From Rhodocyclales bacterium (GTDB lineage: Bacteria > Pseudomonadota > Gammaproteobacteria > Burkholderiales > Rhodocyclaceae): a stretch of DNA of 64,000 nucleotides. The number at the start of each line of letters is the position of its first letter. Within the stretch, counting starts at the first letter, position 1. Below, piece after piece: positions 1 through 64,000 of the stretch. A program made the position numbers and the translations under genes. Where the stretch lies: positions 1 through 64,000 of the forward strand of contig JAPLQX010000040.1 in the NCBI GenBank assembly GCA_026399435.1. The letters run 5' to 3'. Under the pieces are notes generated by a model. It was not told the origin of the DNA. It ran no database searches and saw nothing but the letters and a program-made list of their open reading frames with translations.

Positions 1-1
1 C

Positions 2-94
2 TGGCGGAGACGCAGGGATTCGAACCCTGGATCCAGGTTTTGCCCAGATGCGCCCTTAGCAGGGGCGTGCCTTCGACCACTCGGCCACGTCTCC
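2..94 (-). tRNA. tRNA-Ser (GCT anticodon)
   Basis: Read on the minus strand, a 7-bp acceptor stem GGAGACG/CGTCTCC closes the molecule, followed by discriminator G and an encoded CCA. The anticodon arm CGCCC/GGGCG encloses the loop CTGCTAA, giving anticodon GCT for serine codons AGC and AGU. The long variable arm is typical of tRNA-Ser. T-loop sequence GTTCGAATC is present. Confidence 0.96.
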
Positions 95-209
95 GAAAAC
101 GGCGATGAACTTGGGGTTCACGGCTGTTTGCAGGGGGCGGAGTATACCCGAATCGACCTGCACTGTTGGCAAAAGCGCGGCAAGGCTGGCGGCGCCCTGC
201 GAGCGCCCG

Positions 210-875
210 CTAGCCGCGCAGGCTGATCTGCGGCCAGCCGCGCTTGGTGGCGACTTGCGTCAGCGTTGCGTCGGCATCGACAGCCACGGGATGCGTGACT
301 TTTTCCAGCAGCGGCAGGTCGTTGTGCGAATCGCTGTAGAACCAGCTTTGCTCGAAGCTGCCGAGCCACAGGCCGAGCGATTCGAGCCAGGCGTCGACGC
401 GCACGATCTTGCCTTCGCGGAAGGACGGCGTGCCGCGCGGCTGGCCGGTGAAGCGGCCGTTTTCCTGGGCCGGTATCGTGGCGATCAGGTGCGGGACATT
501 GAATTCGTGCGCGATCGGTCCGGTGACGAAGCTGTTGGTGGCGGTGACGATGGCGAGCAGGTCGCCGCTGGCGGCGTGCTTCGCCACCAGCTCGCGGGCA
601 GCCGCGCTGATCAGCGGCCGGATGCGCGTGGCGAGGAATTCGCGGTGCCATGCGTCCAGTTCGGCGCGCGAGTGGCGCGACAGGGGCGCCAGCTGGAAAT
701 CGAGGAAGGCATGGATGTCCAGCGTGCCGGCCTTGTATTGCTCGAAGAATTCGATGTTCCGCGCCTCATGCACTTCGCGGTCGAGCACGCCCTTGCCGAT
801 CAGGAATTGGGCCCACTCGAAGTCCGAATCGCCGGACAGGAGCGTGTTGTCGAGGTCAAACAGGGCGAGGTTCAT
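210..875 (-). CDS. HAD-superfamily hydrolase, subfamily IB (SerB-like phosphatase)
   Basis: This 221-residue cytoplasmic protein begins with the HAD nucleophile motif FDLDNTLL (Asp7 and Asp9). It has a motif II-like VTATNS near residue 113 and a C-terminal motif SDSHNDLPLL that supplies acidic magnesium ligands. Family knowledge: HAD-IB enzymes are phosphomonoesterases related to phosphoserine phosphatase, but the substrate of this subgroup is not fixed. The start codon overlaps the hda stop by four bases (ATGA), so the two are almost certainly translationally coupled. The length is normal and no defect is seen. Confidence 0.88.
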   Translation of the reverse strand: MNLALFDLDNTLLSGDSDFEWAQFLIGKGVLDREVHEARNIEFFEQYKAGTLDIHAFLDFQLAPLSRHSRAELDAWHREFLATRIRPLISAAARELVAKHAASGDLLAIVTATNSFVTGPIAHEFNVPHLIATIPAQENGRFTGQPRGTPSFREGKIVRVDAWLESLGLWLGSFEQSWFYSDSHNDLPLLEKVTHPVAVDADATLTQVATKRGWPQISLRG

Positions 876-1579
876 GACGGGTCGGAATCCTTGTCGAGAT
901 CCAGTGAGGTTTGCATCAGTTCGCGCAGCAGGGGCAGGGTGGGCGGGCGTTTTTGTTCGAGAGAGGCGCGGTCCAGGTTATTCAACATGGCCATCAGCGA
1001 GGGCAGGTCGCGGCGGCCGTGGCGCAGCAGGTAGTGCACCACACCGGGGTCCATCAGCATGCCGCGCTCGATGGCGTGGCGGCGCAGGGCGGCGGCTTTT
1101 TCGTCGTCCGACAGCGACTGGATTTCGTAGATCAGGGTCTGGCCGATGCGGGTGCGCAGGTCCTCGCGCAGTGCCAGTCGCAGCGGCGGTTCGTTGCCGG
1201 CAAGCAGCATGGCGAGGCCGAGAAAGCGCGCGGCATTGAAGGCGCGAAACAGGGCGATCTGCGCCTCGGGCCCGAGCCCCTGCACATCGTCGATCACCAG
1301 CAGGGTGCCGGTGGCAAGCGGCAATTCCGCGCCGGCTTCGGCGCCGTTCAGGAATACCAAGGGCCGCTGCCCGCGCGCGGCCTCGGCGGTCGCCGCCAGC
1401 AGATGGCTCTTGCCGCAGCCTTCCGGTCCCCAGAGGTAGAGCGCTTCGAAACTGTTGGCTTCGCCAAGACTGCGCAGGCGCGACACCAGTTCGGCATTGG
1501 CGCCGATGACGAAATTCTCCAGCGTTGGCGGCTGCTCGGGTTTGAGATCAAGCAGCATCTGTTGCTGCGGCGTAACCAT
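872..1579 (-). CDS. hda: DnaA regulatory inactivator Hda
   Basis: A 235-residue DnaA-like AAA+ protein without the DnaA DNA-binding domain. Near the N terminus QMLLDL resembles the beta-clamp-binding motif that lets Hda act on DNA-loaded clamps. Walker A is GPEGCGKS (about residue 50) and Walker B is LLVIDDVQ. Family role: with the clamp, Hda stimulates ATP hydrolysis by DnaA and so prevents re-initiation of replication. The HAD gene follows with a 4-bp overlap. Upstream lies a repeat element separating it from the AI-2E transporter gene. Confidence 0.9.
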   Translation of the reverse strand: MVTPQQQMLLDLKPEQPPTLENFVIGANAELVSRLRSLGEANSFEALYLWGPEGCGKSHLLAATAEAARGQRPLVFLNGAEAGAELPLATGTLLVIDDVQGLGPEAQIALFRAFNAARFLGLAMLLAGNEPPLRLALREDLRTRIGQTLIYEIQSLSDDEKAAALRRHAIERGMLMDPGVVHYLLRHGRRDLPSLMAMLNNLDRASLEQKRPPTLPLLRELMQTSLDLDKDSDPS

Positions 1580-1626
1580 CTAGCGCTCGTGGCCGCGAGA
1601 GCCACCCGTCGAAGGTGAAACCCGCG

Positions 1627-1811
1627 AAAGGCCAATTATTCGCTCGCCCCCCTTCCGCTGCGCGGCCCACGGCTGGCTTTGCACAGCCAGCCGGCAGCGG
1701 CGGCGCGACGCATGCGTCGCGAATTCCCGCCTCGCCCCTCGCGGGGAGTTACCAGTCGGCGCGCTGCGCGCGTCCATCACAGGGGGCTCCGAACAAGGTG
1801 CTTCACGTTAA
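1627..1811 (-). repeat. Interspersed repeat, copy 1 (long form, 185 bp)
   Basis: Read on the minus strand this copy starts TTAACGTGAAGC and ends GGCCTTT. It shares a nearly identical core with 37633-37810: an 18-bp palindrome CGCGACGCATGCGTCGCG followed by the hairpin CGGCTGGCT/AGCCAGCCG. The TAA in its first bases is the stop codon of the AI-2E gene. A shorter copy lies at 20943-21042. It is the main content of the gap between hda and the AI-2E gene. Confidence 0.85.
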
Positions 1812-2887
1812 TGCCCCTGATAGAAGCGGCTGGCGAGATACAGTGCGCGCACTTCGCGCAGGCCGACCAGCAGCGCCGCCGAAGCCGGCAGCGCGGCGAG
1901 GATGCCGAAGAAGCCGAAGAGCTGGCCGAAGGCCATCAGGGCGAAGATCACCGCCAGCGGGTGCAGGCCGATACGTTCGCCGACGAGGAAGGGGGTCAGC
2001 AGGAAACTCTCGAGCAGCTGGCCGATGCCATACACGATCAGCACGGCGATGATCGGTTCCCAGCCGGCGAACTGCAGCGTGGCGACCAGCAATGCCAGGA
2101 TCAGGCCGGTGGCATAACCCAGATATGGGATGAATATCAGCAGGCCGGTGACGACACCGATAGAGAGCGCCGAGGGAATGCCGGCCAGCCACAGCGCCAC
2201 GCAGTAGTAGGCGGCGAGGATCGCCATGACCAGGATCTGGCCGCGCAGGTATTGCGACAGCACGGTGTCGATGTCGTTGGCTACGGTGATCAGCTTGGCA
2301 TGCCAGGGGCGCGGGATGACATTGCCCAGGCGACGCATCATGCCGTTCCAGTCGAGCAGCAGATAGAACATCACCACCGGCGCCAGCATCAGGTTCACGG
2401 CGAGGCCGACCAGCGCGACCCCGCCTATCTTCAGTGAGCTGTAGATGCGCTCGAGGATGACCTGCACGGTATCCCAGTTGCCGGCGGCCAACTTTTGCAG
2501 CGTGGCGGTATCGAAGCGCAGCTTGATGCCGAAGTGCTGTCGCAGCCAGGGCGCCAGCTTCTCGTTGGCCAGCGTCAGCGCTTCCGGCAGTCGCGCTGCA
2601 ACGACGACGGCCTCTTCGTATAGCAGGGGAAAGACGATCAGGACCAGGCCGGCCACCAGCGCGCCCAGCGCCAGCATGACGAGGACGACCGCCAGCATGC
2701 GCGGCACGCCCCAACCAGTGATGCGGTCGGTCACCGGGTTGCAGATGTAGGCGAGGATGCCGGCCAGCAGAAACGGCGTCAGAATCGGCGACAGCGCATA
2801 GAGCAGGGCGGCAATTGCCAGCCCGGCCGCGATCCACAGGGTGGTTTGCAGGCGATCGCTATTCAGGGCTTCAGGAGGCAAGGTCAT
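1808..2887 (-). CDS. AI-2E family transporter (PerM-like)
   Basis: A 359-residue inner-membrane protein with about seven or eight hydrophobic segments, including pairs near residues 15-50 and 65-90 and a C-terminal cluster from about residue 205 to 345. The pattern of two N-terminal helices, a soluble region and several C-terminal helices is that of the AI-2E/PerM (YdiK) family. Members are putative exporters with poorly defined substrates. It is divergent from purM and shares a 122-bp control region with it. The stop codon lies inside the repeat element at 1627-1811. Confidence 0.85.
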   Translation of the reverse strand: MTLPPEALNSDRLQTTLWIAAGLAIAALLYALSPILTPFLLAGILAYICNPVTDRITGWGVPRMLAVVLVMLALGALVAGLVLIVFPLLYEEAVVVAARLPEALTLANEKLAPWLRQHFGIKLRFDTATLQKLAAGNWDTVQVILERIYSSLKIGGVALVGLAVNLMLAPVVMFYLLLDWNGMMRRLGNVIPRPWHAKLITVANDIDTVLSQYLRGQILVMAILAAYYCVALWLAGIPSALSIGVVTGLLIFIPYLGYATGLILALLVATLQFAGWEPIIAVLIVYGIGQLLESFLLTPFLVGERIGLHPLAVIFALMAFGQLFGFFGILAALPASAALLVGLREVRALYLASRFYQGH

Positions 2888-2893
2888 TTCCGG

Positions 2894-2899
2894 TAAAAT
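2894..2899 (+). promoter_or_regulatory. Candidate purM promoter -10 element
   Basis: The hexamer TAAAAT lies in the context TTCCGGTAAAAT, about 110 bp before the purM start. The same 12-mer occurs at 6849-6860 before the DedA gene, which suggests a shared promoter style. No convincing -35 was found, so this is tentative. Confidence 0.4.
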
Positions 2900-3009
2900 T
2901 CGCAGCTTCGCTGTGGTCGGCAGCGCGAATTATCGCTGATCCGACGGCAAAACCGCGATTCTGACCAACTTCGGACCTTCATTTCGCCTGCGTCTTCAAG
3001 GACTTCATC

Positions 3010-4059
3010 TTGACTGCCTCCACTCCTTCCCCGTCCCCGCTCACTTACCGCGATGCCGGAGTCGATATCGATGCCGGCGATGCGCTGGTCGAACGCATCA
3101 AGCCCGCGGCGAAACGCACCATGCGGCCGGAAGTGCTGGCCGGCATCGGCGGTTTCGGTGCGCTGTTCCAGATCTCGAAGAAGTATCGCGAGCCGGTGCT
3201 GGTGTCCGGCACGGACGGCGTCGGCACCAAGCTCAAGCTCGCGTTCCAGTGGAACCGCCACGATACGGTCGGTCAGGATCTGGTCGCCATGAGCGTCAAT
3301 GACATCCTGGTGCAGGGCGCCGAGCCGCTGTTCTTTCTCGATTACTTCGCCTGCGGCCGGCTCGACGTCGAAACGGCGGCGACGGTGGTCGAAGGCATCG
3401 CAAAGGGTTGCGAACTCGCCGGCTGCTCGCTGATCGGCGGCGAGACGGCGGAAATGCCCAGCATGTATCCGGATGGCGAATACGACCTCGCCGGCTTCGC
3501 CGTCGGCGCGGTGGAAAAGGCCGAGATCATCGACGGCAAATGGATTCGCCCGGGTGACGTGGTGCTCGGCCTGGCGTCTTCCGGCGCGCACTCCAACGGC
3601 TATTCGCTGATCCGCAAGATCATCGAGCGCGCCAAGCCCGATCTGGCGCTGGACATCGGCGGGGTGCCACTGGCCGATGCGGTGATGGCGCCGACCCGCA
3701 TCTATGTCAAACCGCTGCTGGCACTGATCCAGGCGCTGCCGGTGAAAGGCATGGCGCACATCACGGGCGGCGGCCTCACCGAGAACATTCCGCGGGTGCT
3801 GGGCAAGCATCTGACGGCGATCATCGACCGCAAGAACTGGCCGCTGCCGCCCCTGTTCCAATGGCTGCAAAAGGAAGGCCAGGTGGCCGACGCCGAAATG
3901 CATCGCGTCTTCAACTGCGGCATCGGCATGGTCGTGATCGTCGCCGAGGCCGATGCCGGCGCGGCGATGCAGCTGCTGGCGGCGGCAGGCGAGCAGGTCT
4001 ATCACATCGGCCGCATCGAGGCTCGCGGCGAAGGACAGGCGCAGACCGTAGTGCGCTGA
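3010..4059 (+). CDS. purM: Phosphoribosylformylglycinamidine cyclo-ligase (AIR synthase)
   Basis: A 349-residue cytoplasmic enzyme of de novo purine synthesis. It closes the imidazole ring by converting FGAM and ATP to AIR. The N-terminal [11 protein letters not shown]-like opening, the [12 protein letters not shown] motif (about residue 65), GGETAEMP (about 150) and [12 protein letters not shown] (about 250) are PurM signatures. Start: the reading frame opens with TTG at 3010; no nearer ATG keeps the N-terminal domain intact. It is divergent from the AI-2E transporter gene and convergent with miaA. Confidence 0.96.
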
Positions 4060-4108
4060 ACCGCCGTTACCTGCCCGCGAAGCGGAATCCCAGGTACGCA
4101 GAGCGCTC

Positions 4109-4121
4109 GTCAGCGCCGACT
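4109..4121 (+). repeat. 13-bp interspersed motif GTCAGCGCCGACT
   Basis: An exact copy sits between purM and miaA and overlaps the miaA TAG stop. Other copies or one- to two-base variants are at 5661, 14083, 20229, 32155, 32280, 37619 and 45468. Confidence 0.75.
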
Positions 4122-5052
4122 ATTTGAGATGAGCTTTGACCGCGGCCAGCATGGCGGCTGTCGCGCCTGATTCCAGCGGATCGATGACCCGCAGCTCATC
4201 CATGCTCTTCAGCCAGGTCAGTTGGCGCTTGGCGAACTGGCGCGTGGCGAACACGCCGCGATCGCGCAATTCGGCCGGCGGCAATTCCCCTTCCAGCATT
4301 TCCCGCACCTGCCGGTAGCCGACGCAGCGCATCGACGGCAGCCCGGCGTCGAGTTGGTACTTCCGGCGCAGCATCTTCACTTCATCGACCAGGCCAGCGG
4401 CCAGCATGTCGTCGAAGCGCTGTCCGATGCGCCGGTGCAGTTCGCTGCGATCCCCCGGCACCAGCGCCAGCGTCAGGCAGTTGAAGGGCGGGGCGCTGTC
4501 CTGCTGATCGGCAAAAAAGCTGCCCAGCGTGCGGCCGGTGAGGCGCAGCACCTCGACGGCGCGCTGGATGCGCTGGGCGTCGTTGGGCTTCAGGCGTGCC
4601 GCGGTCTCCGGGTCGAGCCGCGCCAGTTCGGCATGCAGGGCCGGCCAGCCGCGCTCGGCGGCTTCGGCGTCGATGGTGGCGCGCAGGGCGGCATCCGCCT
4701 GCGGCAGGTCGGCCAGCCCCTCGCGCAGCGCCTTCACATAGAGCATGGTGCCGCCGACCAGCAGCGGAATCCTGCCGGCGGCCGTGATCGCCGCCATCTC
4801 GCGCAGCGCGTCGCTGCGAAATTGCGCGGCCGAATAGCGCTCCTCGGGCGTGATCAGGTCGATCAGCCGGTGCGGGAAGCGCGCCAGCGTCGCGGCATCG
4901 GGCTTGGCGGTGCCGATGTTCATGTCGCGAAACACCTGCGCCGAATCCACACTGACGATGTCGCAGGGAAAACGCGTCGCCAGTTCGAAGGCCAGCGCGG
5001 TCTTGCCGCTGGCTGTAGGGCCGATCAGAAGTATTGCCGGGGGTTGTTGCAT
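4120..5052 (-). CDS. miaA: tRNA dimethylallyltransferase
   Basis: A 310-residue enzyme that transfers a dimethylallyl group to N6 of adenosine-37 in tRNAs reading UNN codons. The P-loop GPTASGKTALA is close to the N terminus, followed by VSVDSAQVFRDMNIGTAKP, the conserved DSxQ region that binds tRNA and prenyl donor. The start at 5052 was chosen because it places the P-loop at the usual distance and overlaps the mutL stop by one base (TAATG), implying coupling. A longer in-frame extension upstream lies inside mutL and is unlikely to be used. Confidence 0.95.
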   Translation of the reverse strand: MQQPPAILLIGPTASGKTALAFELATRFPCDIVSVDSAQVFRDMNIGTAKPDAATLARFPHRLIDLITPEERYSAAQFRSDALREMAAITAAGRIPLLVGGTMLYVKALREGLADLPQADAALRATIDAEAAERGWPALHAELARLDPETAARLKPNDAQRIQRAVEVLRLTGRTLGSFFADQQDSAPPFNCLTLALVPGDRSELHRRIGQRFDDMLAAGLVDEVKMLRRKYQLDAGLPSMRCVGYRQVREMLEGELPPAELRDRGVFATRQFAKRQLTWLKSMDELRVIDPLESGATAAMLAAVKAHLK

Positions 5053-6833
5053 TACCTGCCGCGCATGAACAGCTTGTCGAGCTCCGCCATCGACAACTGA
5101 ACCCAGGTCGGCCGGCCGTGGTTGCACTGGTCGGCGCGCTCGGTTGCCTCCATCTGGCGCAGCAGGGCGTTCATTTCGGGCAGGCTCAGCAGGCGGTGGG
5201 CGCGCACCGCGCCGTGGCAGGCCATGGTCGCCAGCAGATCGTTGCGCTGTGTTTCGACCACGCGGCTGGCCGGATGCTCGGCCAGATCTTTCAGCAGCGA
5301 GCGCACCAGGTCGACCGCGTTGCCTCCCGCCAGCAGCGCCGGCAGGCTGCGCACGGCGAGTTGTCGCGGGCCGGCGGCGGTGATGGCAAAGCCGAGCTGG
5401 GCGAGCGCCTCGTGCTGTTCGCCGGCCGTCGCCATTTCGGCTTCGCTGGCGGACAGCAGCAGCGGCACCAGCAGCGCTTGCGTCGCCGGCGGCCCGGCAT
5501 CGAGGCTCTGCTTGAGTTTTTCGTAGAGGATGCGTTCGTGTGCGGCGTGCATGTCCACCAGCGCCAGACCGTTGGCATTCTGGGCGAGGATGTAGACACC
5601 GTGCAGTTGCGCGATGGCATAGCCGAGCAGCGGCGCGGTGCCGTATGCTTGCTCGCCGGGAGTCGGCGCTGACGGTATGGCGATTTCGGCGTCGGCGAAG
5701 GCCGCGCGGGCGAATTCCAGATAGGCCCGCGCCGCCGGTTCCTCGACGCCCAATCCGGATTGGCGCGCCATCGAAAACGCTGCCGGTACGAAGACAGGTC
5801 GCTCGTCCGCCGGGCTCGCTGCGCTGGATAGTGGCGTCGCCAGCGTGCGCTGTAGCGCGTGGAAGACGAACTGGTGGATGCCGCGTGCATCGCGAAAACG
5901 CACCTCGGTCTTGGCCGGATGCACATTGACGTCGACGCCGGCCGGGTCGAGTTCGAGGAACAGCACGTAGGCCGGGTGGCGCTGGCCGTGCAGGATGTCG
6001 GCCCAGGCCTGGCGCGCGGCGTGGGTCAGCAGCTTGTCGCGAACGAAGCGGCCATTGACGAAGAAGTATTGCTCGTCGCGCCCCGAACGCGAATAGGCTG
6101 GCAGCGCGGCCAGCCCCCAGAGCCGCAGCGGCCCTGCCGTTGCATCCAGCGGGCGCGCATGCGGGAAGAATTCCTCGCCGAGGATTTCCCTCGCGCGCCG
6201 TGCAAAGTTATGCGTAGCGGTATCCCCTTGCGGGACGGCGCTGGCGAGACGGCGTTTCGCGCTGCCGTTGTGGCTCAGCGTGAAGGCGACATCGGGTCGC
6301 GCCAGGGCCATGCGGCGCATGACCTCGTCGCAATGCGCGAATTCGGTGGCCTCGGTCTTGAGGAACTTGCGCCGCGCTGGAGTGTTGAAATACAGGTCGG
6401 CGACTTCGATCACCGTGCCGCCGGCCAGCGCCGCCGGCTCGACCGCGTCTGCGTCGCTGCGCAGGCGGGAGGCGTGGGACTGCGCGGCATGCCGGCTGGT
6501 GATCGTAACGCGCGCTACGGAAGCAATCGAGGCCAGCGCTTCGCCGCGAAAACCGTAGCTGGCGACGCGCTCGAGGTCGTCGAGGCTGCCGATCTTGCTC
6601 GTCGCGTGGCGCGCCAGCGCCAGCGGCAGGTCGTCGGGGGCAATGCCGCTGCCGTCGTCGACCACGCGGATCAGGCGCACGCCGCCTTCTTCGAGCTGCA
6701 CATCGATCCGGGTCGCGCCGGCGTCGAGGCTGTTTTCGAGCAATTCCTTGAGCACCGAAGCCGGACGTTCGACGACCTCGCCGGCGGCTATCTGGCTGAT
6801 CAGGAGGTCCGGCAGCGGCTTGATGATTCCCAT
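5052..6833 (-). CDS. mutL: DNA mismatch repair protein MutL
   Basis: A 593-residue GHKL ATPase. N-terminal ATP-site motifs are ENSLDAGA, DDGSGI, the TSKI lid and YGFRGEAL. The C-terminal dimerisation domain carries DMHAAHERILYE, matching the DQHA(x)2E(x)4E endonuclease motif, and CNHGRP. So it is probably a nicking MutL, as in bacteria without MutH. Family role: it couples MutS mismatch recognition to strand incision. The linker between the domains holds the 13-bp interspersed motif (5661-5673), encoding PSAPT. miaA follows with a TAATG junction. A TATAAT-like -10 read leftwards (6841-6846) lies very close to the start, so the leader would be very short. Confidence 0.95.
   Translation of the reverse strand: MGIIKPLPDLLISQIAAGEVVERPASVLKELLENSLDAGATRIDVQLEEGGVRLIRVVDDGSGIAPDDLPLALARHATSKIGSLDDLERVASYGFRGEALASIASVARVTITSRHAAQSHASRLRSDADAVEPAALAGGTVIEVADLYFNTPARRKFLKTEATEFAHCDEVMRRMALARPDVAFTLSHNGSAKRRLASAVPQGDTATHNFARRAREILGEEFFPHARPLDATAGPLRLWGLAALPAYSRSGRDEQYFFVNGRFVRDKLLTHAARQAWADILHGQRHPAYVLFLELDPAGVDVNVHPAKTEVRFRDARGIHQFVFHALQRTLATPLSSAASPADERPVFVPAAFSMARQSGLGVEEPAARAYLEFARAAFADAEIAIPSAPTPGEQAYGTAPLLGYAIAQLHGVYILAQNANGLALVDMHAAHERILYEKLKQSLDAGPPATQALLVPLLLSASEAEMATAGEQHEALAQLGFAITAAGPRQLAVRSLPALLAGGNAVDLVRSLLKDLAEHPASRVVETQRNDLLATMACHGAVRAHRLLSLPEMNALLRQMEATERADQCNHGRPTWVQLSMAELDKLFMRGR
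5661..5673 (-). repeat. 13-bp interspersed motif inside the mutL linker
   Basis: An exact minus-strand copy of GTCAGCGCCGACT in the reading frame of mutL. It encodes part of a Pro/Ala-rich interdomain linker (PSAPT). Confidence 0.7.
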
Positions 6834-6887
6834 GGGTCGGATTATAGCTTCCGGTAAAATCGCACCTTTCCTTCGAATCGCTGCCCC

Positions 6888-7544
6888 GTGGAACTTCTCG
6901 CCCAATTTATCGACATTGTCCTGCACGTGGACAAGTATCTGGCCGTGCTTTTGGCGCAGTACGGCACATGGATTTACGTCATTCTTTTCGCCATCGTGTT
7001 TTGCGAGACGGGCCTCGTGGTGACGCCATTCCTGCCCGGCGACTCGCTGCTCTTCGTCGCCGGAGCGCTGGCAGCGACCGCCGGCGGCAACTTCGACCTC
7101 GGCATGGTGATCGCCGTACTGCTGGCGGCCGCCGTTCTCGGCGACAACACCAACTACTGGATCGGCCGCTGGGCCGGCAAGCGTATCCTGGCCTGGGGAG
7201 AGGGTTCGCGCTTTTTCAATCGCAAGGCCTTCGACCTGACCCACGCGTATTACGAGAAGCACGGCGGCAAGACCATGCTGGTGGCGCGCTTCATGCCCTT
7301 CGTGCGCACCTTCGCACCCTTCGTCGCCGGAGTCGCCAACATGAGTTACGTCCGCTATTTCCTGTTCGACCTCGCCGGTGCCGTGCTCTGGGTGTTCTCG
7401 CTGTGCCTTGCCGGCTACTGGTTCGGCAACTTGCCCTGGGTCAAGTCGAATCTGTCGCTGATCGTTTTCGGCACCATCGGCCTGTCGCTGGTGCCCCTCG
7501 TCCTGGCGTGGCTGCGGCACCGCCTGGCGCCGAAGGCCTCCTGA
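6888..7544 (+). CDS. DedA family membrane protein (VTT domain)
   Basis: A 218-residue inner-membrane protein of the DedA/SNARE-associated family. Signatures are FCETGLVVTPFLPGDSLLF (about residue 38), GDNTNYWIGRWAGKR, and ARFMPFVRTFAPFVAGVANM (about 143), which has the conserved arginine and proline residues. Family members act as lipid flippases/scramblases or support proton-driven homeostasis. Start is GTG at 6888. It is divergent from mutL, with a candidate -10 TAAAAT at 6855-6860. A lipoprotein gene follows two bases after its stop. Confidence 0.9.
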   Translation: MELLAQFIDIVLHVDKYLAVLLAQYGTWIYVILFAIVFCETGLVVTPFLPGDSLLFVAGALAATAGGNFDLGMVIAVLLAAAVLGDNTNYWIGRWAGKRILAWGEGSRFFNRKAFDLTHAYYEKHGGKTMLVARFMPFVRTFAPFVAGVANMSYVRYFLFDLAGAVLWVFSLCLAGYWFGNLPWVKSNLSLIVFGTIGLSLVPLVLAWLRHRLAPKAS

Positions 7545-7546
7545 AC

Positions 7547-8290
7547 ATGCGTCGTGCAGCGGTGGTCGTCCTGTTGCTGCTGCTGGCCGCTTGCGCGCAC
7601 GACAAGGGCCGCCCGGCAGGCAATGCGGGAGGCAAGACGGTGGGTGATTCGGTCGCAAGCTTCGACCCGAAGCAGATCGGCAAGACCGATGTCGACCGCG
7701 TCGCCGATATCCATCGCCGCGAAATATTCGCCAGCGTGCGGGTGCTGGCCGAAAAGCTTTACCGGCGCAATCCGCGCGAATGGAAGAAGGGCGGCCATGC
7801 CAGTATCGAGGCGGCGCTCGACCGCCTGCTCGATCCGCGCACCGGCTGGCGCCTGCCCGAAAGCGCCGGCCGGCGCGACACCGATGCGATCCTGCTGGCT
7901 TTGCGCGAGGATTTCGAGGGCGACCGGGTGGCGGTGTTCATCGCCGGCATGGGCGCGATGCTGAATGCCGCATTCGAGGAAAAGACGGAATTTTTCATGC
8001 TCGACGAACTCGATCCGCAAAAGCTGTACAACAGCGCGCGCAACCTTGAAATCGCGGCGTGGAAGCTCGCCAATGCGCGCGATGCCGGCGGCGCCCCGCT
8101 GCTGCTCTCCAACGAGACGGCGCAGGCCGCGCAGCCGGCGAACCTCAGCTTCGAGCGTGAATTCGGCAAGATGATCGGCAATCTTGATCTGCTCTCCGCC
8201 CTCATCGCCGACAAGGACCACCGCACCATCGCCCGCATGGCGCAAAGCCTGGCCACGGCGGTATTTCTTCCGGTCGCCGGGCTGCGATGA
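7547..8290 (+). CDS. Conserved hypothetical lipoprotein
   Basis: A 247-residue protein whose first 16 residues are a lipoprotein signal: two arginines, a run of hydrophobic residues and lipobox LAAC with Cys16. The mature part is mainly soluble and probably helical, with no motif I recognise. It is expected to be anchored to a membrane on the periplasmic side. It follows the DedA gene by two bases and its stop overlaps the purN start (ATGA). It therefore sits in a dedA-lipoprotein-purN-DUF3108 operon. No function is assigned. Confidence 0.82.
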   Translation: MRRAAVVVLLLLLAACAHDKGRPAGNAGGKTVGDSVASFDPKQIGKTDVDRVADIHRREIFASVRVLAEKLYRRNPREWKKGGHASIEAALDRLLDPRTGWRLPESAGRRDTDAILLALREDFEGDRVAVFIAGMGAMLNAAFEEKTEFFMLDELDPQKLYNSARNLEIAAWKLANARDAGGAPLLLSNETAQAAQPANLSFEREFGKMIGNLDLLSALIADKDHRTIARMAQSLATAVFLPVAGLR

Positions 8291-8922
8291 AGCGCTACGT
8301 CATACTCATTTCCGGCCGCGGCAGCAACATGGAATCGCTGCTCGATGCGGGCCTGCCCGGCGCCTGCGCCGCGGTGATCAGCAATCGTCCCGATGCGGCA
8401 GGTCTCGCCTCCGCCGCGAGTCGCGGCATCGCCACTGCCGTGATCGAGCATCGTGGCTTTGCCGCGCGCGCGGAATTCGATGCCGCGTTGGCGGCCGAGA
8501 TCGAGAGGCATGCACCCGACCTGGTCCTGCTCGCCGGTTTCATGCGCATCCTCGGCGACGACTTCGTGCGCCGCTTCGAAGGCCGCCTGCTGAATATCCA
8601 TCCCTCGTTGTTGCCGCTTTTCCCCGGCATCAAGACCCACGCCCAGGCGCTGGCGGCCGGAGTCAGGTTGCATGGCTGCAGCGTGCACTTCGTGACGCCG
8701 GCGCTCGACGGCGGTCCGATCATCGCCCAGGCCGCGGTGCCGGTGCAGGCCGATGACGACGAGGCGAGCCTGGGGCGGCGCGTGCTGGCCGAGGAGCACC
8801 GCCTCTACCCGCGAGTCGCGCGCTGGTTTCTCGAGGGCCGGCTGCACCTGATCGCCGGCCGCTCGCAACTGTCGGGCGAGATAGCGGTGAACGGTGCGCT
8901 GCATGTGCCGCAAATCGAGTAG
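8287..8922 (+). CDS. purN: Phosphoribosylglycinamide formyltransferase
   Basis: A 211-residue enzyme that transfers a formyl group from 10-formyl-THF to GAR in purine synthesis. The start SGRGSNMESL is the phosphate-binding loop. The catalytic set is visible as LAGFMRIL, NIHPSLLPLFPG (Asn and His) and later VTPALDGGPI with the catalytic Asp. The ATG overlaps the preceding lipoprotein stop, indicating coupled translation. Normal length. Confidence 0.95.
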   Translation: MKRYVILISGRGSNMESLLDAGLPGACAAVISNRPDAAGLASAASRGIATAVIEHRGFAARAEFDAALAAEIERHAPDLVLLAGFMRILGDDFVRRFEGRLLNIHPSLLPLFPGIKTHAQALAAGVRLHGCSVHFVTPALDGGPIIAQAAVPVQADDDEASLGRRVLAEEHRLYPRVARWFLEGRLHLIAGRSQLSGEIAVNGALHVPQIE

Positions 8923-8935
8923 ATGCGCGATTGAG

Positions 8936-9952
8936 ATGCCGATTGTTTTAGCACTGGTCGCCTCGGCCATGATTCACGTGGCCGCACTGCTGGGACCCGG
9001 CTGGGATCTGCCCGGAGACAGCGATGCCGATACTGCGCCGACCATAGACGCCGTGCTGGCCCGTCCCGCGCCGCGCGTGGAAGCTGCGCCGGTCCCCCGA
9101 CCGGCGCCCAAGCCGCAAACCGAGAAGCCGCGCCGGCAGGCGGTGGCCACAGCCGTACCGGCGCTCGCCGCAGCTAGCGCGGTGCCTCCGGCGCCCGTTG
9201 CGCCGAGCGCAGCGCCGGTCGAGCCGCCGCGGGCCGCCGTACCGCCAGCGCCGTCCGCAGGGGATACCGCCCCCGGCTTCGCCAAGGGCATAACAGTTGA
9301 GCCGGCGCCGGTCCCTGTCCGCATCGCGCTGCCGGCGAAGGGGCGAGTGCGCTACGTCATCACGCGCGGCGAAGAAGGCTTCGTCATCGGTCAGACGACG
9401 CATACCTGGCAACAGGATGGCTTCACCTACACGCTGCAAAGCGTCGCCGAGACGACGGGACTGGTTGCCCTTTTCAAGCCGGCGCGCGTGCTGCAGAGCA
9501 GCCGGGGCGAGGTCACTGCCGCGGGCCTCAAGCCGCGCGAGTTTCGCCATGAGCGTGTCGGCGGGCTGGATACGGCGAGTTTCGACTGGGTACGCGGTGT
9601 CGTCGCCTATGCCGGGCGCGAGGACGGCGTCGCCGCGGGAGCGCAGGACATGCTCTCGATGTACTACCAGATTGTGCTGCTGGCGCCGAAGGGCGGCGCG
9701 GTCGAGATGCCCATCGCCACCGGGCGCAAGCTGGAAAATTATCGCATCGACACCGTCGGCGAAGAAGTCGTGGCGCTGGCAACGGGTGAGCGCCGGGCAT
9801 CGCACTTGAGAATCCGCAGCGGCAATGACACCATCGATCTGTGGATAGCGCCCGACATGCGCGCGCTGCCTTTGAAAATTCGCTACACCGACCGCAAGGG
9901 CGAGATCTTCGACCAGGTCGCGCAGGACATCGACATTCAGGAGCAACAATGA
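8936..9952 (+). CDS. DUF3108 domain protein with N-terminal anchor and Pro/Ala-rich linker
   Basis: A 338-residue protein. Residues 1-20 form a hydrophobic segment, followed by a TonB-like Pro/Ala/Lys-rich region to about residue 115, long enough to span periplasm. A C-terminal beta-rich DUF3108 domain follows, with motifs such as GRVRYVITRGEEGFVIGQ and SMYYQIVLLAP. The family has no firmly known activity. The start at 8936 was preferred over an ATG inside purN because it puts the hydrophobic segment at the N terminus. It probably belongs to the purN operon. Confidence 0.8.
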   Translation: MPIVLALVASAMIHVAALLGPGWDLPGDSDADTAPTIDAVLARPAPRVEAAPVPRPAPKPQTEKPRRQAVATAVPALAAASAVPPAPVAPSAAPVEPPRAAVPPAPSAGDTAPGFAKGITVEPAPVPVRIALPAKGRVRYVITRGEEGFVIGQTTHTWQQDGFTYTLQSVAETTGLVALFKPARVLQSSRGEVTAAGLKPREFRHERVGGLDTASFDWVRGVVAYAGREDGVAAGAQDMLSMYYQIVLLAPKGGAVEMPIATGRKLENYRIDTVGEEVVALATGERRASHLRIRSGNDTIDLWIAPDMRALPLKIRYTDRKGEIFDQVAQDIDIQEQQ

Positions 9953-9992
9953 ACAATCCCTCCAAACCCATTGCAGGAAAGCGAGACGCGGC

Positions 9993-11441
9993 ATGAGCGA
10001 CGACAGGAAGCACGGCAAGCCGCGCGGTACGGCGCGGGGCGCAGGCGGCCCGCGGCGTGAAAGCTCGCGAACGGGCGCCGGACATGGCGCGGAGCAGCCG
10101 GCGGCGGCAGAAGGCCTCGCCGCCGACCTGCTGAACGCGGCGGTGGCAGCCACCGCACAGTTGCTGAGCTTCGCGCTGCCGGCCGATGCGGCCTTGTCGG
10201 CTTTCTTCCGCGCTCGCAAGAGCGGCGCGAAAGACCGCGCCTTCATCGCCGAAACAGCCTATGCCGTGCTGCGCCGCAAGCGCCTGCTGGAGCGCTTGGC
10301 CGCCTGCGGGCCAAACCTGGAGCCGGCCTTCCTCGCACCGGGTTCGACGCCGAAGCGCGGTCCGAAGCCTGCCGGGCCGCGCCGCATCTCGCCGCGCGAA
10401 CTGGTGCTGCTGTCGCTGTCGCGCGTGCGCGGCATGTCGCAGCGCCAGCTCGAGGGCGCGTTGCTGCCCGGCGAAGCCGAATGGCTGGCGGACATCCGGC
10501 GCCAGCCGGAACCGGAACTGACGCTGGCCGAGCAACTGGATTTCCCCGACTGGCTGGTCGAGCGTCTGGCGCCGCGCATGTCGCCCGAGGAACTGCTGGC
10601 TCTGGCGCGCGCGCTGAACACGCCGGCGCCGCTCGACCTGCGCGTGAACACGCTGAAGGCGGAGCGCGACGGCGTGATGCAGCGCCTCGTCGCCGACGGC
10701 GTCGTCGCCACGCCCTGTCCGTATTCGCCGCTGGGGCTGCGACTGAAGACCAAGCCCTACCTGCAGAAGCACCCGGCCTACCTCGACGGCAGCATCGAAG
10801 TGCAGGACGAGGGCTCGCAGCTGCTGGGCTTTCTGCTGGCGCCGAAGCGCAGCGAGATGGTGGTGGATTTCTGCGCCGGCGCCGGCGGCAAGACGCTGAT
10901 CCTGGGTGCGCTGATGCGTTCCACCGGGCGCCTGTATGCCTTCGACGTATCGGACAAGCGGCTGGCCAAGCTGAAGCCGCGCGCCGCCCGCGCCGGGCTG
11001 TCGAACGTGCATCCGGCTTGCCTGTCCGGCGAGAACGACACGCGGGTGAAGCGGCTCCAGGGCAAGGTCGATCGCGTGCTGGTCGATGCGCCGTGTTCGG
11101 GCTTGGGCACCTTGCGCCGCAATCCCGACCTCAAATGGCGGCAGTCGCCGCAGAGCGTGGATGAGTTGACCGTCAAGCAGGCCGCCATTCTCGCCGCCGC
11201 GGCAAAGCTGCTGCGGCCCGGCGGCCGGCTGGTGTATGCGACCTGCAGCATTCTTGCGGAAGAGAACGAAGAAATCGTTAACGCCTTCCTCGCCACGCAT
11301 GCCGATTTCCATCGCCTCTCGGCGCAGGAAGTATTGGCCGCGCAGGGCATCGTCATCGACTGCGGCGAAGACATGTACCTGTCGCCTCAGAAGCACGGCA
11401 CCGATGCTTTCTACGCGGCCGTGCTCGAGCGGGCGAAATAA
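9993..11441 (+). CDS. RsmB-like SAM-dependent RNA (cytosine-C5) methyltransferase
   Basis: A 482-residue protein. After a low-complexity Gly/Arg-rich N terminus (residues 1-45) comes a NusB-like helical region, then a Rossmann methyltransferase domain. VDFCAGAGGKTLIL is the SAM-binding motif I. DAPCSGLGTLRRNPD and YATCSILAEENEEIV hold the two cysteines used by m5C methyltransferases. The target is likely rRNA. It resembles RsmB/RsmF but is not necessarily the canonical RsmB. It is followed by a nuclease and a channel gene on the same strand. Confidence 0.87.
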   Translation: MSDDRKHGKPRGTARGAGGPRRESSRTGAGHGAEQPAAAEGLAADLLNAAVAATAQLLSFALPADAALSAFFRARKSGAKDRAFIAETAYAVLRRKRLLERLAACGPNLEPAFLAPGSTPKRGPKPAGPRRISPRELVLLSLSRVRGMSQRQLEGALLPGEAEWLADIRRQPEPELTLAEQLDFPDWLVERLAPRMSPEELLALARALNTPAPLDLRVNTLKAERDGVMQRLVADGVVATPCPYSPLGLRLKTKPYLQKHPAYLDGSIEVQDEGSQLLGFLLAPKRSEMVVDFCAGAGGKTLILGALMRSTGRLYAFDVSDKRLAKLKPRAARAGLSNVHPACLSGENDTRVKRLQGKVDRVLVDAPCSGLGTLRRNPDLKWRQSPQSVDELTVKQAAILAAAAKLLRPGGRLVYATCSILAEENEEIVNAFLATHADFHRLSAQEVLAAQGIVIDCGEDMYLSPQKHGTDAFYAAVLERAK

Positions 11442-11522
11442 GTGAAACATGGAGCGGCCGCAGGCTGCGAACCGAAGTCACCCCCTTCCCCGAGAAGGAG
11501 GCTGGGGGGATGGTCGTTGTTA

Positions 11523-12056
11523 ATGACAATGGCGCTGTTTTTCAGCGTCATTGTTGGCGCTGGCGCCACGCCGCTGCCTGCCACGGGTACGGTCGAAGTG
11601 CTGTTCACGCCCTGGGACGATGCCGAGGGCGCCATCGTGCGGGCGCTGGGCGAAGCGAAAAAGAGCATTCATGTGCAGGCCTATCTGCTCACCAGCCGTT
11701 CGATTGCCAGGGCGCTGCAGGAAGCGCAGGCTCGCGGCGTGGCGGTCGAGATACTGGCTGATCGCGAGATGGTGACCAAGGGCGACAGTTCGCTGATCCC
11801 CAAGCTCGCTGCCGAGGGCATTCCGGTCTGGCTGGAAACGCGCTATGCCGTTGCGCACAACAAGGTGCTGCTGATCGACGCGTCGACCCCACACGGATTC
11901 GTCATCACCGGCAGTTACAATTTCACCTGGTCGGCACAGGCGCGCAATGCCGAGAACCTGCTGATCCTGCGCGACAATCCGGCGCTGGTGCGGCGCTATC
12001 TGGACAATTGGCAGCGCCACCGGGACGAAGCGGAAAAAATGAGCGGAGCAAATTGA
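11523..12056 (+). CDS. Secreted phospholipase D-like nuclease (Nuc/EndA type)
   Basis: A 177-residue protein with a short signal peptide (MTMALFFSVIVGAGA) and a single PLD catalytic motif AHNKVLLID (HxKx4D), followed by GSYNFTWSA. One HKD motif per chain is characteristic of Nuc-type endonucleases, which dimerise to form the active site. It is probably periplasmic. The start at 11523 was chosen over an upstream in-frame ATG at 11442 because the upstream part reads through a GC hairpin region and hides the signal peptide. The MscS gene follows immediately (TGAGATG). Confidence 0.82.
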   Translation: MTMALFFSVIVGAGATPLPATGTVEVLFTPWDDAEGAIVRALGEAKKSIHVQAYLLTSRSIARALQEAQARGVAVEILADREMVTKGDSSLIPKLAAEGIPVWLETRYAVAHNKVLLIDASTPHGFVITGSYNFTWSAQARNAENLLILRDNPALVRRYLDNWQRHRDEAEKMSGAN

Positions 12057-12057
12057 G

Positions 12058-13332
12058 ATGACGCAACACGAGCTGGCGAGTCTGTGGCGCGGCGTACTTG
12101 CCGATCTGCGCGAGCCGGATCTGGTCTGGCAACTGCTTGCCCTGGCGGCGTGCCTGCTGCTGGCCAAACTGGGCGAGCGCCTGGTGCGCGGCCGCCAGAT
12201 CGGCGCCGGGCGGGCATGGGAGCTGAGTCGCGGCGGACTGAAGCGCATCACCTTTCCGCTGCTGGCGCTGGTTCTGGTGCTGATTGCGCGACCCCTGGCA
12301 GAGCAGTGGATTCGCGTCAGCCTGTTCTCGCTGGCCTTGCCGCTGCTGTCGTCGCTGGCGGTCATCCGCGTGGTGTTCTACGTGCTGCGCCTGAGCTTCG
12401 CCGACGCCACCTGGCTGGTCCAGTTCGAGCGCGCCTTTGCCGGGCTGGTCTGGTGCATCGTCGCCTTGCACATCACCGGTCTGCTGCCCGAGGTGATCGA
12501 TGTGCTGGAATCGGTGGCGTTCACGGTCGGCAAGCAGAAGCTCACGCTGTGGCATGTGCTGCAGGGCGCCGCTGCGGTATTGGTCACCGTTCTTCTGGCA
12601 CTCTGGCTCTCCAGCGCAATCGAGACGCGGCTGCACGCGGCGGACGGGCTCGACAACAATCTGCGCGTGGTACTGGCGCGGCTGTCGCGGGCGCTGCTGA
12701 TCCTGCTGGCCGTATTGATCGGCTTGCCGATGGTCGGCATCGATCTCACCACGCTCTCGGTATTCGGCGGCGCGCTCGGCGTCGGTCTCGGTTTCGGCCT
12801 GCAGAAGATCGCCAGCAACTACGTGTCCGGCTTCATCATCCTGCTCGACAATTCGATCCGCATCGGCAACATCATCACGGTGGGCAGCGACCGCGGCGAA
12901 GTGACACGCATCACCACGCGCTACACCGTGCTGAAGAACCTGAGCGGCGTCGAAGCGCTGGTGCCCAACGAACTGCTGATCAGCTCCGTGGTGCAGAACG
13001 AGTCCTACAGCGATCCAAAGGTGCGCATTGGGGTGCCGGTGCAGGTCAGCTACGACAGCGACCTGGAACGCGCCATGGGCATCATGGCCGCGGCGGCCAG
13101 GGCGCAGTCGCGCGTGCTCGCCGACCCGGCGCCGGGGGCACTCGTGCTGGGCTTCGCCGATTCGGGCATCAATCTCGAACTCGGCTTCTGGGTGGCCGAT
13201 CCTGAGCAAGGCGTCTCCGGCCTGCGCTCCGACGTCAATCTCGCGATCTGGCGCGAATTCAAGCAGGCCGGCATCGCAATCCCCTTTCCGCAACGCGAAG
13301 TTCGAATTCTTGGTGGAGCAGAGCATGACTGA
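12058..13332 (+). CDS. MscS-family mechanosensitive ion channel
   Basis: A 424-residue inner-membrane protein with about five or six transmembrane helices. The pore-lining TM3-like stretch [19 protein letters not shown] (about residue 240) is rich in Gly and Ala, as in MscS. It is followed by the beta domain [10 protein letters not shown] and the C-terminal alpha/beta region. Family role: it opens on membrane tension during osmotic downshock. The stop overlaps the rlmB start by eight bases. Confidence 0.9.
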
Positions 13333-14062
13333 CACCCGACTGATTCACGGCTTTCATGCCATCACCGCCAAACTGCGCCACGCCGCCGACGACGTCAAGG
13401 AAATCACCGTCGCCGAGGGGCGCCAGGACGGACGCATGCGCGAGCTGCTGAAGCTGGCCGAAGCTCACGGCGTGCGCGTGATCCTGTCCGATGCGAAACG
13501 GCTCGACGGTCTGGCTGGCGGCACGCAGCATCAGGGCGTGGTGGCGAAGGTCGCCGCCCAGGCCAGGCATGTATCGCTCGACGACGTACTCGAAGGGTTG
13601 GCGGAACCCGCGCTGCTGCTGGTGCTCGACGGCGTTACCGATCCGCACAACCTCGGCGCCTGCCTGCGCGTGGCGGACGCCGCGGGCGCACATGCCGTGG
13701 TGGCGCCGAAGGACAAGGCCTGCGGCCTAAATGCGACCGTGATCAAGGTCGCCAGCGGCGCCGCCGATACCGTGCCCTACATCGTGGTGACCAACCTCGC
13801 GCGCTCCTTGCGCGAAATGCAGGAGCGCGGCATCTGGGTCATCGGCGCCGCCGGCGAGGCCGAGCGCGAGCTCTATGCGATCGATCAGAAGGGTCCCTGC
13901 GCCTGGGTGCTCGGCGCGGAGGGTGCCGGCATGCGCCGCCTGACGCGCGAGACCTGCGACGAACTGGCACGCATCCCCATGCACGGCAGCGTCGAAAGCC
14001 TCAACGTGTCGGTGTCTGCCGGCATCTGCCTGTTCGAGGCAAGGCGACAGCGGGGCGCGTGA
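13325..14062 (+). CDS. rlmB: 23S rRNA (guanosine-2'-O)-methyltransferase RlmB
   Basis: A 245-residue SPOUT (TrmH-family) enzyme that methylates G2251 of 23S rRNA. The N-terminal substrate-binding domain begins with IHGFHAI. SPOUT knot motifs are [34 protein letters not shown] and [20 protein letters not shown]. The start lies within the last codons of the MscS gene. Confidence 0.93.
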
Positions 14063-14388
14063 GATTGCCGCGCCGTCACGGAAGTCGGCGCTGACGAAAC
14101 AGCGATGAAATGCGGCACGTGTCCTTGAGATGTATTCGGTAGATGGCCTGCGCATCGGCCAATGCCGCCGTTTATGGCTAGACGAGAAACCGTCAGCTTC
14201 GCAGCGATTGCTGTTGCTGACGGGGCAAACAAAACGAGATTTTGAGCGTCGGGTTGCCGCGCTTGCCAGACATTCGGCATTCCAATGGAATGACAAGCGC
14301 GCTTTGCCATCGAGCGCAATTGTGCGGCGCAGCCACCCTCCGCCCGAAAACAGCTTCTGACTTTGCCCAAATCGGGAATAATGATGGC
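14063..14388. other. Gap before the caspase-like gene, with 13-bp motif and hairpin
   Basis: No gene is seen in these 326 bases. They hold an exact minus-strand copy of the 13-bp motif (AGTCGGCGCTGAC, 14083-14095). They also hold a two-part hairpin, CCGTCAGC (14190-14197) against GCTGACGG (14216-14223) with an inner CAGC/GCTG stem. There is no T-run to make the hairpin a terminator, and no clear promoter. Confidence 0.6.
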
Positions 14389-16812
14389 ATGACAACCCGT
14401 CGCGCCTTTATCAAGACCCTAGCCGCCGTCCCGCCGCTCCTGAGCTTCGGATCCGGCTGGGCAGGCAACGATCCCTCGCGGCTGGCGTTGATCATCGGCA
14501 ACAGCGGCTACCGCGATGCGCCGTTGGTCAATCCGGCCAACGATGCCAAGGCTGTCGGCGGCCTCTTCACGGAGGCCGGATTTATCGTCGATTCCCGCCT
14601 CAATGCCACGCGCGTCGACATGATGGTTGCCATTGAACGCTTTGGCGCAGCGGTCAAACGCTCGGAGACCAAACTGGTGGTGTTTTATTACGCCGGTCAC
14701 GGCGCACAACTCGACTGGCGCAACTACCTGCTGCCGGTCGATGCCGTGGTGGAGCGCCAAGAGCACATGAAGGAACGTTGCGTCGATTTGAGCCTGCTGC
14801 TGGCCCAGTTCAGTGCCGCGAAAGACAAGACCTTTGTCGTCATCCTCGATGCCTGCCGCAACAACCCCTTCGGCCGGTCCTATCGGCCCGAGCAGAAAGG
14901 TCTTTCGCAATTCGATGCCCCGGTAGGCAGCCTGCTGGCCTACGCCACCTCGCCCGGCAACGTGGCCTCGGATGGCGAAGGCGCGAATGGGCTCTACACC
15001 GAAAATCTGGTACGCGAACTGTCGAAGCGCAATACTCGTATAGAGGACGCCCTCAAGCGCGTGCGTCTGAATGTCCGCTTGGCGTCCCACGGCGCACAAA
15101 TCCCGTGGGAAACAACTTCGCTGGAAACGGATGTCTTCATCTTCAACGAAGGGCAAAAGAAACTCACCGAGGCCGAAGAGGAAAAGCTACTGGAATCCGA
15201 CTTCGCCGAGTGGGGGCGCATCAAGTCTTCGCGTAAGGTCGCGGACTGGGTCGGCTACCTACGCACATTCCCCAATGGTCGCTTCGCCGAAATCGCCCAG
15301 ACCCGACTGACCCGACTCTTGGCGGATGTCGAAAAGCAGCGTCTTGAGCGAGAACAACAGGAATCGGCCAAGGCCGAGAAACTCGTTGCCGAAACGCGGC
15401 AGCACGAAGAACAGAAGCGTCTCGAACTGGAGCGCGTGGAACACGAGAGAATTCGTGTCGCAGAGGCGCTGCGTCTAGCCGCCGAGCGCAAGCAACTGGA
15501 GGAGCAGCAGCTTCAGGAACTGCGCCGGCGCGAGGAAGAGCAGCAGCACCTCGAAGCAACACGCCGGCGGGAGCAGGAACGTCTCGATCGCGAGCGTCAG
15601 CGAATCGTCGAGGCCGAGCGCCTGGCCGAGGAGCGCAGGAAACAGGAACAACAACGCCAGTTGGCCGAGCAGAAGCGCTTGGAGCTCGCGGCTGCACAAC
15701 GGCAGAAGGAAGATCAGCAGGTTCAGCAAGAACAGAAACGTTTGAGCGAACAGACGCGTCTCGATCAAGAACGCATGGAACGCGAGAGAATTCGTGTCGT
15801 AGAGGCGCAGCGTCTGGCCGCGGAACGCAAGCTGCTTGAGGAACAGCAGCTTCAGGAACAGCGACGGCGTGAGGAAGAACAGCAACGCCTCGAAGCCAAA
15901 CGCCGCCAGGAGCAGGAACGCCTCGATCGTGAGCGTCAGCGGATCGTTGAGGCCGAGCACTTGGTCGAGGAGCGCAAGCGGCAGGACCGAGTGGAGGCAG
16001 AACGACGGCGAATTGAAGATGGCCGGCGCCGTACGGAACACGAAAAACTGGCGCTTGCCAAACCAAACCCGACTCAGGCAGGCGCTCCTGCTTCAGCACA
16101 GGCAACACCGGCAGCCACGCCAATACTTGGTGCGCCAATGCTCGAAATCATGGCTGGCGTGCCAGTTCCGACGCTTATCGCGCCTTCGGGCAATCCGTTT
16201 TCCGCTGGGCGGTATCCGCTTGGCCGGATCTACACAGTGGGAGACATGGCAGCCTTTCAGAAAACTGACATCTTGACCGGTATCGAGGTGAGACCATTTA
16301 TTATTCATGTGACGAGGGTAGACGAGGATGCAGACCGGGTCGAATTTGGAGGCGGCCACACCGTCACGGACTTGATGGGCAATGTCATCATTACAGGAGC
16401 TTTAGAGTATGAAGCTCCACGGCAATGGGTGCCATCGGAGTTCTATGTTGGCAAAAAATGGAACAGCGTCTACCGCCAGATTCGCAAACAACCGACTTGG
16501 TCGGTTGTTTATGACTTCCAGATAGTGAAGAGGGAAACTATTAGCGTCCAAGCAGGGACATTCGATACATTTTTGATTGAAGGACACGGTTGGGATAACT
16601 TTGGTAACCGACTTGAAAAGAAGACATGGATGGTCCCGGGGCTGAATTTCAGTATCAAGTCTGAACAGATGTCCCGCAGGAGATGGGGTAGCCTCTATGA
16701 AACAGATAGGGTCGAACTCGTTGCTCTTCGGCAACAGACCATCGATACGGAATGCGCTACGTCTAGCGGCGACCTGAAACCTACGCTGGTAATCAAGAGC
16801 GGGTGCGGCTGA
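14389..16812 (+). CDS. Tat-targeted caspase-family protein with long duplicated coiled coil
   Basis: An 807-residue protein. A twin-arginine signal TRRAFIKTL with a hydrophobic stretch opens it, so export in folded form is likely. The p20-like caspase domain (residues 30-255) carries the dyad His104 in YYAGHG and Cys156 in ILDACRNNP. A short WVGYLRTFPNGRFAEIA segment follows. Residues about 305-560 are an uninterrupted Glu/Arg/Gln coiled coil containing two copies of a 113-residue unit. The C-terminal 230 residues are beta-rich, including SVQAGTFDTFLIEG, reminiscent of DUF3108-like domains, and are less GC-rich. The start was chosen to expose the Tat motif. It stands alone on its strand; no partner is evident. 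Confidence 0.85.
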   Translation: MTTRRAFIKTLAAVPPLLSFGSGWAGNDPSRLALIIGNSGYRDAPLVNPANDAKAVGGLFTEAGFIVDSRLNATRVDMMVAIERFGAAVKRSETKLVVFYYAGHGAQLDWRNYLLPVDAVVERQEHMKERCVDLSLLLAQFSAAKDKTFVVILDACRNNPFGRSYRPEQKGLSQFDAPVGSLLAYATSPGNVASDGEGANGLYTENLVRELSKRNTRIEDALKRVRLNVRLASHGAQIPWETTSLETDVFIFNEGQKKLTEAEEEKLLESDFAEWGRIKSSRKVADWVGYLRTFPNGRFAEIAQTRLTRLLADVEKQRLEREQQESAKAEKLVAETRQHEEQKRLELERVEHERIRVAEALRLAAERKQLEEQQLQELRRREEEQQHLEATRRREQERLDRERQRIVEAERLAEERRKQEQQRQLAEQKRLELAAAQRQKEDQQVQQEQKRLSEQTRLDQERMERERIRVVEAQRLAAERKLLEEQQLQEQRRREEEQQRLEAKRRQEQERLDRERQRIVEAEHLVEERKRQDRVEAERRRIEDGRRRTEHEKLALAKPNPTQAGAPASAQATPAATPILGAPMLEIMAGVPVPTLIAPSGNPFSAGRYPLGRIYTVGDMAAFQKTDILTGIEVRPFIIHVTRVDEDADRVEFGGGHTVTDLMGNVIITGALEYEAPRQWVPSEFYVGKKWNSVYRQIRKQPTWSVVYDFQIVKRETISVQAGTFDTFLIEGHGWDNFGNRLEKKTWMVPGLNFSIKSEQMSRRRWGSLYETDRVELVALRQQTIDTECATSSGDLKPTLVIKSGCG
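15445..15990 (+). repeat. Internal tandem duplication in the caspase-like gene (339-bp period)
   Basis: GAGAGAATTCGTGTCG starts a unit at 15445 and again at 15784. The following about 200 bases align closely, encoding RIRVAEALRLAAERK and RIRVVEAQRLAAERK versions of the same coiled-coil segment. Synonymous and conservative differences show the duplication is not very recent. Confidence 0.8.
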
Positions 16813-16920
16813 TACGGCATGGAAACAGACCCTCGCGGCACCTGGTCTTAACTGCTCCAAGGGGTTGCAACAGACTTTGCCGCCGTCCTGCCAGCGCCAG
16901 CTTTCCGGGCGCTGCGCAAC

Positions 16921-17367
16921 TCAGGCGACGGCGTTGCCCGCTTCGTAGACTTCGATGGCCTTGCGCAGCTTGTCCGGCAAGGGGCGCGATGTCTTGCTTT
17001 CCGGGTCGGCGTTGACGTAGACGATTTCGCCGCTGATCAGGCGTTCGCCTTCGCGGAAGATGCCCATCTCGAAGGTCATGCTCGAATTGCCGAGCTTGGC
17101 CGCGCGCACGCAGATGTCGATGATTTCGTCGAAGCGCGCCGAACCGTGATAGTTGATCACGCTCCTTACCGCGAACAGGTCGCCGCCGGTGCCGGCGATG
17201 CCCTCCGGGTAGGGCAGGCCGATCCCGCGCCAGTATTCGGTGATGCCGACGTCGAAGTAGGTCAGGTAGTGGCCGTTGAAGACGATGTTCTGCGGGTCGA
17301 CCTCGGCCCAGCGCACACGCAGCGGGTAACGCAGGCGGAAGGCGGTGAGTTCCGAGGGATTCTTCAT
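16921..17367 (-). CDS. Acyl-CoA thioesterase, 4HBT hot-dog family
   Basis: A 148-residue single hot-dog protein. RVRWAEVDPQNIVFNGHYLTYFDVG carries the 4HBT signature with the catalytic Asp, in place of the common RYxETDxxGHVNN form. Likely role: cytoplasmic hydrolysis of a fatty or aryl acyl-CoA, as in YbgC/FadM relatives. The ATG at 17367 was preferred to a TTG ten codons upstream. It lies downstream of the acyl-CoA dehydrogenase-type gene on the same strand, separated by about 175 bp, so a shared transcript is possible. Confidence 0.85.
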   Translation of the reverse strand: MKNPSELTAFRLRYPLRVRWAEVDPQNIVFNGHYLTYFDVGITEYWRGIGLPYPEGIAGTGGDLFAVRSVINYHGSARFDEIIDICVRAAKLGNSSMTFEMGIFREGERLISGEIVYVNADPESKTSRPLPDKLRKAIEVYEAGNAVA

Positions 17368-17542
17368 CTCAGAGCTTGTGAAGAAATCGTCCCCCAAGGG
17401 GACTTCCTTCGGGGCGTAGCCGCGTGACCGCAGCGGGGCGCGGCCGGAGCGCAGCTACCGGAATGTACGTCTCTGTACATGAGGATAGCGAGCACTGCCA
17501 AAGCCCCGATCCGGTTCGCGCAGTAGATTTATTCATAAGCGC

Positions 17543-19081
17543 TCAGGTTTCTTCGGTCAGCAGCGAAACGCCGAGCAGGGCGCGGCGCTTGAGCCACGGG
17601 CTGGGACGGTAGCGCGGATCGCCGTAGAAATCCTGCATGGCTTCGAGGATCGTCAGCACGTTTCTGGCGCCCAGCGCATCGCCGAAGGCCAGCGGACCCT
17701 TGGGGTAGGCCAGGCCGAGGGTGACCGCGCGGTCGATGTCGGCCGGGTTGGCGACGCGCTGCTGGGCGATGTCGCAGCCGATGTTCACAATGCAGGCGAC
17801 GATGCGCTGGGCGATGAAGCCGGCGCTGTCGCGGATCACCGTGACGGGCGTGCCGTCGGCGGCAAACAGGGCATGGGCGGCGTCGCGCATGGCGGCCGTG
17901 GTCAGCGGCGTGGTCATCAGGGTGCGGCGCGCGCTCTTGCCTGCGCTGATGCCGAACAGGCAGTCGATGCCAACCGCATTGCGTGGATCGAGCCCCTTCC
18001 CGACGCAGCAGGTGGTGATGTCGGCGCCGAGCGGGGTGACGATGCACAGCGCATCGGCGCTTGGCGTGTAGTCGGTTTCGACCTTGACGCCGGCAGCCGC
18101 GGCTATCTCGCGCACGACATCGGCCCATTCCGGATGGGTCTGGCTGACCCAGACGCTGGTCGCCCTGGCGCTCGGCACGGCGGCCGCGGGCATCGCCCCG
18201 GGCGCGCCGTTGGCGTATGTGTAAAAGCCGCGCCCGGTCTTGCGCCCCAGCAGTCCGCCGGCCAGTCGTTGCGCCGCGAGTGCCGAGGGCCGGTAGCGCG
18301 GCTCTTCGTAATACTGGTGGTAGATGGATTCCATCACCGGCTGCGAAACGTCGAGGCCGGTGAGATCCAGCAGTTCGAAGGGCCCCATGCGGAAGCCGGC
18401 GACCTCGCGCATGATGCGGTCGATCTCCCAGAAATCCGTGACGCCCTCGCCGAGGATGCGCAGCGCTTCGGTGGCGAAACCGCGGCCGGCATGATTGACG
18501 ATGAAGCCCGGCGTGTCGCGGGCGGCGACCGCGGTGTGGCCCATGCGCCGGCCGAGTGCCAGCAGCGCCTCGCAGACCCAGGGCGCGGTGAGCAGGCCGT
18601 CGATCACCTCGACGATCTTCATCAGCGGCACGGGATTGAAGAAGTGGAAGCCGCCGACGCGCTCCGGCCGCTTGCAGGCCGCCGCAAGCGAGGTCACCGA
18701 GAGCGACGAGGTATTGGTGGCGAGGATGCAATCGGCAGCGATGATGTCCTCGAGCTGCTGGAACAGCTGTTTCTTGACATCGAGATTTTCGACGATGGCC
18801 TCGATGATGACCTGTGCCGAAGCCAGTTCATCGAGCCGGGGCACGACTTCCAGCTTGGCCGTTGCCGCGGCGAGCGCCTCGGCGGAGATCTTGCCCTTCC
18901 CGGCCAGCTTGCCCAGCGTGCCGACCACGGTTTCGCGCGCGTTCGCCGCGGCGCCGTGCAGGGCATCGAACAGCAGCACGCGAATGCCGGCCTGCGCCGC
19001 GATCTGGGCGATGCCGCGGCCCATGGCGCCGGTGCCGACGATGCCGATGCAAAGGGAAGGCGACTGGATGTCGACGGGCAT
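17543..19081 (-). CDS. 3-hydroxyacyl-CoA dehydrogenase (PaaH/PaaC-like)
   Basis: A 512-residue NAD-dependent enzyme that oxidises 3-hydroxyacyl-CoA. The Rossmann motif GIVGTGAMGRGIAQ is near the N terminus and FHFFNPVPLMKIVEV holds the catalytic His. Two consecutive C-terminal 3HCDH domains (starting RDTPGFIVNHAGRGF and RDSAGFIAQRIVACI) give the ~500-residue form found in PaaH and related dehydrogenases. The start at 19081 follows a GGAG ribosome site by about six bases; an ATG eight codons earlier lacks this. Context suggests beta-oxidation or aromatic-acid degradation. Confidence 0.9.
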   Translation of the reverse strand: MPVDIQSPSLCIGIVGTGAMGRGIAQIAAQAGIRVLLFDALHGAAANARETVVGTLGKLAGKGKISAEALAAATAKLEVVPRLDELASAQVIIEAIVENLDVKKQLFQQLEDIIAADCILATNTSSLSVTSLAAACKRPERVGGFHFFNPVPLMKIVEVIDGLLTAPWVCEALLALGRRMGHTAVAARDTPGFIVNHAGRGFATEALRILGEGVTDFWEIDRIMREVAGFRMGPFELLDLTGLDVSQPVMESIYHQYYEEPRYRPSALAAQRLAGGLLGRKTGRGFYTYANGAPGAMPAAAVPSARATSVWVSQTHPEWADVVREIAAAAGVKVETDYTPSADALCIVTPLGADITTCCVGKGLDPRNAVGIDCLFGISAGKSARRTLMTTPLTTAAMRDAAHALFAADGTPVTVIRDSAGFIAQRIVACIVNIGCDIAQQRVANPADIDRAVTLGLAYPKGPLAFGDALGARNVLTILEAMQDFYGDPRYRPSPWLKRRALLGVSLLTEET

Positions 19082-19148
19082 AGGAATCTCCGTGGGTTGT
19101 TGCATGCCCGGTCCGTCTGCAACGAGGCCGGGCGGGTCGTTCAGTGAC

Positions 19149-19973
19149 CTACCAGAGCCGCCACCATGGCAGGGTGCGGTTGAGGCCGCGCTCGTAGTAT
19201 TCGCTCTTCGGGAAGTTCTTGCGCATCACGCGCTCGGCGTCGTCGCGCAGGTCGTTCATGCCGAGCAGATCGTAGGCCTTGACCATGACGAACAGGGCCT
19301 CTTCATTGGCGGGCGCATCCGGGTAGGTCTTGATCGCGGTTTGCGCGCGATTGACCGCGGCGACATAGGCTTCCCGCTTCATGTAGTAGCGGGCGACATG
19401 CACTTCATGCGAGGCCAGTGCATTGACCAGGTATTTCATGCGCGCCGTGGCATCCGGCGCGTAGCGGCTCTCGGGATACTTGTTCACCAGTGCCTTGAAG
19501 GCATCGAAAGAGTCGCGTGCGGCCTTGGGATCGCGCTCGGTGAGATCCTGCAGGGTGACGTAGCCGATCAGGCCGAGGTCCTCGTTGAAGTTGGCCAGGC
19601 CTTTCAGGTAGTAGGCGTAGTCGACATTGGGATGATTCGGATGCAGGCGGATGAAGCGGTCGCAGGCGGCAATGGCCGATGCGGGCTCGGCCTGGCGGTA
19701 ATACGCGTAGGCGACTTCGAGCTGCGCCTGCTGCGCGTAACGGCCGTAGGGGAAGCGCGCTTCGAGCTTCTCGAAATACTTGATCGCCTTGTCGTAGACA
19801 CCTTCGTTCATGGCGTCTTTGGCTTCGCTGTAAAGCTTGTTGGCGGACCAGCCGGCGGTTTCGTCGACTTGGTCGGGCAGCAGGCTGCAACCGCCAAGCA
19901 GGCCGGTGCCGAGACTGGCACCAATAACCACGATGGGGGCGAGCGCCCGCAGGAATGCCGCTAAACTACGCAT
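19149..19973 (-). CDS. bamD: Outer membrane protein assembly factor BamD
   Basis: A 274-residue lipoprotein of the BAM complex, which inserts beta-barrel proteins into the outer membrane. The signal peptide ends in LLGGC (lipobox, Cys29). The mature part contains five TPR-like repeats, including KAIKYFEKLEARFPYGRYAQQAQLEVAYAYY and DSFDAFKALVNKYPESRYAPDA-type units. Its ATG overlaps that of the divergent rluD through the palindrome CATG. A leftward TATAAT (20003-20008) could be its -10 element. Confidence 0.93.
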   Translation of the reverse strand: MRSLAAFLRALAPIVVIGASLGTGLLGGCSLLPDQVDETAGWSANKLYSEAKDAMNEGVYDKAIKYFEKLEARFPYGRYAQQAQLEVAYAYYRQAEPASAIAACDRFIRLHPNHPNVDYAYYLKGLANFNEDLGLIGYVTLQDLTERDPKAARDSFDAFKALVNKYPESRYAPDATARMKYLVNALASHEVHVARYYMKREAYVAAVNRAQTAIKTYPDAPANEEALFVMVKAYDLLGMNDLRDDAERVMRKNFPKSEYYERGLNRTLPWWRLW

Positions 19974-20946
19974 GGTGAAAACCTCGCATGAATATGCGGC
20001 TGATTATAGCCGAAGCCCCAGCCCGACCCCGAGCCTCGAAATCCCCGCGGAGTGCGCCGGCTGGCGGCTCGACGCCGCATTGGCGAAGCTCTTTCCCGAG
20101 CACTCGCGCAGCCGTCTGCAGGCCTGGCTCAAGGCCGGGCTGATTCGACTGGATGGCGCCGAGGCGGAGCCCAAACGCAAGGTGTATGGCGGCGAACGCA
20201 TCGATTTCGACCCCGGCGCCGCCGTGCCGTCAGCGCCGACTCTTGCCGATGCCGCCGAGGACATTGCGCTCAGCGTGGTGTTCGAGGACGAGGCCTTGAT
20301 CGTGATCGACAAGCCGGCGGGGCTGGTGGTGCATCCGGGCAATGGCAACGCCTCGGGCACGCTGATGAATGCGCTGCTGCACCATGAGCCGCAACTGGCC
20401 GCAATACCCCGCGCCGGCATCGTGCATCGACTCGACAAGGACACCAGTGGCCTGCTGGTGGTTGCGAAGACGCTGACGGCGCAGACCGACCTGGTGCGCC
20501 AGATGCAGGCCCGCTCGGTCAAGCGGCATTACCTCGCCCTGGCGCTGGGCAATGTCGAGCGCGACGGCACGGTCGATGCGCCGCTCGGGCGCCATGCCGT
20601 GCAGCGCACCAGGATGGCCATCGTGCGCTCCGGCGGCAAGGAGGCGCGCACACATTACGCGGTGCTCGAGCGCTTCGCCAAAGCCACGCTGCTCGAATGT
20701 CGGCTGGAGACCGGGCGCACCCATCAGATTCGCGTCCATCTCGCGTCGATCAAGCATCCCCTGGCCGGCGATCCCGCGTACGGCAAGGCAAAGAGCGGCG
20801 ATGCCAGGCTCGATGCCTTTCCGCGCCAGGCACTGCATGCGTGGCGGCTGGCGCTGCGGCATCCGGCCACGGGCGATGAAATGGCGTGGGAATCGCCGCT
20901 GCCCGCCGATTTCGCGCAACTGCTCGAAGAGTTGCGGCATGGTTAA
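19972..20946 (+). CDS. rluD: Ribosomal large subunit pseudouridine synthase RluD
   Basis: A 324-residue enzyme that forms pseudouridines at 1911, 1915 and 1917 of 23S rRNA. An N-terminal S4 domain (GWRLDAALAKLFPEHSRSRLQ) is followed by a catalytic domain with HRLDKDTSGLLVVAKT, whose Asp is the nucleophile, and ETGRTHQIRVHLA. The linker contains the 13-bp motif encoding PSAPT. The assigned start overlaps the bamD start by two bases on the opposite strand; no other ATG before the S4 domain is in frame. The TAA stop lies inside repeat copy 3. Confidence 0.9.
   Translation: MVKTSHEYAADYSRSPSPTPSLEIPAECAGWRLDAALAKLFPEHSRSRLQAWLKAGLIRLDGAEAEPKRKVYGGERIDFDPGAAVPSAPTLADAAEDIALSVVFEDEALIVIDKPAGLVVHPGNGNASGTLMNALLHHEPQLAAIPRAGIVHRLDKDTSGLLVVAKTLTAQTDLVRQMQARSVKRHYLALALGNVERDGTVDAPLGRHAVQRTRMAIVRSGGKEARTHYAVLERFAKATLLECRLETGRTHQIRVHLASIKHPLAGDPAYGKAKSGDARLDAFPRQALHAWRLALRHPATGDEMAWESPLPADFAQLLEELRHG
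20003..20008 (-). promoter_or_regulatory. Candidate bamD promoter -10 (TATAAT)
   Basis: Perfect TATAAT on the minus strand, 30 bases from the bamD ATG and within the first codons of rluD. No good -35 was found at the usual distance. Confidence 0.4.
20229..20241 (+). repeat. 13-bp interspersed motif inside the rluD linker
   Basis: An exact GTCAGCGCCGACT lies in frame between the S4 and catalytic domains of RluD and encodes part of VPSAPT. Confidence 0.7.
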
Positions 20947-21042
20947 CGTGAAATACAACGAAGAGCGCGCTGGGTGATAGCCGAGCGTAGCGAGCCAACT
21001 GGAAGCCTCCCCGTGAGGGGAGGATGGGAGGGGCGGGCCTTT
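20943..21042 (+). repeat. Interspersed repeat, copy 3 (short form, 100 bp)
   Basis: The copy starts TTAACGTGAAA at the rluD stop codon and ends GGGCGGGCCTTT. It shares GTGATAGCCGAGCG and GGATGGGAGGGGCGGGCC-type segments with the copy at 37633-37810. It lacks the roughly 80-base central palindrome block of the long form. CCTCCCC/GGGGAGG forms a hairpin. Confidence 0.8.
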
Positions 21043-21086
21043 ATGCCGCCTTTCGCGCGCCTCCTCATCAGGGGTGTCCAGTCGCC

Positions 21087-21815
21087 ATGAAAGACAGTTT
21101 CATTCTTCCCGACTGGCTCGCGCCGTCCGGCGTGCGCGCGCTGGCGACGACGCGGCAGGGCGGCGCCAGTCGCGCGCCGTGGGACAGCTTCAATCTCGGC
21201 GCACACGTCGGCGACGATCCCCGCGCGGTGGAGGCGAATCGCGCCATGCTGCGCCGCGAGCTGCCTGCCGAGCCGCTGTGGCTGACACAGGTGCATGGCA
21301 CGCGCTGCGTCGATGCGGCCACGGCGGCGCCCGGCGTCGAGGCCGATGCCAGCTTCACGCGCCGGCGCGGCGTGGTCTGCGCCGTGCTCACGGCCGACTG
21401 TCTGCCGGTGCTGCTCTGCGATGAGAGGGCGAGCGTGGTCGGCATCGCGCACGCGGGCTGGCGCGGACTGGCGTCGGGCGTGATCGAGGCGACGGTGGCC
21501 GCGATGGGCGAGCCGGGCGACGCTCTGATGGCGTGGCTCGGCCCCGCCATCGGGCCGCAAGCCTTCGAAGTCGGCGACGAGGTGCGCGAGGTTTTTGTCG
21601 CCCGCGACTCGCAGGCGGCGAGTGCGTTTGTGCCGGCCGCCAAGGGCAAATGGCTGTGCGACATCCATCAACTGACGCGCCAGCGGTTGAACGCGCTCGG
21701 CATTCGCCGTATCACCAGCGCCGACTCCTGCACCCTGCACGATGCGGAGAACTTCTTTTCCTATCGCCGCGACGGCGTCACCGGGCGCATGGCCAGCCTG
21801 GTCTGGCTCGAATAA
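21087..21815 (+). CDS. pgeF: Purine nucleoside phosphorylase / multicopper polyphenol oxidase-type protein (YfiH, PgeF)
   Basis: A 242-residue protein of the YfiH/LACC1 family. Signatures are WLTQVHG, ADCLPVLLCD and GIAHAGWRGLASGVIEATV, which include the conserved His and Cys that bind zinc. The family has purine nucleoside phosphorylase activity and is linked to cell-wall editing in bacteria. Start at 21087: an upstream in-frame ATG would read through repeat copy 3. It follows rluD on the same strand, an arrangement common in betaproteobacteria. Confidence 0.9.
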   Translation: MKDSFILPDWLAPSGVRALATTRQGGASRAPWDSFNLGAHVGDDPRAVEANRAMLRRELPAEPLWLTQVHGTRCVDAATAAPGVEADASFTRRRGVVCAVLTADCLPVLLCDERASVVGIAHAGWRGLASGVIEATVAAMGEPGDALMAWLGPAIGPQAFEVGDEVREVFVARDSQAASAFVPAAKGKWLCDIHQLTRQRLNALGIRRITSADSCTLHDAENFFSYRRDGVTGRMASLVWLE

Positions 21816-21819
21816 CTCC

Positions 21820-21825
21820 TATAAT
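21820..21825 (+). promoter_or_regulatory. Candidate -10 (TATAAT) for the ZIP transporter gene
   Basis: A perfect TATAAT nine bases before the ZIP start codon would give a nearly leaderless transcript. No clear -35 was identified. Confidence 0.35.
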
Positions 21826-21834
21826 CACAGCCTC

Positions 21835-22635
21835 ATGTCCGTTCTTTACTGGATCATTGTCATGTCGTTGGTCGGCGGCGCGCTCAGCGTTCTCGCCGCC
21901 GCTGCCGTTGCCTTCAAGGCCAAGGCGCACTGGGTGTCCCACCTCATCAGCTATGCCATCGGCGCGCTGCTCGGGGCGTCCTTCCTCGAAGTGCTGCCGC
22001 ATGCCATCACCGCCAGCGGTGATGCAAAGACCACGACGGGGACGGTGCTCGCCGGCATCCTGGCCTTCTTCGTGCTCGAAAAACTGGTGCTGTGGCGCCA
22101 CTGCCACGTCGAGGCCTGCGAGGGCCATGAGCCGGTGGTGCACATTCACGGTGGGCAGGGACATGAGCACGACCACGGCCGCAGTGGAATGATGATCCTG
22201 GTCGGCGACACCTTCCACAATACGGTCGATGGCGTGCTGATCGCGGCGGCCTTCATGGAGGACGTGCGCTTGGGCATCGTCACCGCGCTGGCGATAATCG
22301 CGCACGAGATTCCGCAGGAAGTGGGCGACTTCGTGATCCTGCTGCATTCGGGCTATTCCAAGGGGCGCGCGCTGGCTTTCAACCTGCTCTCCAGCCTGGC
22401 GACGCTGGTCGGCGCGATGCTGGCCTATTTCGCGCTGGGCCAGGTGCAAAGCGCCGTGCCGGTGCTGCTGGCGCTGGCGGCGGCGAGCATGATCTATGTT
22501 GCCGTGGCCGATCTGATCCCCGGCCTGCACAAACGCACGGAAATCCGCGCCACGGTGCAGCAGGTGCTACTGATCGCGGCCGGCATCGGCACCATCGTCC
22601 TGACCGACCGTATCGTCGACCGCTTCGCGGGATAG
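21835..22635 (+). CDS. ZIP family metal transporter
   Basis: A 266-residue inner-membrane protein with about seven to eight helices. A His-rich cytoplasmic loop (HIHGGQGHEHDHG, about residue 105) and the ZIP metal-site motifs GDTFHNTVDGVLIAAAF and AIIAHEIPQEVGDF are present. Family role: import of zinc or another divalent metal, or release in some members. It is convergent with the small membrane protein gene, overlapping its 3' end by 69 bases. Confidence 0.9.
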   Translation: MSVLYWIIVMSLVGGALSVLAAAAVAFKAKAHWVSHLISYAIGALLGASFLEVLPHAITASGDAKTTTGTVLAGILAFFVLEKLVLWRHCHVEACEGHEPVVHIHGGQGHEHDHGRSGMMILVGDTFHNTVDGVLIAAAFMEDVRLGIVTALAIIAHEIPQEVGDFVILLHSGYSKGRALAFNLLSSLATLVGAMLAYFALGQVQSAVPVLLALAAASMIYVAVADLIPGLHKRTEIRATVQQVLLIAAGIGTIVLTDRIVDRFAG

Positions 22636-22794
22636 GCGCTGCCTTCTTCGCTGCGGCGTGCCGAACAGCCACAGCAATAGCGCCAGGGGCGCCGCTCCAT
22701 AGAGGACAAAAGTCAGCACGCCGGCGGTAAGATTCTCCTCCGTGGCCGCCATCAGCAGGGTGACATAAAGCCATCCGATTGCGATTACATACAT
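22567..22794 (-). CDS. Small conserved membrane protein
   Basis: A 75-residue protein with two hydrophobic segments (residues 3-17 and 24-44), then WLFGTPQRRRQR and a polar tail. I recall similar short proteins in related bacteria, with no known function. The 3' end overlaps the end of the ZIP gene on the opposite strand. It is divergent from phaC. Confidence 0.6.
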   Translation of the reverse strand: MYVIAIGWLYVTLLMAATEENLTAGVLTFVLYGAAPLALLLWLFGTPQRRRQRLSREAVDDTVGQDDGADAGRDQ

Positions 22795-22831
22795 GGGCCG
22801 ATTTTACGGACAAGGGCCGCGTGATTCCGGC

Positions 22832-22860
22832 TTGACACCGTTTATTGTGCAGTGCAAAAT
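22832..22860 (+). promoter_or_regulatory. phaC promoter with candidate PhaR operator
   Basis: TTGACA (22832-22837), a 17-base spacer and CAAAAT (22855-22860) form a good sigma70 promoter 23 bases before the phaC ATG. TTGTGCAGTGCAA (22845-22857) overlaps the -10. PhaR proteins are known to bind TGC-rich sites, so it is a reasonable operator candidate, but only one copy is seen. Confidence 0.55.
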
Positions 22861-22883
22861 CGAACCCGATTTAGGAGCCGTCG

Positions 22884-24614
22884 ATGTCTTTCCCCCCCGA
22901 TCAGAATGACCCAGTGCAAGCCATGTTTCAGGCGGGAAGTGCCATGGCCAAAGGCTTCAGCGAGTTTCTCGCCCAGCAGCAGGCGGCGGTTGCGCCGGCC
23001 GGGGTGAATCCCGCGGCGTGGAATGCCGAGTCGGAGGAACTCAAGAAGCTGCAGCAGGAATGGATGGAGCGCCACGCCCAGCTCTGGCAAGGCATGCTGG
23101 GCAAGGCCCCCGATCAGCCGGCGCCGCAGGTGGCCGTTCCGGCGGCGGGCGACAAACGCTTCGATCATCCGGCATGGGCCGAGAGTCCGGTCTATGACTA
23201 TCTGCGCCAGGCCTATCTGATCAACGCCGAGTACATGAAGCGCATGGCCGAGGCGGCGCCCGTGACCGATGGACAGGCGAAGAACCGCATGCGTTTTCTG
23301 ACGCGGCAGATGGTCGATGCGATGGCGCCGTCCAACTACCTCGCGACCAATCCCGAGTTCGTCAAGAAGGCGCTCGAAACCAACGGCAGCAGCATTCAGC
23401 AGGGCATCCAGAACCTGCTCGGCGACCTGGAGAAGGGCCGCATCTCGATGACCGACGACAGCGCCTTCGAGGTCGGCCGCAATCTGGCCGTCACGCCCGG
23501 AGCGGTGGTGTTCGAAAACGAGCTGATGCAGCTTATCCAGTATTCGCCGACCACCGACAAGGTAGCGGAGCGGCCGTTCCTGATGGTCCCGCCGTGCATC
23601 AACAAGTACTACATCCTCGACCTGCAGCCGGAAAATTCGCTGGTGCGCTATGCCGTGGAGCAGGGCAACACCGTGTTCCTTGTTTCCTGGCGCAATGTGC
23701 AGGCCGATTGCGGGCATCTGACCTGGGATGACTACATCGAGAAGGGTGCGCTGACCGCGATCAAGGCGGTGCAGGACATCTGCAAGGTCAAGCAGATCAA
23801 CGCCCTGGGCTTCTGCGTCGGCGGCACGATCCTCGGCGCCGCGCTCTCCGTCGCGCGCATTCGCGGCGAGAACCCGGTGGCCTCACTCACGCTGCTGACC
23901 ACGCTGCTGGATTTTTCGGACACCGGTGAGATCGGTTACTTCATCGACGAGAAAGCGGTTCAGGCGCGCGAGGCCGGCATCGGCAAGGGCGGCCTGCTGC
24001 GCGGCAGCGAACTGGCCTCGGTATTTTCGGCGCTGCGCGCCAACGACCTGATCTGGCAATACGTGGTGGGCAACTACCTCAAGGGCACCAAGCCGCCGGC
24101 CTTCGACCTGCTCTACTGGAATGCCGACGCGACCAACCTGCCGGGCCCCTTCCTCGCCTGGTATCTGCGCAACCTGTATCTCGAGAACAATCTGCGCGTT
24201 CCCGGCAAGCTGGAAATGTGCGGCGTCAAGGCCGACCTCAGCCGGGTCGACGTGCCCGCCTTCCTCTATGCCAGCCGCGAAGATCACATCGTGCCGTGGA
24301 AGACCTCCTATCAAACGCGCAGCCTGCTCGGCGGCGAGACGACCTTCGTCCTCGGCGCCTCGGGGCACATTGCCGGCGTCATCAATCCGCCGGCGAAGAA
24401 CAAGCGCAGCCACTGGTTGAACGCCGGCAAGACCGCCAACGCCGACGAATGGTTCGATGGCGCGACGGAAGCCAATGGCAGCTGGTGGCCGGTGTGGGCG
24501 GAGTGGCTCAAGGGCTATGGCGGCAAGGAAGTTCCGGCGCGCGGAAAGCTCGGCAGCAAGGCCTATCCGCCCGGCGAGCCGGCTCCCGGGCGCTATGTAA
24601 AGGAAAAGGCATAA
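22884..24614 (+). CDS. phaC: Class I poly(3-hydroxyalkanoate) synthase
   Basis: A 576-residue enzyme that polymerises 3-hydroxyacyl-CoA into PHA at the granule surface. The lipase-box-like GFCVGG holds the catalytic cysteine (about residue 311). The triad is completed by Asp in REDHIVPW and His in GASGHIAGVINP. An N-terminal region of about 180 residues before the alpha/beta hydrolase core is typical of class I. It starts the phaC-phaB-phaB-phaR cluster. Confidence 0.96.
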   Translation: MSFPPDQNDPVQAMFQAGSAMAKGFSEFLAQQQAAVAPAGVNPAAWNAESEELKKLQQEWMERHAQLWQGMLGKAPDQPAPQVAVPAAGDKRFDHPAWAESPVYDYLRQAYLINAEYMKRMAEAAPVTDGQAKNRMRFLTRQMVDAMAPSNYLATNPEFVKKALETNGSSIQQGIQNLLGDLEKGRISMTDDSAFEVGRNLAVTPGAVVFENELMQLIQYSPTTDKVAERPFLMVPPCINKYYILDLQPENSLVRYAVEQGNTVFLVSWRNVQADCGHLTWDDYIEKGALTAIKAVQDICKVKQINALGFCVGGTILGAALSVARIRGENPVASLTLLTTLLDFSDTGEIGYFIDEKAVQAREAGIGKGGLLRGSELASVFSALRANDLIWQYVVGNYLKGTKPPAFDLLYWNADATNLPGPFLAWYLRNLYLENNLRVPGKLEMCGVKADLSRVDVPAFLYASREDHIVPWKTSYQTRSLLGGETTFVLGASGHIAGVINPPAKNKRSHWLNAGKTANADEWFDGATEANGSWWPVWAEWLKGYGGKEVPARGKLGSKAYPPGEPAPGRYVKEKA

Positions 24615-24702
24615 TGAACAAGCCGGTTGTTTGCAAGGGGCAAAGCCTCCGGCGCGGCAATGCAAAAGCCCCGACCCAATAAAGAGCGAGAGGAGAAGCA
24701 AA

Positions 24703-25443
24703 ATGCTGCGAGTAGCACTGGTAACTGGCGGAATGGGCGGCCTCGGCGAGGCGATCTGTATCAAGCTGGCGGCACTCGGCTACAAGGTGGTGACCACCTA
24801 CAGCCCCAGCAACACCAAGGCGCATGAATGGCTGCGCACCATGAACGACATGGGCTACGGCTTCAAGGCCTATCCCTGTGACGTCGGTGACTTCGATTCG
24901 GCCAAGGCCTGCGTCGCGCAAGTGACCAAGGATGTCGGTGCGGTGGAAGTGCTGGTGAATAACGCCGGCATCACGCGTGACATGACATTCAAGAAAATGA
25001 CCAAGGCCGACTGGGATGCGGTGATTCACACCAATCTCGATTCCTGCTTCAACATGACCAAGCAGGTGATGGACGGCATGATGGAACGCGGCTGGGGCCG
25101 GGTTATCAACATCTCCTCGGTCAATGGCCAGAAGGGCGCATTCGGCCAGACCAACTATTCGGCGGCGAAGGCCGGCATGCACGGCTTCACCAAGGCGCTG
25201 GCGCTGGAAGTGGCGAAAAAGGGCGTCACGGTGAACACCATTTCGCCGGGTTACATCGGCACCAAGATGGTCATGGCGATTCCGCAGGAAGTGCTGGAAA
25301 CCAAGATCCTGCCGCAGATTCCGCAATCGCGCCTGGGCAAGCCGGAAGAGGTCGCCGGCCTGGTGGCCTACCTGTCCTCGGAAGAAGCAGCGTTCGTGAC
25401 CGGCGCCAACATCTCGATCAACGGTGGTCAGCACATGTACTGA
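24703..25443 (+). CDS. phaB: Acetoacetyl-CoA reductase (first copy)
   Basis: A 246-residue short-chain dehydrogenase that reduces acetoacetyl-CoA to (R)-3-hydroxybutyryl-CoA, usually with NADPH. VTGGMGGLGEAI is the nucleotide-binding motif, NNAGITRD the core motif, and the Ser/Tyr/Lys set lies in ISSVNGQKG and NYSAAKAG. The start at 24703 follows AGGAGA by seven to eight bases. It lies 88 bp after phaC and 81 bp before a second phaB. Confidence 0.94.
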   Translation: MLRVALVTGGMGGLGEAICIKLAALGYKVVTTYSPSNTKAHEWLRTMNDMGYGFKAYPCDVGDFDSAKACVAQVTKDVGAVEVLVNNAGITRDMTFKKMTKADWDAVIHTNLDSCFNMTKQVMDGMMERGWGRVINISSVNGQKGAFGQTNYSAAKAGMHGFTKALALEVAKKGVTVNTISPGYIGTKMVMAIPQEVLETKILPQIPQSRLGKPEEVAGLVAYLSSEEAAFVTGANISINGGQHMY

Positions 25444-25524
25444 TCCACACCGGGCGGCAGGCTGCGGCTTGCAGCGCGCCTACCGCCCGCAAAGGTTTTT
25501 TAGTCGTTATAGGAAGTTTCAGAA

Positions 25525-26265
25525 ATGGCAAAACGAATTGCATTGGTAACGGGCGCAATGGGAGGCCTGGGCACAGCGATCTGCAAGGCGCTGTCGCAAA
25601 GCGGATTCACGGTGGTGGCGAACTGCCTGCCCAATTTCCCGCCCAAGGACGAGTGGCTGGCAACGATGAAGGCCGATGGCTTCACTTTCATCCCCGCCGA
25701 AGCAGATGTCACCGACTACGATGGCTGTGCCGCGATGGTCAGGAAGATCGAAGCGGAAGTCGGTCCCATTGACGTGCTGGTGAACAATGCCGGCATCACG
25801 CGCGACGCCGTGTTCAAGAAAATGGACAAGGGCCAGTGGGATGCAGTGCTGTCCACCAACCTCGACTCGGTGTTCAACGTGACCCATCAGGTGCTGACCG
25901 GCATGGCCGATCGGGGCTGGGGCCGCATCATCAACATGTCTTCGGTGAACGGCATCAAGGGCCAGTTCGGCCAGGCCAACTACTCCGCGGCCAAGGCCGG
26001 CATTCTCGGATTCACCCGCGCCATCGCCGCCGAAGTGGCAAAGAAGGGCGTCACGGTCAACGCGATCGCTCCCGGCTACATCGGCACGGACATGGTCATG
26101 GCGATCAAGCAGGAAGTGCGCGACTCGATCGTCGCGACCATTCCCGTGGGCCGCCTGGGCAAGCCAGAAGAAATCGGCGCCCTGTGCGCCTATCTGGTGT
26201 CGGACCTCGCCGGCTACATGACCGGCGCCACGCTGAACATCAATGGCGGACTGCATTACTGCTGA
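25525..26265 (+). CDS. phaB: Acetoacetyl-CoA reductase (second copy)
   Basis: A second 246-residue SDR with the same motifs (VTGAMGGLGTAI, NNAGITRD, SSVNGIKG, NYSAAKAG) and the same PGYIGT region. It clearly arose by an old tandem duplication, since the proteins differ at many positions outside motifs. It could differ in cofactor or chain-length preference; sequence alone does not show which. Confidence 0.92.
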   Translation: MAKRIALVTGAMGGLGTAICKALSQSGFTVVANCLPNFPPKDEWLATMKADGFTFIPAEADVTDYDGCAAMVRKIEAEVGPIDVLVNNAGITRDAVFKKMDKGQWDAVLSTNLDSVFNVTHQVLTGMADRGWGRIINMSSVNGIKGQFGQANYSAAKAGILGFTRAIAAEVAKKGVTVNAIAPGYIGTDMVMAIKQEVRDSIVATIPVGRLGKPEEIGALCAYLVSDLAGYMTGATLNINGGLHYC

Positions 26266-26292
26266 TCCGGCGGGATTCTGGCGGATTGGCGA

Positions 26293-26310
26293 CCCCCGCT
26301 TCGGCGGGGG
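26293..26310 (+). terminator. Hairpin terminator after the second phaB
   Basis: CCCCCGC-TTCG-GCGGGGG is a very stable 7-bp stem with a TTCG tetraloop, followed by CTCCTTGTATTTG. It separates the biosynthetic genes from phaR. Confidence 0.65.
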
Positions 26311-26362
26311 CTCCTTGTATTTGCGGCCTTGGTAGTAAAATGGTTTTTTGGAGGGGAATACA

Positions 26363-26911
26363 ATGGCCACACAGAGCCGTCTCATCAAGAAATATCCGAA
26401 TCGCCGCCTGTATGACACTCGCACCAGCACCTACATCACGCTGGCCGATGTCAAGGAGTTGGTGCTTGCTCACGAACCCTTTCAGGTCATCGACGCCAAG
26501 TCCGGCAACGATCTCACGCGCGCCATCCTGTTGCAGATCATTCTTGAAGAGGAGGCCGGCGGTGCGCCGATGTTCTCTTCCGACCTGCTGTCGCAGATGA
26601 TCCGCTTCTATGGCAACGCCATGCAGGGCATGATGGGCAACTACATCGAGAACAACATCAAGTCCTTCACCGAAGTGCAGTCCAAGCTCAAGGAACAGGC
26701 CAAGGCGCTGTACGGCGAAACGCCGGGCGACAGCCAGGATCTGTGGGCGCAGTTCCTCAAGTTTCAGGGGCCGGCCATGCAGCACATGATGGGCACCTAC
26801 GTCGAGCAGAGCCAGAAGATGTTCCAGCAGATGCAGGACACCATGCAGGAACAGACGCGCAAGATATTCCCCGGCATCTACGTCAAGCCCGAAGAAACCG
26901 AGAAGAAATAG
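26363..26911 (+). CDS. phaR: Polyhydroxyalkanoate synthesis repressor PhaR
   Basis: A 182-residue regulator. The N-terminal PHB/PHA accumulation domain begins RLIKKYPNRRLYDTRTSTYI, the DNA- and PHA-binding module, followed by a second PHB_acc domain and a Met/Gln-rich helical tail. Family role: it represses phasin and PHA genes until it binds nascent PHA. The start at 26363 is preceded by GAGGGG. Confidence 0.94.
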   Translation: MATQSRLIKKYPNRRLYDTRTSTYITLADVKELVLAHEPFQVIDAKSGNDLTRAILLQIILEEEAGGAPMFSSDLLSQMIRFYGNAMQGMMGNYIENNIKSFTEVQSKLKEQAKALYGETPGDSQDLWAQFLKFQGPAMQHMMGTYVEQSQKMFQQMQDTMQEQTRKIFPGIYVKPEETEKK

Positions 26912-26962
26912 TTTTGGCGACGCGACGCAAGACCAGGGTTTCGGCTCTTGCAACATCGATCC

Positions 26963-26988
26963 AAAAGGGCTCCTTCGGGGGCCCTTTT
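26963..26988 (+). terminator. Rho-independent terminator after phaR
   Basis: AAAAGGGC pairs with GCCCTTTT around a TTCG-containing loop. The A-run and T-run flanks could allow termination in both directions. Confidence 0.8.
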
Positions 26989-27030
26989 CATTGTCGGGCT
27001 CGGCGGGGCATATTCGTCCAACAATTCATC

Positions 27031-27049
27031 TATGGCACTTGACGCCATA
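27031..27049 (+). promoter_or_regulatory. Operator palindrome 1 of the TumE-type toxin-antitoxin pair
   Basis: TATGGCacttgacGCCATA has 6-base inverted arms and a 7-base spacer that contains TTGACG, a candidate -35. An identical-arm second site is 26 bp downstream. Probable autoregulation by the antitoxin. Confidence 0.7.
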
Positions 27050-27056
27050 CTCCCCC

Positions 27057-27075
27057 TATGGCAAAGTACGCCATA
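27057..27075 (+). promoter_or_regulatory. Operator palindrome 2 of the TumE-type toxin-antitoxin pair
   Basis: TATGGCaaagtacGCCATA repeats the arms and spacing of the first site and ends on the A of the toxin ATG. Binding here would cover the -10 region and the start of the transcript. Confidence 0.7.
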
Positions 27076-27362
27076 TGAAGGCAGCGCGAGCGTTCTACGA
27101 TCGAGGCGAGTATCCGGATGGCGCCATTGTCGAAATGACGATCTGGAGGGTTCCCGAGCCGGTGTCGGGTAGCGCTCACGCTTTCAAGTACAGCCTGTTC
27201 TACGGATTTCCGGGCAAGCGCCTCGTCGGCTACGACAACGAGCGCGGCAAGGGTGATCACCGGCATATCAAGGATCGTCAAGAACGGTATGCCTTTTCCT
27301 CCGTGGAGCAACTGGTTTCCGATTTTCTGTCCGATGTGCGGCATGTGCGAGGTGAGTCATGA
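27075..27362 (+). CDS. TumE-family toxin of a type II toxin-antitoxin system
   Basis: A 95-residue protein with the pattern IVEMTIWRVPEP, HAFKYSLFYGFPGKRLVGYDNERGKGDHRH, which I recognise as the TumE (DUF6516) toxin family. The conserved YDN..KGDHRH segment is its most likely active or binding region. The mechanism of the family is not something I can assign from sequence. The stop overlaps the downstream gene by four bases (ATGA). Two palindromic operators precede it. Confidence 0.75.
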   Translation: MKAARAFYDRGEYPDGAIVEMTIWRVPEPVSGSAHAFKYSLFYGFPGKRLVGYDNERGKGDHRHIKDRQERYAFSSVEQLVSDFLSDVRHVRGES

Positions 27363-27712
27363 GCGAAACTGTCCGGCTTCATGTGGGTTCCATCGAAGAG
27401 ATGGGGAAGCGCTTCGTCGGTGCGTGGCATCGACTTGAACGCGGCAAGGCGGTTAAGGAAACTCATCTGACTTTCTTCAGTCTCGAAGCCATGATGTCGA
27501 CGCTTTCGCCCAAGCGTCTTGAACTGTTGAAGCACGTCCATCGGCATCCGGCGGGCACCGTGGCGGAATTGGCCAAGACGCTCGGGCGCGATTACAAGAG
27601 GGTGCATGACGATGTTTCGGCGCTTGCCCATGCGGGGCTGATCGTGCGCGACGAGAATGGAATCCGGGCTCCCTACGACAGCGTTCAGGCCATTGTGTCG
27701 CTTGACGCCTGA
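27359..27712 (+). CDS. Winged-helix antitoxin partner (HVO_A0114/TumA-like DNA-binding protein)
   Basis: A 117-residue protein with a C-terminal winged helix-turn-helix: KRLELLKHVHRHPAGTVAELAKTLGRDYKRVHDDVSAL with a recognition helix ending in DV. Members of this family accompany TumE toxins and are expected to bind the paired palindromes upstream. It overlaps the toxin by four bases. rimO follows after 12 bp without its own clear promoter. Confidence 0.75.
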   Translation: MSETVRLHVGSIEEMGKRFVGAWHRLERGKAVKETHLTFFSLEAMMSTLSPKRLELLKHVHRHPAGTVAELAKTLGRDYKRVHDDVSALAHAGLIVRDENGIRAPYDSVQAIVSLDA

Positions 27713-27724
27713 CCTTGTGCGGCC

Positions 27725-29071
27725 ATGAAGCGGAAAAAGAAAATACCTACCGTCGGATTCGTCAGCCTCGGCTGCCCCAAGGCGGCGTCCGACGCGGAAC
27801 AGATCCTGACCCGGCTGCGCGCCGAGGGTTACGAAATCTCCGGCAGTTATGACGGCGCCGATCTGGTGGTGGTCAATACCTGCGGCTTCATCGATGCGGC
27901 CGTCGAGGAATCGCTCGACGCCATCGGCGAGGCCCTGGCCGAGAACGGCAAGGTGATCGTCACCGGCTGTCTCGGCGCGAAGAAGGACGCGGCGGGCAAC
28001 GACATCGTGCGCGCCGTGCATCCCAAGGTACTGGCGGTCACAGGGCCGCATGCGATGCCGGAAGTCATGGCGGCGGTGCATCAGCATCTGCCTCCCCTGC
28101 ATGATCCCTTCGTCGACCTGGTGCCGCCGCAAGGCATACGCCTGACGCCGGATCATTACGCCTACCTCAAGATCTCCGAAGGCTGCAATCACCGTTGCAG
28201 CTTCTGCATCATCCCCTCGCTGCGCGGCGACCTGGTGTCGCGCCCGATCGGCGAGGTGCTGCGCGAAGCCGAAGTGCTGGCCGCGGCCGGCGTCAAGGAA
28301 CTGCTGGTGATTTCGCAGGACACCAGCGCCTATGGCGTCGATGTCAAATACCGCACCGGCTTCTGGGGCGGTAGGCCGGTCAAGACGCGGCTGCTGGAGT
28401 TGTGCAAGGAACTCGGCAAGCTCGGGCTGTGGGTGCGCCTGCATTACGTCTATCCCTATCCCAGCGTCGATGACCTGATTCCGCTGATGGCCGAAGGCAA
28501 GATCCTGCCTTATCTCGACGTGCCCTTTCAGCATGCCAGCCAGCGCATTCTCAAGCTGATGAAGCGTCCCGCCTCGGCAGAAAAGGTGCTCGACCGCATC
28601 ACGGCATGGCGCAGGGAAGTGCCCGATCTGACGATACGCAGCACCTTCATCACCGGCTTTCCCGGCGAGACCGAGGCCGAGTTCAACGAACTGCTCGATT
28701 TCCTCGACGAGGCCCAGCTCGACCGCGTCGGCGCCTTCTCCTATTCGCCCGTGGAAAGCGCCACCGCCAACCAGTTGCCCGGCGCCCTGCCGGAGGAAGT
28801 GCGCGAAGAACGCAAGGCGCGCCTGTTGCGGCATCAGGAAGACATTTCCACGCAGCGGCTGGAAAGAAAGATCGGCCGCCGCATCAAGGTGCTGGTCGAC
28901 GACATCGACGAAGAGGGCGCCATCGCCCGCTCGGAAGGCGACGCGCCGGATGTCGATGGCCTGGTGTACATCACGGACGGCCACGACCTCGAGATCGGCG
29001 AGTTTGCCGAAGTCAGCGTCATCGACTGCGATGTGCACGACCTCTACGCGACCCTCGCGGAGCCGGACTGA
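27725..29071 (+). CDS. rimO: Ribosomal protein S12 methylthiotransferase RimO
   Basis: A 448-residue radical-SAM enzyme that methylthiolates the conserved Asp of ribosomal protein S12. An N-terminal UPF0004 domain with three conserved cysteines ([21 protein letters not shown]) is followed by the radical-SAM motif CNHRCSFC (about residue 155). A C-terminal TRAM domain begins about residue 380. The start is the ATG at 27725, close behind the toxin-antitoxin pair, which appears to be inserted ahead of a core gene. Confidence 0.95.
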
Positions 29072-29086
29072 GAGGCCGCTGTCGGC

Positions 29087-30499
29087 ATGAACGCGCTGAT
29101 CGCCGAATTGCGCCGCCTGCTGGGCGAGCGCCATGTGCTGACCGTAGCCGGGGATATCGCTCCGTATTGCACCGACTGGCGTGGCCGCTATACGGGAAGC
29201 GCCCGCTGCGTGGCGCTGCCGGGCAGCACGGAGGAAGTGGCCGCCGTGGTGCGCGCCTGCGCCGCCGCCGGCGTGGCGGGGGTGCCTATGGTGCCGCAGG
29301 GCGGCAATACCGGGCTGTGCGGCGGCGCCACGCCGCTGGGCGGCGAAGTGGTGGTCAGCTTGCGGCGCATGAACCGCATCCGCGCCATCGACGCCGACAA
29401 CAACTCGATGACCGTCGAGGCCGGTTGTACGCTGCAGGCGGTGCAGGAAGCCGCGGCCGGGGCGGATCGCCTGTTTCCGCTGTCGCTGGCGGCCGAGGGC
29501 AGCGCGACCATCGGCGGCAATCTGTCCACCAATGCCGGCGGCGTGCAGGTGCTGCGCTATGGCAATGCCCGCGAACTGACGCTGGGCCTCGAAGTGGTGC
29601 TGGCCGACGGCCGCATCTGGGACGGCCTGCGCGCCCTGCGCAAGGACAACACCGGCTATGACTTGAAGCATCTGTTCATCGGCGCCGAAGGCACCCTGGG
29701 CCTGATTACGGCGGCGACCCTCAAGCTGTTTCCGCGGCCGCGCACCCACGCCACCGCCTGGGTCGCGGTGCCCGATCCCGCCGCGGCCGTGCGCCTGCTC
29801 GGGCGCCTGCGCGACGCGGCCGGCGATAACGTGACAGCCTTCGAAATCGTCGGCCGTCCTGCGCTCGACCTCGTCCTCAAACACATTCCGAATGCGCGCG
29901 ATCCGCTTCTCGGCAAGCCGGCGTGGCAGGTGCTGATCGAACTCAGCGGATCGAGTGACGTACGCGCCGACCTGTCCGCCACCCTGGAACAGGCACTGGA
30001 AGCTGCCGCCGCGGACGGCCTCGTCGACGATGCCGTGCTGGCCGCCAGCGAGGCGCAGACCGCCGCGCTGTGGGCGCTGCGCGAAAACGTCTCGGAGGCG
30101 CAGAAGATCGAGGGCGTGTCGATCAAGCACGACATCGCCGTGCCCGTCTCGCGCATCGCCGAGTTCATCGCGCGCGCCGACGCGGCCCTGCAGGCGGCAT
30201 TTCCGCAAGTGCGCATCGTCTGCTTCGGCCACATCGGCGACGGCAATCTGCACTACAACCAGTCGCGGCCCGATGCCCAGTCGAACGCCGAGTTCATCGC
30301 ACAGACCGGGGCGGTCAATCGCATCGTGCATGATCTGGTGCATGAACTCGGCGGCTCGATTTCCGCCGAACACGGGCTGGGGCAGCTGAAGCGCGAGGAA
30401 GTGCTGCGCTACAAGAGCGCGACCGAAATGGACATGATGCGCGCGGTCAAACAGGCCCTCGACCCGCGCGGCCTGATGAATCCCGGCAAACTGCTTTAA
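29087..30499 (+). CDS. FAD-linked oxidoreductase (D-2-hydroxyglutarate dehydrogenase-like)
   Basis: A 470-residue flavoprotein of the VAO/PCMH family. The FAD-binding segment includes PQGGNTGLCGGATP and GGNLSTNAGGVQVLRYGN. The C-terminal substrate domain carries FGHIGDGNLHYN (metal-binding His) and SAEHGLGQLK. This layout is that of D-2-hydroxyglutarate dehydrogenases and related D-2-hydroxyacid oxidases that reduce an electron carrier. It lies 15 bp after rimO. Confidence 0.87.
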   Translation: MNALIAELRRLLGERHVLTVAGDIAPYCTDWRGRYTGSARCVALPGSTEEVAAVVRACAAAGVAGVPMVPQGGNTGLCGGATPLGGEVVVSLRRMNRIRAIDADNNSMTVEAGCTLQAVQEAAAGADRLFPLSLAAEGSATIGGNLSTNAGGVQVLRYGNARELTLGLEVVLADGRIWDGLRALRKDNTGYDLKHLFIGAEGTLGLITAATLKLFPRPRTHATAWVAVPDPAAAVRLLGRLRDAAGDNVTAFEIVGRPALDLVLKHIPNARDPLLGKPAWQVLIELSGSSDVRADLSATLEQALEAAAADGLVDDAVLAASEAQTAALWALRENVSEAQKIEGVSIKHDIAVPVSRIAEFIARADAALQAAFPQVRIVCFGHIGDGNLHYNQSRPDAQSNAEFIAQTGAVNRIVHDLVHELGGSISAEHGLGQLKREEVLRYKSATEMDMMRAVKQALDPRGLMNPGKLL

Positions 30500-30516
30500 A
30501 AAGTCGAAACAGGGGC

Positions 30517-30545
30517 TTTACATGCAGGGCCTGCCTACCTATAAT
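30517..30545 (+). promoter_or_regulatory. tRNA-Ala promoter
   Basis: TTTACA (30517-30522), a 17-base spacer and TATAAT (30540-30545) are followed by a GCGCGC discriminator. That combination is typical of stable-RNA promoters under stringent control. Confidence 0.8.
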
Positions 30546-30559
30546 GCGCGCTCTCTTGT

Positions 30560-30635
<76 letters not shown>

Positions 30636-30647
30636 AGTAACAGTATT

Positions 30648-30674
30648 GACCCTATCGTCTAGAGGCCTAGGACC
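30648..30674 (+). pseudogene. tRNA-Glu 5' fragment (remnant)
   Basis: ATCGTCTAGAGGCCTAGGAC (30654-30673) matches the D-arm region of tRNA-Glu, preceded by GACCCT in place of the acceptor strand. The anticodon arm, T-arm and 3' acceptor are missing. A terminator hairpin begins exactly where the anticodon stem should. Ala-Glu tandem tRNA genes are common, so this is likely a decayed second gene. Confidence 0.75.
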
Positions 30675-30704
30675 ACGGGTGCCTGATTTCAGGCACCCGT
30701 TTTC
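30675..30704 (+). terminator. Rho-independent terminator after tRNA-Ala
   Basis: ACGGGTGCCTGA pairs perfectly with TCAGGCACCCGT over at least ten base pairs, followed by TTTTCGTTT. Confidence 0.88.
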
Positions 30705-30824
30705 GTTTCCGGGTTTGCGATGCGATATTCACGCAGAGCAGGCCGCGCTTTCATGGTCGAACGTGAGCGCCATCCATCGCCGCGGTTTATGCGGCCTGGC
30801 GCCGGCTTCTGCAATAATCCGTCC

Positions 30825-31376
30825 ATGATCGAACTCATTCTCGGTGGTGCACGCTCGGGCAAGAGCGCACTGGCGGAGCAGCGTGCGGCGGAATCCGGCC
30901 TGGCCGTCACCTACATCGCCACGGCGCAAGCCGGCGACGACGAAATGGCGCGGCGCATCGCCCACCATCAGTCGCGCCGTGCGCGGCACTGGGCGCGGGT
31001 GGAAGAGCCGCTGCACCTCGCCGCGGCACTGGTCGACCATGCCGCGGCCGACCGCTGCCTGCTGGTGGATTGCCTCACCCTGTGGCTGACCAACCTGCTT
31101 CATGCCGGCTCCGCCGCGCGCCAGGCTCAAGCCGGGCAGGAAGTGAATTGCCCGCTGCTGGCCTTCGAGACCTCTGCGCTGCTCGACTGCCTGCCGCAGC
31201 TCCCCGGCCGCGTGATCCTGGTCAGCAACGAAGTGGGCCTGGGCATCGTGCCGCTGGGCGCTGCCACGCGCCTCTATGTCGACGACGCCGGCCGCCTCAA
31301 CCAGTCCATCGCCCGCATCGCGCAACGCGTCACCTTTGTCGCGGCGGGGCTGCCGCTGGAACTCAAGGGCAGGTGA
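30825..31376 (+). CDS. cobU: Adenosylcobinamide kinase / adenosylcobinamide-phosphate guanylyltransferase
   Basis: A 183-residue bifunctional enzyme of cobalamin nucleotide-loop assembly (CobU/CobP). LILGGARSGKSALAE is the P-loop, HHQSRR carries the His that is guanylylated, and LVSNEVGLGIVP and LYVDDAGRLNQ are family motifs. The start at 30825 places the P-loop at the N terminus. No other cobalamin genes and no cobalamin riboswitch are visible nearby, so it may act in salvage or belong to a dispersed pathway. Confidence 0.92.
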   Translation: MIELILGGARSGKSALAEQRAAESGLAVTYIATAQAGDDEMARRIAHHQSRRARHWARVEEPLHLAAALVDHAAADRCLLVDCLTLWLTNLLHAGSAARQAQAGQEVNCPLLAFETSALLDCLPQLPGRVILVSNEVGLGIVPLGAATRLYVDDAGRLNQSIARIAQRVTFVAAGLPLELKGR

Positions 31377-31387
31377 CGCTTGTCATA

Positions 31388-31415
31388 AATCGGAATGGGG
31401 CGTCTAATTCCGATT
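31388..31415 (+). other. Inverted repeat after cobU
   Basis: AATCGGAAT and ATTCCGATT are perfect 9-base arms around a 10-base loop. There is no T-run, so it is only a possible terminator or element end. Confidence 0.45.
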
Positions 31416-31436
31416 ACGTAGCAAGGCCAAAAATAG

Positions 31437-31451
31437 ATTCAAGCTGGCCCC
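31437..31451 (-). repeat. GGGGCCAGCTTGAAT repeat, left copy (inverted)
   Basis: The minus strand reads GGGGCCAGCTTGAAT. Plus-strand relatives GGGGTCAGCTTGATT (32111-32125) and TGGGTCAGCTTGATT (32235-32249) lie on the other side of the nuclease-like gene, in opposite orientation. Confidence 0.65.
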
Positions 31452-31489
31452 TTTATTACTAGGCATCTCAAATAACACGGTGATGTGCG

Positions 31490-32089
31490 GTGAGTTCTAA
31501 GACTGTGAGTGAGTTGGCGTTCGAAGAGTTCTGTGCTTCGAACGGAATCTCCATTCAGAGAATCGTCGAGGGTTCCGATCCCACACCTGACTACGTGGTG
31601 ACGGTCAACGACATGACAATCTACTTGGAAGTCAAACAAATCGACGAAGACGTAAACTTTTCTAGCACCCGACAGACGAGGTCGCCAGGCACTCACGTAC
31701 GAGCCAAAATAAACGAAGCACGCAATCAAGTACGACAAGCTTGCAAGGACGGGTTCCCGGCCATCCTTCTTGTCTACAACAATCTTGATCCAGTGCAAAG
31801 ATTTGGCACCGAGCAACATGACTTTCTCGCGGCCATGTACGGAGAGCTCACAATGTTCGTGTCACGTACAGCAAAGTCGGCGTCGGGCATCTTTCATGGG
31901 CAGAATAAGGCGCTTCGCGAAGACAAGAACAATTCCTTTAGTGCAGTAGGTTGGCTGCATAGGAATCAAGATGGTGTTGCAGTGCATCTCTACGAAAACA
32001 TGTATGCGAAGGTGCCGCTTAACTATGAAGGCCTTCCTCCGGCCATGCAGTACAACCGCGTTCAATCGCAAGGTGACGAAGATGCATAA
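31490..32089 (+). CDS. Orphan PD-(D/E)XK nuclease-like protein
   Basis: A 199-residue protein of no recognised named family. Residues 33-49 give P-D34 then E47-V-K49 in the pattern PD-(x)12-ExK, with an acidic N-terminal helix (ELAFEEFC). This is the core of restriction-endonuclease-like folds. The rest is mixed alpha/beta, with no helicase or methyltransferase domain. The start is GTG at 31490 or 31505. Base composition and codon use are clearly AT-richer than neighbours, and repeats bracket it, so it looks acquired. Cellular role unknown: possibly defence, or a broken restriction or repair function. Confidence 0.6.
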   Translation: MSSKTVSELAFEEFCASNGISIQRIVEGSDPTPDYVVTVNDMTIYLEVKQIDEDVNFSSTRQTRSPGTHVRAKINEARNQVRQACKDGFPAILLVYNNLDPVQRFGTEQHDFLAAMYGELTMFVSRTAKSASGIFHGQNKALREDKNNSFSAVGWLHRNQDGVAVHLYENMYAKVPLNYEGLPPAMQYNRVQSQGDEDA

Positions 32090-32110
32090 CCCAGCGATTT
32101 GCAGCGATTT

Positions 32111-32125
32111 GGGGTCAGCTTGATT
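32111..32125 (+). repeat. GGGGTCAGCTTGATT repeat, right copy 1
   Basis: Begins 21 bases after the nuclease-like gene and is inverted relative to the copy at 31437-31451. Confidence 0.65.
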
Positions 32126-32154
32126 TATGTCTTTGGCGTCGGAAGTCGCCGTGC

Positions 32155-32167
32155 CGCCAGCGCCGAC
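32155..32167 (+). repeat. 13-bp interspersed motif variant
   Basis: GCCAGCGCCGACT differs by one base from GTCAGCGCCGACT and lies between the two right-hand GGGTCAGCTTGATT copies. Confidence 0.6.
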
Positions 32168-32201
32168 TCCCGAATTTGGGCTGGGTTAACGGAGTGATTC
32201 C

Positions 32202-32234
32202 ATGCGCTACATGGTCGTTATAGAAAAAACTAAA
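32202..32234 (+). pseudogene. hicB-type antitoxin, 5' remnant
   Basis: After a GGAG ribosome site, ATG opens MRYMVVIEKTK, the characteristic first strand of HicB antitoxins. The similarity stops abruptly at the TGGGTCAGCTTGATT repeat. The conserved continuation ending in PDLPG is absent. Confidence 0.6.
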
Positions 32235-32249
32235 TGGGTCAGCTTGATT
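32235..32249 (+). repeat. GGGTCAGCTTGATT repeat, right copy 2
   Basis: TGGGTCAGCTTGATT marks the point where the hicB-type remnant is cut. Confidence 0.6.
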
Positions 32250-32279
32250 TGTTTCATTGACGGAGCAAATCACCGTCAC

Positions 32280-32292
32280 GCCGGCGCCGACT
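32280..32292 (+). repeat. 13-bp interspersed motif variant at the hicA junction
   Basis: GCCGGCGCCGACT ends one base before the recognisable hicA reading frame resumes (32294). Confidence 0.65.
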
Positions 32293-32293
32293 T

Positions 32294-32374
32294 TTCCATC
32301 CATCGCCGGATACGGACAAGGGCGCGGTGGCGGCGATCCGGAAATGGCTGGAAGAGAACGGAGTCAAACCATGA
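32294..32374 (+). pseudogene. hicA toxin, 3' remnant
   Basis: Translated from 32294 the sequence reads FHPSPDTDKGAVAAIRKW and then LEENGVKP and a stop. This looks like the C terminus of a HicA-type toxin, as I recall it, without its start and double-stranded RNA-binding-like fold. It overlaps the hicB start (CCATGA), preserving the normal hicA-hicB junction. The N-terminal two-thirds is gone. Confidence 0.62.
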
Positions 32375-32706
32375 ATACCATGACGATCAAAGGCTATCGG
32401 GCGGTCATCGCCTTCGACCCGGACATCCAGATGTTCCGGGGTGAATTCGTGGGCCTGAACGGCGGCGCCGATTTCTACGCGGCCGATGTGAAAGGTCTGA
32501 AGAAGGAAGGCGAGGCTTCCTTGCGCGTGTTCCTGGAAGCCTGCGAACGTCGCGGCATCGAACCGCGCAAGCACTTCTCGGGCAAGTTTTCGCTTCGCGT
32601 CGATCCCGCGACCCACGAGGCTGCCGCCATCGCCGCCGCCGCCCACGGCCAGAGCCTGAATCAATGGGCCACCGAAGCCATCCGGCAGGCCGCGTTGACG
32701 GACTGA
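32371..32706 (+). CDS. hicB: HicB-family antitoxin
   Basis: A 111-residue antitoxin. The N-terminal partly degraded RNase-H-like HicB fold (MTIKGYRAVIAFDPDIQMFRGEFVGL) is followed by a C-terminal ribbon-helix-helix segment (SLRVDPATHEAAAIAAAAHGQSLNQWATEAI) that would bind the operator. The gene is intact but its toxin partner is reduced to a C-terminal stub. It may therefore be a free antitoxin without its own toxin, and its usual upstream operator has been lost or replaced. Confidence 0.8.
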   Translation: MNTMTIKGYRAVIAFDPDIQMFRGEFVGLNGGADFYAADVKGLKKEGEASLRVFLEACERRGIEPRKHFSGKFSLRVDPATHEAAAIAAAAHGQSLNQWATEAIRQAALTD

Positions 32707-32792
32707 TTGTTGTTGGGGGCTGTTTCTCGCCGTCTCACCAGCGCCAGCGCGGTGCGTCCCTTCGGGAACTTTCAGTCTGCGCTTCTCCGGCG

Positions 32793-33521
32793 CTACTCCG
32801 GGCAGCGTGCGTTAGGATTGGCGAACAACTCCTTCATCAGCGCCGTCTCGCGCTCGATGACGATCGCGAGGAACTCGTCGGCGCCTTTCATGTAGCTGAA
32901 GGCGTCGAATCCGCGTTGCAGGAAGGAGTGCAGGGCGCCGAGTCCGGCCAGGTGCGCCGGGCCGTTCATGAGTTTGAGTGAAACGCGGATCAGCGGCATG
33001 CGCGTCAGGCGGTCGAGGGTCTTGCCGATCTTGTCGATCAGGGCGATCTGCAGTTCGCGGTCTTTCTTTCTGCCGCAGGTGCGATAGGCGGCGACGTAGG
33101 CGGGCCAGTCGATGCGCTTGCTCTTGCCGAGCTTGCGCAGGGCCAACACCATCGCGCTGTCCAGCGACTCGGAGAGCGTGTCCATCTTCACCGCTTCGAG
33201 CAGCGTCAGCAGCGCCTTCGCCGGCAGTATGTGCACCATGAGGGGCACGACGCGCGCGAGTTCTTCGTCGCGGGTGCGGAAATCCTTGGGGCCGTAAAGG
33301 TCGCTGAGGAAGAATTCCGCCGCCGGATTGTAGCGCTTGCTGGCCAGCAGGTCGGTATAGCTGCGGGCGAGCCGCGCCGCCTGCCATTCCTTGAGTCGCG
33401 GGAAATCGTCCGGCTCGGGATCGCTGGCTCGCGCGGCGCGCAGTTCGCGCGCCTCGGTGATGCAGGCGGCGAGTTCGTGGCCGATGGCTTCCTTGTCGAG
33501 ATGCTCGAGATCATCATCCAT
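32793..33521 (-). CDS. Conserved hypothetical protein
   Basis: A 242-residue soluble, mostly helical protein with the recognisable conserved segment AAEFFLSDLYGPKDFRTRDEELARVVPLMV. Similar proteins exist widely in proteobacteria without a known function. No signal peptide or membrane segment is seen. A perfect 15-bp inverted repeat (33524-33538) lies immediately before the start codon. Confidence 0.8.
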   Translation of the reverse strand: MDDDLEHLDKEAIGHELAACITEARELRAARASDPEPDDFPRLKEWQAARLARSYTDLLASKRYNPAAEFFLSDLYGPKDFRTRDEELARVVPLMVHILPAKALLTLLEAVKMDTLSESLDSAMVLALRKLGKSKRIDWPAYVAAYRTCGRKKDRELQIALIDKIGKTLDRLTRMPLIRVSLKLMNGPAHLAGLGALHSFLQRGFDAFSYMKGADEFLAIVIERETALMKELFANPNARCPE

Positions 33522-33523
33522 GG

Positions 33524-33538
33524 GGCGGATTATCCGCC
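33524..33538 (-). promoter_or_regulatory. Inverted repeat next to a start codon
   Basis: GGCGGATTATCCGCC has 7-base arms around one base. On the minus strand it contains GATAAT just before the ATG at 33521. It could be an operator over a -10 element; evidence is limited to symmetry and position. Confidence 0.35.
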
Positions 33539-33637
33539 GTGCCGGCGCCGCGCCGTTAGAGTGCCTTGCCTAATTAGAGGGCCGCTCCCCGCATAAACTG
33601 CCAAAATACGTCGTGCCCATCCAGGAGGAGCCTTGGA

Positions 33638-35071
33638 ATGAACGCTATCGAACAGCAAGCGCAGCAGAACATAGAGGCGACGGCATTCAGGCAGGTGTTC
33701 GAGCGCATGCATGCCGCGACGCGGCGCAGCGCGCAGGTGGAGCGCGCCACCCGGCAGGCGCGTCTCGACGCGCTGGCGGCGCTGGTGCACGACAACGCCG
33801 AGCGTTTCGTCACCGCGATCTCGGCCGACTTCGGCCATCGCTCGGCGCATGAAACCCGGCTGCTGGAACTCTTTCCCAGCCTGGAGTCGATCCGCCACAC
33901 CCGCTCGCACTTCGGCGCATGGATGAAGCCGCAGCGCAAGTCGGCGTCGATCTGGTTCCGCCCCGGGCGGGCGCGCATCATCCTGCAGCCGCTGGGCGTG
34001 GTCGGCATCATCGTGCCGTGGAACTACCCGCTGTTCCTCGCCGTTTCGCCGCTGGCGGCGGCACTGGCGGCCGGCAACCGCGTCATGATCAAAATGTCGG
34101 AATTCACCCCGCGCACCGGCGAACTGCTGGCCGAACTGGTGGCGAAGTATTTCGCCGCGGACGATGTCGCGGTGGTGCTGGGCGATGCGACGGTCGGCGC
34201 CGATTTCGCGCGCCTGCCTTTCGACCACCTGCTATTCACCGGCTCGACCAAGGTCGGCCACGACATCATGCGCATGGCGGCCGACAACCTGACGCCCGTC
34301 ACGCTGGAACTGGGCGGCAAGTCGCCGGCGATCGTCGGGCCCGACTATCCGATGGACAAGGCCGCCGAGCGCATCATGGTCGGCAAGCTGCTCAACGCCG
34401 GGCAGACCTGCATCGCGCCCGATTACGTGCTGGTGCCGGCCGGCCGCGAGCAGGCTTTCATCGACGCGGCGCGCGCAGTCGTGGCGAAGTGCTTCCCGGA
34501 ACTGGCGACCACGCCGGATTACACCTCGATCGTCAATGACCGCCACTACCAGCGCCTGCAGGGTTACGTTGCCGACGCGCAGGCGCGCGGCGCGAAGATC
34601 GAGCCGCTGTCGACGGCGATGCCCGATGAAGAGCGGCGCAAGCTGCCGCCGCTGGCGCTGCTGAATGTCGATGACAACATGCGCGTGATGCAGGACGAGA
34701 TCTTCGGCCCGCTGCTGCCGGTGCTGCCCTACCAGGACCTCGACGCGGCGATCGCCTACGTCAATCAGCATCCGCGTCCGCTGGCGCTGTACTGCTTCGA
34801 GAACGATGCCGACCGCCGCGATCGCGTGCTGAACGAAACCGTGGCCGGCGGCGTGACGATCAACGACACCATCCTGCACATCGCGCAGGAGGAGCTGCCC
34901 TTCGGCGGCGTCGGCCCCAGCGGCATGGGCCATTACCACGGCATCGAGGGCTTCAAGACCTTCACCAAGCAGAAGGCGGTGTTCTATCAATCGGGCTTGA
35001 ACGGCATGTCGCTGTTCAATCCGCCGTATGGCGCGCTGTTCGAGCGCCTGACCAAGTTCCTGATTCGCTGA
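33638..35071 (+). CDS. Aldehyde dehydrogenase, coniferyl-aldehyde dehydrogenase type
   Basis: A 477-residue NAD(P)-dependent aldehyde dehydrogenase. The catalytic set is LELGGKSP (general-base Glu) and NAGQTCIAP (Cys258). The sequence IIVPWNYPLFLAVSPLAAALAAGNRV and the C-terminal FLIR-ending hydrophobic tail match the coniferyl aldehyde dehydrogenase group, which also includes long-chain aldehyde oxidisers. Its position before a lipase and near fatty alcohol genes makes a fatty aldehyde substrate equally possible. Confidence 0.88.
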   Translation: MNAIEQQAQQNIEATAFRQVFERMHAATRRSAQVERATRQARLDALAALVHDNAERFVTAISADFGHRSAHETRLLELFPSLESIRHTRSHFGAWMKPQRKSASIWFRPGRARIILQPLGVVGIIVPWNYPLFLAVSPLAAALAAGNRVMIKMSEFTPRTGELLAELVAKYFAADDVAVVLGDATVGADFARLPFDHLLFTGSTKVGHDIMRMAADNLTPVTLELGGKSPAIVGPDYPMDKAAERIMVGKLLNAGQTCIAPDYVLVPAGREQAFIDAARAVVAKCFPELATTPDYTSIVNDRHYQRLQGYVADAQARGAKIEPLSTAMPDEERRKLPPLALLNVDDNMRVMQDEIFGPLLPVLPYQDLDAAIAYVNQHPRPLALYCFENDADRRDRVLNETVAGGVTINDTILHIAQEELPFGGVGPSGMGHYHGIEGFKTFTKQKAVFYQSGLNGMSLFNPPYGALFERLTKFLIR

Positions 35072-35080
35072 AAGCCGGCG

Positions 35081-35986
35081 ATGGCGGCACGGCAATTCCG
35101 CTGGCTTCTGCTCGGTGAGCTGCTGGGCTACTTCCTGCTCGGCGGGTGGCTGGTCTCGTGTGGCTGGACACCGCCGCAGGCGGTCGGCCTCGCGTTGGCA
35201 GGCTTCTTCGGCGGGCGATTGTTCGTCGTGGGACTGACCTTCGTTCTCATGCTGCAGGGGCGCGGCGCCGTGCCGTTGGAACTGCGCATCGGGCCCTACG
35301 GCGCCTTGCGCATGGTGCTGGAGGAATATCTCGGCTTTGTCGTGCTGTTCTCCTTGATCCAGCCCTTCGAATCCTTCTGGCTGGGGCCGGATCGGCTGGC
35401 GAAACCCGCTGCCGGCCGCCCGCCGCTGCTGCTGATCCACGGCTACCAGTGCAATCGCGGCTTCTGGTTCTGGCTGCGGCCGCGGCTCGAAGCCGCCGGC
35501 TGGACCGTGGCGACGCACAGCCTGGAGCCGGTGTTTTCGGACATCGATGCCTATGCGGAAGGCATTGCCCGGCGCATCGACGAGGTGCTGGCCGCAACCG
35601 GAGCATCCCAGGTGATCCTCGTCGGCCACAGCATGGGCGGCCTGGCGTCGCGCGCCTACCTGCGCCGCCACGGCAGCGCGAAAGTGGCGCGCCTGATTAC
35701 GCTGGGCTCGCCGCATCACGGCACCCTGCTGGCGTCGCTGGGCCTCGGCCCGAATGCGCGGCAGATGCGCGTCGGCAGTTCCTGGCTGAGCGCGCTGGCG
35801 GCGCCGCTGCCGCCGGGCTCGGTGTCGATCTACAGTTGCCACGACAATTACGTGTTTCCGCAGCAGGCCTGCTCGACGCTGGAAGGCGCGGCCAACGTCG
35901 CCATCGGCGGCGTCAGCCATCTGGGCATGGCCTTTTCGCCCCGGGTGCTGGGCAATTTGATGGCAGCGCTCGAACCATCGGTTTGA
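35081..35986 (+). CDS. Membrane-anchored alpha/beta hydrolase (lipase/acyltransferase-like)
   Basis: A 301-residue protein with hydrophobic helices at the N terminus (about residues 5-25 and 33-58, and another near 82-95). An alpha/beta hydrolase domain follows: oxyanion motif LLLIHGYQCNRGFW, nucleophile elbow VGHSMGGLASR and TLGSPHHGT. Likely a triacylglycerol or ester hydrolase at the inner membrane. It starts nine bases after the aldehyde dehydrogenase. Confidence 0.85.
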   Translation: MAARQFRWLLLGELLGYFLLGGWLVSCGWTPPQAVGLALAGFFGGRLFVVGLTFVLMLQGRGAVPLELRIGPYGALRMVLEEYLGFVVLFSLIQPFESFWLGPDRLAKPAAGRPPLLLIHGYQCNRGFWFWLRPRLEAAGWTVATHSLEPVFSDIDAYAEGIARRIDEVLAATGASQVILVGHSMGGLASRAYLRRHGSAKVARLITLGSPHHGTLLASLGLGPNARQMRVGSSWLSALAAPLPPGSVSIYSCHDNYVFPQQACSTLEGAANVAIGGVSHLGMAFSPRVLGNLMAALEPSV

Positions 35987-36007
35987 ATTTGAATGATCGG
36001 GAACGTC

Positions 36008-37600
36008 ATGAAGGAATTCGATTACATCGTAATAGGCGGCGGCGCCGGAGGTTGTGCCGTGGCAGGGCGGCTTGCGGAAGATCCGGCCGTCAGCGTGTGC
36101 CTTCTGGAAGCGGGCAAGAGCGATGACCAGACCCTGATCAAGGTGCCCTTCTGCACGGCATTGATGCTGCCGACGTCGATCAACAACTGGGCCTTCCAGA
36201 CCGTTCCGCAGCCGGGCCTCAACGGCAGGCGCGGCTATGTGCCGCGCGGCAAGGCGCTGGGCGGGTCGAGCTCGATCAATGCGATGGTCTATACGCGAGG
36301 CCATCCCTGGGATTACGACCACTGGGCCGCTTTGGGCAACGACGGCTGGTCCTGGCGCGACGTATTGCCCTACTTCAAAAAATCGGAACACAACGAGAAC
36401 TTCCGGGACGAGCATCACGGACAGGGCGGGCCGCTCAATGTCGCAAACCTGCGGTCGCTGAACCCGTTCCAGGAAATCTATCTCGAGGCCGCCCGGCAGG
36501 CCGGCTTCAAGCTGATCGATGATTTCAACGGCGCCGACCAAGAGGGCATCGGCATCTATCAGGTCACCCAGAAGAACGGCGAACGCTGGAATGCCGCGCG
36601 TGCCTATCTGGCCAGCCGCCCCAACCTGACGGTGATCACGCAGATGCGGGCGCGACGCATCCTGTTTTCCGGCAAGCGTGCCAGCGGCGTGGAATTCCTG
36701 CAAGGCGGCGAAATCCGGACGTTCAAGGCGAAGCGCGAGGTGATCCTGAGCGCCGGTGCGCTGCAATCGCCCCAGCTGTTGATGCTTTCGGGAATCGGCG
36801 CCGGCGCCGAACTGCAGCAATTCGGCATCCCCGTGATCCACGACCTGCGGGGCGTGGGCAAGAATCTGCAGGACCATCCCGACTACATTTTCAACTACCG
36901 GGCCAAGTCGCTCGACCTGCTCGGCATCTCGCTGGGCGGCTCTCTGCAATTGATCAAGGAGATCGGCCGCTACCGGAGGGACCGCACCGGCATGATGACG
37001 TCGAACGGCGCCGAGGGCGGCGGCTTCCTGCGGCGTTATCCGGATTCGCCGGCGCCGGAATTCCAGTTGCACTTCGTGGTCGGCATGATCGACAGCCATG
37101 CGCGCAAACTGCACATGGGACACGGCTATTCCTGCCATATCTGCCTGTTGCGGCCGAAGAGCATCGGCACGGTGAGCCTCGCCAGCGCCGATCCGACGGC
37201 CGCCCCCGACATCGATCCGAAGTTCTTCGACCATCCCGACGATCTCGATGCCATGGTCGATGGCTTCAAGCTCACCCGGAAACTCATGGATGCGCCGGCG
37301 CTGGCCAACATCCGCAGCGGCGAGCTCTACACCGCGGGGATACATTCCGACGACGCGATTCGAGAAGAACTGAAGAACCGTTCGGACACCATCTATCACC
37401 CGGTCGGCACCTGCAAGATGGGCTCCGATGCGATGGCGGTGGTCGATTCCCGCTTGCGCGTGCATGGCCTCGAAGGCCTGCGCGTGGTCGATGCCTCGAT
37501 CATGCCTACGCTGATCGGCGGCAACACCAACGCGCCGACCATGATGATCGGCGAAAAGGCCGCCGAGATGATTCGGATGGACAGCGCGCGCGGCGCCTGA
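36008..37600 (+). CDS. GMC-family FAD-dependent oxidoreductase (choline/alcohol dehydrogenase-like)
   Basis: A 530-residue flavoenzyme. The N-terminal dinucleotide motif is IVIGGGAGGCAVAGRL, the first GMC signature GKALGGSSSINAMVYTRG, and the second GALQSPQLLMLSGIG. The C terminus has the active-site HPVGTCKMG (His) and GGNTNAPTMMIGEKAAE (Asn/His region). Family role: oxidation of alcohols, including choline and long-chain or cyclic alcohols. The start at 36008 was chosen over 35993 because the FAD motif normally lies within the first ten residues. Co-directional with the lipase and aldehyde dehydrogenase, so alcohol-to-acid oxidation is likely. Confidence 0.88.
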   Translation: MKEFDYIVIGGGAGGCAVAGRLAEDPAVSVCLLEAGKSDDQTLIKVPFCTALMLPTSINNWAFQTVPQPGLNGRRGYVPRGKALGGSSSINAMVYTRGHPWDYDHWAALGNDGWSWRDVLPYFKKSEHNENFRDEHHGQGGPLNVANLRSLNPFQEIYLEAARQAGFKLIDDFNGADQEGIGIYQVTQKNGERWNAARAYLASRPNLTVITQMRARRILFSGKRASGVEFLQGGEIRTFKAKREVILSAGALQSPQLLMLSGIGAGAELQQFGIPVIHDLRGVGKNLQDHPDYIFNYRAKSLDLLGISLGGSLQLIKEIGRYRRDRTGMMTSNGAEGGGFLRRYPDSPAPEFQLHFVVGMIDSHARKLHMGHGYSCHICLLRPKSIGTVSLASADPTAAPDIDPKFFDHPDDLDAMVDGFKLTRKLMDAPALANIRSGELYTAGIHSDDAIREELKNRSDTIYHPVGTCKMGSDAMAVVDSRLRVHGLEGLRVVDASIMPTLIGGNTNAPTMMIGEKAAEMIRMDSARGA

Positions 37601-37618
37601 CTCAGCAGCGGACGCACC

Positions 37619-37631
37619 GCCGGCGCCGACT
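37619..37631 (+). repeat. 13-bp interspersed motif variant beside the long repeat
   Basis: GCCGGCGCCGACT ends one base before the TTAACGTGAA end of repeat copy 2. Confidence 0.6.
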
Positions 37632-37632
37632 C

Positions 37633-37810
37633 TTAACGTGAAGCAACTCGTTCAGAGCGTCTGGTGATAGCCGAGCGAAGCGAGCAATTCAGAAGCCTCT
37701 CCGCGAGGGGGCGAGGCGGGAATTCGCGACGCATGCGTCGCGCCGCCGCAGCCGGCTGGCTGTGCAAAGCCAGCCGTGGGCCGCGCAGCGGATGGGAGGG
37801 GCGGGCCTTT
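37633..37810 (+). repeat. Interspersed repeat, copy 2 (long form, 178 bp)
   Basis: The copy starts TTAACGTGAAGC and ends GGGCCTTT. It contains GTGATAGCCGAGCG (also in copy 3), the palindrome CGCGACGCATGCGTCGCG and the hairpin CGGCTGGCT/AGCCAGCCG (also in copy 1). It is inverted relative to copy 1. Confidence 0.85.
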
Positions 37811-37927
37811 AATTTGCCTTTAGCTACGGCCGCTGCGCTTAACGCCGGTGATGCCGGCGTTAGCCTTCACTGAAACTTCGTTTTCGCGTGTTTCATCTTC
37901 TGCGGGTGGTGCTCGGTGTCATGAGCG

Positions 37928-39916
37928 TTAGAAGTGGATGCCGCGCATGAGCTGGGTGAAGGCGATCTGATCGGCCGAGGGCGGCGGCAGTGCACCTTCG
38001 GCCTTGCCTTTCGCCGCCGATGAGTCGGGGAACATCCGGTAAACGGTATTCATGATGATCTGCGCGACGCGCGGCGCCGCCGCATGAAGCACCTGGCCGA
38101 AGATCCCGAGCCGGGTGGCGATGCGCACCGGCCGGTGCACGATGGCATCCACGATCATGTCGGCGGCATCTTCCGGGGTCAGGGTCGGCACATGGTCGTA
38201 GAGCTTGGTCGGGGCGATCATCGGAGTTTTCACCAGCGGCATGTTGATGGTGGTGAACTCGATGCCGCGATCGACGAACTCGGAGGCCGCGCAGCGGGTC
38301 CAGGCATCCAGCGCGGCTTTCGAGGCGACGTAGGCCGAGAAGCGCGGGGCATTGGTCAGCACGCCGATCGAGGAGATGTTGATGACGTGGCCGGCGCGTT
38401 TTTCGAGCATCTTCGGCAGCAGGCCCATGGTCAGGCGCAGGGAACCGAAGTAATTGACCTGCATGGTGCGGTCGAAATCGTGCATGCGGTCGAAGGAGTT
38501 TTCGATGCCGCGGCGGATCGAGCGGCCGGCGTTGTTCACCAGGATGTCGACCCCGCCATGCGCCTCGGTGACCTGGCGCACCATGACTTCGCACTGCGTC
38601 TCGTCGGCGACGTCTACGGAATAGGGGATCAGCGTGAGTCCCTTGGCCTTGGCTTCGGCGACGGTTTCGTCCAGCTTTTCCTTGTCGCGGGCGACGATGA
38701 TGACGATCGCCCCGGCTGCGGCGATCTTGAATGCCGCCGCCTTGCCGATGCCGCTGGAACCGCCGGTGATCAGCACCACCTTGCCGCCGACCCGGCCCTT
38801 CAGGCTGCGGTCGATGAACAGGTCGGGGTCCATGCGGCGTTCCCAGTAGTCCCAGAGCTTCCAGGCATAGGTGTTGAGCGGCGGAACCGAGATGCCGCTG
38901 CCGGCCAGCGCCTTTTCAGTCTCCCTGCAATCGAAGCGGGTCGGGTAATTGATGAACTGCATGATGTCCTCGGGCAGGCCGAGGTCCTTCATCACCGCGC
39001 GCTGGATGCGGCGCACCGGGGTCAGCGCCATCAGGGACTTGCGTACTCCGCGCGGGATGAAGCCGAGCAGGGCGGCGTTGATGCGCATCCCCATTTCGGG
39101 AGCGTGGCCGGCGCGGGCGAAGACGTTGAGCACATCGCCGACGCGCATAGGATGCGGATCGGTGAGATGGAAGCAGCGGCCGTCCAGATTCTTCTGATGG
39201 GAGAGATAGGCCAGGGCGTCGACCACGAAGTCCACCGGGACGATGTTGATGCGGCCGCCTTCGAGGCCGATGCTGGGCATCCAGGGCGGCAGGATCCTGC
39301 GCATCTTCTGGATCAGCTTGAAGAAGTAATAGGGACCGTCGATCTTGTCCGCTTCCCCGGTGTGTGAATCGCCGACCACGAGGCCCGGACGATAGACGCG
39401 CCAGGGACGCTTGCATTCGGCGCGCACGATGCGCTCGGATTCATGCTTGGTGCCGAAGTAGGGATGGTCCAGATTCTCCGCTTCGTCGAACATGTCCTCG
39501 CGGAAAATGCCCTCGAACATGCCGGCGGCCGCGATCGAACTGACATGGTGAAAGCAGCCGGCGTCGATCTGCTGCGCCAGCGCGACGGCGTTGCGCGTGC
39601 CATCGACATTGGCGGCCATCTGCACCTCGGCACTGGCCTTCAGGTCATAGATGGCGGCCAGATGGTAGTAGTGGTCGACCTTGCCCTTGAGCTTTTTCAG
39701 ATCGGCCTTGCCGACGCCCAGGCAGGGCTGGCACAGGTCGCCGACGACCGGGATGGCGCGGTCCTTGTCGGCGTTCCAGTAGTCGTAGAGCGCGTCCAGA
39801 CGCTCGGGACTTTTGTCGCGGGTAAGGAAGTAAACGGTAGCCGTCGGCTTTTCGAGCAATTTGGCAACCAGTCGCTTGCCGATGAACCCGGTTGCCCCGG
39901 TGACAAAATAGATCAT
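37928..39916 (-). CDS. Two-domain fatty acyl-CoA reductase (alcohol-forming type)
   Basis: A 662-residue fusion of two SDR domains. The N-terminal extended SDR (residues 1-370) has VTGATGFIGKRL and the catalytic Tyr/Lys in YFGTKHESER. The C-terminal classical SDR (about 378-640) has TGGSSGIGKA and SAYVASKAAL. Length, domain order and many segments match the fatty acyl-CoA reductases of wax-ester-making Marinobacter, as I remember them, in which acyl-CoA is reduced through aldehyde to fatty alcohol with an Acr1-like C-terminal half. The start follows GAGGAGG. It is divergent from the phasin gene, and a wax ester synthase gene lies 3.5 kb away. Confidence 0.85.
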   Translation of the reverse strand: MIYFVTGATGFIGKRLVAKLLEKPTATVYFLTRDKSPERLDALYDYWNADKDRAIPVVGDLCQPCLGVGKADLKKLKGKVDHYYHLAAIYDLKASAEVQMAANVDGTRNAVALAQQIDAGCFHHVSSIAAAGMFEGIFREDMFDEAENLDHPYFGTKHESERIVRAECKRPWRVYRPGLVVGDSHTGEADKIDGPYYFFKLIQKMRRILPPWMPSIGLEGGRINIVPVDFVVDALAYLSHQKNLDGRCFHLTDPHPMRVGDVLNVFARAGHAPEMGMRINAALLGFIPRGVRKSLMALTPVRRIQRAVMKDLGLPEDIMQFINYPTRFDCRETEKALAGSGISVPPLNTYAWKLWDYWERRMDPDLFIDRSLKGRVGGKVVLITGGSSGIGKAAAFKIAAAGAIVIIVARDKEKLDETVAEAKAKGLTLIPYSVDVADETQCEVMVRQVTEAHGGVDILVNNAGRSIRRGIENSFDRMHDFDRTMQVNYFGSLRLTMGLLPKMLEKRAGHVINISSIGVLTNAPRFSAYVASKAALDAWTRCAASEFVDRGIEFTTINMPLVKTPMIAPTKLYDHVPTLTPEDAADMIVDAIVHRPVRIATRLGIFGQVLHAAAPRVAQIIMNTVYRMFPDSSAAKGKAEGALPPPSADQIAFTQLMRGIHF

Positions 39917-40130
39917 TGCTGCCTCCTCGTCATTGTTCGATGAAACCCCGTAGCCCCGTCCAGCGAGATCGTTTGCGGAATGATACAGAAGCAAAGCCGC
40001 GGGAGGGGCGCGCGGGACTATTAGTGTGACCCCTCTAATCGAAATGGTTAGTCTGGGCCTTGTGGCAGGCATGGCGCCTGCCGAGGCCTCGCAGGCGAGG
40101 CATCGGGAATCAATCAATCAGGAGGGTGTC

Positions 40131-40625
40131 ATGGTCAAGAAGCTCGTGGTAAAGAAACTCAAGTCCGTCGGCAAGGATAGCCAGTTGTCCGCCACCATTC
40201 GCGAATCGGCGCAGCAGATTTGGCTGGCCGGGCTTGGTGCGTTCGCCAAGGCGCAACAGGAAGGCAACAAGGTGTTCGATGCGCTGGTCCGCCAGGGCGA
40301 GTCGATCCAGAAGAGTACACGCAAGGTGGCTGAAGACAAGGTGACCGAAATGGCAGCCAAAGCCACCGGAACGTGGGACAAGCTCGAGCAGGTATTCGAG
40401 AATCGTGTCGCCCGTTCGCTGCACAGCCTTGGTGTTCCGACGCGGGACGACGTCGCCGTGCTGGCGAAGCGCGTTGCGGAATTGAAGGCCGAGGTGGAAA
40501 AACTGAACAAGGGCGCACCCAAGGCCGCGCCGAAGGCTGCGAAGCCGAAAGCCGCGGCGGCCAAGCCGGCGCGCCGCGCAGCCGCGAAGCCAGCAGCCAA
40601 GCCGGTACACAAGGCAGCGGCCTGA
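40131..40625 (+). CDS. Phasin family protein (PhaF/PhaI type)
   Basis: A 164-residue granule-associated protein. Residues 20-115 form the helical phasin domain (SAQQIWLAGLGAFAKAQQEG, then a heptad-rich segment to VAELKAEVEKLNKG). The tail from about residue 122 is a Lys/Ala/Pro repeat as in PhaF, which binds DNA nonspecifically and helps partition granules. The start is supported by AGGAGGG. Here it stands among lipid-ester genes rather than in the phaC cluster, so it may coat PHA or neutral-lipid granules. Confidence 0.87.
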   Translation: MVKKLVVKKLKSVGKDSQLSATIRESAQQIWLAGLGAFAKAQQEGNKVFDALVRQGESIQKSTRKVAEDKVTEMAAKATGTWDKLEQVFENRVARSLHSLGVPTRDDVAVLAKRVAELKAEVEKLNKGAPKAAPKAAKPKAAAAKPARRAAAKPAAKPVHKAAA

Positions 40626-40690
40626 CGCCTGCCCGTAAGGCGGCAATGCCCCCTGTAAAGGCCTGACGGCTGCCGGTGGAGTGTACTGAC

Positions 40691-41935
40691 ATGAGACCGG
40701 CAGACCGGCAGCAGCGTGTGGCCTTGGCGCTGGCGGGAGGCGGGCCGCTCGGCGCGATCTACGAGATCGGGACGCTGATGGCGCTCTCGGAGGCGCTGGA
40801 GGGTCTCGATTTCAATGAGCTTGACGCCTATGTCGGCGTCAGCGCCGGCAGCTTCATCGCCGCCGGTCTCGCCAATGGCCTGAGCCCGGCCTATCTCTAC
40901 CGGATGTTCGTCGACAGCGAATCGGCCGAGGTTCCCTTCGAACCGGAGATGCTGCTCAAGCCGGCTTTCGGCGAGTATGCAGGGCGCGCGGCGGCGGTTC
41001 CAGGCTTGCTGTTCGAGTCCTTCGTCGAGTATTTGCGCAGGCCGCTGCGGCAGGGCTTCCTGGCTTCGTTTCAGCGCCTCTCGCAGGCGATTCCTACCGG
41101 AATTTTCAACAACGCGGGCATGGATGTCTTTCTGACGCGGCTGTTTTCCCTGCCCGGCCTGACCAACGACTTCCGGCAGCTCAAAAGCCGTCTGTTCCTC
41201 ATCGCCACCGACCTCGACTCGGGGACTTCGATTGCGTTCGGCTCCAAAGGCCATGATCACGTCCCGATAGCGACCGCGATTCAGGCCAGCGCCGCACTGC
41301 CGGGGCTGTATCCGCCGGTCGAGATCGACGGCCGCTGGTATGTCGACGGCGCGCTGAAAAAGACCCTGCACGCCTCGGTCGCCCTGAAGGAAGGGGCGCG
41401 GCTGGTGCTCTGCATCAATCCGCTGGTGCCCTTCGATGCCGGCCACGCTTCGCATGAAAAGCATCTCAAGCGCCGCCGGCTGGTCGATGGCGGCTTGCCC
41501 GTGGTCCTCGCGCAAACCTTTCGCGCCATCGTTCACTCGCGCATGAAGACCGGGCTGGAGAAGTACGACATCCAGTACAAGGATGCCGACGTGATCCTGT
41601 TCGAGCCGAGCCGGGACGATGCCGACATGTTCTTCACCAACATGTTCAGCTATGCCGACCGCAAGCGTCTCACGGAACAGGCCTACCGCAAGACGCGGGA
41701 CGAGTTGCTGCGGCGCTACGATGAACTGGCGCCGAAACTGGCCCGCCACGGGGTGTCGATCAACCGTGCCGTGCTCACCGATCCCCACCGGTCGCTGGCG
41801 CGCCGCATGGCCGAGTTGAAGCGCCACCGGGCGCGCAATATGGGGCTGACGGCCTTGCGCCTGTCCGACACGCTGGACGACCTTGCGCGGGCGCTCAGAC
41901 GCCGGCAGCAAAGGCAGAAGCATCAGGCCGCCTGA
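40691..41935 (+). CDS. Patatin-like phospholipase / esterase
   Basis: A 414-residue protein. The oxyanion motif is LALAGGGPLGAIYEIG, the nucleophile elbow GVSAGS (Ser51) and the catalytic Asp lies in YVDGALKK. A C-terminal 150-residue helical region contains many Arg residues. Patatins hydrolyse phospholipids or neutral lipids, and some sit on storage granules. It follows the phasin by 65 bp on the same strand. The start at 40691 gives the usual spacing to the glycine-rich loop. Confidence 0.88.
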   Translation: MRPADRQQRVALALAGGGPLGAIYEIGTLMALSEALEGLDFNELDAYVGVSAGSFIAAGLANGLSPAYLYRMFVDSESAEVPFEPEMLLKPAFGEYAGRAAAVPGLLFESFVEYLRRPLRQGFLASFQRLSQAIPTGIFNNAGMDVFLTRLFSLPGLTNDFRQLKSRLFLIATDLDSGTSIAFGSKGHDHVPIATAIQASAALPGLYPPVEIDGRWYVDGALKKTLHASVALKEGARLVLCINPLVPFDAGHASHEKHLKRRRLVDGGLPVVLAQTFRAIVHSRMKTGLEKYDIQYKDADVILFEPSRDDADMFFTNMFSYADRKRLTEQAYRKTRDELLRRYDELAPKLARHGVSINRAVLTDPHRSLARRMAELKRHRARNMGLTALRLSDTLDDLARALRRRQQRQKHQAA

Positions 41936-42004
41936 TTCCGCAAGGATGACGGGAGGGTTGCAGGTTTCTGCTATCCTCGACGCACTGGTCGAGATGGGTG
42001 ATTG

Positions 42005-42652
42005 ATGGATAGAAAACCGAAGCGCCGCACCCGCGAGCGCATCCTGGAAACGTCCCTGGTACTGTTCAATGACTTCGGCGAACCGAATGTCACGACGCAG
42101 CTGATTTCGGACGAGATGGGGATCAGCCCGGGCAATCTCTACTACCACTTCCACAACAAGGACGAGATCATCGAGTCCCTGTTCGCCGACTTCGAGCGCG
42201 AGATGGAAGAAACCCTCACGGCGCCGGCGCGACGCCCGCCGAACGTGGAGGACATCTGGCTGTTCCTGCACCTGATATTCGAGGGCATCTGGAAGTTCCG
42301 CTTTCTCTATCGCGACATCAACGAGCTGCTGTCGCGCAACCGGGTGCTGGAAACCCACTTCAAGCGCATCGTGGCGCACAAGGTGCATACGGCGACGGTT
42401 ATCTGCCAGGGCCTGGTGGCAACGGGCGACATGAAGGCGACACCGGCGGAGATTCAGGCCCTGGCCGTCAACATGACCGTCGTGGCGACCTACTGGCTGT
42501 CATTCGAGTTTGTCAGCGACCCGAGGAAAAAGATTGACGGAGAGAGTCTGGCGCGCGGCGCCTTTCAGGTCATGGCGCTCGCCGCGCCCTACCTGGTGGG
42601 GCGCTCGCGCAAGTTGTTCGAGGAAGTATCGAAAAATTATCTGACTGCTTGA
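42005..42652 (+). CDS. TetR/AcrR family transcriptional regulator
   Basis: A 215-residue repressor. The N-terminal helix-turn-helix is RERILETSLVLFNDFGEPNVTTQLISDEMGISPGNLYYHFHNKDEII, with recognition helix SPGNLYYHF. The C-terminal ligand domain has no motif that identifies its effector. Given its neighbours, a fatty acyl-CoA effector and control of the lipid genes are plausible. The start follows a TTG that could serve as an alternative codon. Confidence 0.9.
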   Translation: MDRKPKRRTRERILETSLVLFNDFGEPNVTTQLISDEMGISPGNLYYHFHNKDEIIESLFADFEREMEETLTAPARRPPNVEDIWLFLHLIFEGIWKFRFLYRDINELLSRNRVLETHFKRIVAHKVHTATVICQGLVATGDMKATPAEIQALAVNMTVVATYWLSFEFVSDPRKKIDGESLARGAFQVMALAAPYLVGRSRKLFEEVSKNYLTA

Positions 42653-42673
42653 GCAAAGGAGAGGAGACGCATC

Positions 42674-43456
42674 ATGGCAAAGCCGACCTGGAAAAAATTT
42701 CCGCATGCGGACAAGGCGTTCGTTTTCGCGGGCCCCGCACTGAAGAAGAACTGGGAGCGCCTGCATCGCGGCGATCGCGAGGCGTTTCCCGCCGATGCAG
42801 AGGTTCAGGAGGCATGGCGCCTCTACCATCAGGGCGAATTCGCCAAGGCCTGCGAGGCGGGGCTGGCGGCCGGCATCGATGGCTACAACGTGGCGAACAA
42901 GGCCACCATGATCTACGCCAACTATCTCGAAACGGACGAGAAGCGCAAGCTGACCCTGTTCCAGGAAGTATCGGACCGGTGCGAGGAATTGCAGGAGGCG
43001 CAACCGAAGAATGCCAACGCGTACTACATCCAGGCCTATGCGCTGGGCCGCTACAGCCAGGGCATCTCGGTGCTCAAGGCCCTGGCGCAGGGACTGGGCG
43101 GCAAGATCCAGACGGCGCTGGAAACGGCGCTGAAGCTCGATCCGAAACACGCCGACGCGCATAGCGCGCTGGGCGCCTACCATGCCGAGGTGGTGGACAA
43201 AGTCGGCGCGCTGATCGGCAAGCTGACCTACGGGGCGAGCAAGGACGTGGCCGTGAAGCACTTCGAGTCGGCGCTGAAACTGGCGCCAGACTCAGCCATC
43301 GCCTGCATCGAGTATGCCAATGCGCTGGTCATGCTGTTCGGCAACAGCAAGATGGATCAAGCCGTGAAGCTCTACGAAAAAGCGGCGGCCGCAACGCCGG
43401 TCGACGCCATGGAACGGCTCGACGTCGAACTGGCGAAGTCGGAACTCGAGGATTAA
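42674..43456 (+). CDS. TPR-like hypothetical protein
   Basis: A 260-residue soluble protein with three to four TPR-like helical pairs, for example AWRLYHQGEFAKACEAGLAAG (about residue 46), TALKLDPKHADAHSALGAYHAEV (about 155) and HFESALKLAPDSAIACIEYANAL (about 196). It opens MAKPTWKKFPH and lacks a signal peptide. AGGAGAGGAGA upstream is a strong ribosome site. It lies between the TetR regulator and the convergent wax ester synthase gene; role unknown, perhaps scaffolding. Confidence 0.75.
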   Translation: MAKPTWKKFPHADKAFVFAGPALKKNWERLHRGDREAFPADAEVQEAWRLYHQGEFAKACEAGLAAGIDGYNVANKATMIYANYLETDEKRKLTLFQEVSDRCEELQEAQPKNANAYYIQAYALGRYSQGISVLKALAQGLGGKIQTALETALKLDPKHADAHSALGAYHAEVVDKVGALIGKLTYGASKDVAVKHFESALKLAPDSAIACIEYANALVMLFGNSKMDQAVKLYEKAAAATPVDAMERLDVELAKSELED

Positions 43457-43462
43457 GCCAAG

Positions 43463-45088
43463 CTAGGCCAGGTTGCGGAACCGCTTCGGAATCCGCGCGG
43501 CGGGGGTTTCGGTCGCCGCAGCCGGCTTGGGATGGACGACAGGCTTCGCTTTGGCAGCGGATTTGGCCGGCGCGGACTTGCGCGCCCGCGCTGTGGCGGT
43601 CTTGGGCTTTGCTCCTGCGGCATCCAGCGGCGGCGGCATTTGTTTGCCGAACAACTGCTGTTCGATCAGCTTCGGTTCCAAAGGCATGTCCCAGTCGATC
43701 ATCAGCAAGGCGAGCAGCATCTTTTCGAACTCGGCTTCGAACAGCGGCGTGATCGCCTCCGGGTCGGGAACGTAATGCCGGTCGGTAACCATGCCGAACT
43801 GAACCTTGTCGTTGTAGCTCAGGATCGAAACTCCGATGCCGATGTCGCCTGACTGCGGCACCCAGACCATCACCTGATCGAGGCGCGCCCCGGCCAGATA
43901 CAGCGGCTGCTTCGGCCCGGGCACGTTGGTCATCACGGCGCTGGCCTTGGACGCAAGGATGTCGAGGAACTGCTGCTGCACGATCTTGGGCGCGACACCG
44001 ACGGCCGCGAGCAGGCCCAGCGTCAGTGGCGGCTGATACGAGCCCTTGAGTTCATTCATGCGCTCCCGCACCAGGAACAGGCGGGCGAAAGGGTTGGCTT
44101 CGTACACGGGCAACGATAGCGTGCCCAGGCCGAAGCGGTTGCCCAGCGTGCCTTCGTCCTTCGCCGAGCGCAGATTGACCGGAATCACGGCGCGCACTTC
44201 CACGCCCTCGACCGATTCGCCCTTTTGCTGGAAGTAGGCGCGCAGCGCGCCGGCGACCGCCGCCAGCAGGATGTCGTTGACCGAACAGCCGAGTGCCTTG
44301 CCCAGCGCTTTGACCTCGCCCAGCGGAATCGGATCGCACCACGCGACGCGCTTGACCGTGCTGGTCTTGCCCTTGAAGCTGGTGGGCGAATCGACCGGCA
44401 TCGCGAGCAGCTTGGCGAGTTCGGTCAGCAGGCCGATGCCATACTTGCCGTAGGTGGACAGGCGATCCGTATCCGACGCCAGATTCAGCGCCTTGCCGCC
44501 CAGTTCAGTGCCCATGCTGACGGCCGAGGTGAGCGTCTCGACCAGGGTGTCGAGCAGGCCGGCAGGAATGTCGTGTGCGTTCTCGTCTTCATGCTTCGGG
44601 GTGAAGCGCTTTTGCGCAGGCGCGTTCGGCGAAAGGTCGGTGAGCGAAAGGATGACCCCGACCAGCGCAATGCCGTCCGCGATGCTGTGATGGATGCGCG
44701 TGACCAGGGCCGAGCCGCCGTTGTAGTTTTCGACCAGGTCGAAGCGCCACAGCGGCTTGCCCGGATTGAGTGGTTGCACGGACAGTTCGCTGGCCAGCGC
44801 CTGTAATTCCTTCTTGCCGGCCTTGCCCGGCAGGACGCGGCGTTTCACGTGCGCCTCGATGTCGAAATCGGGATCGTCCTCCCAATACGCGCCGGTGACC
44901 TCTTGTACCGCGCATTGCCGGAAGCGGCGGTAGCGTCCGACCATGCGCGCCTCGACGGTGTTGCGCAGCCGTTCGAAGTCGATGCTCTCATTGAACACCA
45001 TGACGCCGACGATCATCATCAGATTGGTCGGACGGTCCATCCGCAGCCAGGCGGTATCGACCGCGGACATCCTTTCACGTTGGGGCAT
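43463..45088 (-). CDS. Wax ester synthase / acyl-CoA:diacylglycerol acyltransferase (WS/DGAT)
   Basis: A 541-residue bifunctional acyltransferase that esterifies acyl-CoA with a fatty alcohol or diacylglycerol. The active-site motif HHSIADG (His133, His134, Asp138) and the later SVNDILLAAVAGALR motif are hallmarks, as is the VPGPKQPLYLAGA region. The last ~55 residues are a basic Ala/Lys/Pro-rich tail, not usual in the family and similar in style to the nearby phasin tail. The start at 45088 follows GGAGGAAG. It is divergent from the acyl-CoA-binding protein gene. Confidence 0.93.
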   Translation of the reverse strand: MPQRERMSAVDTAWLRMDRPTNLMMIVGVMVFNESIDFERLRNTVEARMVGRYRRFRQCAVQEVTGAYWEDDPDFDIEAHVKRRVLPGKAGKKELQALASELSVQPLNPGKPLWRFDLVENYNGGSALVTRIHHSIADGIALVGVILSLTDLSPNAPAQKRFTPKHEDENAHDIPAGLLDTLVETLTSAVSMGTELGGKALNLASDTDRLSTYGKYGIGLLTELAKLLAMPVDSPTSFKGKTSTVKRVAWCDPIPLGEVKALGKALGCSVNDILLAAVAGALRAYFQQKGESVEGVEVRAVIPVNLRSAKDEGTLGNRFGLGTLSLPVYEANPFARLFLVRERMNELKGSYQPPLTLGLLAAVGVAPKIVQQQFLDILASKASAVMTNVPGPKQPLYLAGARLDQVMVWVPQSGDIGIGVSILSYNDKVQFGMVTDRHYVPDPEAITPLFEAEFEKMLLALLMIDWDMPLEPKLIEQQLFGKQMPPPLDAAGAKPKTATARARKSAPAKSAAKAKPVVHPKPAAATETPAARIPKRFRNLA

Positions 45089-45114
45089 TGCGCGCTTCCT
45101 CCAAGTTGACGGCA

Positions 45115-45120
45115 TATAAT
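45115..45120 (+). promoter_or_regulatory. Candidate -10 (TATAAT) for the acyl-CoA-binding protein gene
   Basis: Perfect TATAAT 49 bases before the start, in the gap between divergent genes; -35 not evident. Confidence 0.45.
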
Positions 45121-45169
45121 AGTCCAAGCCAAATCCCGGCGACCAGAGATTGTTGCGACGGAAGACGAC

Positions 45170-45427
45170 ATGAGCGAACTCAAGACAAGATTCGAAGCAG
45201 CGGTGGCCGCTTCCAAGCAACTGCCGGAGCGACCCTCGAACGACGAGCTGTTGCAGCTTTATGCCCTCTACAAGCAGGCCAGCGAAGGCGACGTGGAAGG
45301 CAAGCGGCCGGGTTTCACCGACATGGTGGGGCGCGCCAAGTACGACGCCTGGGCGGCGGTCAAGGGCACCGCAAGCGATGCCGCGATGACGCGCTATGTC
45401 GAACTGGTCGAATCGCTGAAGGGCTGA
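45170..45427 (+). CDS. Acyl-CoA-binding protein
   Basis: An 85-residue four-helix acyl-CoA-binding protein. The segments QLPERPSNDELLQLYALYKQ, GKRPGFTDMVGRAKYDAW and LVESLKG correspond to the family, including the Tyr and Lys residues that hold the CoA 3'-phosphate. Bacterial ACBPs buffer long-chain acyl-CoA. Divergence from WS/DGAT suggests that it feeds acyl-CoA to ester synthesis or shields it. Confidence 0.93.
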   Translation: MSELKTRFEAAVAASKQLPERPSNDELLQLYALYKQASEGDVEGKRPGFTDMVGRAKYDAWAAVKGTASDAAMTRYVELVESLKG

Positions 45428-45467
45428 CTCAAGCGCCGCCTGGATTCATCGCGGCTCTTCCCGGAAC

Positions 45468-45480
45468 AGTCGGCGCCGGC
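45468..45480 (-). repeat. 13-bp interspersed motif variant
   Basis: The plus strand reads AGTCGGCGCCGGC, the reverse complement of the variant seen at 32280 and 37619. Confidence 0.6.
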
Positions 45481-45498
45481 GGTACGGCGCCTGATTCC

Positions 45499-45522
45499 AG
45501 CCAACCGTGATCACGGTTGGCT
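45499..45522. other. Perfect 24-bp palindrome
   Basis: The half-site AGCCAACCGTGA is followed by its exact reverse complement. It is 72 bases after the acyl-CoA-binding protein gene; no T-run follows, so an operator or cruciform is as likely as a terminator. Confidence 0.6.
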
Positions 45523-45688
45523 TGTGAGCCCGACCGACGGAATCGCAGCGTCGCCGGACAGCCAGGATCCATTTCCGACCAAGCCCGTCGCTATCGGCTG
45601 ACGCGTCAGCCACCGACCATTTCCCGCGTCGGCCAAGGACAGTTCCTTACCGGCTTGCCAAGCAGAACCGGGCATGGCTTGTCCGGCG

Positions 45689-45720
45689 TTGTACTCGCAC
45701 CGTACGACATGCGAGTACAA
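45689..45720. other. Inverted repeat with 11-bp arms
   Basis: TTGTACTCGCA and TGCGAGTACAA flank ten bases that include CGTACG. It lies about 40 bp upstream of the catabolic promoter and could bind an activator or repressor. Confidence 0.5.
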
Positions 45721-45760
45721 GGCGTCCCTCCCATTCCATTCGCAATGTTGCGGTGCATGA

Positions 45761-45789
45761 TTGACGTGCGCCGTCGAATTGAAAATAAT
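45761..45789 (+). promoter_or_regulatory. Promoter of the catabolic gene cluster
   Basis: TTGACG (45761-45766), 17 bases, then AATAAT (45784-45789). The transcript would have a leader of about 75 bases before the M24-like gene. Confidence 0.7.
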
Positions 45790-45804
45790 GCAATCGATTG
45801 CATT
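45787..45804. promoter_or_regulatory. LacI-type operator
   Basis: AATGCAATCGATTGCATT is a perfect 18-bp palindrome with the central CG typical of LacI/GalR operators. It overlaps the -10 element. The LacI-family gene at 51029-52069 is the obvious candidate to bind it, which would make the operon autoregulated. Confidence 0.72.
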
Positions 45805-45871
45805 GCCGCGCGTCCGCGCCGGCTGATTGCTGCATATCCGAATTCTGCCGCGTCGCAAAGAGGAGATGGAC

Positions 45872-47176
45872 ATGAAGAAAATAATCCGCCACGAGCCGAA
45901 GATCATCCTGCCGGACGACATCAATCCGCGCCATAACTGGGACCGGCCGATCCAGGCGCCGGGTCAGATGCAGGTGGATTTCGAGGAGCGCGTCAATTTC
46001 CAGCGCCTGCACAAGTATCGGCTGGCGAGGGTGCGCCAGGCCCTGGCGGCATCGGACCTGGGTGCGCTGCTGTGTTTCGACCAGCACAACATCCGCTACA
46101 CCAGCAGCACGGTCATCGGCGAGTGGGCGCGCGACAAGCTGACCCGCTATTCCCTGCTCACCGGCAACGGCGAGCCCTACGTCTGGGACTTTGGCTCGGC
46201 TGCCAAGCACCACCGCCTGCACGCGCCCTGGTTGTGCGAGGACCACTGCAAGGCCGGGATGCTCGGTCTGCGCGGCGCGGTGCATACCGACGCCGGGCTG
46301 TTCCGCGCGGCGGCGGAAGAAATCAAGGCCATCCTCGACGAGGAGGGAGTCGGCGACATGCCGGTCGGCGTCGATGTCATCGAACCGCCGATGATGTTCG
46401 AGTTGCAGAAGGCCGGCATCGATGTCCGCGACGGTCAGCAGGTCATGCTCGACGCGCGCCAGATCAAGAGTACCGACGAGATCACGCTGCTCAACATTGC
46501 GGCATCGATGGTCGATGGCGTCTATCAGGACATCTACGAAGCGCTCAAGCCCGGCATCCGCGAGAACCAGATCGTGGCGATGGCCAACAAGCGCCTCTAC
46601 GAAATGGGCTCCGACTGCGTCGAGGCGATCAACTCCATTTCCGGCGAGCGCTGCTGCCCGCATCCGCACAACTTCACCGACCGCCTGATCCGCCCGGGCG
46701 ACCAGGCCTTCTTCGACATCATCCATTCCTTCATGGGCTACCGCACGTGCTACTACCGCACCTTCAGCGTCGGTCGCGCGACACCGCCGCAGGTGACGGC
46801 CTACAAGAAGGCGCGGGAATGGATGGACCGGGCGATCGAGCAGATCAGGCCGGGCGTCACCACCGACAAGATCGCACTGGCCTTCCCGACCGCCCAGGAG
46901 ATCGGCTTCAACAGCGAGATGGAGGCTTTTGGCCTCAATTTCTGCCACGGCCTCGGCCTTGGCCTGCACGAGCGGCCGATCATTTCCCGCCTGACCTCGC
47001 TTCAGGCGCCGATGGAGCTGACCCTGGGCATGGTCTTCGCGGTGGAGACCTATTGCCCGGCGACCGACGGCGTCTCGGCCGCGCGCATCGAGGAGGAGGT
47101 GGTGGTAACGCCGCGCGGTGCCCAGATCATCTCGCTGTTCCCGGCAGAAGAACTGCCGATCGCCAACCGCTACTGA
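45872..47176 (+). CDS. M24-family (aminopeptidase P/DddP-like) protein with altered metal site
   Basis: A 434-residue pita-bread-fold protein. The N-terminal domain includes LLCFDQHNIRYTSST. In the C-terminal domain four of the five usual metal ligands are visible: Asp282, His359 (CHGLGLGLHERP), Glu392 (VFAVETYC) and Glu407 (RIEEEVVVT). The second Asp, 11 residues after the first, is replaced by Cys293 in GYRTCYYRTF. M24 relatives include peptidases, creatinase, ectoine hydrolase and the DMSP lyase DddP; this one probably acts on a small metabolite. The start at 45872 is six bases after AGGAG. First gene of the cluster. Confidence 0.82.
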   Translation: MKKIIRHEPKIILPDDINPRHNWDRPIQAPGQMQVDFEERVNFQRLHKYRLARVRQALAASDLGALLCFDQHNIRYTSSTVIGEWARDKLTRYSLLTGNGEPYVWDFGSAAKHHRLHAPWLCEDHCKAGMLGLRGAVHTDAGLFRAAAEEIKAILDEEGVGDMPVGVDVIEPPMMFELQKAGIDVRDGQQVMLDARQIKSTDEITLLNIAASMVDGVYQDIYEALKPGIRENQIVAMANKRLYEMGSDCVEAINSISGERCCPHPHNFTDRLIRPGDQAFFDIIHSFMGYRTCYYRTFSVGRATPPQVTAYKKAREWMDRAIEQIRPGVTTDKIALAFPTAQEIGFNSEMEAFGLNFCHGLGLGLHERPIISRLTSLQAPMELTLGMVFAVETYCPATDGVSAARIEEEVVVTPRGAQIISLFPAEELPIANRY

Positions 47177-47191
47177 CCGGAAAGCATATTC

Positions 47192-48136
47192 ATGACAAAC
47201 GCAAAGGCAGGCAAGGCCAGGATCGGCTGGATCGGCATCGGCCGCATGGGTTACGAAATGGCCGGGCGCCTGGCCAGGGGCGGCTGCGACATCGTGGTGT
47301 GGAACCGCACCCGCGCCAAGGCGGAGCCGCTGGCCGCCTATGGCGCCCGCATTGCCGACAGTCTTGCCGACCTCGCCGGCTGCGACATCGTATTCACCAT
47401 GGTGTCCACCTACGACGACGTGCATGAGGTTCTGCTCGGACCCGAAGGGTTGCTGGCCCAGGGCCGCGGCAAGGTGCCGCGCATGGTGGTCGAGTGCTCG
47501 TCGATATCCCTCGAAGGCTCGGCGGAACTGCGTGCGGCCCTGGCCAAGGGCGGCACGCTGATGCTGGCGGCGCCGGTGTCCGGCAATGCCAAGGTGATCA
47601 AGGCCGGCAAACTGAGCTTCGTCACCTCGGGGCCGCGCGCCGTTCATGACGAATGCCTGGCGCTGCTGGAAATGATCGCCCCGGCGGGTGCCGCCTATGT
47701 CGGCGAAGGCGAACTGGCGCGCATCGCCAAGATCTGCCACAACGTTTTCCTTGGCGTGGTCACCCAGTCCCTCGCGGAGATCACCGTGCTGGCGGAAAAG
47801 GCGGGCCTGCCGCGCCATGCCTTCCTCGGCTTCATGAACAGCAGCGTGATGGGATCCGTGTTCACCCGCTACAAGACGCCGGCCTTCGTGAATCTGGATT
47901 TCAAGGTGACGTTCACGCCCAAGCTGCTGCGCAAGGACATGGATCTGGGTCTGGATGCCGGCCGCCGCTTCGAGGTGCCGCTACCGCTCGCGTCGATTAC
48001 CCGCGACCAGATCCAGACCATGATCGGCAACGGCTACACCGAAGAGGATTTCTCCACGCTGCTGGTGATGCAGGCCAAGGCGTCGGGCCTGGAACTCAAA
48101 TCGGAGAACGTGGCAGTCGGCGACGGCCTGGCCTGA
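47192..48136 (+). CDS. NAD(P)-dependent beta-hydroxyacid dehydrogenase (3-hydroxyisobutyrate dehydrogenase family)
   Basis: A 314-residue dehydrogenase. The Rossmann motif is IGWIGIGRMGYEMA, with WNRTRAKAEPL following. The substrate segment is APVSGNAKVIKAGKL, where the family often has SGG, and the catalytic Lys lies in ARIAKICHNVF. It would oxidise a beta-hydroxyacid or reduce a semialdehyde. It starts 15 bases after the M24-like gene, and the two may act on consecutive intermediates. Confidence 0.88.
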   Translation: MTNAKAGKARIGWIGIGRMGYEMAGRLARGGCDIVVWNRTRAKAEPLAAYGARIADSLADLAGCDIVFTMVSTYDDVHEVLLGPEGLLAQGRGKVPRMVVECSSISLEGSAELRAALAKGGTLMLAAPVSGNAKVIKAGKLSFVTSGPRAVHDECLALLEMIAPAGAAYVGEGELARIAKICHNVFLGVVTQSLAEITVLAEKAGLPRHAFLGFMNSSVMGSVFTRYKTPAFVNLDFKVTFTPKLLRKDMDLGLDAGRRFEVPLPLASITRDQIQTMIGNGYTEEDFSTLLVMQAKASGLELKSENVAVGDGLA

Positions 48137-48185
48137 GTCGACTTTCCTGGAAATACGAACGCAATGACAACGGAGGAGGCAACAC

Positions 48186-49169
48186 ATGTCTAACTGGCTC
48201 AAACCCCTGCTGCTGGCGACTGTTCTGGTGGCATTTTCCGCGCAAGCCCAGCAGCCGATCGTCATCAAGTTTCCCCACGTCGTATCCGAAAAGTCGCCGA
48301 AGGGTCAGGCGGCCCTGGTGTTCAAGAAGCGCGCCGAGGAGATCCTCAAGGACCGGGTCAGGGTCGAGGTCTATCCGAACTCCCAACTGATGGGAGATGA
48401 CGAATCCCTCGAAGCCCTGGCGCTGGGCGACATCCAGATGATCGCCATTTCGCTTTCGAAGTTCGACCGATTGACCAAGAAGTTCCAGTTGTTCGACCTG
48501 CCCTTCCTGTTCAAGGACATGGCGGCGGTCGATCGCTTCCAGGCGTCCCCCGCCGGCAAGGCCCTGCTGACAGAGATGGAACCCAAGGGCTATCTGGGTC
48601 TCGCCTACTGGCATAACGGCCTCAAGCAGATGACCGCCAACAAGCCGCTGATCAAGCCCGAGGACGCGGCCGGCCTGAAGTTCCGCATCCAGGAATCGGA
48701 CGTGCTGGAAACGCAGTTTCGCACCCTCAAGGCGAATCCGCAGAAGATGGCATTGGGCGAGGTGTATCAGGCCCTGATGAACGGCGTCATCGATGCCCAG
48801 GAAAACACCTGGTCCAATATCTACCGGCTGAAATTCTATGAAGCGCAGAAACATATCAGCGAGACCAACCATGGCGTGATCGACTACCTGCTGACGGTAA
48901 ATGCCCGCTGGTGGAAAGGCCTGCCGGCCGACATCCGCGCCGGTCTGGAGCAGGCGGTCAGGGAGGCGACGGCCCAGAACGACGCCAATTCGGAGAAGTC
49001 CAATCTGGCCGACCGCGAACTGGTGGTCAAGAGCGGCAAGACCACGATCGCCAAATTGACGCCGGAGCAGCTCGCCGCGTGGCAGAAGGCCATGCAGCCG
49101 GTGTGGGTGCGTTACGAAAAGGAAATCGGGCCCGACCTGATCAAGGCGGCGCAGTCGGCCAACAAATAG
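48186..49169 (+). CDS. dctP: TRAP transporter substrate-binding protein (DctP type)
   Basis: A 327-residue periplasmic solute receptor. A Sec signal peptide ends in SAQAQQ (cleavage about residue 22). DctP features are FPHVVSEKSPKGQAALVFKK, YPNSQLMGDDESLEALALGDIQM and the ligand-binding Arg in GLKFRIQESDVLE. The region DAQENTWSNIYRLKFYE resembles C4-dicarboxylate receptors, so a carboxylate ligand is expected. It is followed by its own dctQM genes. Confidence 0.92.
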   Translation: MSNWLKPLLLATVLVAFSAQAQQPIVIKFPHVVSEKSPKGQAALVFKKRAEEILKDRVRVEVYPNSQLMGDDESLEALALGDIQMIAISLSKFDRLTKKFQLFDLPFLFKDMAAVDRFQASPAGKALLTEMEPKGYLGLAYWHNGLKQMTANKPLIKPEDAAGLKFRIQESDVLETQFRTLKANPQKMALGEVYQALMNGVIDAQENTWSNIYRLKFYEAQKHISETNHGVIDYLLTVNARWWKGLPADIRAGLEQAVREATAQNDANSEKSNLADRELVVKSGKTTIAKLTPEQLAAWQKAMQPVWVRYEKEIGPDLIKAAQSANK

Positions 49170-49185
49170 GCCTCGCCGACGGCAT

Positions 49186-49737
49186 ATGCGCAAGTTGCTC
49201 GATCGCCTGGAAGAGGTGCTGATCGCCTTCTTCATGCTGGGCATGACCCTGCTGACATTTTCACAGGTGATCATGCGCTACGGCTTCAACTCGGGCTGGA
49301 TGTGGTCGCTGGAGGCCACCACCATGATGTTCGGCTGGCTGCTGATGATCGGCATCTCCTACGGCATGCGCGAACACGCCCATCTCAATGTCGATGCCTT
49401 CGTCAACCTCCTGCCGCGCCCGTGGCGGCGGCGGCTCAGCCTGCTGGCGATCGCCTGTTGTTTCGTCTACGCGGGGCTGATGATCTGGGGCGCCTGGGGG
49501 CTGGAGCAACGTCTGTTCCGGCTGGGCACCGATGCCCGCGATCTGCCGGTGCGGCGCTGGATGCTGATGTCGATCCTGCCGATCGGTTTCGCCTTGCTCT
49601 GCTACCGCCTGATCCAGGTGGCCGCCGAAATCGTGCGCGGCGAGCGCGACATGCTCGGCAGCGCCCATGGCGCGGTGCCGGAAATGGAGCTTGCCGCACC
49701 CGATGCACCGGCGGCGGAAAAGAAGGCGCCGGCATGA
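49186..49737 (+). CDS. dctQ: TRAP transporter small membrane subunit (DctQ type)
   Basis: A 183-residue inner-membrane protein with four helices. The typical motif SLEATTMMFGWLLMIGISYGMREHAHLNVD lies in the second quarter. It pairs with DctM to form the sodium-coupled permease. The stop overlaps the dctM start by four bases. Confidence 0.9.
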   Translation: MRKLLDRLEEVLIAFFMLGMTLLTFSQVIMRYGFNSGWMWSLEATTMMFGWLLMIGISYGMREHAHLNVDAFVNLLPRPWRRRLSLLAIACCFVYAGLMIWGAWGLEQRLFRLGTDARDLPVRRWMLMSILPIGFALLCYRLIQVAAEIVRGERDMLGSAHGAVPEMELAAPDAPAAEKKAPA

Positions 49738-51026
49738 GCATTCTCTTCCTGTTCTCCGTCATGCTCCTGACCATGCTGATCGGCGTGCCGATCGCGATGT
49801 CGCTTGGCCTGACCAGCGTCCTGACCCTGCTGCTGTTCGGCCAGGAGTCGCTGGCGGCGCTGGCGCTGAAGTTCTTCCAGGCGACCCAGAAGTACGAACT
49901 GCTGGCGGTGCCGTTCTTCATCCTGGCCGGTTCCTTCCTGACCACCGGCGGCGTCGCCCGGCGCATGATCGACTTTGCCAATGCCGCCGTCGGCCACTTC
50001 CGCGGCGGCCTCGGCCTGGCGGCGGTGTTCGCCTGCATGCTGTTCGCGGCAGTGTCCGGTTCGAGCCCTGCGACGGTGATCGCGGTGGGCTCGATTGCCA
50101 TCGCCGGCATGGTGCGCAACGGCTATACGATGAAGTATTCGGCGGGCATTATCTGCAATGCCGGTACCCTGGGCATCCTGATCCCGCCGTCCATCGTCAT
50201 GGTGGTTTATGCGTCGGCGACGGAGACATCGGTCGGGCGCCTGTTCATCGCCGGCGTGATTCCGGGCATCGTGCTTGGCCTGATGCTGATGGTGGCGATC
50301 TACGTTTCGGCACGCATCCTGGACATTCCGCGCCTGCCATGGACCGGCTGGCGGCAACTATTCGTTTCCGGCGCGCGTGCCGTCTGGGGCCTGCTGCTGA
50401 TCGTCATCGTCCTCGGCGGCATTTACCTCGGCGTGTTCACGCCGACGGAAGCGGCGGCGGTGAGCGCGGTCTATGCCTTCCTCGTCTCGGTGTTCGTCTA
50501 TCGCGACCTGAAGTGGCAGGACACCGGCAAGGTGCTGGTCGACAGCGGCCGCATCACCATCATGCTGATGTTCATCATCAGCAATGCCGGGCTGTTCGCC
50601 TATGTGCTGACCTCGCTGCAGATTCCGCAGGAAATAACCAATGCCATGATCGGCGCCAATATCACGCCGGTGATGTTCCTGCTTCTGATCAACGTCGCGC
50701 TGCTGATCGCCGGCAATTTCCTCGAACCCACATCCATCGTGCTGATCATGGCGCCGATCATTTTCCCGCTGTCGCAACGGCTGGGCATCGATCCGATTCA
50801 CCTGGGCATCATCATGACCGTGAACATGGAGATCGGCCTGGTGCATCCGCCGGTGGGGCTCAATCTGTTCGTCACCGCGGGCGTCACCAAATTGCCGGTG
50901 TGGGAAGTGGTGAAGGCTGCGCTGCCCTGGCTGGGGGTGCTGCTGGTCTTCCTGGTGATCGTGACCTATGTTCCGGTGCTCTCGCTGTACCTGCCGGATC
51001 GGGTTTTTGGCCCGCTGAGTTCCTGA
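49734..51026 (+). CDS. dctM: TRAP transporter large permease subunit (DctM type)
   Basis: A 430-residue inner-membrane protein with about 12 helices. SGSSPATVIAVGSIAIAGM and GTLGILIPPSIVMVVYA are the conserved substrate/ion-site loops, and MEIGLVHPPVGLNLFVT the second inverted-repeat loop. The start at 49734 gives the usual hydrophobic N terminus and an ATGA overlap with dctQ. Confidence 0.93.
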   Translation: MSILFLFSVMLLTMLIGVPIAMSLGLTSVLTLLLFGQESLAALALKFFQATQKYELLAVPFFILAGSFLTTGGVARRMIDFANAAVGHFRGGLGLAAVFACMLFAAVSGSSPATVIAVGSIAIAGMVRNGYTMKYSAGIICNAGTLGILIPPSIVMVVYASATETSVGRLFIAGVIPGIVLGLMLMVAIYVSARILDIPRLPWTGWRQLFVSGARAVWGLLLIVIVLGGIYLGVFTPTEAAAVSAVYAFLVSVFVYRDLKWQDTGKVLVDSGRITIMLMFIISNAGLFAYVLTSLQIPQEITNAMIGANITPVMFLLLINVALLIAGNFLEPTSIVLIMAPIIFPLSQRLGIDPIHLGIIMTVNMEIGLVHPPVGLNLFVTAGVTKLPVWEVVKAALPWLGVLLVFLVIVTYVPVLSLYLPDRVFGPLSS

Positions 51027-51028
51027 CC

Positions 51029-52069
51029 ATGAAGCGCAACCGGGCCGCCACGCTCAAGGATATCGCCGCCGCACTGGGCGTCCATTCCTCCACCGTGTCG
51101 CGGGTGATGAATCCGGCGACCCGCGACATGGTCGGCGCGGACGTCGCCGCACGCGTGCTCGAAACGGCGGCGGCTCTGGGCTATCGCCCGAACCGCATGG
51201 CGGCCAGCCTGCGCACGCGCCGCTCCCACACCATCGGCGTGGTCCTGCCCGACATCACCAATCCGGTATTTCCGCCGATACTGCTCGGCATCGAGCAGGT
51301 GCTGGCCGAGGCCGGTTATGTGGCGCTGGTGGCGAATGCCGGCAACGAACCGACCCACCAGCAATACGTCGTCGAGCAGATGCTGGCGCGGCAGGTGGAT
51401 GGCCTGATTCTGGCGACGGTGACGCGGCGCGACCCGGTGGTGGAACGCTGCCTCGAACAGGGCGTGACCGTGGTGACGGTCAATCGTACCGTTGGCACCG
51501 GCGGCACCGGCGGGACCGGCGCGGTGCCGGGGGTGGTCAGCGATGACAAGGCGGGCATGGAATTGACCGTGGCCCACCTGACGGGCCTTGGTCACCGCCA
51601 CATTGCACATATCACCGGCCCGCAGAACGTTTCCACCGGCATGCTGCGCAAGAGCGGTTTCGTCAAGGCGATGCAGGCCCGCGGCCTCGAACCTGTCGTC
51701 GTCGCCGGCGCCGCCTACACCCGCGAGGCGGGCAAGACCGCTTGCCGCGAAATCCTGGACCGTTTTCCCGGGATAACCGCCGTCGCTGCCGGCAACGATC
51801 TGGTGGCGATGGGTTGCTACGACGCCCTGGCCGAAGCGGGCGTGCGCTGCCCCGGGGATATGTCCGTGGTCGGCCATAACGACATGCCGATGGTGGACAT
51901 GTTCTCGCCGCCGCTGACCACCATCCGCATCCCCCATCACTGCATGGGAGCGCGGGCCGCCCGCCTGGTGCTCGATCACATCGATGGTCGCCACGAGGGC
52001 TCGCCGCATGTGGTGCTCCAGCCGGAACTCATCGTGCGCTCATCGACGGCGCCGCCGCGGCGTGCATGA
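51029..52069 (+). CDS. LacI-family transcriptional regulator
   Basis: A 346-residue repressor. The HTH is TLKDIAAALGVHSSTVSRVMN, followed by a hinge helix (RMAASLRTRRS) and a periplasmic-binding-protein-like effector domain (HTIGVVLPDITNPVFPPIL). It lies two bases after dctM, in the middle of the unit it probably controls through the operator at 45787-45804. An unusual feature is a threefold Gly-Thr-Gly repeat (about residues 156-164) in a surface loop. Effectors of this family are mostly sugars or related small molecules. Confidence 0.92.
   Translation: MKRNRAATLKDIAAALGVHSSTVSRVMNPATRDMVGADVAARVLETAAALGYRPNRMAASLRTRRSHTIGVVLPDITNPVFPPILLGIEQVLAEAGYVALVANAGNEPTHQQYVVEQMLARQVDGLILATVTRRDPVVERCLEQGVTVVTVNRTVGTGGTGGTGAVPGVVSDDKAGMELTVAHLTGLGHRHIAHITGPQNVSTGMLRKSGFVKAMQARGLEPVVVAGAAYTREAGKTACREILDRFPGITAVAAGNDLVAMGCYDALAEAGVRCPGDMSVVGHNDMPMVDMFSPPLTTIRIPHHCMGARAARLVLDHIDGRHEGSPHVVLQPELIVRSSTAPPRRA
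51494..51520 (+). repeat. Triple 9-bp tandem repeat in the lacI-type gene
   Basis: GGCACCGGC occurs twice, followed by GGGACCGGC, encoding three Gly-Thr-Gly units. It keeps the frame. Confidence 0.7.
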
Positions 52070-52112
52070 GAGCGGCCCATTTTTCCAATTTCAACGAAGC
52101 TCGAGACTGACC

Positions 52113-53561
52113 ATGAACTACGAACTCTCTACGCTGCACAAGGATCTCTACATCGGCGGAAAGTGGCGACCGGCGGCCGACGGCGGGCGCTTCGACGTGC
52201 TCGATCCGGGGACGGAGGAAGTGCTCGGCGACGTTGCCGATGCCACGGTGGAGGATGCCCTCGATGCGGTGGCGGCAGCCCATGCCGCCGGGCCGGCCTG
52301 GGCCGCGACGGCGCCGCGCGAGAGGGCCGAAATCCTGCGCCGTGCCTATGAACTGTTGATTCGCCACAAGGACGAATTCGCCCGGCTGATGACCCTGGAA
52401 AACGGCAAGGTGCTGGCCGAAGCCCGCGGCGAGGCGGTCTATGCCGCCGAGTTCCTGCGCTGGTTCGCCGAGGAAGCGGTGCGCATCGGCGGCGAGATAT
52501 CGACCGCGCCGTCGGGCGCCAACCGCATCATGGTGTTGCGCCAGCCGATTGGCGTCGCCGTCTTCGTCACGCCCTGGAACTTCCCGGCGGCCATGGCCAC
52601 GCGCAAGATCGGCCCGGCCCTGGCCGCGGGTTGCACGGTGGTGCTGAAACCGGCCAAGGAAACGCCGCTGACCGCGCTGGCCATGGCGTCCCTGTTCGAG
52701 GAAGCGGGCGTGCCGCCCGGCGTGATCAACGTCGTTCCCACGCGCCGTTCCTCGGCAGCGGTGGCCGCCATGCTGCGCGATCCGCGCGTGCGCAAGCTGT
52801 CATTCACCGGCTCGACGGAGGTCGGCCGCGTGCTGCTGGCCCAGGCAGCGGAGAACGTGGTCAAGTGCTCGATGGAACTGGGAGGCAACGCACCCTTCAT
52901 CGTTTTTGCCGACGCCGATCTGGATCAGGCCGTGGCGTCCGCGATGGTGGCGAAAATGCGCAACGGCGGCGAGTCCTGCACCGCCGCCAACCGTTTCTAT
53001 GTGGAACGGCCGGTCGCTGCGGAATTCGGCCGCCGCTTCGCCGCGGCGATGGCCCAGGTGCGCATCGGCTACGGTCTCGACGAGGGCGCGCAACTCGGGC
53101 CGCTGGTCAACGCCGCGACGCGCAATAAGGTCGCCGAACTGGTGGCCGATGCGGTGCAGAACGGCGCCGAATTGCTCACCGGGGGCAAGGCGCGTCCCGG
53201 CCGGGGCTTCTACTACGAGCCGACGGTGTTGTCCGGCGTAGCCAAGGATGCGCGCATCCTGCGTGAGGAGATTTTCGGACCGGTGGCGCCCATCGCCGTG
53301 TTCGATAGCGAGGAGGAAGTCATCGCGCTGGCCAACGATACCGTGTTCGGCCTCGTCTCCTTCGTACACACCCGCGATCTTGCGCGCGCGATGCGCGTCG
53401 CCGAGCGCATCGAATCCGGCATGGTCGGCATCAATCGCGGCGTGGTGTCGGACCCTGCGGCGCCCTTTGGCGGCTGGAAGCAAAGCGGCGTGGGCCGCGA
53501 GGGAGCCCACGACGGCCTGCTCGAATACCTCGAATCGAAATACATCGCCGTGAGCTGGTAG
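52113..53561 (+). CDS. NAD(P)-dependent aldehyde dehydrogenase (succinate-semialdehyde/lactaldehyde type)
   Basis: A 482-residue enzyme. VTPWNFPAAMATRKIGPALAAGCTVVLKPA is the coenzyme region, Glu255 in MELGGNAP is the general base and Cys289 in NGGESCTAAN the nucleophile. AANRFYV and PFGGWKQSGVGREGAHDGLLEYLESKYI fit the GabD/AldA group. Expected role: oxidation of a hydroxyaldehyde or semialdehyde produced by this pathway. The start at 52113 was chosen because translation from here begins with the usual YIGGKW region at about residue 13. Confidence 0.9.
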   Translation: MNYELSTLHKDLYIGGKWRPAADGGRFDVLDPGTEEVLGDVADATVEDALDAVAAAHAAGPAWAATAPRERAEILRRAYELLIRHKDEFARLMTLENGKVLAEARGEAVYAAEFLRWFAEEAVRIGGEISTAPSGANRIMVLRQPIGVAVFVTPWNFPAAMATRKIGPALAAGCTVVLKPAKETPLTALAMASLFEEAGVPPGVINVVPTRRSSAAVAAMLRDPRVRKLSFTGSTEVGRVLLAQAAENVVKCSMELGGNAPFIVFADADLDQAVASAMVAKMRNGGESCTAANRFYVERPVAAEFGRRFAAAMAQVRIGYGLDEGAQLGPLVNAATRNKVAELVADAVQNGAELLTGGKARPGRGFYYEPTVLSGVAKDARILREEIFGPVAPIAVFDSEEEVIALANDTVFGLVSFVHTRDLARAMRVAERIESGMVGINRGVVSDPAAPFGGWKQSGVGREGAHDGLLEYLESKYIAVSW

Positions 53562-53622
53562 CCCGGGCGAACTCGTCTGCAAGCATGAATCTGACACGGC
53601 CCAACATGAAAAAGGAATACCC

Positions 53623-55806
53623 ATGCCGAAGCTGAGAACACTGGCACCCGCCGCGCCCTGGGAGGAGGTTTCCGCCACTGCCGAGGACTGGGACGCGCTG
53701 GGCAAGGACGAACTGTCGCGTCTGCACTACCACCTGCATCTGGTGCGCGGCTTCGAAGAGACCGTGCTCGAGCTGGACGCCGATGGTCTGGTGCACGGCC
53801 CTGCCCATTCGAGCATCGGCCAGGATGGCGCGGCCGTGGCTGCCATTTCCCTGCTCGGCAGCGGCGACCAGATCACCGGCTCCCATCGCGGCCACCACCA
53901 GTTCCTGGCGAAGTGCCTGCGCCACGTTGACGACCGGGCTCACGATCCGCGTGACGAAGTGCCGCCATCGATTACCGAGATGCTGTACCGGACCCTGGCC
54001 GAAATTCTCGGCCTCAAGGACGGCTACTGCAAGGGCCGTGGCGGCTCGATGCACCTGAAATGGACCGAGGCCGGCGCCATGGGCACCAACGCCATCGTCG
54101 GCGGCGGCGTACCCATCGCCAACGGCCTGGCCTGGACCAAGCGGCGCCTTGGCCAGGGCGAGGCGGTGTTCACCTTCTTCGGCGACGGCGCCATGAACAT
54201 CGGCGCCGTTCCCGAATCGATGAACCTGGCCGCGCTCTACAACCTGCCGATCTGCTTCTTCATCGAGAACAACGGCTACGCGGTGTCCACCACGATCGCC
54301 GAAGAAACGCGCGAGACCCGGCTGTCGTCTCGCGGCGGCGCCTACGCCATCCCGGCTTTCCGTGTCGATGGCATGGATCCGGTCGCCGTGCGGCTGGCGA
54401 CGGAGAAGGCGCTCGCGCTGCTGCGCACGGGGCAGGGGCCGGCCATCATCGAGGCCGTGGTCTATCGCTTCGTGCACCATGGCGGCGGCGCTCCGGGCAG
54501 CGCTTTCGGCTACCGCAGCAAGGAGGAGGAGGCGGAGTGGAAGGCGCGCGATCCCCTCGCGCTGATGACGCGCGAAATGACAGCACGTGGCTGGATCAAC
54601 GAGGCCGACGATGCCGCGATTCGCGCCAGGGTGCAGGCGACGATGAAAGAGGTGGCCGCGCGCCTGACCGAAAAGGTCGAGGGCAAGCGCCGCATCATTC
54701 CGTCGCTCTGGCCGTCGCCGTCGTTCCGTGACGAAGGCCTGCGCGGGGATCTTTCCGAATTTGCCGGCGCGCGCTTCGAGGAACGCGAGACCGCCAGCGG
54801 TCCGCTTGGCGAAATGAAGTTCGTCGACGCCGTGGCGCAGGTGATGGGGCGCCGCATGGAGACCGACGAGCGCGTCTTCGTCATGGGCGAGGACATCCAC
54901 AAGCTGCGTGGCGGCACCAACGGGGCGACGCGCGGGCTGGCGCAGCGCTTCCCCGATCGCATCGTGCCGACCCCGATTGCCGAGCAGGGTTTCGTCGGGC
55001 TGTGCGGCGGCGTCGCCCTGTCCGGCCGCTACCGGCCGGTGGTGGAACTGATGTATGCCGACTTCTCGCTGGTGGCGGCCGACCAGGTCTTCAACCAGAT
55101 CGCCAAGGCACGCCACATGTTCGGCGGCGAGACGCCGATGGCACTGGTGTTGCGCACCAAGTGCGCGATCGGCACCGGCTACGGATCGCAGCATTCGATG
55201 GATCCGGCGGGACTCTATGTACAGTGGCCGGGCTGGCGCATCGTCGCCCCCTCGACGCCCTTCGATTACGTCGGCCTCCTGAACAGCGCGCTGCTCTGCG
55301 AGGATCCGGTGCTGGTGATCGAGCATGTCGCCCTCTACAACGAGAGCGGGATCGGCCCGCTCGAGGATCTCGACTACTTCATTCCGCTCGGCAAGGCCAA
55401 GGTGGTGCGGCCGGGCAACGACTTCACGGTGCTGACCTATCTCGCCATGACGCCGCTGGCCGTGCGTGTGGCGGACGAAATGGATATCGGGGCCGAGGTC
55501 ATCGACCTGCGCTCGCTGGACCGCGCCGGCATCGACTGGGACACGATCGGCGAGAGCATCCGTCGCACCAACAACGTCGTGGTACTGGAACAGGGGCCGC
55601 TGACGGGGTCCTATGGCGCGGTGCTGGTCGACGAAATCCAGCGGCGCTTCTTCGACTATCTCGACCAGCCGGTGCAGCGCATCCACGGCGGCGAAGCCTC
55701 GCCCTCGGTATCCAAGGTGCTGGAGCGCGCCGCCTTCGTCGGCGCCGAGGAAATCCGTGCCGGCTTCGAACACATCATGGCCGAAATGGGCCGTCCCATC
55801 GGCTGA
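53623..55806 (+). CDS. Fused E1 alpha/beta of a 2-oxoacid (acetoin/pyruvate-type) dehydrogenase complex
   Basis: A 727-residue thiamine-diphosphate enzyme. Residues 30-345 are the alpha part, with HRGHHQFLAKC and the TPP/Mg motif GDGAMNIGAVPESMNLAALYNLPICFFIENN. Residues 390-725 are the beta part, with FVMGEDIHKLRGGTNGATRG and TPIAEQGFVGLCGG. Usually the two are separate proteins; here a linker of about 40 residues fuses them. It decarboxylates a 2-oxoacid or cleaves acetoin and passes the acyl group to E2. E2 and E3 genes follow. Confidence 0.9.
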   Translation: MPKLRTLAPAAPWEEVSATAEDWDALGKDELSRLHYHLHLVRGFEETVLELDADGLVHGPAHSSIGQDGAAVAAISLLGSGDQITGSHRGHHQFLAKCLRHVDDRAHDPRDEVPPSITEMLYRTLAEILGLKDGYCKGRGGSMHLKWTEAGAMGTNAIVGGGVPIANGLAWTKRRLGQGEAVFTFFGDGAMNIGAVPESMNLAALYNLPICFFIENNGYAVSTTIAEETRETRLSSRGGAYAIPAFRVDGMDPVAVRLATEKALALLRTGQGPAIIEAVVYRFVHHGGGAPGSAFGYRSKEEEAEWKARDPLALMTREMTARGWINEADDAAIRARVQATMKEVAARLTEKVEGKRRIIPSLWPSPSFRDEGLRGDLSEFAGARFEERETASGPLGEMKFVDAVAQVMGRRMETDERVFVMGEDIHKLRGGTNGATRGLAQRFPDRIVPTPIAEQGFVGLCGGVALSGRYRPVVELMYADFSLVAADQVFNQIAKARHMFGGETPMALVLRTKCAIGTGYGSQHSMDPAGLYVQWPGWRIVAPSTPFDYVGLLNSALLCEDPVLVIEHVALYNESGIGPLEDLDYFIPLGKAKVVRPGNDFTVLTYLAMTPLAVRVADEMDIGAEVIDLRSLDRAGIDWDTIGESIRRTNNVVVLEQGPLTGSYGAVLVDEIQRRFFDYLDQPVQRIHGGEASPSVSKVLERAAFVGAEEIRAGFEHIMAEMGRPIG

Positions 55807-55822
55807 CAGCGAGGACATCGCC

Positions 55823-56362
55823 ATGAACCACACCAACAAGGGAATACCCGGATTGCGTGGCACCGACCACATCGGTTTCACCGTGCCCGATCTGGAGCAG
55901 GCCGCCGCCTTCTTTGTCGACGTGCTCGGTTGCGAAGCCTTTTACGACCTGGGTCCGTTCAAGTCGGACGAGGACTGGATGCAGGCGCACCTCAACATCC
56001 ACCCGCGGGCGGTGATGAAAAAACTGCGCTTCTTTCGTTGCGGCAACGGCTCGAACTTCGAGATCTTCGAATACGAGTCACCCGACCAGGTCCCGACCCA
56101 GCCGAAGAACAGCGACGTCGGCGGCCACCACCTGGCCTTCTACGTGGACGACATGGACAGTGCCCTGGCCTACCTGCGCGGCAAGGGCGTGCGCATCCTG
56201 GGCGAGCCCACGCGCTCTGCCAACGCCAGTGCAGGTCAGACCTGGGTGTACTTTCTGGCGCCGTGGGGCATGCAGTTCGAACTGGTGAGCTACCCGCAAG
56301 GCAAGGCCTACGAGCGCGAGACCGCCCGCCGCCTGTGGCACCCGGCGCACCCCGAACGCTGA
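55823..56362 (+). CDS. VOC (glyoxalase/dioxygenase) family protein
   Basis: A 179-residue protein of two beta-alpha-beta-beta-beta modules. Candidate metal ligands are His in TDHIGFTV, Glu in FEIFEYE, His in GGHHLAFYV and Glu in FELVSYP. Members include glyoxalase I, methylmalonyl-CoA epimerase and extradiol dioxygenases. It is placed between E1 and E2 of the oxoacid dehydrogenase, which suggests that it isomerises or epimerises an intermediate. The specific reaction is unknown. Confidence 0.82.
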   Translation: MNHTNKGIPGLRGTDHIGFTVPDLEQAAAFFVDVLGCEAFYDLGPFKSDEDWMQAHLNIHPRAVMKKLRFFRCGNGSNFEIFEYESPDQVPTQPKNSDVGGHHLAFYVDDMDSALAYLRGKGVRILGEPTRSANASAGQTWVYFLAPWGMQFELVSYPQGKAYERETARRLWHPAHPER

Positions 56363-56380
56363 ACTTATCGAGGAGATACT

Positions 56381-57568
56381 GTGCCGATCGAAATCAAGCT
56401 GCCGGCGGTGATTGCCGGAATGACCGAAGGTGTGGTCGCACGCTGGCTCAAGGCGCCGGGCGATGCGATCGCCGCCGGCGAGACGATTGCCGAGGTGGAG
56501 ACCGACAAGGCGGTGCTGGAAATCACCGCCGATGCCGCCGGTGTTCTCGGCCGCATACTGGTTGAGGCGAACGGCATTGCCGTGCCGGTCGGCACGCCGA
56601 TCGGCCTGGTGTTGCTGGCAGGCGAATCCGCTGCGGCGCTTGAAGGCGCCGGCGGCGCACAGTCGAAGCCGCCTGTCGCCGCGCCGCCGCGCGCCGCGCC
56701 CGCTGCGTCTACGCCCGCGGCGGGACGGGTCTTTGCCAGCCCGCTGGCGCGCCGCCTCGCGGTGGAACGCGGTATGGAACTGGGCGCGCTTCAGGGCAGC
56801 GGTCCTCACGGCCGCATCGTCAGGCTCGATGTGGAACGGGCGGGGCCGTCTGCCACAGCCGCTGCAGTTCCCCTGACGGCACCGGGCGGCTATACCGAGC
56901 AGCCCTTGAGCCAGATGCGCAAGGCCATCGCCCGCCGCCTGACCGAGGCCAAGCAAAGCGTGCCGCACTTCTACCTCGGCATCGACTGCGAGCTCGACCG
57001 GCTGCAGGCGCTGCGTGCGGAAATGACTGCCGCCGGCAAAAAGATTTCGCTCAACGACTGCATTGTTCGCGCCGTGGCTCTGGCGCTGCGTCAGGTGCCG
57101 GCAGCCAATGCCGCCTGGGCCGGGGATGCCATCCGCTTCCATCATGACGTCGATATCGCCGTGGCCGTCGCCACCCCCAAGGGTTTGCTGACGCCGGTGC
57201 TGCGCCGCGCCGACGCCAAGCCCCTGAGCGTGCTGGCGCGTGAACTGAAGACCCTTGCCGAACGGGCGCGCGACGGCAAGCTCAAGCCCGAAGACTACCA
57301 GGGCGGCGGCTTCACGATCTCCAATCTCGGCATGTACGGCGTGCGCGAATTCGCCGCCATCATCAACCCGCCGCAGGCCTGCATCCTCGCCGTCGGCGCG
57401 GCCGAACGCCGCCCCGTGGTGCGCGGCGAAGCCATCGTTGCGGCAACCGTGATGAGCTGCACGCTGTCGGTGGACCATCGCGCGGTCGATGGCGCGGTCG
57501 GCGCGCAATTTCTCGCGGCCTTCAGGCAACTGATCGAGGCGCCGCTGTCGCTGCTGAAATGGGAATGA
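56381..57568 (+). CDS. Dihydrolipoamide acyltransferase (E2)
   Basis: A 395-residue E2. An N-terminal lipoyl domain has the lipoylated Lys43 in VETDKAVLE. After a Pro/Ala linker comes the peripheral subunit-binding domain (FASPLARRLAVERGMELGALQGSGPHGRIV), then the catalytic domain with SVDHRAVDGAVGA (active His/Asp). The start is GTG at 56381, ten bases after AGGAG. It transfers the acyl group from E1 to CoA. Confidence 0.93.
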   Translation: MPIEIKLPAVIAGMTEGVVARWLKAPGDAIAAGETIAEVETDKAVLEITADAAGVLGRILVEANGIAVPVGTPIGLVLLAGESAAALEGAGGAQSKPPVAAPPRAAPAASTPAAGRVFASPLARRLAVERGMELGALQGSGPHGRIVRLDVERAGPSATAAAVPLTAPGGYTEQPLSQMRKAIARRLTEAKQSVPHFYLGIDCELDRLQALRAEMTAAGKKISLNDCIVRAVALALRQVPAANAAWAGDAIRFHHDVDIAVAVATPKGLLTPVLRRADAKPLSVLARELKTLAERARDGKLKPEDYQGGGFTISNLGMYGVREFAAIINPPQACILAVGAAERRPVVRGEAIVAATVMSCTLSVDHRAVDGAVGAQFLAAFRQLIEAPLSLLKWE

Positions 57569-57572
57569 GGCC

Positions 57573-58973
57573 ATGAGCAAGCGCTTCGACCTGATCGTCA
57601 TCGGCGCCGGCCCCGGTGGCTACGTCGCCGCCATCCGTGCGGCCCAGCTGGGCCTCTCCACCGCCATCGTCGAGCGCGAGCATCTGGGCGGCATCTGCCT
57701 CAACTGGGGTTGCATTCCGACCAAGGCGCTGCTCAGGAGCGCCGACGTCTACCGGCAGATGATGCACGCGGCGGATTACGGGCTGCATGCCAGCGGGATT
57801 GGCTTCGATATCCCGGCCATGGTCAAGCGTTCACGCGATGTCTCGGCACGCCTGCAGTCCGGGGTCAAGCAGTTGCTGGCGAAGAACAAGGTCACCGTGC
57901 TGGAGGGCAGTGGCCGTCTTGCAGGCAAGGGCAGCGTGACGGTAACCCCGGCCCAGGGAACAGCGCAGACCCTGGTCGCGGCGAACGTGATCATTGCCAC
58001 TGGCGCTCGGCCGCGGCTGCTGCCGGGCCTCGAGCCCGACGGGCGGCTGGTATGGACCTACCGCGAGGCCATGACGCCGCAGAGCCTGCCCAAGTCGCTG
58101 CTGGTGATCGGCTCGGGCGCCATCGGCATCGAATTCGCCAGCTTCTACCGCACGCTGGGCAGCACGGTTACGGTGGTCGAAGTGCTCGACCGCATCCTGC
58201 CGCTGGAGGACGAAGAGATCAGCGGGCTGGCGCGCAAGTCCTTCGAGAAGCAGGGCATGACGATACTCACCGGTGCCACCGTCAAGTCGCTGAAGCGCCA
58301 TGCGGACAGTGTCACGGCGGCGATCGAGGCGGGCGGCCGCATGGTCGAGAGCGAGTTCGAACGCGTCATCGTCGCTGTCGGCACCAGCGCCAACGTCGAG
58401 AACCTGGGTCTGGAAAAAACGGCGGTGCGCATCGAGAAAGGGCGCATCGCGACGGATGAATGGTGCGCCACCGCCGAGCCCGGCGTCCATGCCATCGGCG
58501 ACGTCGTCGCCGGCCCCTGGCTCGCGCACAAGGCGAGCCATGAAGCCATCCTGTGTGTCGAGCATATCGCCGGCTTGGCCTCGGCGCACCTCCTCGACCG
58601 CGAGCGCATTCCCGGCTGCACCTACTGCCATCCCCAGGTGGCCAGCATCGGTCTGACCGAGCAGCAGGCACGCGCCAGGGGCCGCGAAGTGAAGGTCGGC
58701 CGCTTTCCCTTTGTCGCCAATGGCAAGGCGATAGCGATGGGTGAAACCGAGGGCCTGGTCAAGACCGTGTTTGACGCCGGGAGCGGCGAACTGCTCGGCG
58801 CCCACATGATAGGTGCGGAGGTGACGGAGCTGATTCAGGGTTTCGCTCTCGGCAAGACCTTGGAAGCGACCGAGGCCGAGTTCTTTGCTACGGTGTTTCC
58901 CCATCCGACGCTGTCGGAGGCGATGCACGAAGCCGCGCTGTCCGCCTTCGGCCGGGCGATCCACTATGCCTAG
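57573..58973 (+). CDS. lpd: Dihydrolipoamide dehydrogenase (E3)
   Basis: A 466-residue flavoprotein. The FAD motif is IVIGAGPGGYVAAIRAAQLG, the redox disulfide Cys42/Cys47 in GGICLNWGCIPTK, the NAD motif VIGSGAIGIEFASF and the C-terminal His-Glu pair in HPTLSEAMHEA. It reoxidises dihydrolipoyl E2 with NAD. It begins four bases after E2. Confidence 0.95.
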   Translation: MSKRFDLIVIGAGPGGYVAAIRAAQLGLSTAIVEREHLGGICLNWGCIPTKALLRSADVYRQMMHAADYGLHASGIGFDIPAMVKRSRDVSARLQSGVKQLLAKNKVTVLEGSGRLAGKGSVTVTPAQGTAQTLVAANVIIATGARPRLLPGLEPDGRLVWTYREAMTPQSLPKSLLVIGSGAIGIEFASFYRTLGSTVTVVEVLDRILPLEDEEISGLARKSFEKQGMTILTGATVKSLKRHADSVTAAIEAGGRMVESEFERVIVAVGTSANVENLGLEKTAVRIEKGRIATDEWCATAEPGVHAIGDVVAGPWLAHKASHEAILCVEHIAGLASAHLLDRERIPGCTYCHPQVASIGLTEQQARARGREVKVGRFPFVANGKAIAMGETEGLVKTVFDAGSGELLGAHMIGAEVTELIQGFALGKTLEATEAEFFATVFPHPTLSEAMHEAALSAFGRAIHYA

Positions 58974-59021
58974 GCCGATGGACAGGCAAGCCTTGGCCGC
59001 ACCGGGCGCGAGCTCCGGATA

Positions 59022-60434
59022 ATGAGCGGCCTGGCGAACATCCTCGAGCTCAAGCGCGACCTTGCCGCATTCCTCGGCGAGCGAGTGACGGACGCGCCAG
59101 GCGTATGCAAGGCCCACGGCGGCAGCGAGTCCTACCACGACAGCCTGCCGGCCGACTTGGTCGCCTTCCCGGATTCCACCGCAGAGGTTCAGCTTGTCGT
59201 CAGGCACTGCGCGCAGCACCGGGTGCCCATCGTTCCCTATGGCGTGGGAACCTCGCTCGAAGGCAATGCGCTGACGCCGCAGGGTGGCCTTTGTCTTGAC
59301 CTGGGCCGGATGGATCGGGTAATCGAAATCAATGGCGCGGACATGGATTGCCGCGTGCAGCCGGGCATCACCCGCAAGACGCTAAACGCGGCCCTGCGCG
59401 ACAGCGGACTGTTCTTTCCCATCGACCCCGGCGCCGATGCCTCGATTGGCGGCATGGCCTCGACGGGGGCCTCGGGAACCATGGCGGTGCGCTACGGCAC
59501 GATGCGCGAAAACGTTCTCGGCCTCGAAGTCGTGCTCGCCGACGGCCGGAAAATCCGCACCAGCCGGCGCGCGCGCAAGTCTGCCGCCGGCTACGACCTG
59601 ACGCGCCTGTTCGTCGGCAGCGAAGGCACGTTGGGCGTCGTCACCGAGGTGACGCTTCGGCTCCAGCCGTTGCCGGAAGCGGTGTCCGCGGCGGTGTGCG
59701 CCTTTCCGTCGCTGGCTGCCGCGGTCGACACGGTGATTGCCGCGTTCCAGAGCGGCATCCCGGTGGCGCGCATCGAGTTGCTGGACGAGACCATGATGCG
59801 CGGCATCAATGCCTACGCAAAGCTCAACTACGCGGAGCAGCCGACCCTGTTCTTCGAGTTTCACGGCACCGCTGCCGGCGTCGCCGAGCAGGCGGAACGA
59901 ATTCAGGTGCTCGCTGCCGATCACGGCGCGGCGGATTTCCGCTGGGCGACGCGACCGGAGGATCGCAGCCGGCTCTGGCATGCACGCGACAACACCCTTT
60001 ACGCCGGCCTCGGCCTGCGTCCCGGCGCGCGGGCCATGATCACCGACGTCTGCGTTCCTGTTTCCCGGCTGGCCGAATGCCTGCTCGAAACCCAGCGCGA
60101 CATCGCCGCCTCGGGACTGATCGCGCCGATCGTCGGCCATGTCGGCGACGGCAATTTCCACTTGCTGATTCTCATCGATCCGGCCAGCGCCGAAGAACTG
60201 GCGACTGCCGAGGCGCTGCACGCGCGGATGGTGCGGCGGGCCCTGGCGCTGGACGGAACCTGCACCGGCGAGCACGGCATCGGCCTGGGCAAGATCGATT
60301 TTCTGGAGGATGAACTCGGCCCGGCGGTCGACGTGATGCGCATGATCAAGCGCTCGCTCGATCCGCACAACCTGATGAACCCGGGAAAGGTTCTGCGCCT
60401 TGCTGCCTCGCCGGTCCGGGAACTGGTCGGATGA
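59022..60434 (+). CDS. FAD-linked D-2-hydroxyacid oxidase/dehydrogenase (GlcD/Dld-like)
   Basis: A 470-residue VAO-family flavoprotein. FAD contacts are VPYGVGTSLEGNALTPQGGLCLDL and the segment DPGADASIGGMASTGASGTMAVRYGT. The C-terminal domain has GHVGDGNFHLLI and CTGEHGIGLGKI, with metal-binding His residues. The sequence fits D-lactate dehydrogenase (cytochrome) or glycolate oxidase subunit D acting alone. Within this unit it could turn a 2-hydroxyacid into the 2-oxoacid used by the E1-E2-E3 complex. The stop overlaps the ABC ATPase start by four bases. Confidence 0.87.
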   Translation: MSGLANILELKRDLAAFLGERVTDAPGVCKAHGGSESYHDSLPADLVAFPDSTAEVQLVVRHCAQHRVPIVPYGVGTSLEGNALTPQGGLCLDLGRMDRVIEINGADMDCRVQPGITRKTLNAALRDSGLFFPIDPGADASIGGMASTGASGTMAVRYGTMRENVLGLEVVLADGRKIRTSRRARKSAAGYDLTRLFVGSEGTLGVVTEVTLRLQPLPEAVSAAVCAFPSLAAAVDTVIAAFQSGIPVARIELLDETMMRGINAYAKLNYAEQPTLFFEFHGTAAGVAEQAERIQVLAADHGAADFRWATRPEDRSRLWHARDNTLYAGLGLRPGARAMITDVCVPVSRLAECLLETQRDIAASGLIAPIVGHVGDGNFHLLILIDPASAEELATAEALHARMVRRALALDGTCTGEHGIGLGKIDFLEDELGPAVDVMRMIKRSLDPHNLMNPGKVLRLAASPVRELVG

Positions 60435-61948
60435 CTGCCGTGAGCGCCCCGATTCCCGGGATTCCCCTGCTCGAACTGCGCGGCATCAGCAAGCAGTTCC
60501 CGGGCGTCAAGGCGCTCGACGATGTGTCCTTCGCCGTGCATCCCGGCGAGGTGCACATGCTGCTCGGCGAAAACGGTGCCGGCAAATCATCGCTGATGAA
60601 AGTTCTCTGCGGTGCCTATCGCGCCGACGCCGGGGAATTCTTCCACCGCGGCGAGAAGGTCGCCATCACCTCGCCCGCCGACGCGCGGAAGCTGGGCATC
60701 GCGGTGATATTCCAGGAGTTCTCGCTGGTGCCCTATCTCGACATCGCGCAGAACATCTTCCTCGGCCGCGAGTTTCGCGGACGTATTCCGGGCAGCGTCG
60801 ACCGCCGGCGCATGCATGTCGAGGCGAGACGGATACTCGACCTGATCGGGCTCGAGTTGCCGACACAGACTCCGCTGCACACGCTCGGCGTGGCCCAGCA
60901 GCAGATGGTCGAGATCGCCAAGGCCTTGTCGCAGAATGCGCGCATCCTGGTCATGGACGAACCGACCGCCGCGCTCTCGGACCGCGAGACGGAACGCCTG
61001 TTCGCGATGATCCGGCAACTCCAGGCGGAGGGGGTGGCGATCATCTACATCTCGCACCGGATGGCGGAGGTGTTCGCTCTTGGCGATCGCATCACGGTGT
61101 TGCGCGACGGCCGCAAGGTGGGCTCGTTGCTGCCGCGCGAAGCCACCCCGGACGAACTGGTGCGGATGATGGTGGGGCGCAGCGTGGACATGAGTTATGC
61201 GCGCGAATTCCGCAGCGAGTTCGGCGACACCGTTCTCGAGGTGAAGGGATTGCACTCGGACAACGGCATTTCGGACATCGACCTGACGGTGCGCGCCGGG
61301 GAAATCGTCGGCCTCTCCGGTTTGGTCGGAGCCGGCCGCAGCGAAGTGGCGCGGGCGATCTTCGGCGCCGATGCGGTGACGGCGGGCGAGGTGCGCGTCT
61401 ACGGCAAGCTGCACCGTGGCGGGCCGGACCAGGCAGTGGCCGCAGGCATCGGCCTGATTCCGGAGAACCGCAAGAGCGAAGGCCTGGCGCTGATCCGCTC
61501 GGTGGCGGACAACCTGAACATCGCCGCGCTGCGCCGCAGATTCTCCAGTCGCGTGTTCGGGCCGCGGCGGGCGCGGGCCATCGCCCGCGCCCTGGTCGAC
61601 AAGCTGCGCATCGCCACGCCGACCACGCTGCGTCCGGTCCAGGTGCTCTCCGGCGGCAACCAGCAGAAGGTGGTGATCGGCAAGTGGCTGGAAGCCGAGT
61701 CGCGCCTGTTCATTTTCGACGAGCCGACGCGCGGCATCGACGTCGGCGCCAAGGCCGAGATCTTCGCCCTGATCGACGCCCTGGTCCGCGATGGCGCCGC
61801 CGTGCTGCTGATCAGCTCGGAGCTGTCCGAGATCGTCAACGTCTGCGATCGCGCCTATGTGATGTGCCAAGGCCGCATCACCGGGCATCTGGCGCGCCAC
61901 GAAATTTCGGAGGAAGGCATCTTGAAACTGGCCATGCATCATGAGTAG
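60431..61948 (+). CDS. Sugar-type ABC transporter ATPase (duplicated)
   Basis: A 505-residue protein with two tandem ABC domains, as in RbsA/MglA. The first has Walker A GENGAGKSSL, signature LGVAQQQMVEIAKAL and Walker B ILVMDEPTAAL. The second has the degenerate GLVGAGRSEVARAIFG, signature LSGGNQQKVVIGKWL and IFDEPTRGIDVGAKAEI. It drives import of a sugar or sugar-like solute with the two permeases downstream. Confidence 0.93.
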   Translation: MTAVSAPIPGIPLLELRGISKQFPGVKALDDVSFAVHPGEVHMLLGENGAGKSSLMKVLCGAYRADAGEFFHRGEKVAITSPADARKLGIAVIFQEFSLVPYLDIAQNIFLGREFRGRIPGSVDRRRMHVEARRILDLIGLELPTQTPLHTLGVAQQQMVEIAKALSQNARILVMDEPTAALSDRETERLFAMIRQLQAEGVAIIYISHRMAEVFALGDRITVLRDGRKVGSLLPREATPDELVRMMVGRSVDMSYAREFRSEFGDTVLEVKGLHSDNGISDIDLTVRAGEIVGLSGLVGAGRSEVARAIFGADAVTAGEVRVYGKLHRGGPDQAVAAGIGLIPENRKSEGLALIRSVADNLNIAALRRRFSSRVFGPRRARAIARALVDKLRIATPTTLRPVQVLSGGNQQKVVIGKWLEAESRLFIFDEPTRGIDVGAKAEIFALIDALVRDGAAVLLISSELSEIVNVCDRAYVMCQGRITGHLARHEISEEGILKLAMHHE

Positions 61949-62912
61949 CCAGATCGCTGTCGGCAACAGGTTGGTCGTCGCGCCCTGGCGCGCGGTGCTG
62001 GCGCGAACGCCCGGCGTCGCCTGGATCCTCGGGCTGTTGCTGCTCGTCTTCGCGGCGACCAGCAGGGATTTCCTGTCCGCCGGCAATCTGCTCAACGTCG
62101 GGCAGCAATCGGTGATCCTGCTGATGCTGGCGCTGCCGATGACGCTGATCATCATGACCGAAGGCTTGGATATCTCGATGGGCGCCGTGCTGACGCTGGC
62201 CGGTGTCATGCTGGCCTGGGTCATGGTCCGTTACGGTTCGCTGCCGCTGGCCCTGGCGGCGTCGCTGGCCACCGGCCTCGCCTTCGGCATCGTCAACGGC
62301 TCGCTCGTGGCATTGCTGAAAATGCCGTCCTTTGTCGTCACCCTCGGCACCATGGGCGCGGCGCAGGGACTGGCCCTGATCGTCACCGACGGCCAGAGCA
62401 TCGTCGGCGTTGGCGCCACGGTGGAATCGTTCTACAGCGGGCGCCTGGCGGGAGTTCCGCTGCCGCTGCTGCTCGGCGCCGGCAGCTATCTGACATGCCA
62501 CCTGCTGCTGTATCACACCCGCTTCGGCAACTACGTCTTCGCACTGGGCGGCAATCCCGAGGCGCTGAAACTGGCCGGCGTGCGCGCCGACCTCTACCTG
62601 ATCGGCGTCTACGCCCTGGGCGGCCTGATGGCGGGACTGGCTGCGCTGCTGCTGACGGCGCGCATGAGTTCGGGCCATCCGACCGCAGCGATCGGCATGG
62701 AGTTCGACGCCATCGCGGCCGTGGCCGTCGGCGGCACATCATTCGAACGCGGCAAGGGTTGGCTGTTCGGCACCCTGCTCGGCGTGATCGCGGTCGGCGT
62801 GCTGCGCAACGGGCTGAATCTGCTCAGCGTGCCTTCGTCGGCCCAAGTGGCCTGCATCGGCATCCTGGTCATCCTGGCCCTGTTCATCGACGGCTGGAAG
62901 GAGCGCAGATGA
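61941..62912 (+). CDS. Sugar-type ABC transporter permease 1
   Basis: A 323-residue RbsC-like inner-membrane protein with about eight to ten helices. TEGLDISMGAVLTLAGV and the cytoplasmic coupling segment NPEALKLAGVRADLYLIGVYALGG are typical. The start overlaps the ATPase end by eight bases, and the stop overlaps the next permease start by four bases. Confidence 0.92.
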   Translation: MSSQIAVGNRLVVAPWRAVLARTPGVAWILGLLLLVFAATSRDFLSAGNLLNVGQQSVILLMLALPMTLIIMTEGLDISMGAVLTLAGVMLAWVMVRYGSLPLALAASLATGLAFGIVNGSLVALLKMPSFVVTLGTMGAAQGLALIVTDGQSIVGVGATVESFYSGRLAGVPLPLLLGAGSYLTCHLLLYHTRFGNYVFALGGNPEALKLAGVRADLYLIGVYALGGLMAGLAALLLTARMSSGHPTAAIGMEFDAIAAVAVGGTSFERGKGWLFGTLLGVIAVGVLRNGLNLLSVPSSAQVACIGILVILALFIDGWKERR

Positions 62913-63904
62913 GCGCCGACAGCAAGGTGACCGGTCTCTGGCTGGCCTTCCGATCGGGGGCGGTGGCGGCGGACCTGCGCACCATCGGCTACCGCCTCAG
63001 CGCTGCGCTGGTACTGTGCGTGGTTCTGGCATTCGCCAGCGATGCGTTCCTCCATTCCAACAACCTGCTCAATGTGCTGCGCCAGGCGAGCCTGCTGTTC
63101 CTCCTCGCCTCCGGGCTGACGCTGGTGATCCTGACGGCGGGCCTCGATCTCTCGGTCGGCGCCAATGTCGGACTGTCCGCCTGCATCGCGGCGACCGTGA
63201 TCAAAAGCAGCGGCTCGGTGCTGCTGGGGTCGGCGGCCGGCGTCGGCTGCGGACTGGCGATCGGCCTCGCCAACGGCCTGATGGTGGCGGTGATGCGCCT
63301 GCCGCCCTTCATCGCCACCTACGGCATGCTCTGGGTGGCCCACGGCATCACCTACTGGTACATGGCCGGTACCACCGTCTATGGTTTTCCGCAGTCGTTC
63401 CGCGCTCTGGGCAGCGGCTACTTTCTGGGTGTACCGATCCCCGTCTACATGATGTTCGGCTTTCTCGCGCTCGGCACTTTCTTTGCCCAGCGTACGACCT
63501 ACGGCCAGGAAATCTATGCCATCGGCGCCAACCGCGAGGCCGCCAGGCTCTCCGGCGTCCCCGTCGCCCGGCGCCTGATCCTGGTCTATGCCGTCAGCGG
63601 CGCCATGGCCGGCCTCGCCTCGATCGTGTTCCTGGCACGCATGAATTCAGCCGAGGGGGACATAGGCGAAGGCCTGACCCTGCCGGCCATCGCCGCCGCG
63701 CTGATCGGCGGTACGTCCCTGTTTGGCGGTGTCGGCACGGTTTCCGGCACGCTGATCGGTGCCTTGATCCTGACGCTGGTGCTCAACGGCATGAACTTGC
63801 TGACGATTAACGCCAGCTGGCAGCCGATGGTCACCGGCATCATCGTCATCCTCGCCGTTCTGTTGGACACGTTCGCCAGAAAACGTGGAGAAGCCCGCAA
63901 TTAG
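62909..63904 (+). CDS. Sugar-type ABC transporter permease 2
   Basis: A 331-residue RbsC-like permease with TAGLDLSVGANVGLSACIA and the coupling segment NREAARLSGVPVARRLILVYAVSG. Two different permeases in one system imply a heterodimeric channel. The start at 62909 gives an ATGA overlap with permease 1. Confidence 0.92.
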   Translation: MSADSKVTGLWLAFRSGAVAADLRTIGYRLSAALVLCVVLAFASDAFLHSNNLLNVLRQASLLFLLASGLTLVILTAGLDLSVGANVGLSACIAATVIKSSGSVLLGSAAGVGCGLAIGLANGLMVAVMRLPPFIATYGMLWVAHGITYWYMAGTTVYGFPQSFRALGSGYFLGVPIPVYMMFGFLALGTFFAQRTTYGQEIYAIGANREAARLSGVPVARRLILVYAVSGAMAGLASIVFLARMNSAEGDIGEGLTLPAIAAALIGGTSLFGGVGTVSGTLIGALILTLVLNGMNLLTINASWQPMVTGIIVILAVLLDTFARKRGEARN

Positions 63905-63945
63905 AAGTCCAGGCTGATGCACATTCATACACAAAGGAGACCCAC

Positions 63946-64000
63946 ATGAAAAAAAGCCAGTTCTGCCTCGCTGCCGCAATTACCGTTCTCGCTGCTTCGG
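63946..64000 (+). CDS. ABC transporter substrate-binding protein, 5' end only
   Basis: After AAAGGAGA a reading frame opens MKKSQFCLAAAITVLAAS, a typical signal peptide, and runs off the window. Position directly after the permeases makes a periplasmic sugar-binding protein likely. Only 18 codons are visible. Confidence 0.65.
   Translation, partial: MKKSQFCLAAAITVLAAS

Follow-up and report, generated by a model that had tools for sequence, protein, structure and literature searches.

A probable LacI-controlled catabolic operon opened by a cysteine-altered M24-fold protein in a Rhodocyclales genome

What does a run of co-directional genes that holds two importers and a complete 2-oxoacid dehydrogenase complex enable a Rhodocyclales bacterium to degrade? 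The run is located at the end of the window, that is, the whole 64,000-nucleotide stretch of DNA that was analysed (contig JAPLQX010000040.1). In the open reading frame list, it comprises 16 genes on the + strand, from 45872 to beyond the window end. The intergenic gaps, in gene order, are 15, 49, 16, -4, 2, 43, 61, 16, 18, 4, 48, -4, -8, -4, and 41 bases; the largest is 61, and three are ATGA overlaps of -4 (DctQ/DctM, LDHD/RbsA, and RbsC/RbsC). These coordinates confirm what had been read from the letters alone, namely 16 genes in one direction, no gap above 61 bases, and several ATGA overlaps; every gene then named, from M24 to the Rbs importer, lies on the + strand and has no internal stop. 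Fifteen of the 16 genes are complete inside the window. Downstream of RbsB, on the same strand, are an old-yellow-enzyme-type oxidoreductase and then a DoxX protein (gaps of 97 and 76 bases), which may also belong to the operon. The features are as follows.

45761..45789, +, sigma-70-like promoter match TTGACG-17-AATAAT (10/12 matches)
45789..45802, no strand, putative LacI-type operator palindrome TGCAATCGATTGCA (sequence motif)
45872..47176, +, M24-fold enzyme, 434 aa, Cys293 replacing a metal-ligand Asp (Pfam PF00557, DddP model, residue alignment)
47192..48136, +, beta-hydroxyacid dehydrogenase of the HIBADH/tartronate semialdehyde reductase superfamily, 314 aa (PF03446, PF14833)
48186..49169, +, TRAP receptor DctP, C4-dicarboxylate type by similarity (403.8 bits to PDB 4o94, 395.3 to 9dsy)
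49186..49737, +, TRAP small permease DctQ (PF04290)
49734..51026, +, TRAP large permease DctM (PF06808; TIGR00786, 469 bits)
51029..52069, +, LacI-family regulator (PF00356, PF13377)
52113..53561, +, aldehyde dehydrogenase (ALDH), nearest to succinate-semialdehyde dehydrogenases (PF00171, TIGR01780)
53623..55806, +, fused E1 alpha-beta thiamine diphosphate 2-oxoacid dehydrogenase, 727 aa (PF00676, PF02779, PF02780, tree)
55823..56362, +, VOC metalloprotein, glyoxalase/methylmalonyl-CoA epimerase fold (PF13669)
56381..57568, +, E2 dihydrolipoamide acyltransferase, mitochondrial-PDH type (TIGR01349)
57573..58973, +, E3 dihydrolipoyl dehydrogenase (TIGR01350, 564.9 bits, cut-off 408.8)
59022..60434, +, FAD D-2-hydroxyacid dehydrogenase of LDHD type, the GlcD/Dld gene (PDB 8jdc, GlcD model)
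60431..61948, +, RbsA/AraG-type double ATPase (profile matches)
61941..62912, +, Rbs-type permease 1, RbsC (profile matches)
62909..63904, +, Rbs-type permease 2, RbsC (profile matches)
63946..64000, +, RbsB-type receptor, start only (complete at contig 40:63946-64899)

The reading towards which we lean, by a modest degree, is that of a LacI-repressed, substrate-induced catabolic operon which would convert a hydroxy-acid or its conjugate to an acyl-CoA. The TRAP (C4-dicarboxylate-type) and Rbs-type systems would take up a small, polar carboxylate and possibly also a larger conjugate of it. The M24 protein, to judge by its fold and residues a non-peptidase with a Cys-altered metal site, would cleave a C-N, C-O, or C-S bond and free the hydroxy-acid. 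HIBADH would oxidize the primary hydroxyl to a semialdehyde, which ALDH would convert to an acid, and the LDHD-type flavoenzyme would turn a D-2-hydroxyl into a 2-oxoacid. VOC may enolise, epimerise, or decarboxylate the oxo intermediate, and the fused E1 with E2 and E3 would convert it to an acyl-CoA entering central metabolism. The earlier claim of a single catabolic unit that holds two importers and an additional 2-oxoacid dehydrogenase complex, and that points to a less ordinary substrate, is supported.

The gene arrangement is not a chance run, because related clusters recur in other genomes. The cluster at locus L011 consists of a divergent LacI gene followed by M24, E1a, E1b, ALDH, E2, HIBADH, DctP, DctQ, and DctM (its LacI gene was located by tblastn, that of the present operon in the open reading frame list); the TRAP system therefore belongs. 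At L127, which shares its contig with L082, and at L128, an LDHD homologue (66% and 64%, respectively) is situated between M24 and E1, and therefore the LDHD gene belongs as well. The sequence-only reading had proposed to look for M24-like, HIBADH-like, fused E1, and VOC genes together. They are found together, along with E2, within about 8 kb in Streptomyces sp. YIM 121038, where ALDH and a divergent LacI are also present, and within about 19 kb on a plasmid of Paenarthrobacter ureafaciens SD-1. These two clusters differ from the present one in their transporters and in carrying monooxygenases, in Paenarthrobacter also an amidase, and the Paenarthrobacter HIBADH has only 29% identity to that of the window. 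The gene set and order, a single leading operator-like palindrome, and the recurrent M24-HIBADH pair are observed directly. The earlier reading was aware of no described pathway that has this exact set, and no matching description of the set or of the M24 clade was found in the open-licence full-text literature searched.

The M24 protein has the M24 metallopeptidase fold (PF00557, 119.7 bits, gathering cut-off 23). Its best named family model is that of the DMSP lyase DddP, also of M24 fold, with 114.4 bits against a cut-off of 600 (NCBIfam NF043017), and its best PDB match is the DddP structure 4s01 (76.4 bits). Six invariant metal ligands of DddP are given in an excerpt of the source (PMC4108388): Asp295, Asp297, Asp307, His371, Glu406, and Glu421. 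In the alignment, with positions counted by hand, Asp282, His359, Glu392, and Glu407 of the M24 protein correspond to DddP ligands, whereas no residue aligns with Asp297, which lies in a two-residue gap, and Cys293 stands at the position of Asp307. With two of the six ligands altered, the protein is, on these predicted features, neither a standard peptidase nor DddP, and a DMSP lyase pathway was rejected on the two changes together with a score far below the cut-off. The Cys is found in 106 of 109 aligned M24 rows. Ectoine hydrolase DoeA was also rejected (TIGR02993, 54.6 bits, cut-off 613). No match to M24 at E 1e-20 was obtained in the phage collection searched.

It is tentatively proposed that the M24 clade represents a new non-peptidase, in which a conserved thiolate takes the place of a pita-bread metal-site carboxylate, and that it opens an undescribed catabolic pathway which has spread through Proteobacteria, Rokubacteria, Actinobacteria and, through related enzymes, haloarchaea. 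Its product would be passed to HIBADH and, in many hosts, to separately recruited 2-oxoacid dehydrogenase complexes. If true, this would be a catabolic pathway whose new starting enzyme is masked by the database label Xaa-Pro peptidase, and the Cys-for-Asp swap would serve as a simple marker separating the clade from DMSP lyases and from Asp-keeping M24 proteins. The operon also offers handles in its two receptors and LacI regulator, whose ligands are screenable, and it may supply candidate enzymes for orphan activities.

Of all the genes scored, none accompanies M24 as constantly as HIBADH. HIBADH was found in 24 of 26 M24-positive and 2 of 50 M24-negative genomes (Fisher p 2.6e-15) or, counted by genus, in 9/10 and 2/49 (p 4e-8), and the two genes are less than 7 kb apart in 18 of the 26 pairs. 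Against the preferred reading, HIBADH at 55% identity or more is missing near M24 in 20 of the 50 loci whose downstream sequence extends for 6 kb or more. Judged by record title, Rokubacteria account for 13 of these 20, and two others (L055 and L062) have only relatives of 32-34%. The window protein matches both NAD-binding superfamily domains (PF03446 and PF14833) and retains Lys180 and Asn184, which are invariant in 29/29 rows, but carries PVSGN instead of the usual PVSGG. It lies below every equivalog cut-off listed (best 150.7 against 340.75; 3-hydroxyisobutyrate dehydrogenase TIGR01692, 130.1 against 291.6). The predicted active-site motifs are intact in both HIBADH and VOC, the latter having invariant H/E/H/E positions in 10/10 rows, which we take to be the metal-ligand positions of the family; VOC scores 43.5 bits with the methylmalonyl-CoA epimerase model TIGR03081 (cut-off 114.95).

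Like pyruvate and acetoin dehydrogenase complexes, the window set is complete in E1, E2, and E3, and its E2 passes the PDH-type cut-off (TIGR01349, 450.5 bits, cut-off 445); unlike them, it has E1 alpha and beta fused and a VOC gene between E1 and E2. It is also separate from the housekeeping AceE encoded elsewhere in the genome (1529.7 bits, cut-off 859.9). The E1 tree shows that members of fused as well as split lineages neighbour M24, and within 8.5 kb of M24 E1 is present in 21/80 loci and E2 in 17/80. Two counts weigh against the preferred reading: no E1 was seen near M24 in 59 of the 80 loci, many of which end early, and fused E1 occurs in 5 of 300 genomes of the order, four of them without M24.

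Acyloins or diketones, rather than 2-oxoacids, could be the substrates of the complex. As in acetoin catabolism, E1-E2-E3 would then split a hydroxyketone to an acyl-CoA and an aldehyde, with VOC isomerising the ketol and ALDH clearing the aldehyde. The aco operons pair E1 with ALDH, which the present genes resemble. Plasmid records of Pseudomonas oryzihabitans, Caballeronia, and Citricoccus contain fused E1 and E2, VOC nearby, and adjoining SDR genes; in the first two of these, VOC separates E1 from E2. Close to an M24 cluster of a roseobacter, one SDR has acetoin reductase as its best match, although below the cut-off (256.5 against 304.35). However, against a cut-off of 307 for the acetoin E2 model NF011457, the window E2 reaches only 69.2 bits, and M24, HIBADH, and LDHD are given no role, so that this alternative is regarded as unlikely.

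The sequence-only reading had suggested a lactaldehyde-lactate-pyruvate-acetyl-CoA route, in which an aldehyde yields a D-lactate-like acid and M24, HIBADH, and VOC are accessory. One step of it, D-2-hydroxyacid to 2-oxoacid, is plausible because the GlcD/Dld gene product closely resembles the mitochondrial D-lactate dehydrogenase LDHD (PDB 8jdc, 529.6 bits across residues 16-458 of the 470 in the query, a near-full-length similarity; GlcD model, 333.7 bits, cut-off 567.9). The activity is predicted, and, unlike mitochondrial LDHD, this gene shares its operon with M24 and the genes of an E1-E2-E3 complex. The PDH-type E2 and a glyoxalase-fold VOC that could supply D-lactate also fit. The route as a whole is nevertheless unsupported and appears improbable, because AceE is already encoded in the genome, ALDH most resembles succinate-semialdehyde dehydrogenases (TIGR01780, 576.1 bits, below the cut-off of 646.35), and M24 and HIBADH are left unexplained. 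Near M24, LDHD was scored in 1/80 loci against 47/80 for HIBADH, and this rarity counts against the preferred reading too.

As regards the substrate of the preferred operon, DctP is a predicted C4-dicarboxylate receptor (TIGR00787, 261.9 bits, cut-off 175.05), but transporters differ between M24 loci and therefore fix no single substrate. Breakdown of pantothenate and pantoate, an orphan route that would be one specific form of the proposed new pathway, is speculative and seems very improbable. In the pathway known from old Pseudomonas literature each step would have one gene here: M24 as pantothenase, HIBADH as pantoate 4-dehydrogenase, ALDH as aldopantoate dehydrogenase, LDHD for dimethylmalate oxidation, and E1-E2-E3 as 2-oxoisovalerate dehydrogenase. 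Methylmalonate-semialdehyde dehydrogenase, which is needed downstream in this breakdown, is above cut-off in 26/26 M24-positive and 26/50 M24-negative genomes, and malic-enzyme-like and tartrate-dehydrogenase genes are close to some M24 genes. Passages of two papers agree, in that the pantothenase protein is reported as unknown (PMC10393543) and TRAP ligands include pantoate/D-erythronate (PMC5812351). Yet the assignment was drawn up retrospectively, the DctP of the window belongs to the C4-dicarboxylate type, accessory genes of other loci (monooxygenases, RidA, amidase) suggest different substrates, and, while the activity is known from Pseudomonas, M24 occurs in 1 of 274 genomes of a class-wide sample, this genome alone. 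A sulfonamide flavin-reductase gene lies near M24 on the Paenarthrobacter plasmid, but sulfonamide-heterocycle breakdown was rejected, as the heterocycles are reported as dead-end products in the excerpted part of PMC10873849 and no Sul-annotated gene is present in the other annotated M24 stretches examined. Vitamin B6 pathway II was considered and not adopted.

The proposed repression by LacI is consistent with the region preceding M24, where the perfect palindrome TGCAATCGATTGCA touches the promoter-like site. The promoter match is weak taken alone, because 45000-64000 yielded this single site, whereas shuffled sequences contain 2.2 on average, and internal promoters are possible. In the 2.88-Mb assembly (81% complete), TGCAATCGATTGCA has a single exact copy. 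The related motif TGCAAnCGnTTGCA, with variable core bases, lies 40-104 bases upstream of M24 in L009, L012, L023, and L026, a total of 4 among the 80 loci when 0.065 would be expected within 120 bases. Four other copies of TGCAAnCGnTTGCA were found in the 80 loci: two before TonB receptors beside LacI, one before LacI, and one intragenic.

The sixteen genes that the sequence-only reading placed in a single direction, with gaps of at most 61 bases, were borne out: intergenic distances range from -8 to 61 bases, and no internal stop occurs in any of the 16 reading frames. The genes, assigned to families via Pfam and NCBIfam, lie on contig 40, which is 83,983 bases long and whose first 64,000 bases make up the window; the assembly it belongs to measures 2.88 Mb and is 81% complete.

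Features of the operon and its flanks
43463-45070, minus: wax ester synthase/diacylglycerol acyltransferase gene, shortly before the operon
45789-45802: perfect palindrome TGCAATCGATTGCA, directly after a promoter-like match and 69 bases 5' of the M24 start
From 45872, plus: M24, HIBADH, DctP, DctQ, DctM, LacI, ALDH, fused E1
Continued, plus: VOC, E2, E3, LDHD/GlcD, RbsA, RbsC, RbsC, RbsB (sixteenth gene, start 63946, end at contig 64899, beyond the window)
Contig 40, 64997-66100, plus, beyond the window: Old-yellow-enzyme-type flavin oxidoreductase, 97 bases after RbsB
Contig 40, 66177-66566, plus, beyond the window: DoxX gene, 76 bases after the oxidoreductase gene

Among named families the first product, M24, scores best with the DMSP lyase DddP, though its 114.4 bits do not reach the cut-off of 600, and its best solved relative is DddP 4s01 (76.4 bits). 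The metal ligands of DddP, according to PMC4108388, are Asp295, Asp297, Asp307, His371, Glu406 and Glu421. In a HMMER alignment with positions counted by hand, four of these ligands have counterparts in M24 (Asp282 for Asp295, His359 for His371, Glu392 for Glu406 and Glu407 for Glu421), but Asp297 stands opposite a gap and Asp307 is replaced by Cys293. Of 109 aligned rows, some of them one sequence drawn from two collections, 106 have this cysteine, among them three haloarchaeal proteins (35-37% identity); the remaining three are paralogues of 22-25% identity, one with Asp at that position. The gap, the substitution and a score far below 600 rule out DddP identity. Judged by these ligands, the clade is predicted not to be a canonical di-metal M24 enzyme. 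In two loci elsewhere (L125, L126) the M24 gene is accompanied, a few genes away, by another M24 gene of remote similarity (22-25% identity between them), and this other gene in L126 reaches 79.6 bits with the ectoine hydrolase model, whose cut-off is 613.

The M24 clade occurs in 26 of 300 genomes of the order, and its most regular companion among the genes scored is HIBADH, found in 24/26 M24-positive against 2/50 M24-negative genomes, the latter being the first 50 by list number. The association (Fisher p 2.6e-15; by genus 9/10 against 2/49, p 4e-8) carries p values inflated by shared ancestry. Across the 26 genomes, the two genes lie within 7 kb in 18, on different contigs in five and 64 kb apart in one; HIBADH was not found in two. 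Lys180 and Asn184 of HIBADH are kept in 29/29 rows. The spread of M24 is patchy, since it occurs in none of the eight same-family genomes listed in the order sample and in 1/274 genomes of a class-wide sample, the source genome alone. Among the nearest 80 of 224 confirmed M24 loci, many of them truncated, the genes counted no more than 8.5 kb from M24 are HIBADH (55% identity or more) in 47 loci, E1 in 21, E2 in 17, LacI in 7, ALDH (same threshold) in 6, TRAP in 2 and LDHD in 1. HIBADH is absent from 20 of the 50 M24 loci whose sequence continues for 6 kb or more downstream, 13 of these 20 being labelled Rokubacteria.

The fused E1 represents an extra complex, because AceE is encoded elsewhere in the source genome and a split E1 lies on its contig 46. 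M24-linked E1 is fused in the source-genome group, Streptomyces and Paenarthrobacter, and split in betaproteobacteria and roseobacters. In an E1 tree of 51 rows, whose deep joins are unsure owing to some long branches, the eight fused M24 rows still require three label changes when the best-supported branches are taken, and one gain plus two losses would fit as well. Fused E1 also occurs independently of M24, as four of the five fused-E1 genomes among 300 of the order are without it. That M24 recurs beside E1s of different lineages suggests a 2-oxoacid, or something similar, as a product of the pathway itself.

DctP closely resembles C4-dicarboxylate receptors. The TRAP genes belong to the unit, since another locus (L011) carries the same TRAP system (DctP 74%) with a divergent LacI, M24, E1 alpha, E1 beta, ALDH, E2 and HIBADH. 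The GlcD-type product is closest to LDHD, and two further genomes have homologues of 64-66% identity placed between their M24 and E1 genes. The H/E/H/E positions of VOC, which we take to be its ligand set, are invariant in 10/10 rows.

The single promoter-like match, at 45761-45789, counts little by itself because shuffled sequence yields 2.2 such matches over the region. The palindrome TGCAATCGATTGCA has no other exact copy in the assembly. The motif TGCAAnCGnTTGCA has eight copies across 80 related loci (1,188,970 bases). Four copies lie 40-104 bases 5' of the M24 match start (L009, L012, L023, L026), with 0.065 expected within 120 bases of M24, and those of L023 and L026 are the exact palindrome. 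Another lies 72 bases 5' of LacI (L084), two precede TonB-receptor genes adjoining LacI by 308 and 345 bases (L008, L011), and one falls within a gene (L043). These positions suggest a single regulon of LacI, M24 and in places an outer-membrane receptor, with LacI predicted to bind the motif.

We read the operon as an inducible pathway that handles a hydroxy-acid or a conjugate of it. M24 would perform a cleavage, HIBADH and ALDH would carry out the ensuing oxidation, LDHD would oxidise a D-2-hydroxyl, and E1-E2-E3 would perform oxidative decarboxylation, with VOC assisting. Acyloin cleavage by the fused E1-E2 complex is possible as well, because fused E1-E2 units with a VOC gene, free of M24 within the stretch examined, occur beside SDRs, some of these neighbours being judged SDR-like by eye. 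Pantothenate is a very improbable substrate: the steps of its breakdown can each be given one operon gene, and methylmalonate-semialdehyde dehydrogenase exceeds its cut-off in 26/26 M24-positive against 26/50 M24-negative genomes, but DctP is of C4-dicarboxylate type and the accessory genes vary among other M24 loci. PMC10393543 reports the protein responsible for pantothenate hydrolysis as unknown. Open-licence full-text literature yielded no description of this set of genes or of the M24 clade, which is weak evidence of absence; the gene combination and the Cys-altered clade look new, the individual parts being of known kinds.

Other M24 loci show further neighbours. Two Paenarthrobacter plasmids (L088, L100) have RidA and flavin reductase genes near M24; L088 adds amidase, cupin and monooxygenase genes, and a flavin reductase of L100, about 2 kb from M24, is annotated SulR (sulfonamide). 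On roseobacter plasmids (L090, L099, L104-L106), M24 is accompanied by a split E1, a pair of separate E2-like genes, an SSADH-type ALDH and, in a divergent block, an Rbs-type importer; E3 is annotated in L099 and L106. In Rokubacteria, a tartrate-dehydrogenase family gene lies a few genes from M24 (L065, 6620-7675; 562.2 bits, cut-off 470.4), and the same cluster is found in L071, L076, L077 and L079. A Rhodococcus opacus plasmid (L093) carries, near M24, a malic-enzyme-like gene (9021-10220) and a VOC gene of the window type (64% identity), and a cobalamin-independent methionine-synthase-like gene is near M24 in L015, L019, L022, L024, L058 and L124.
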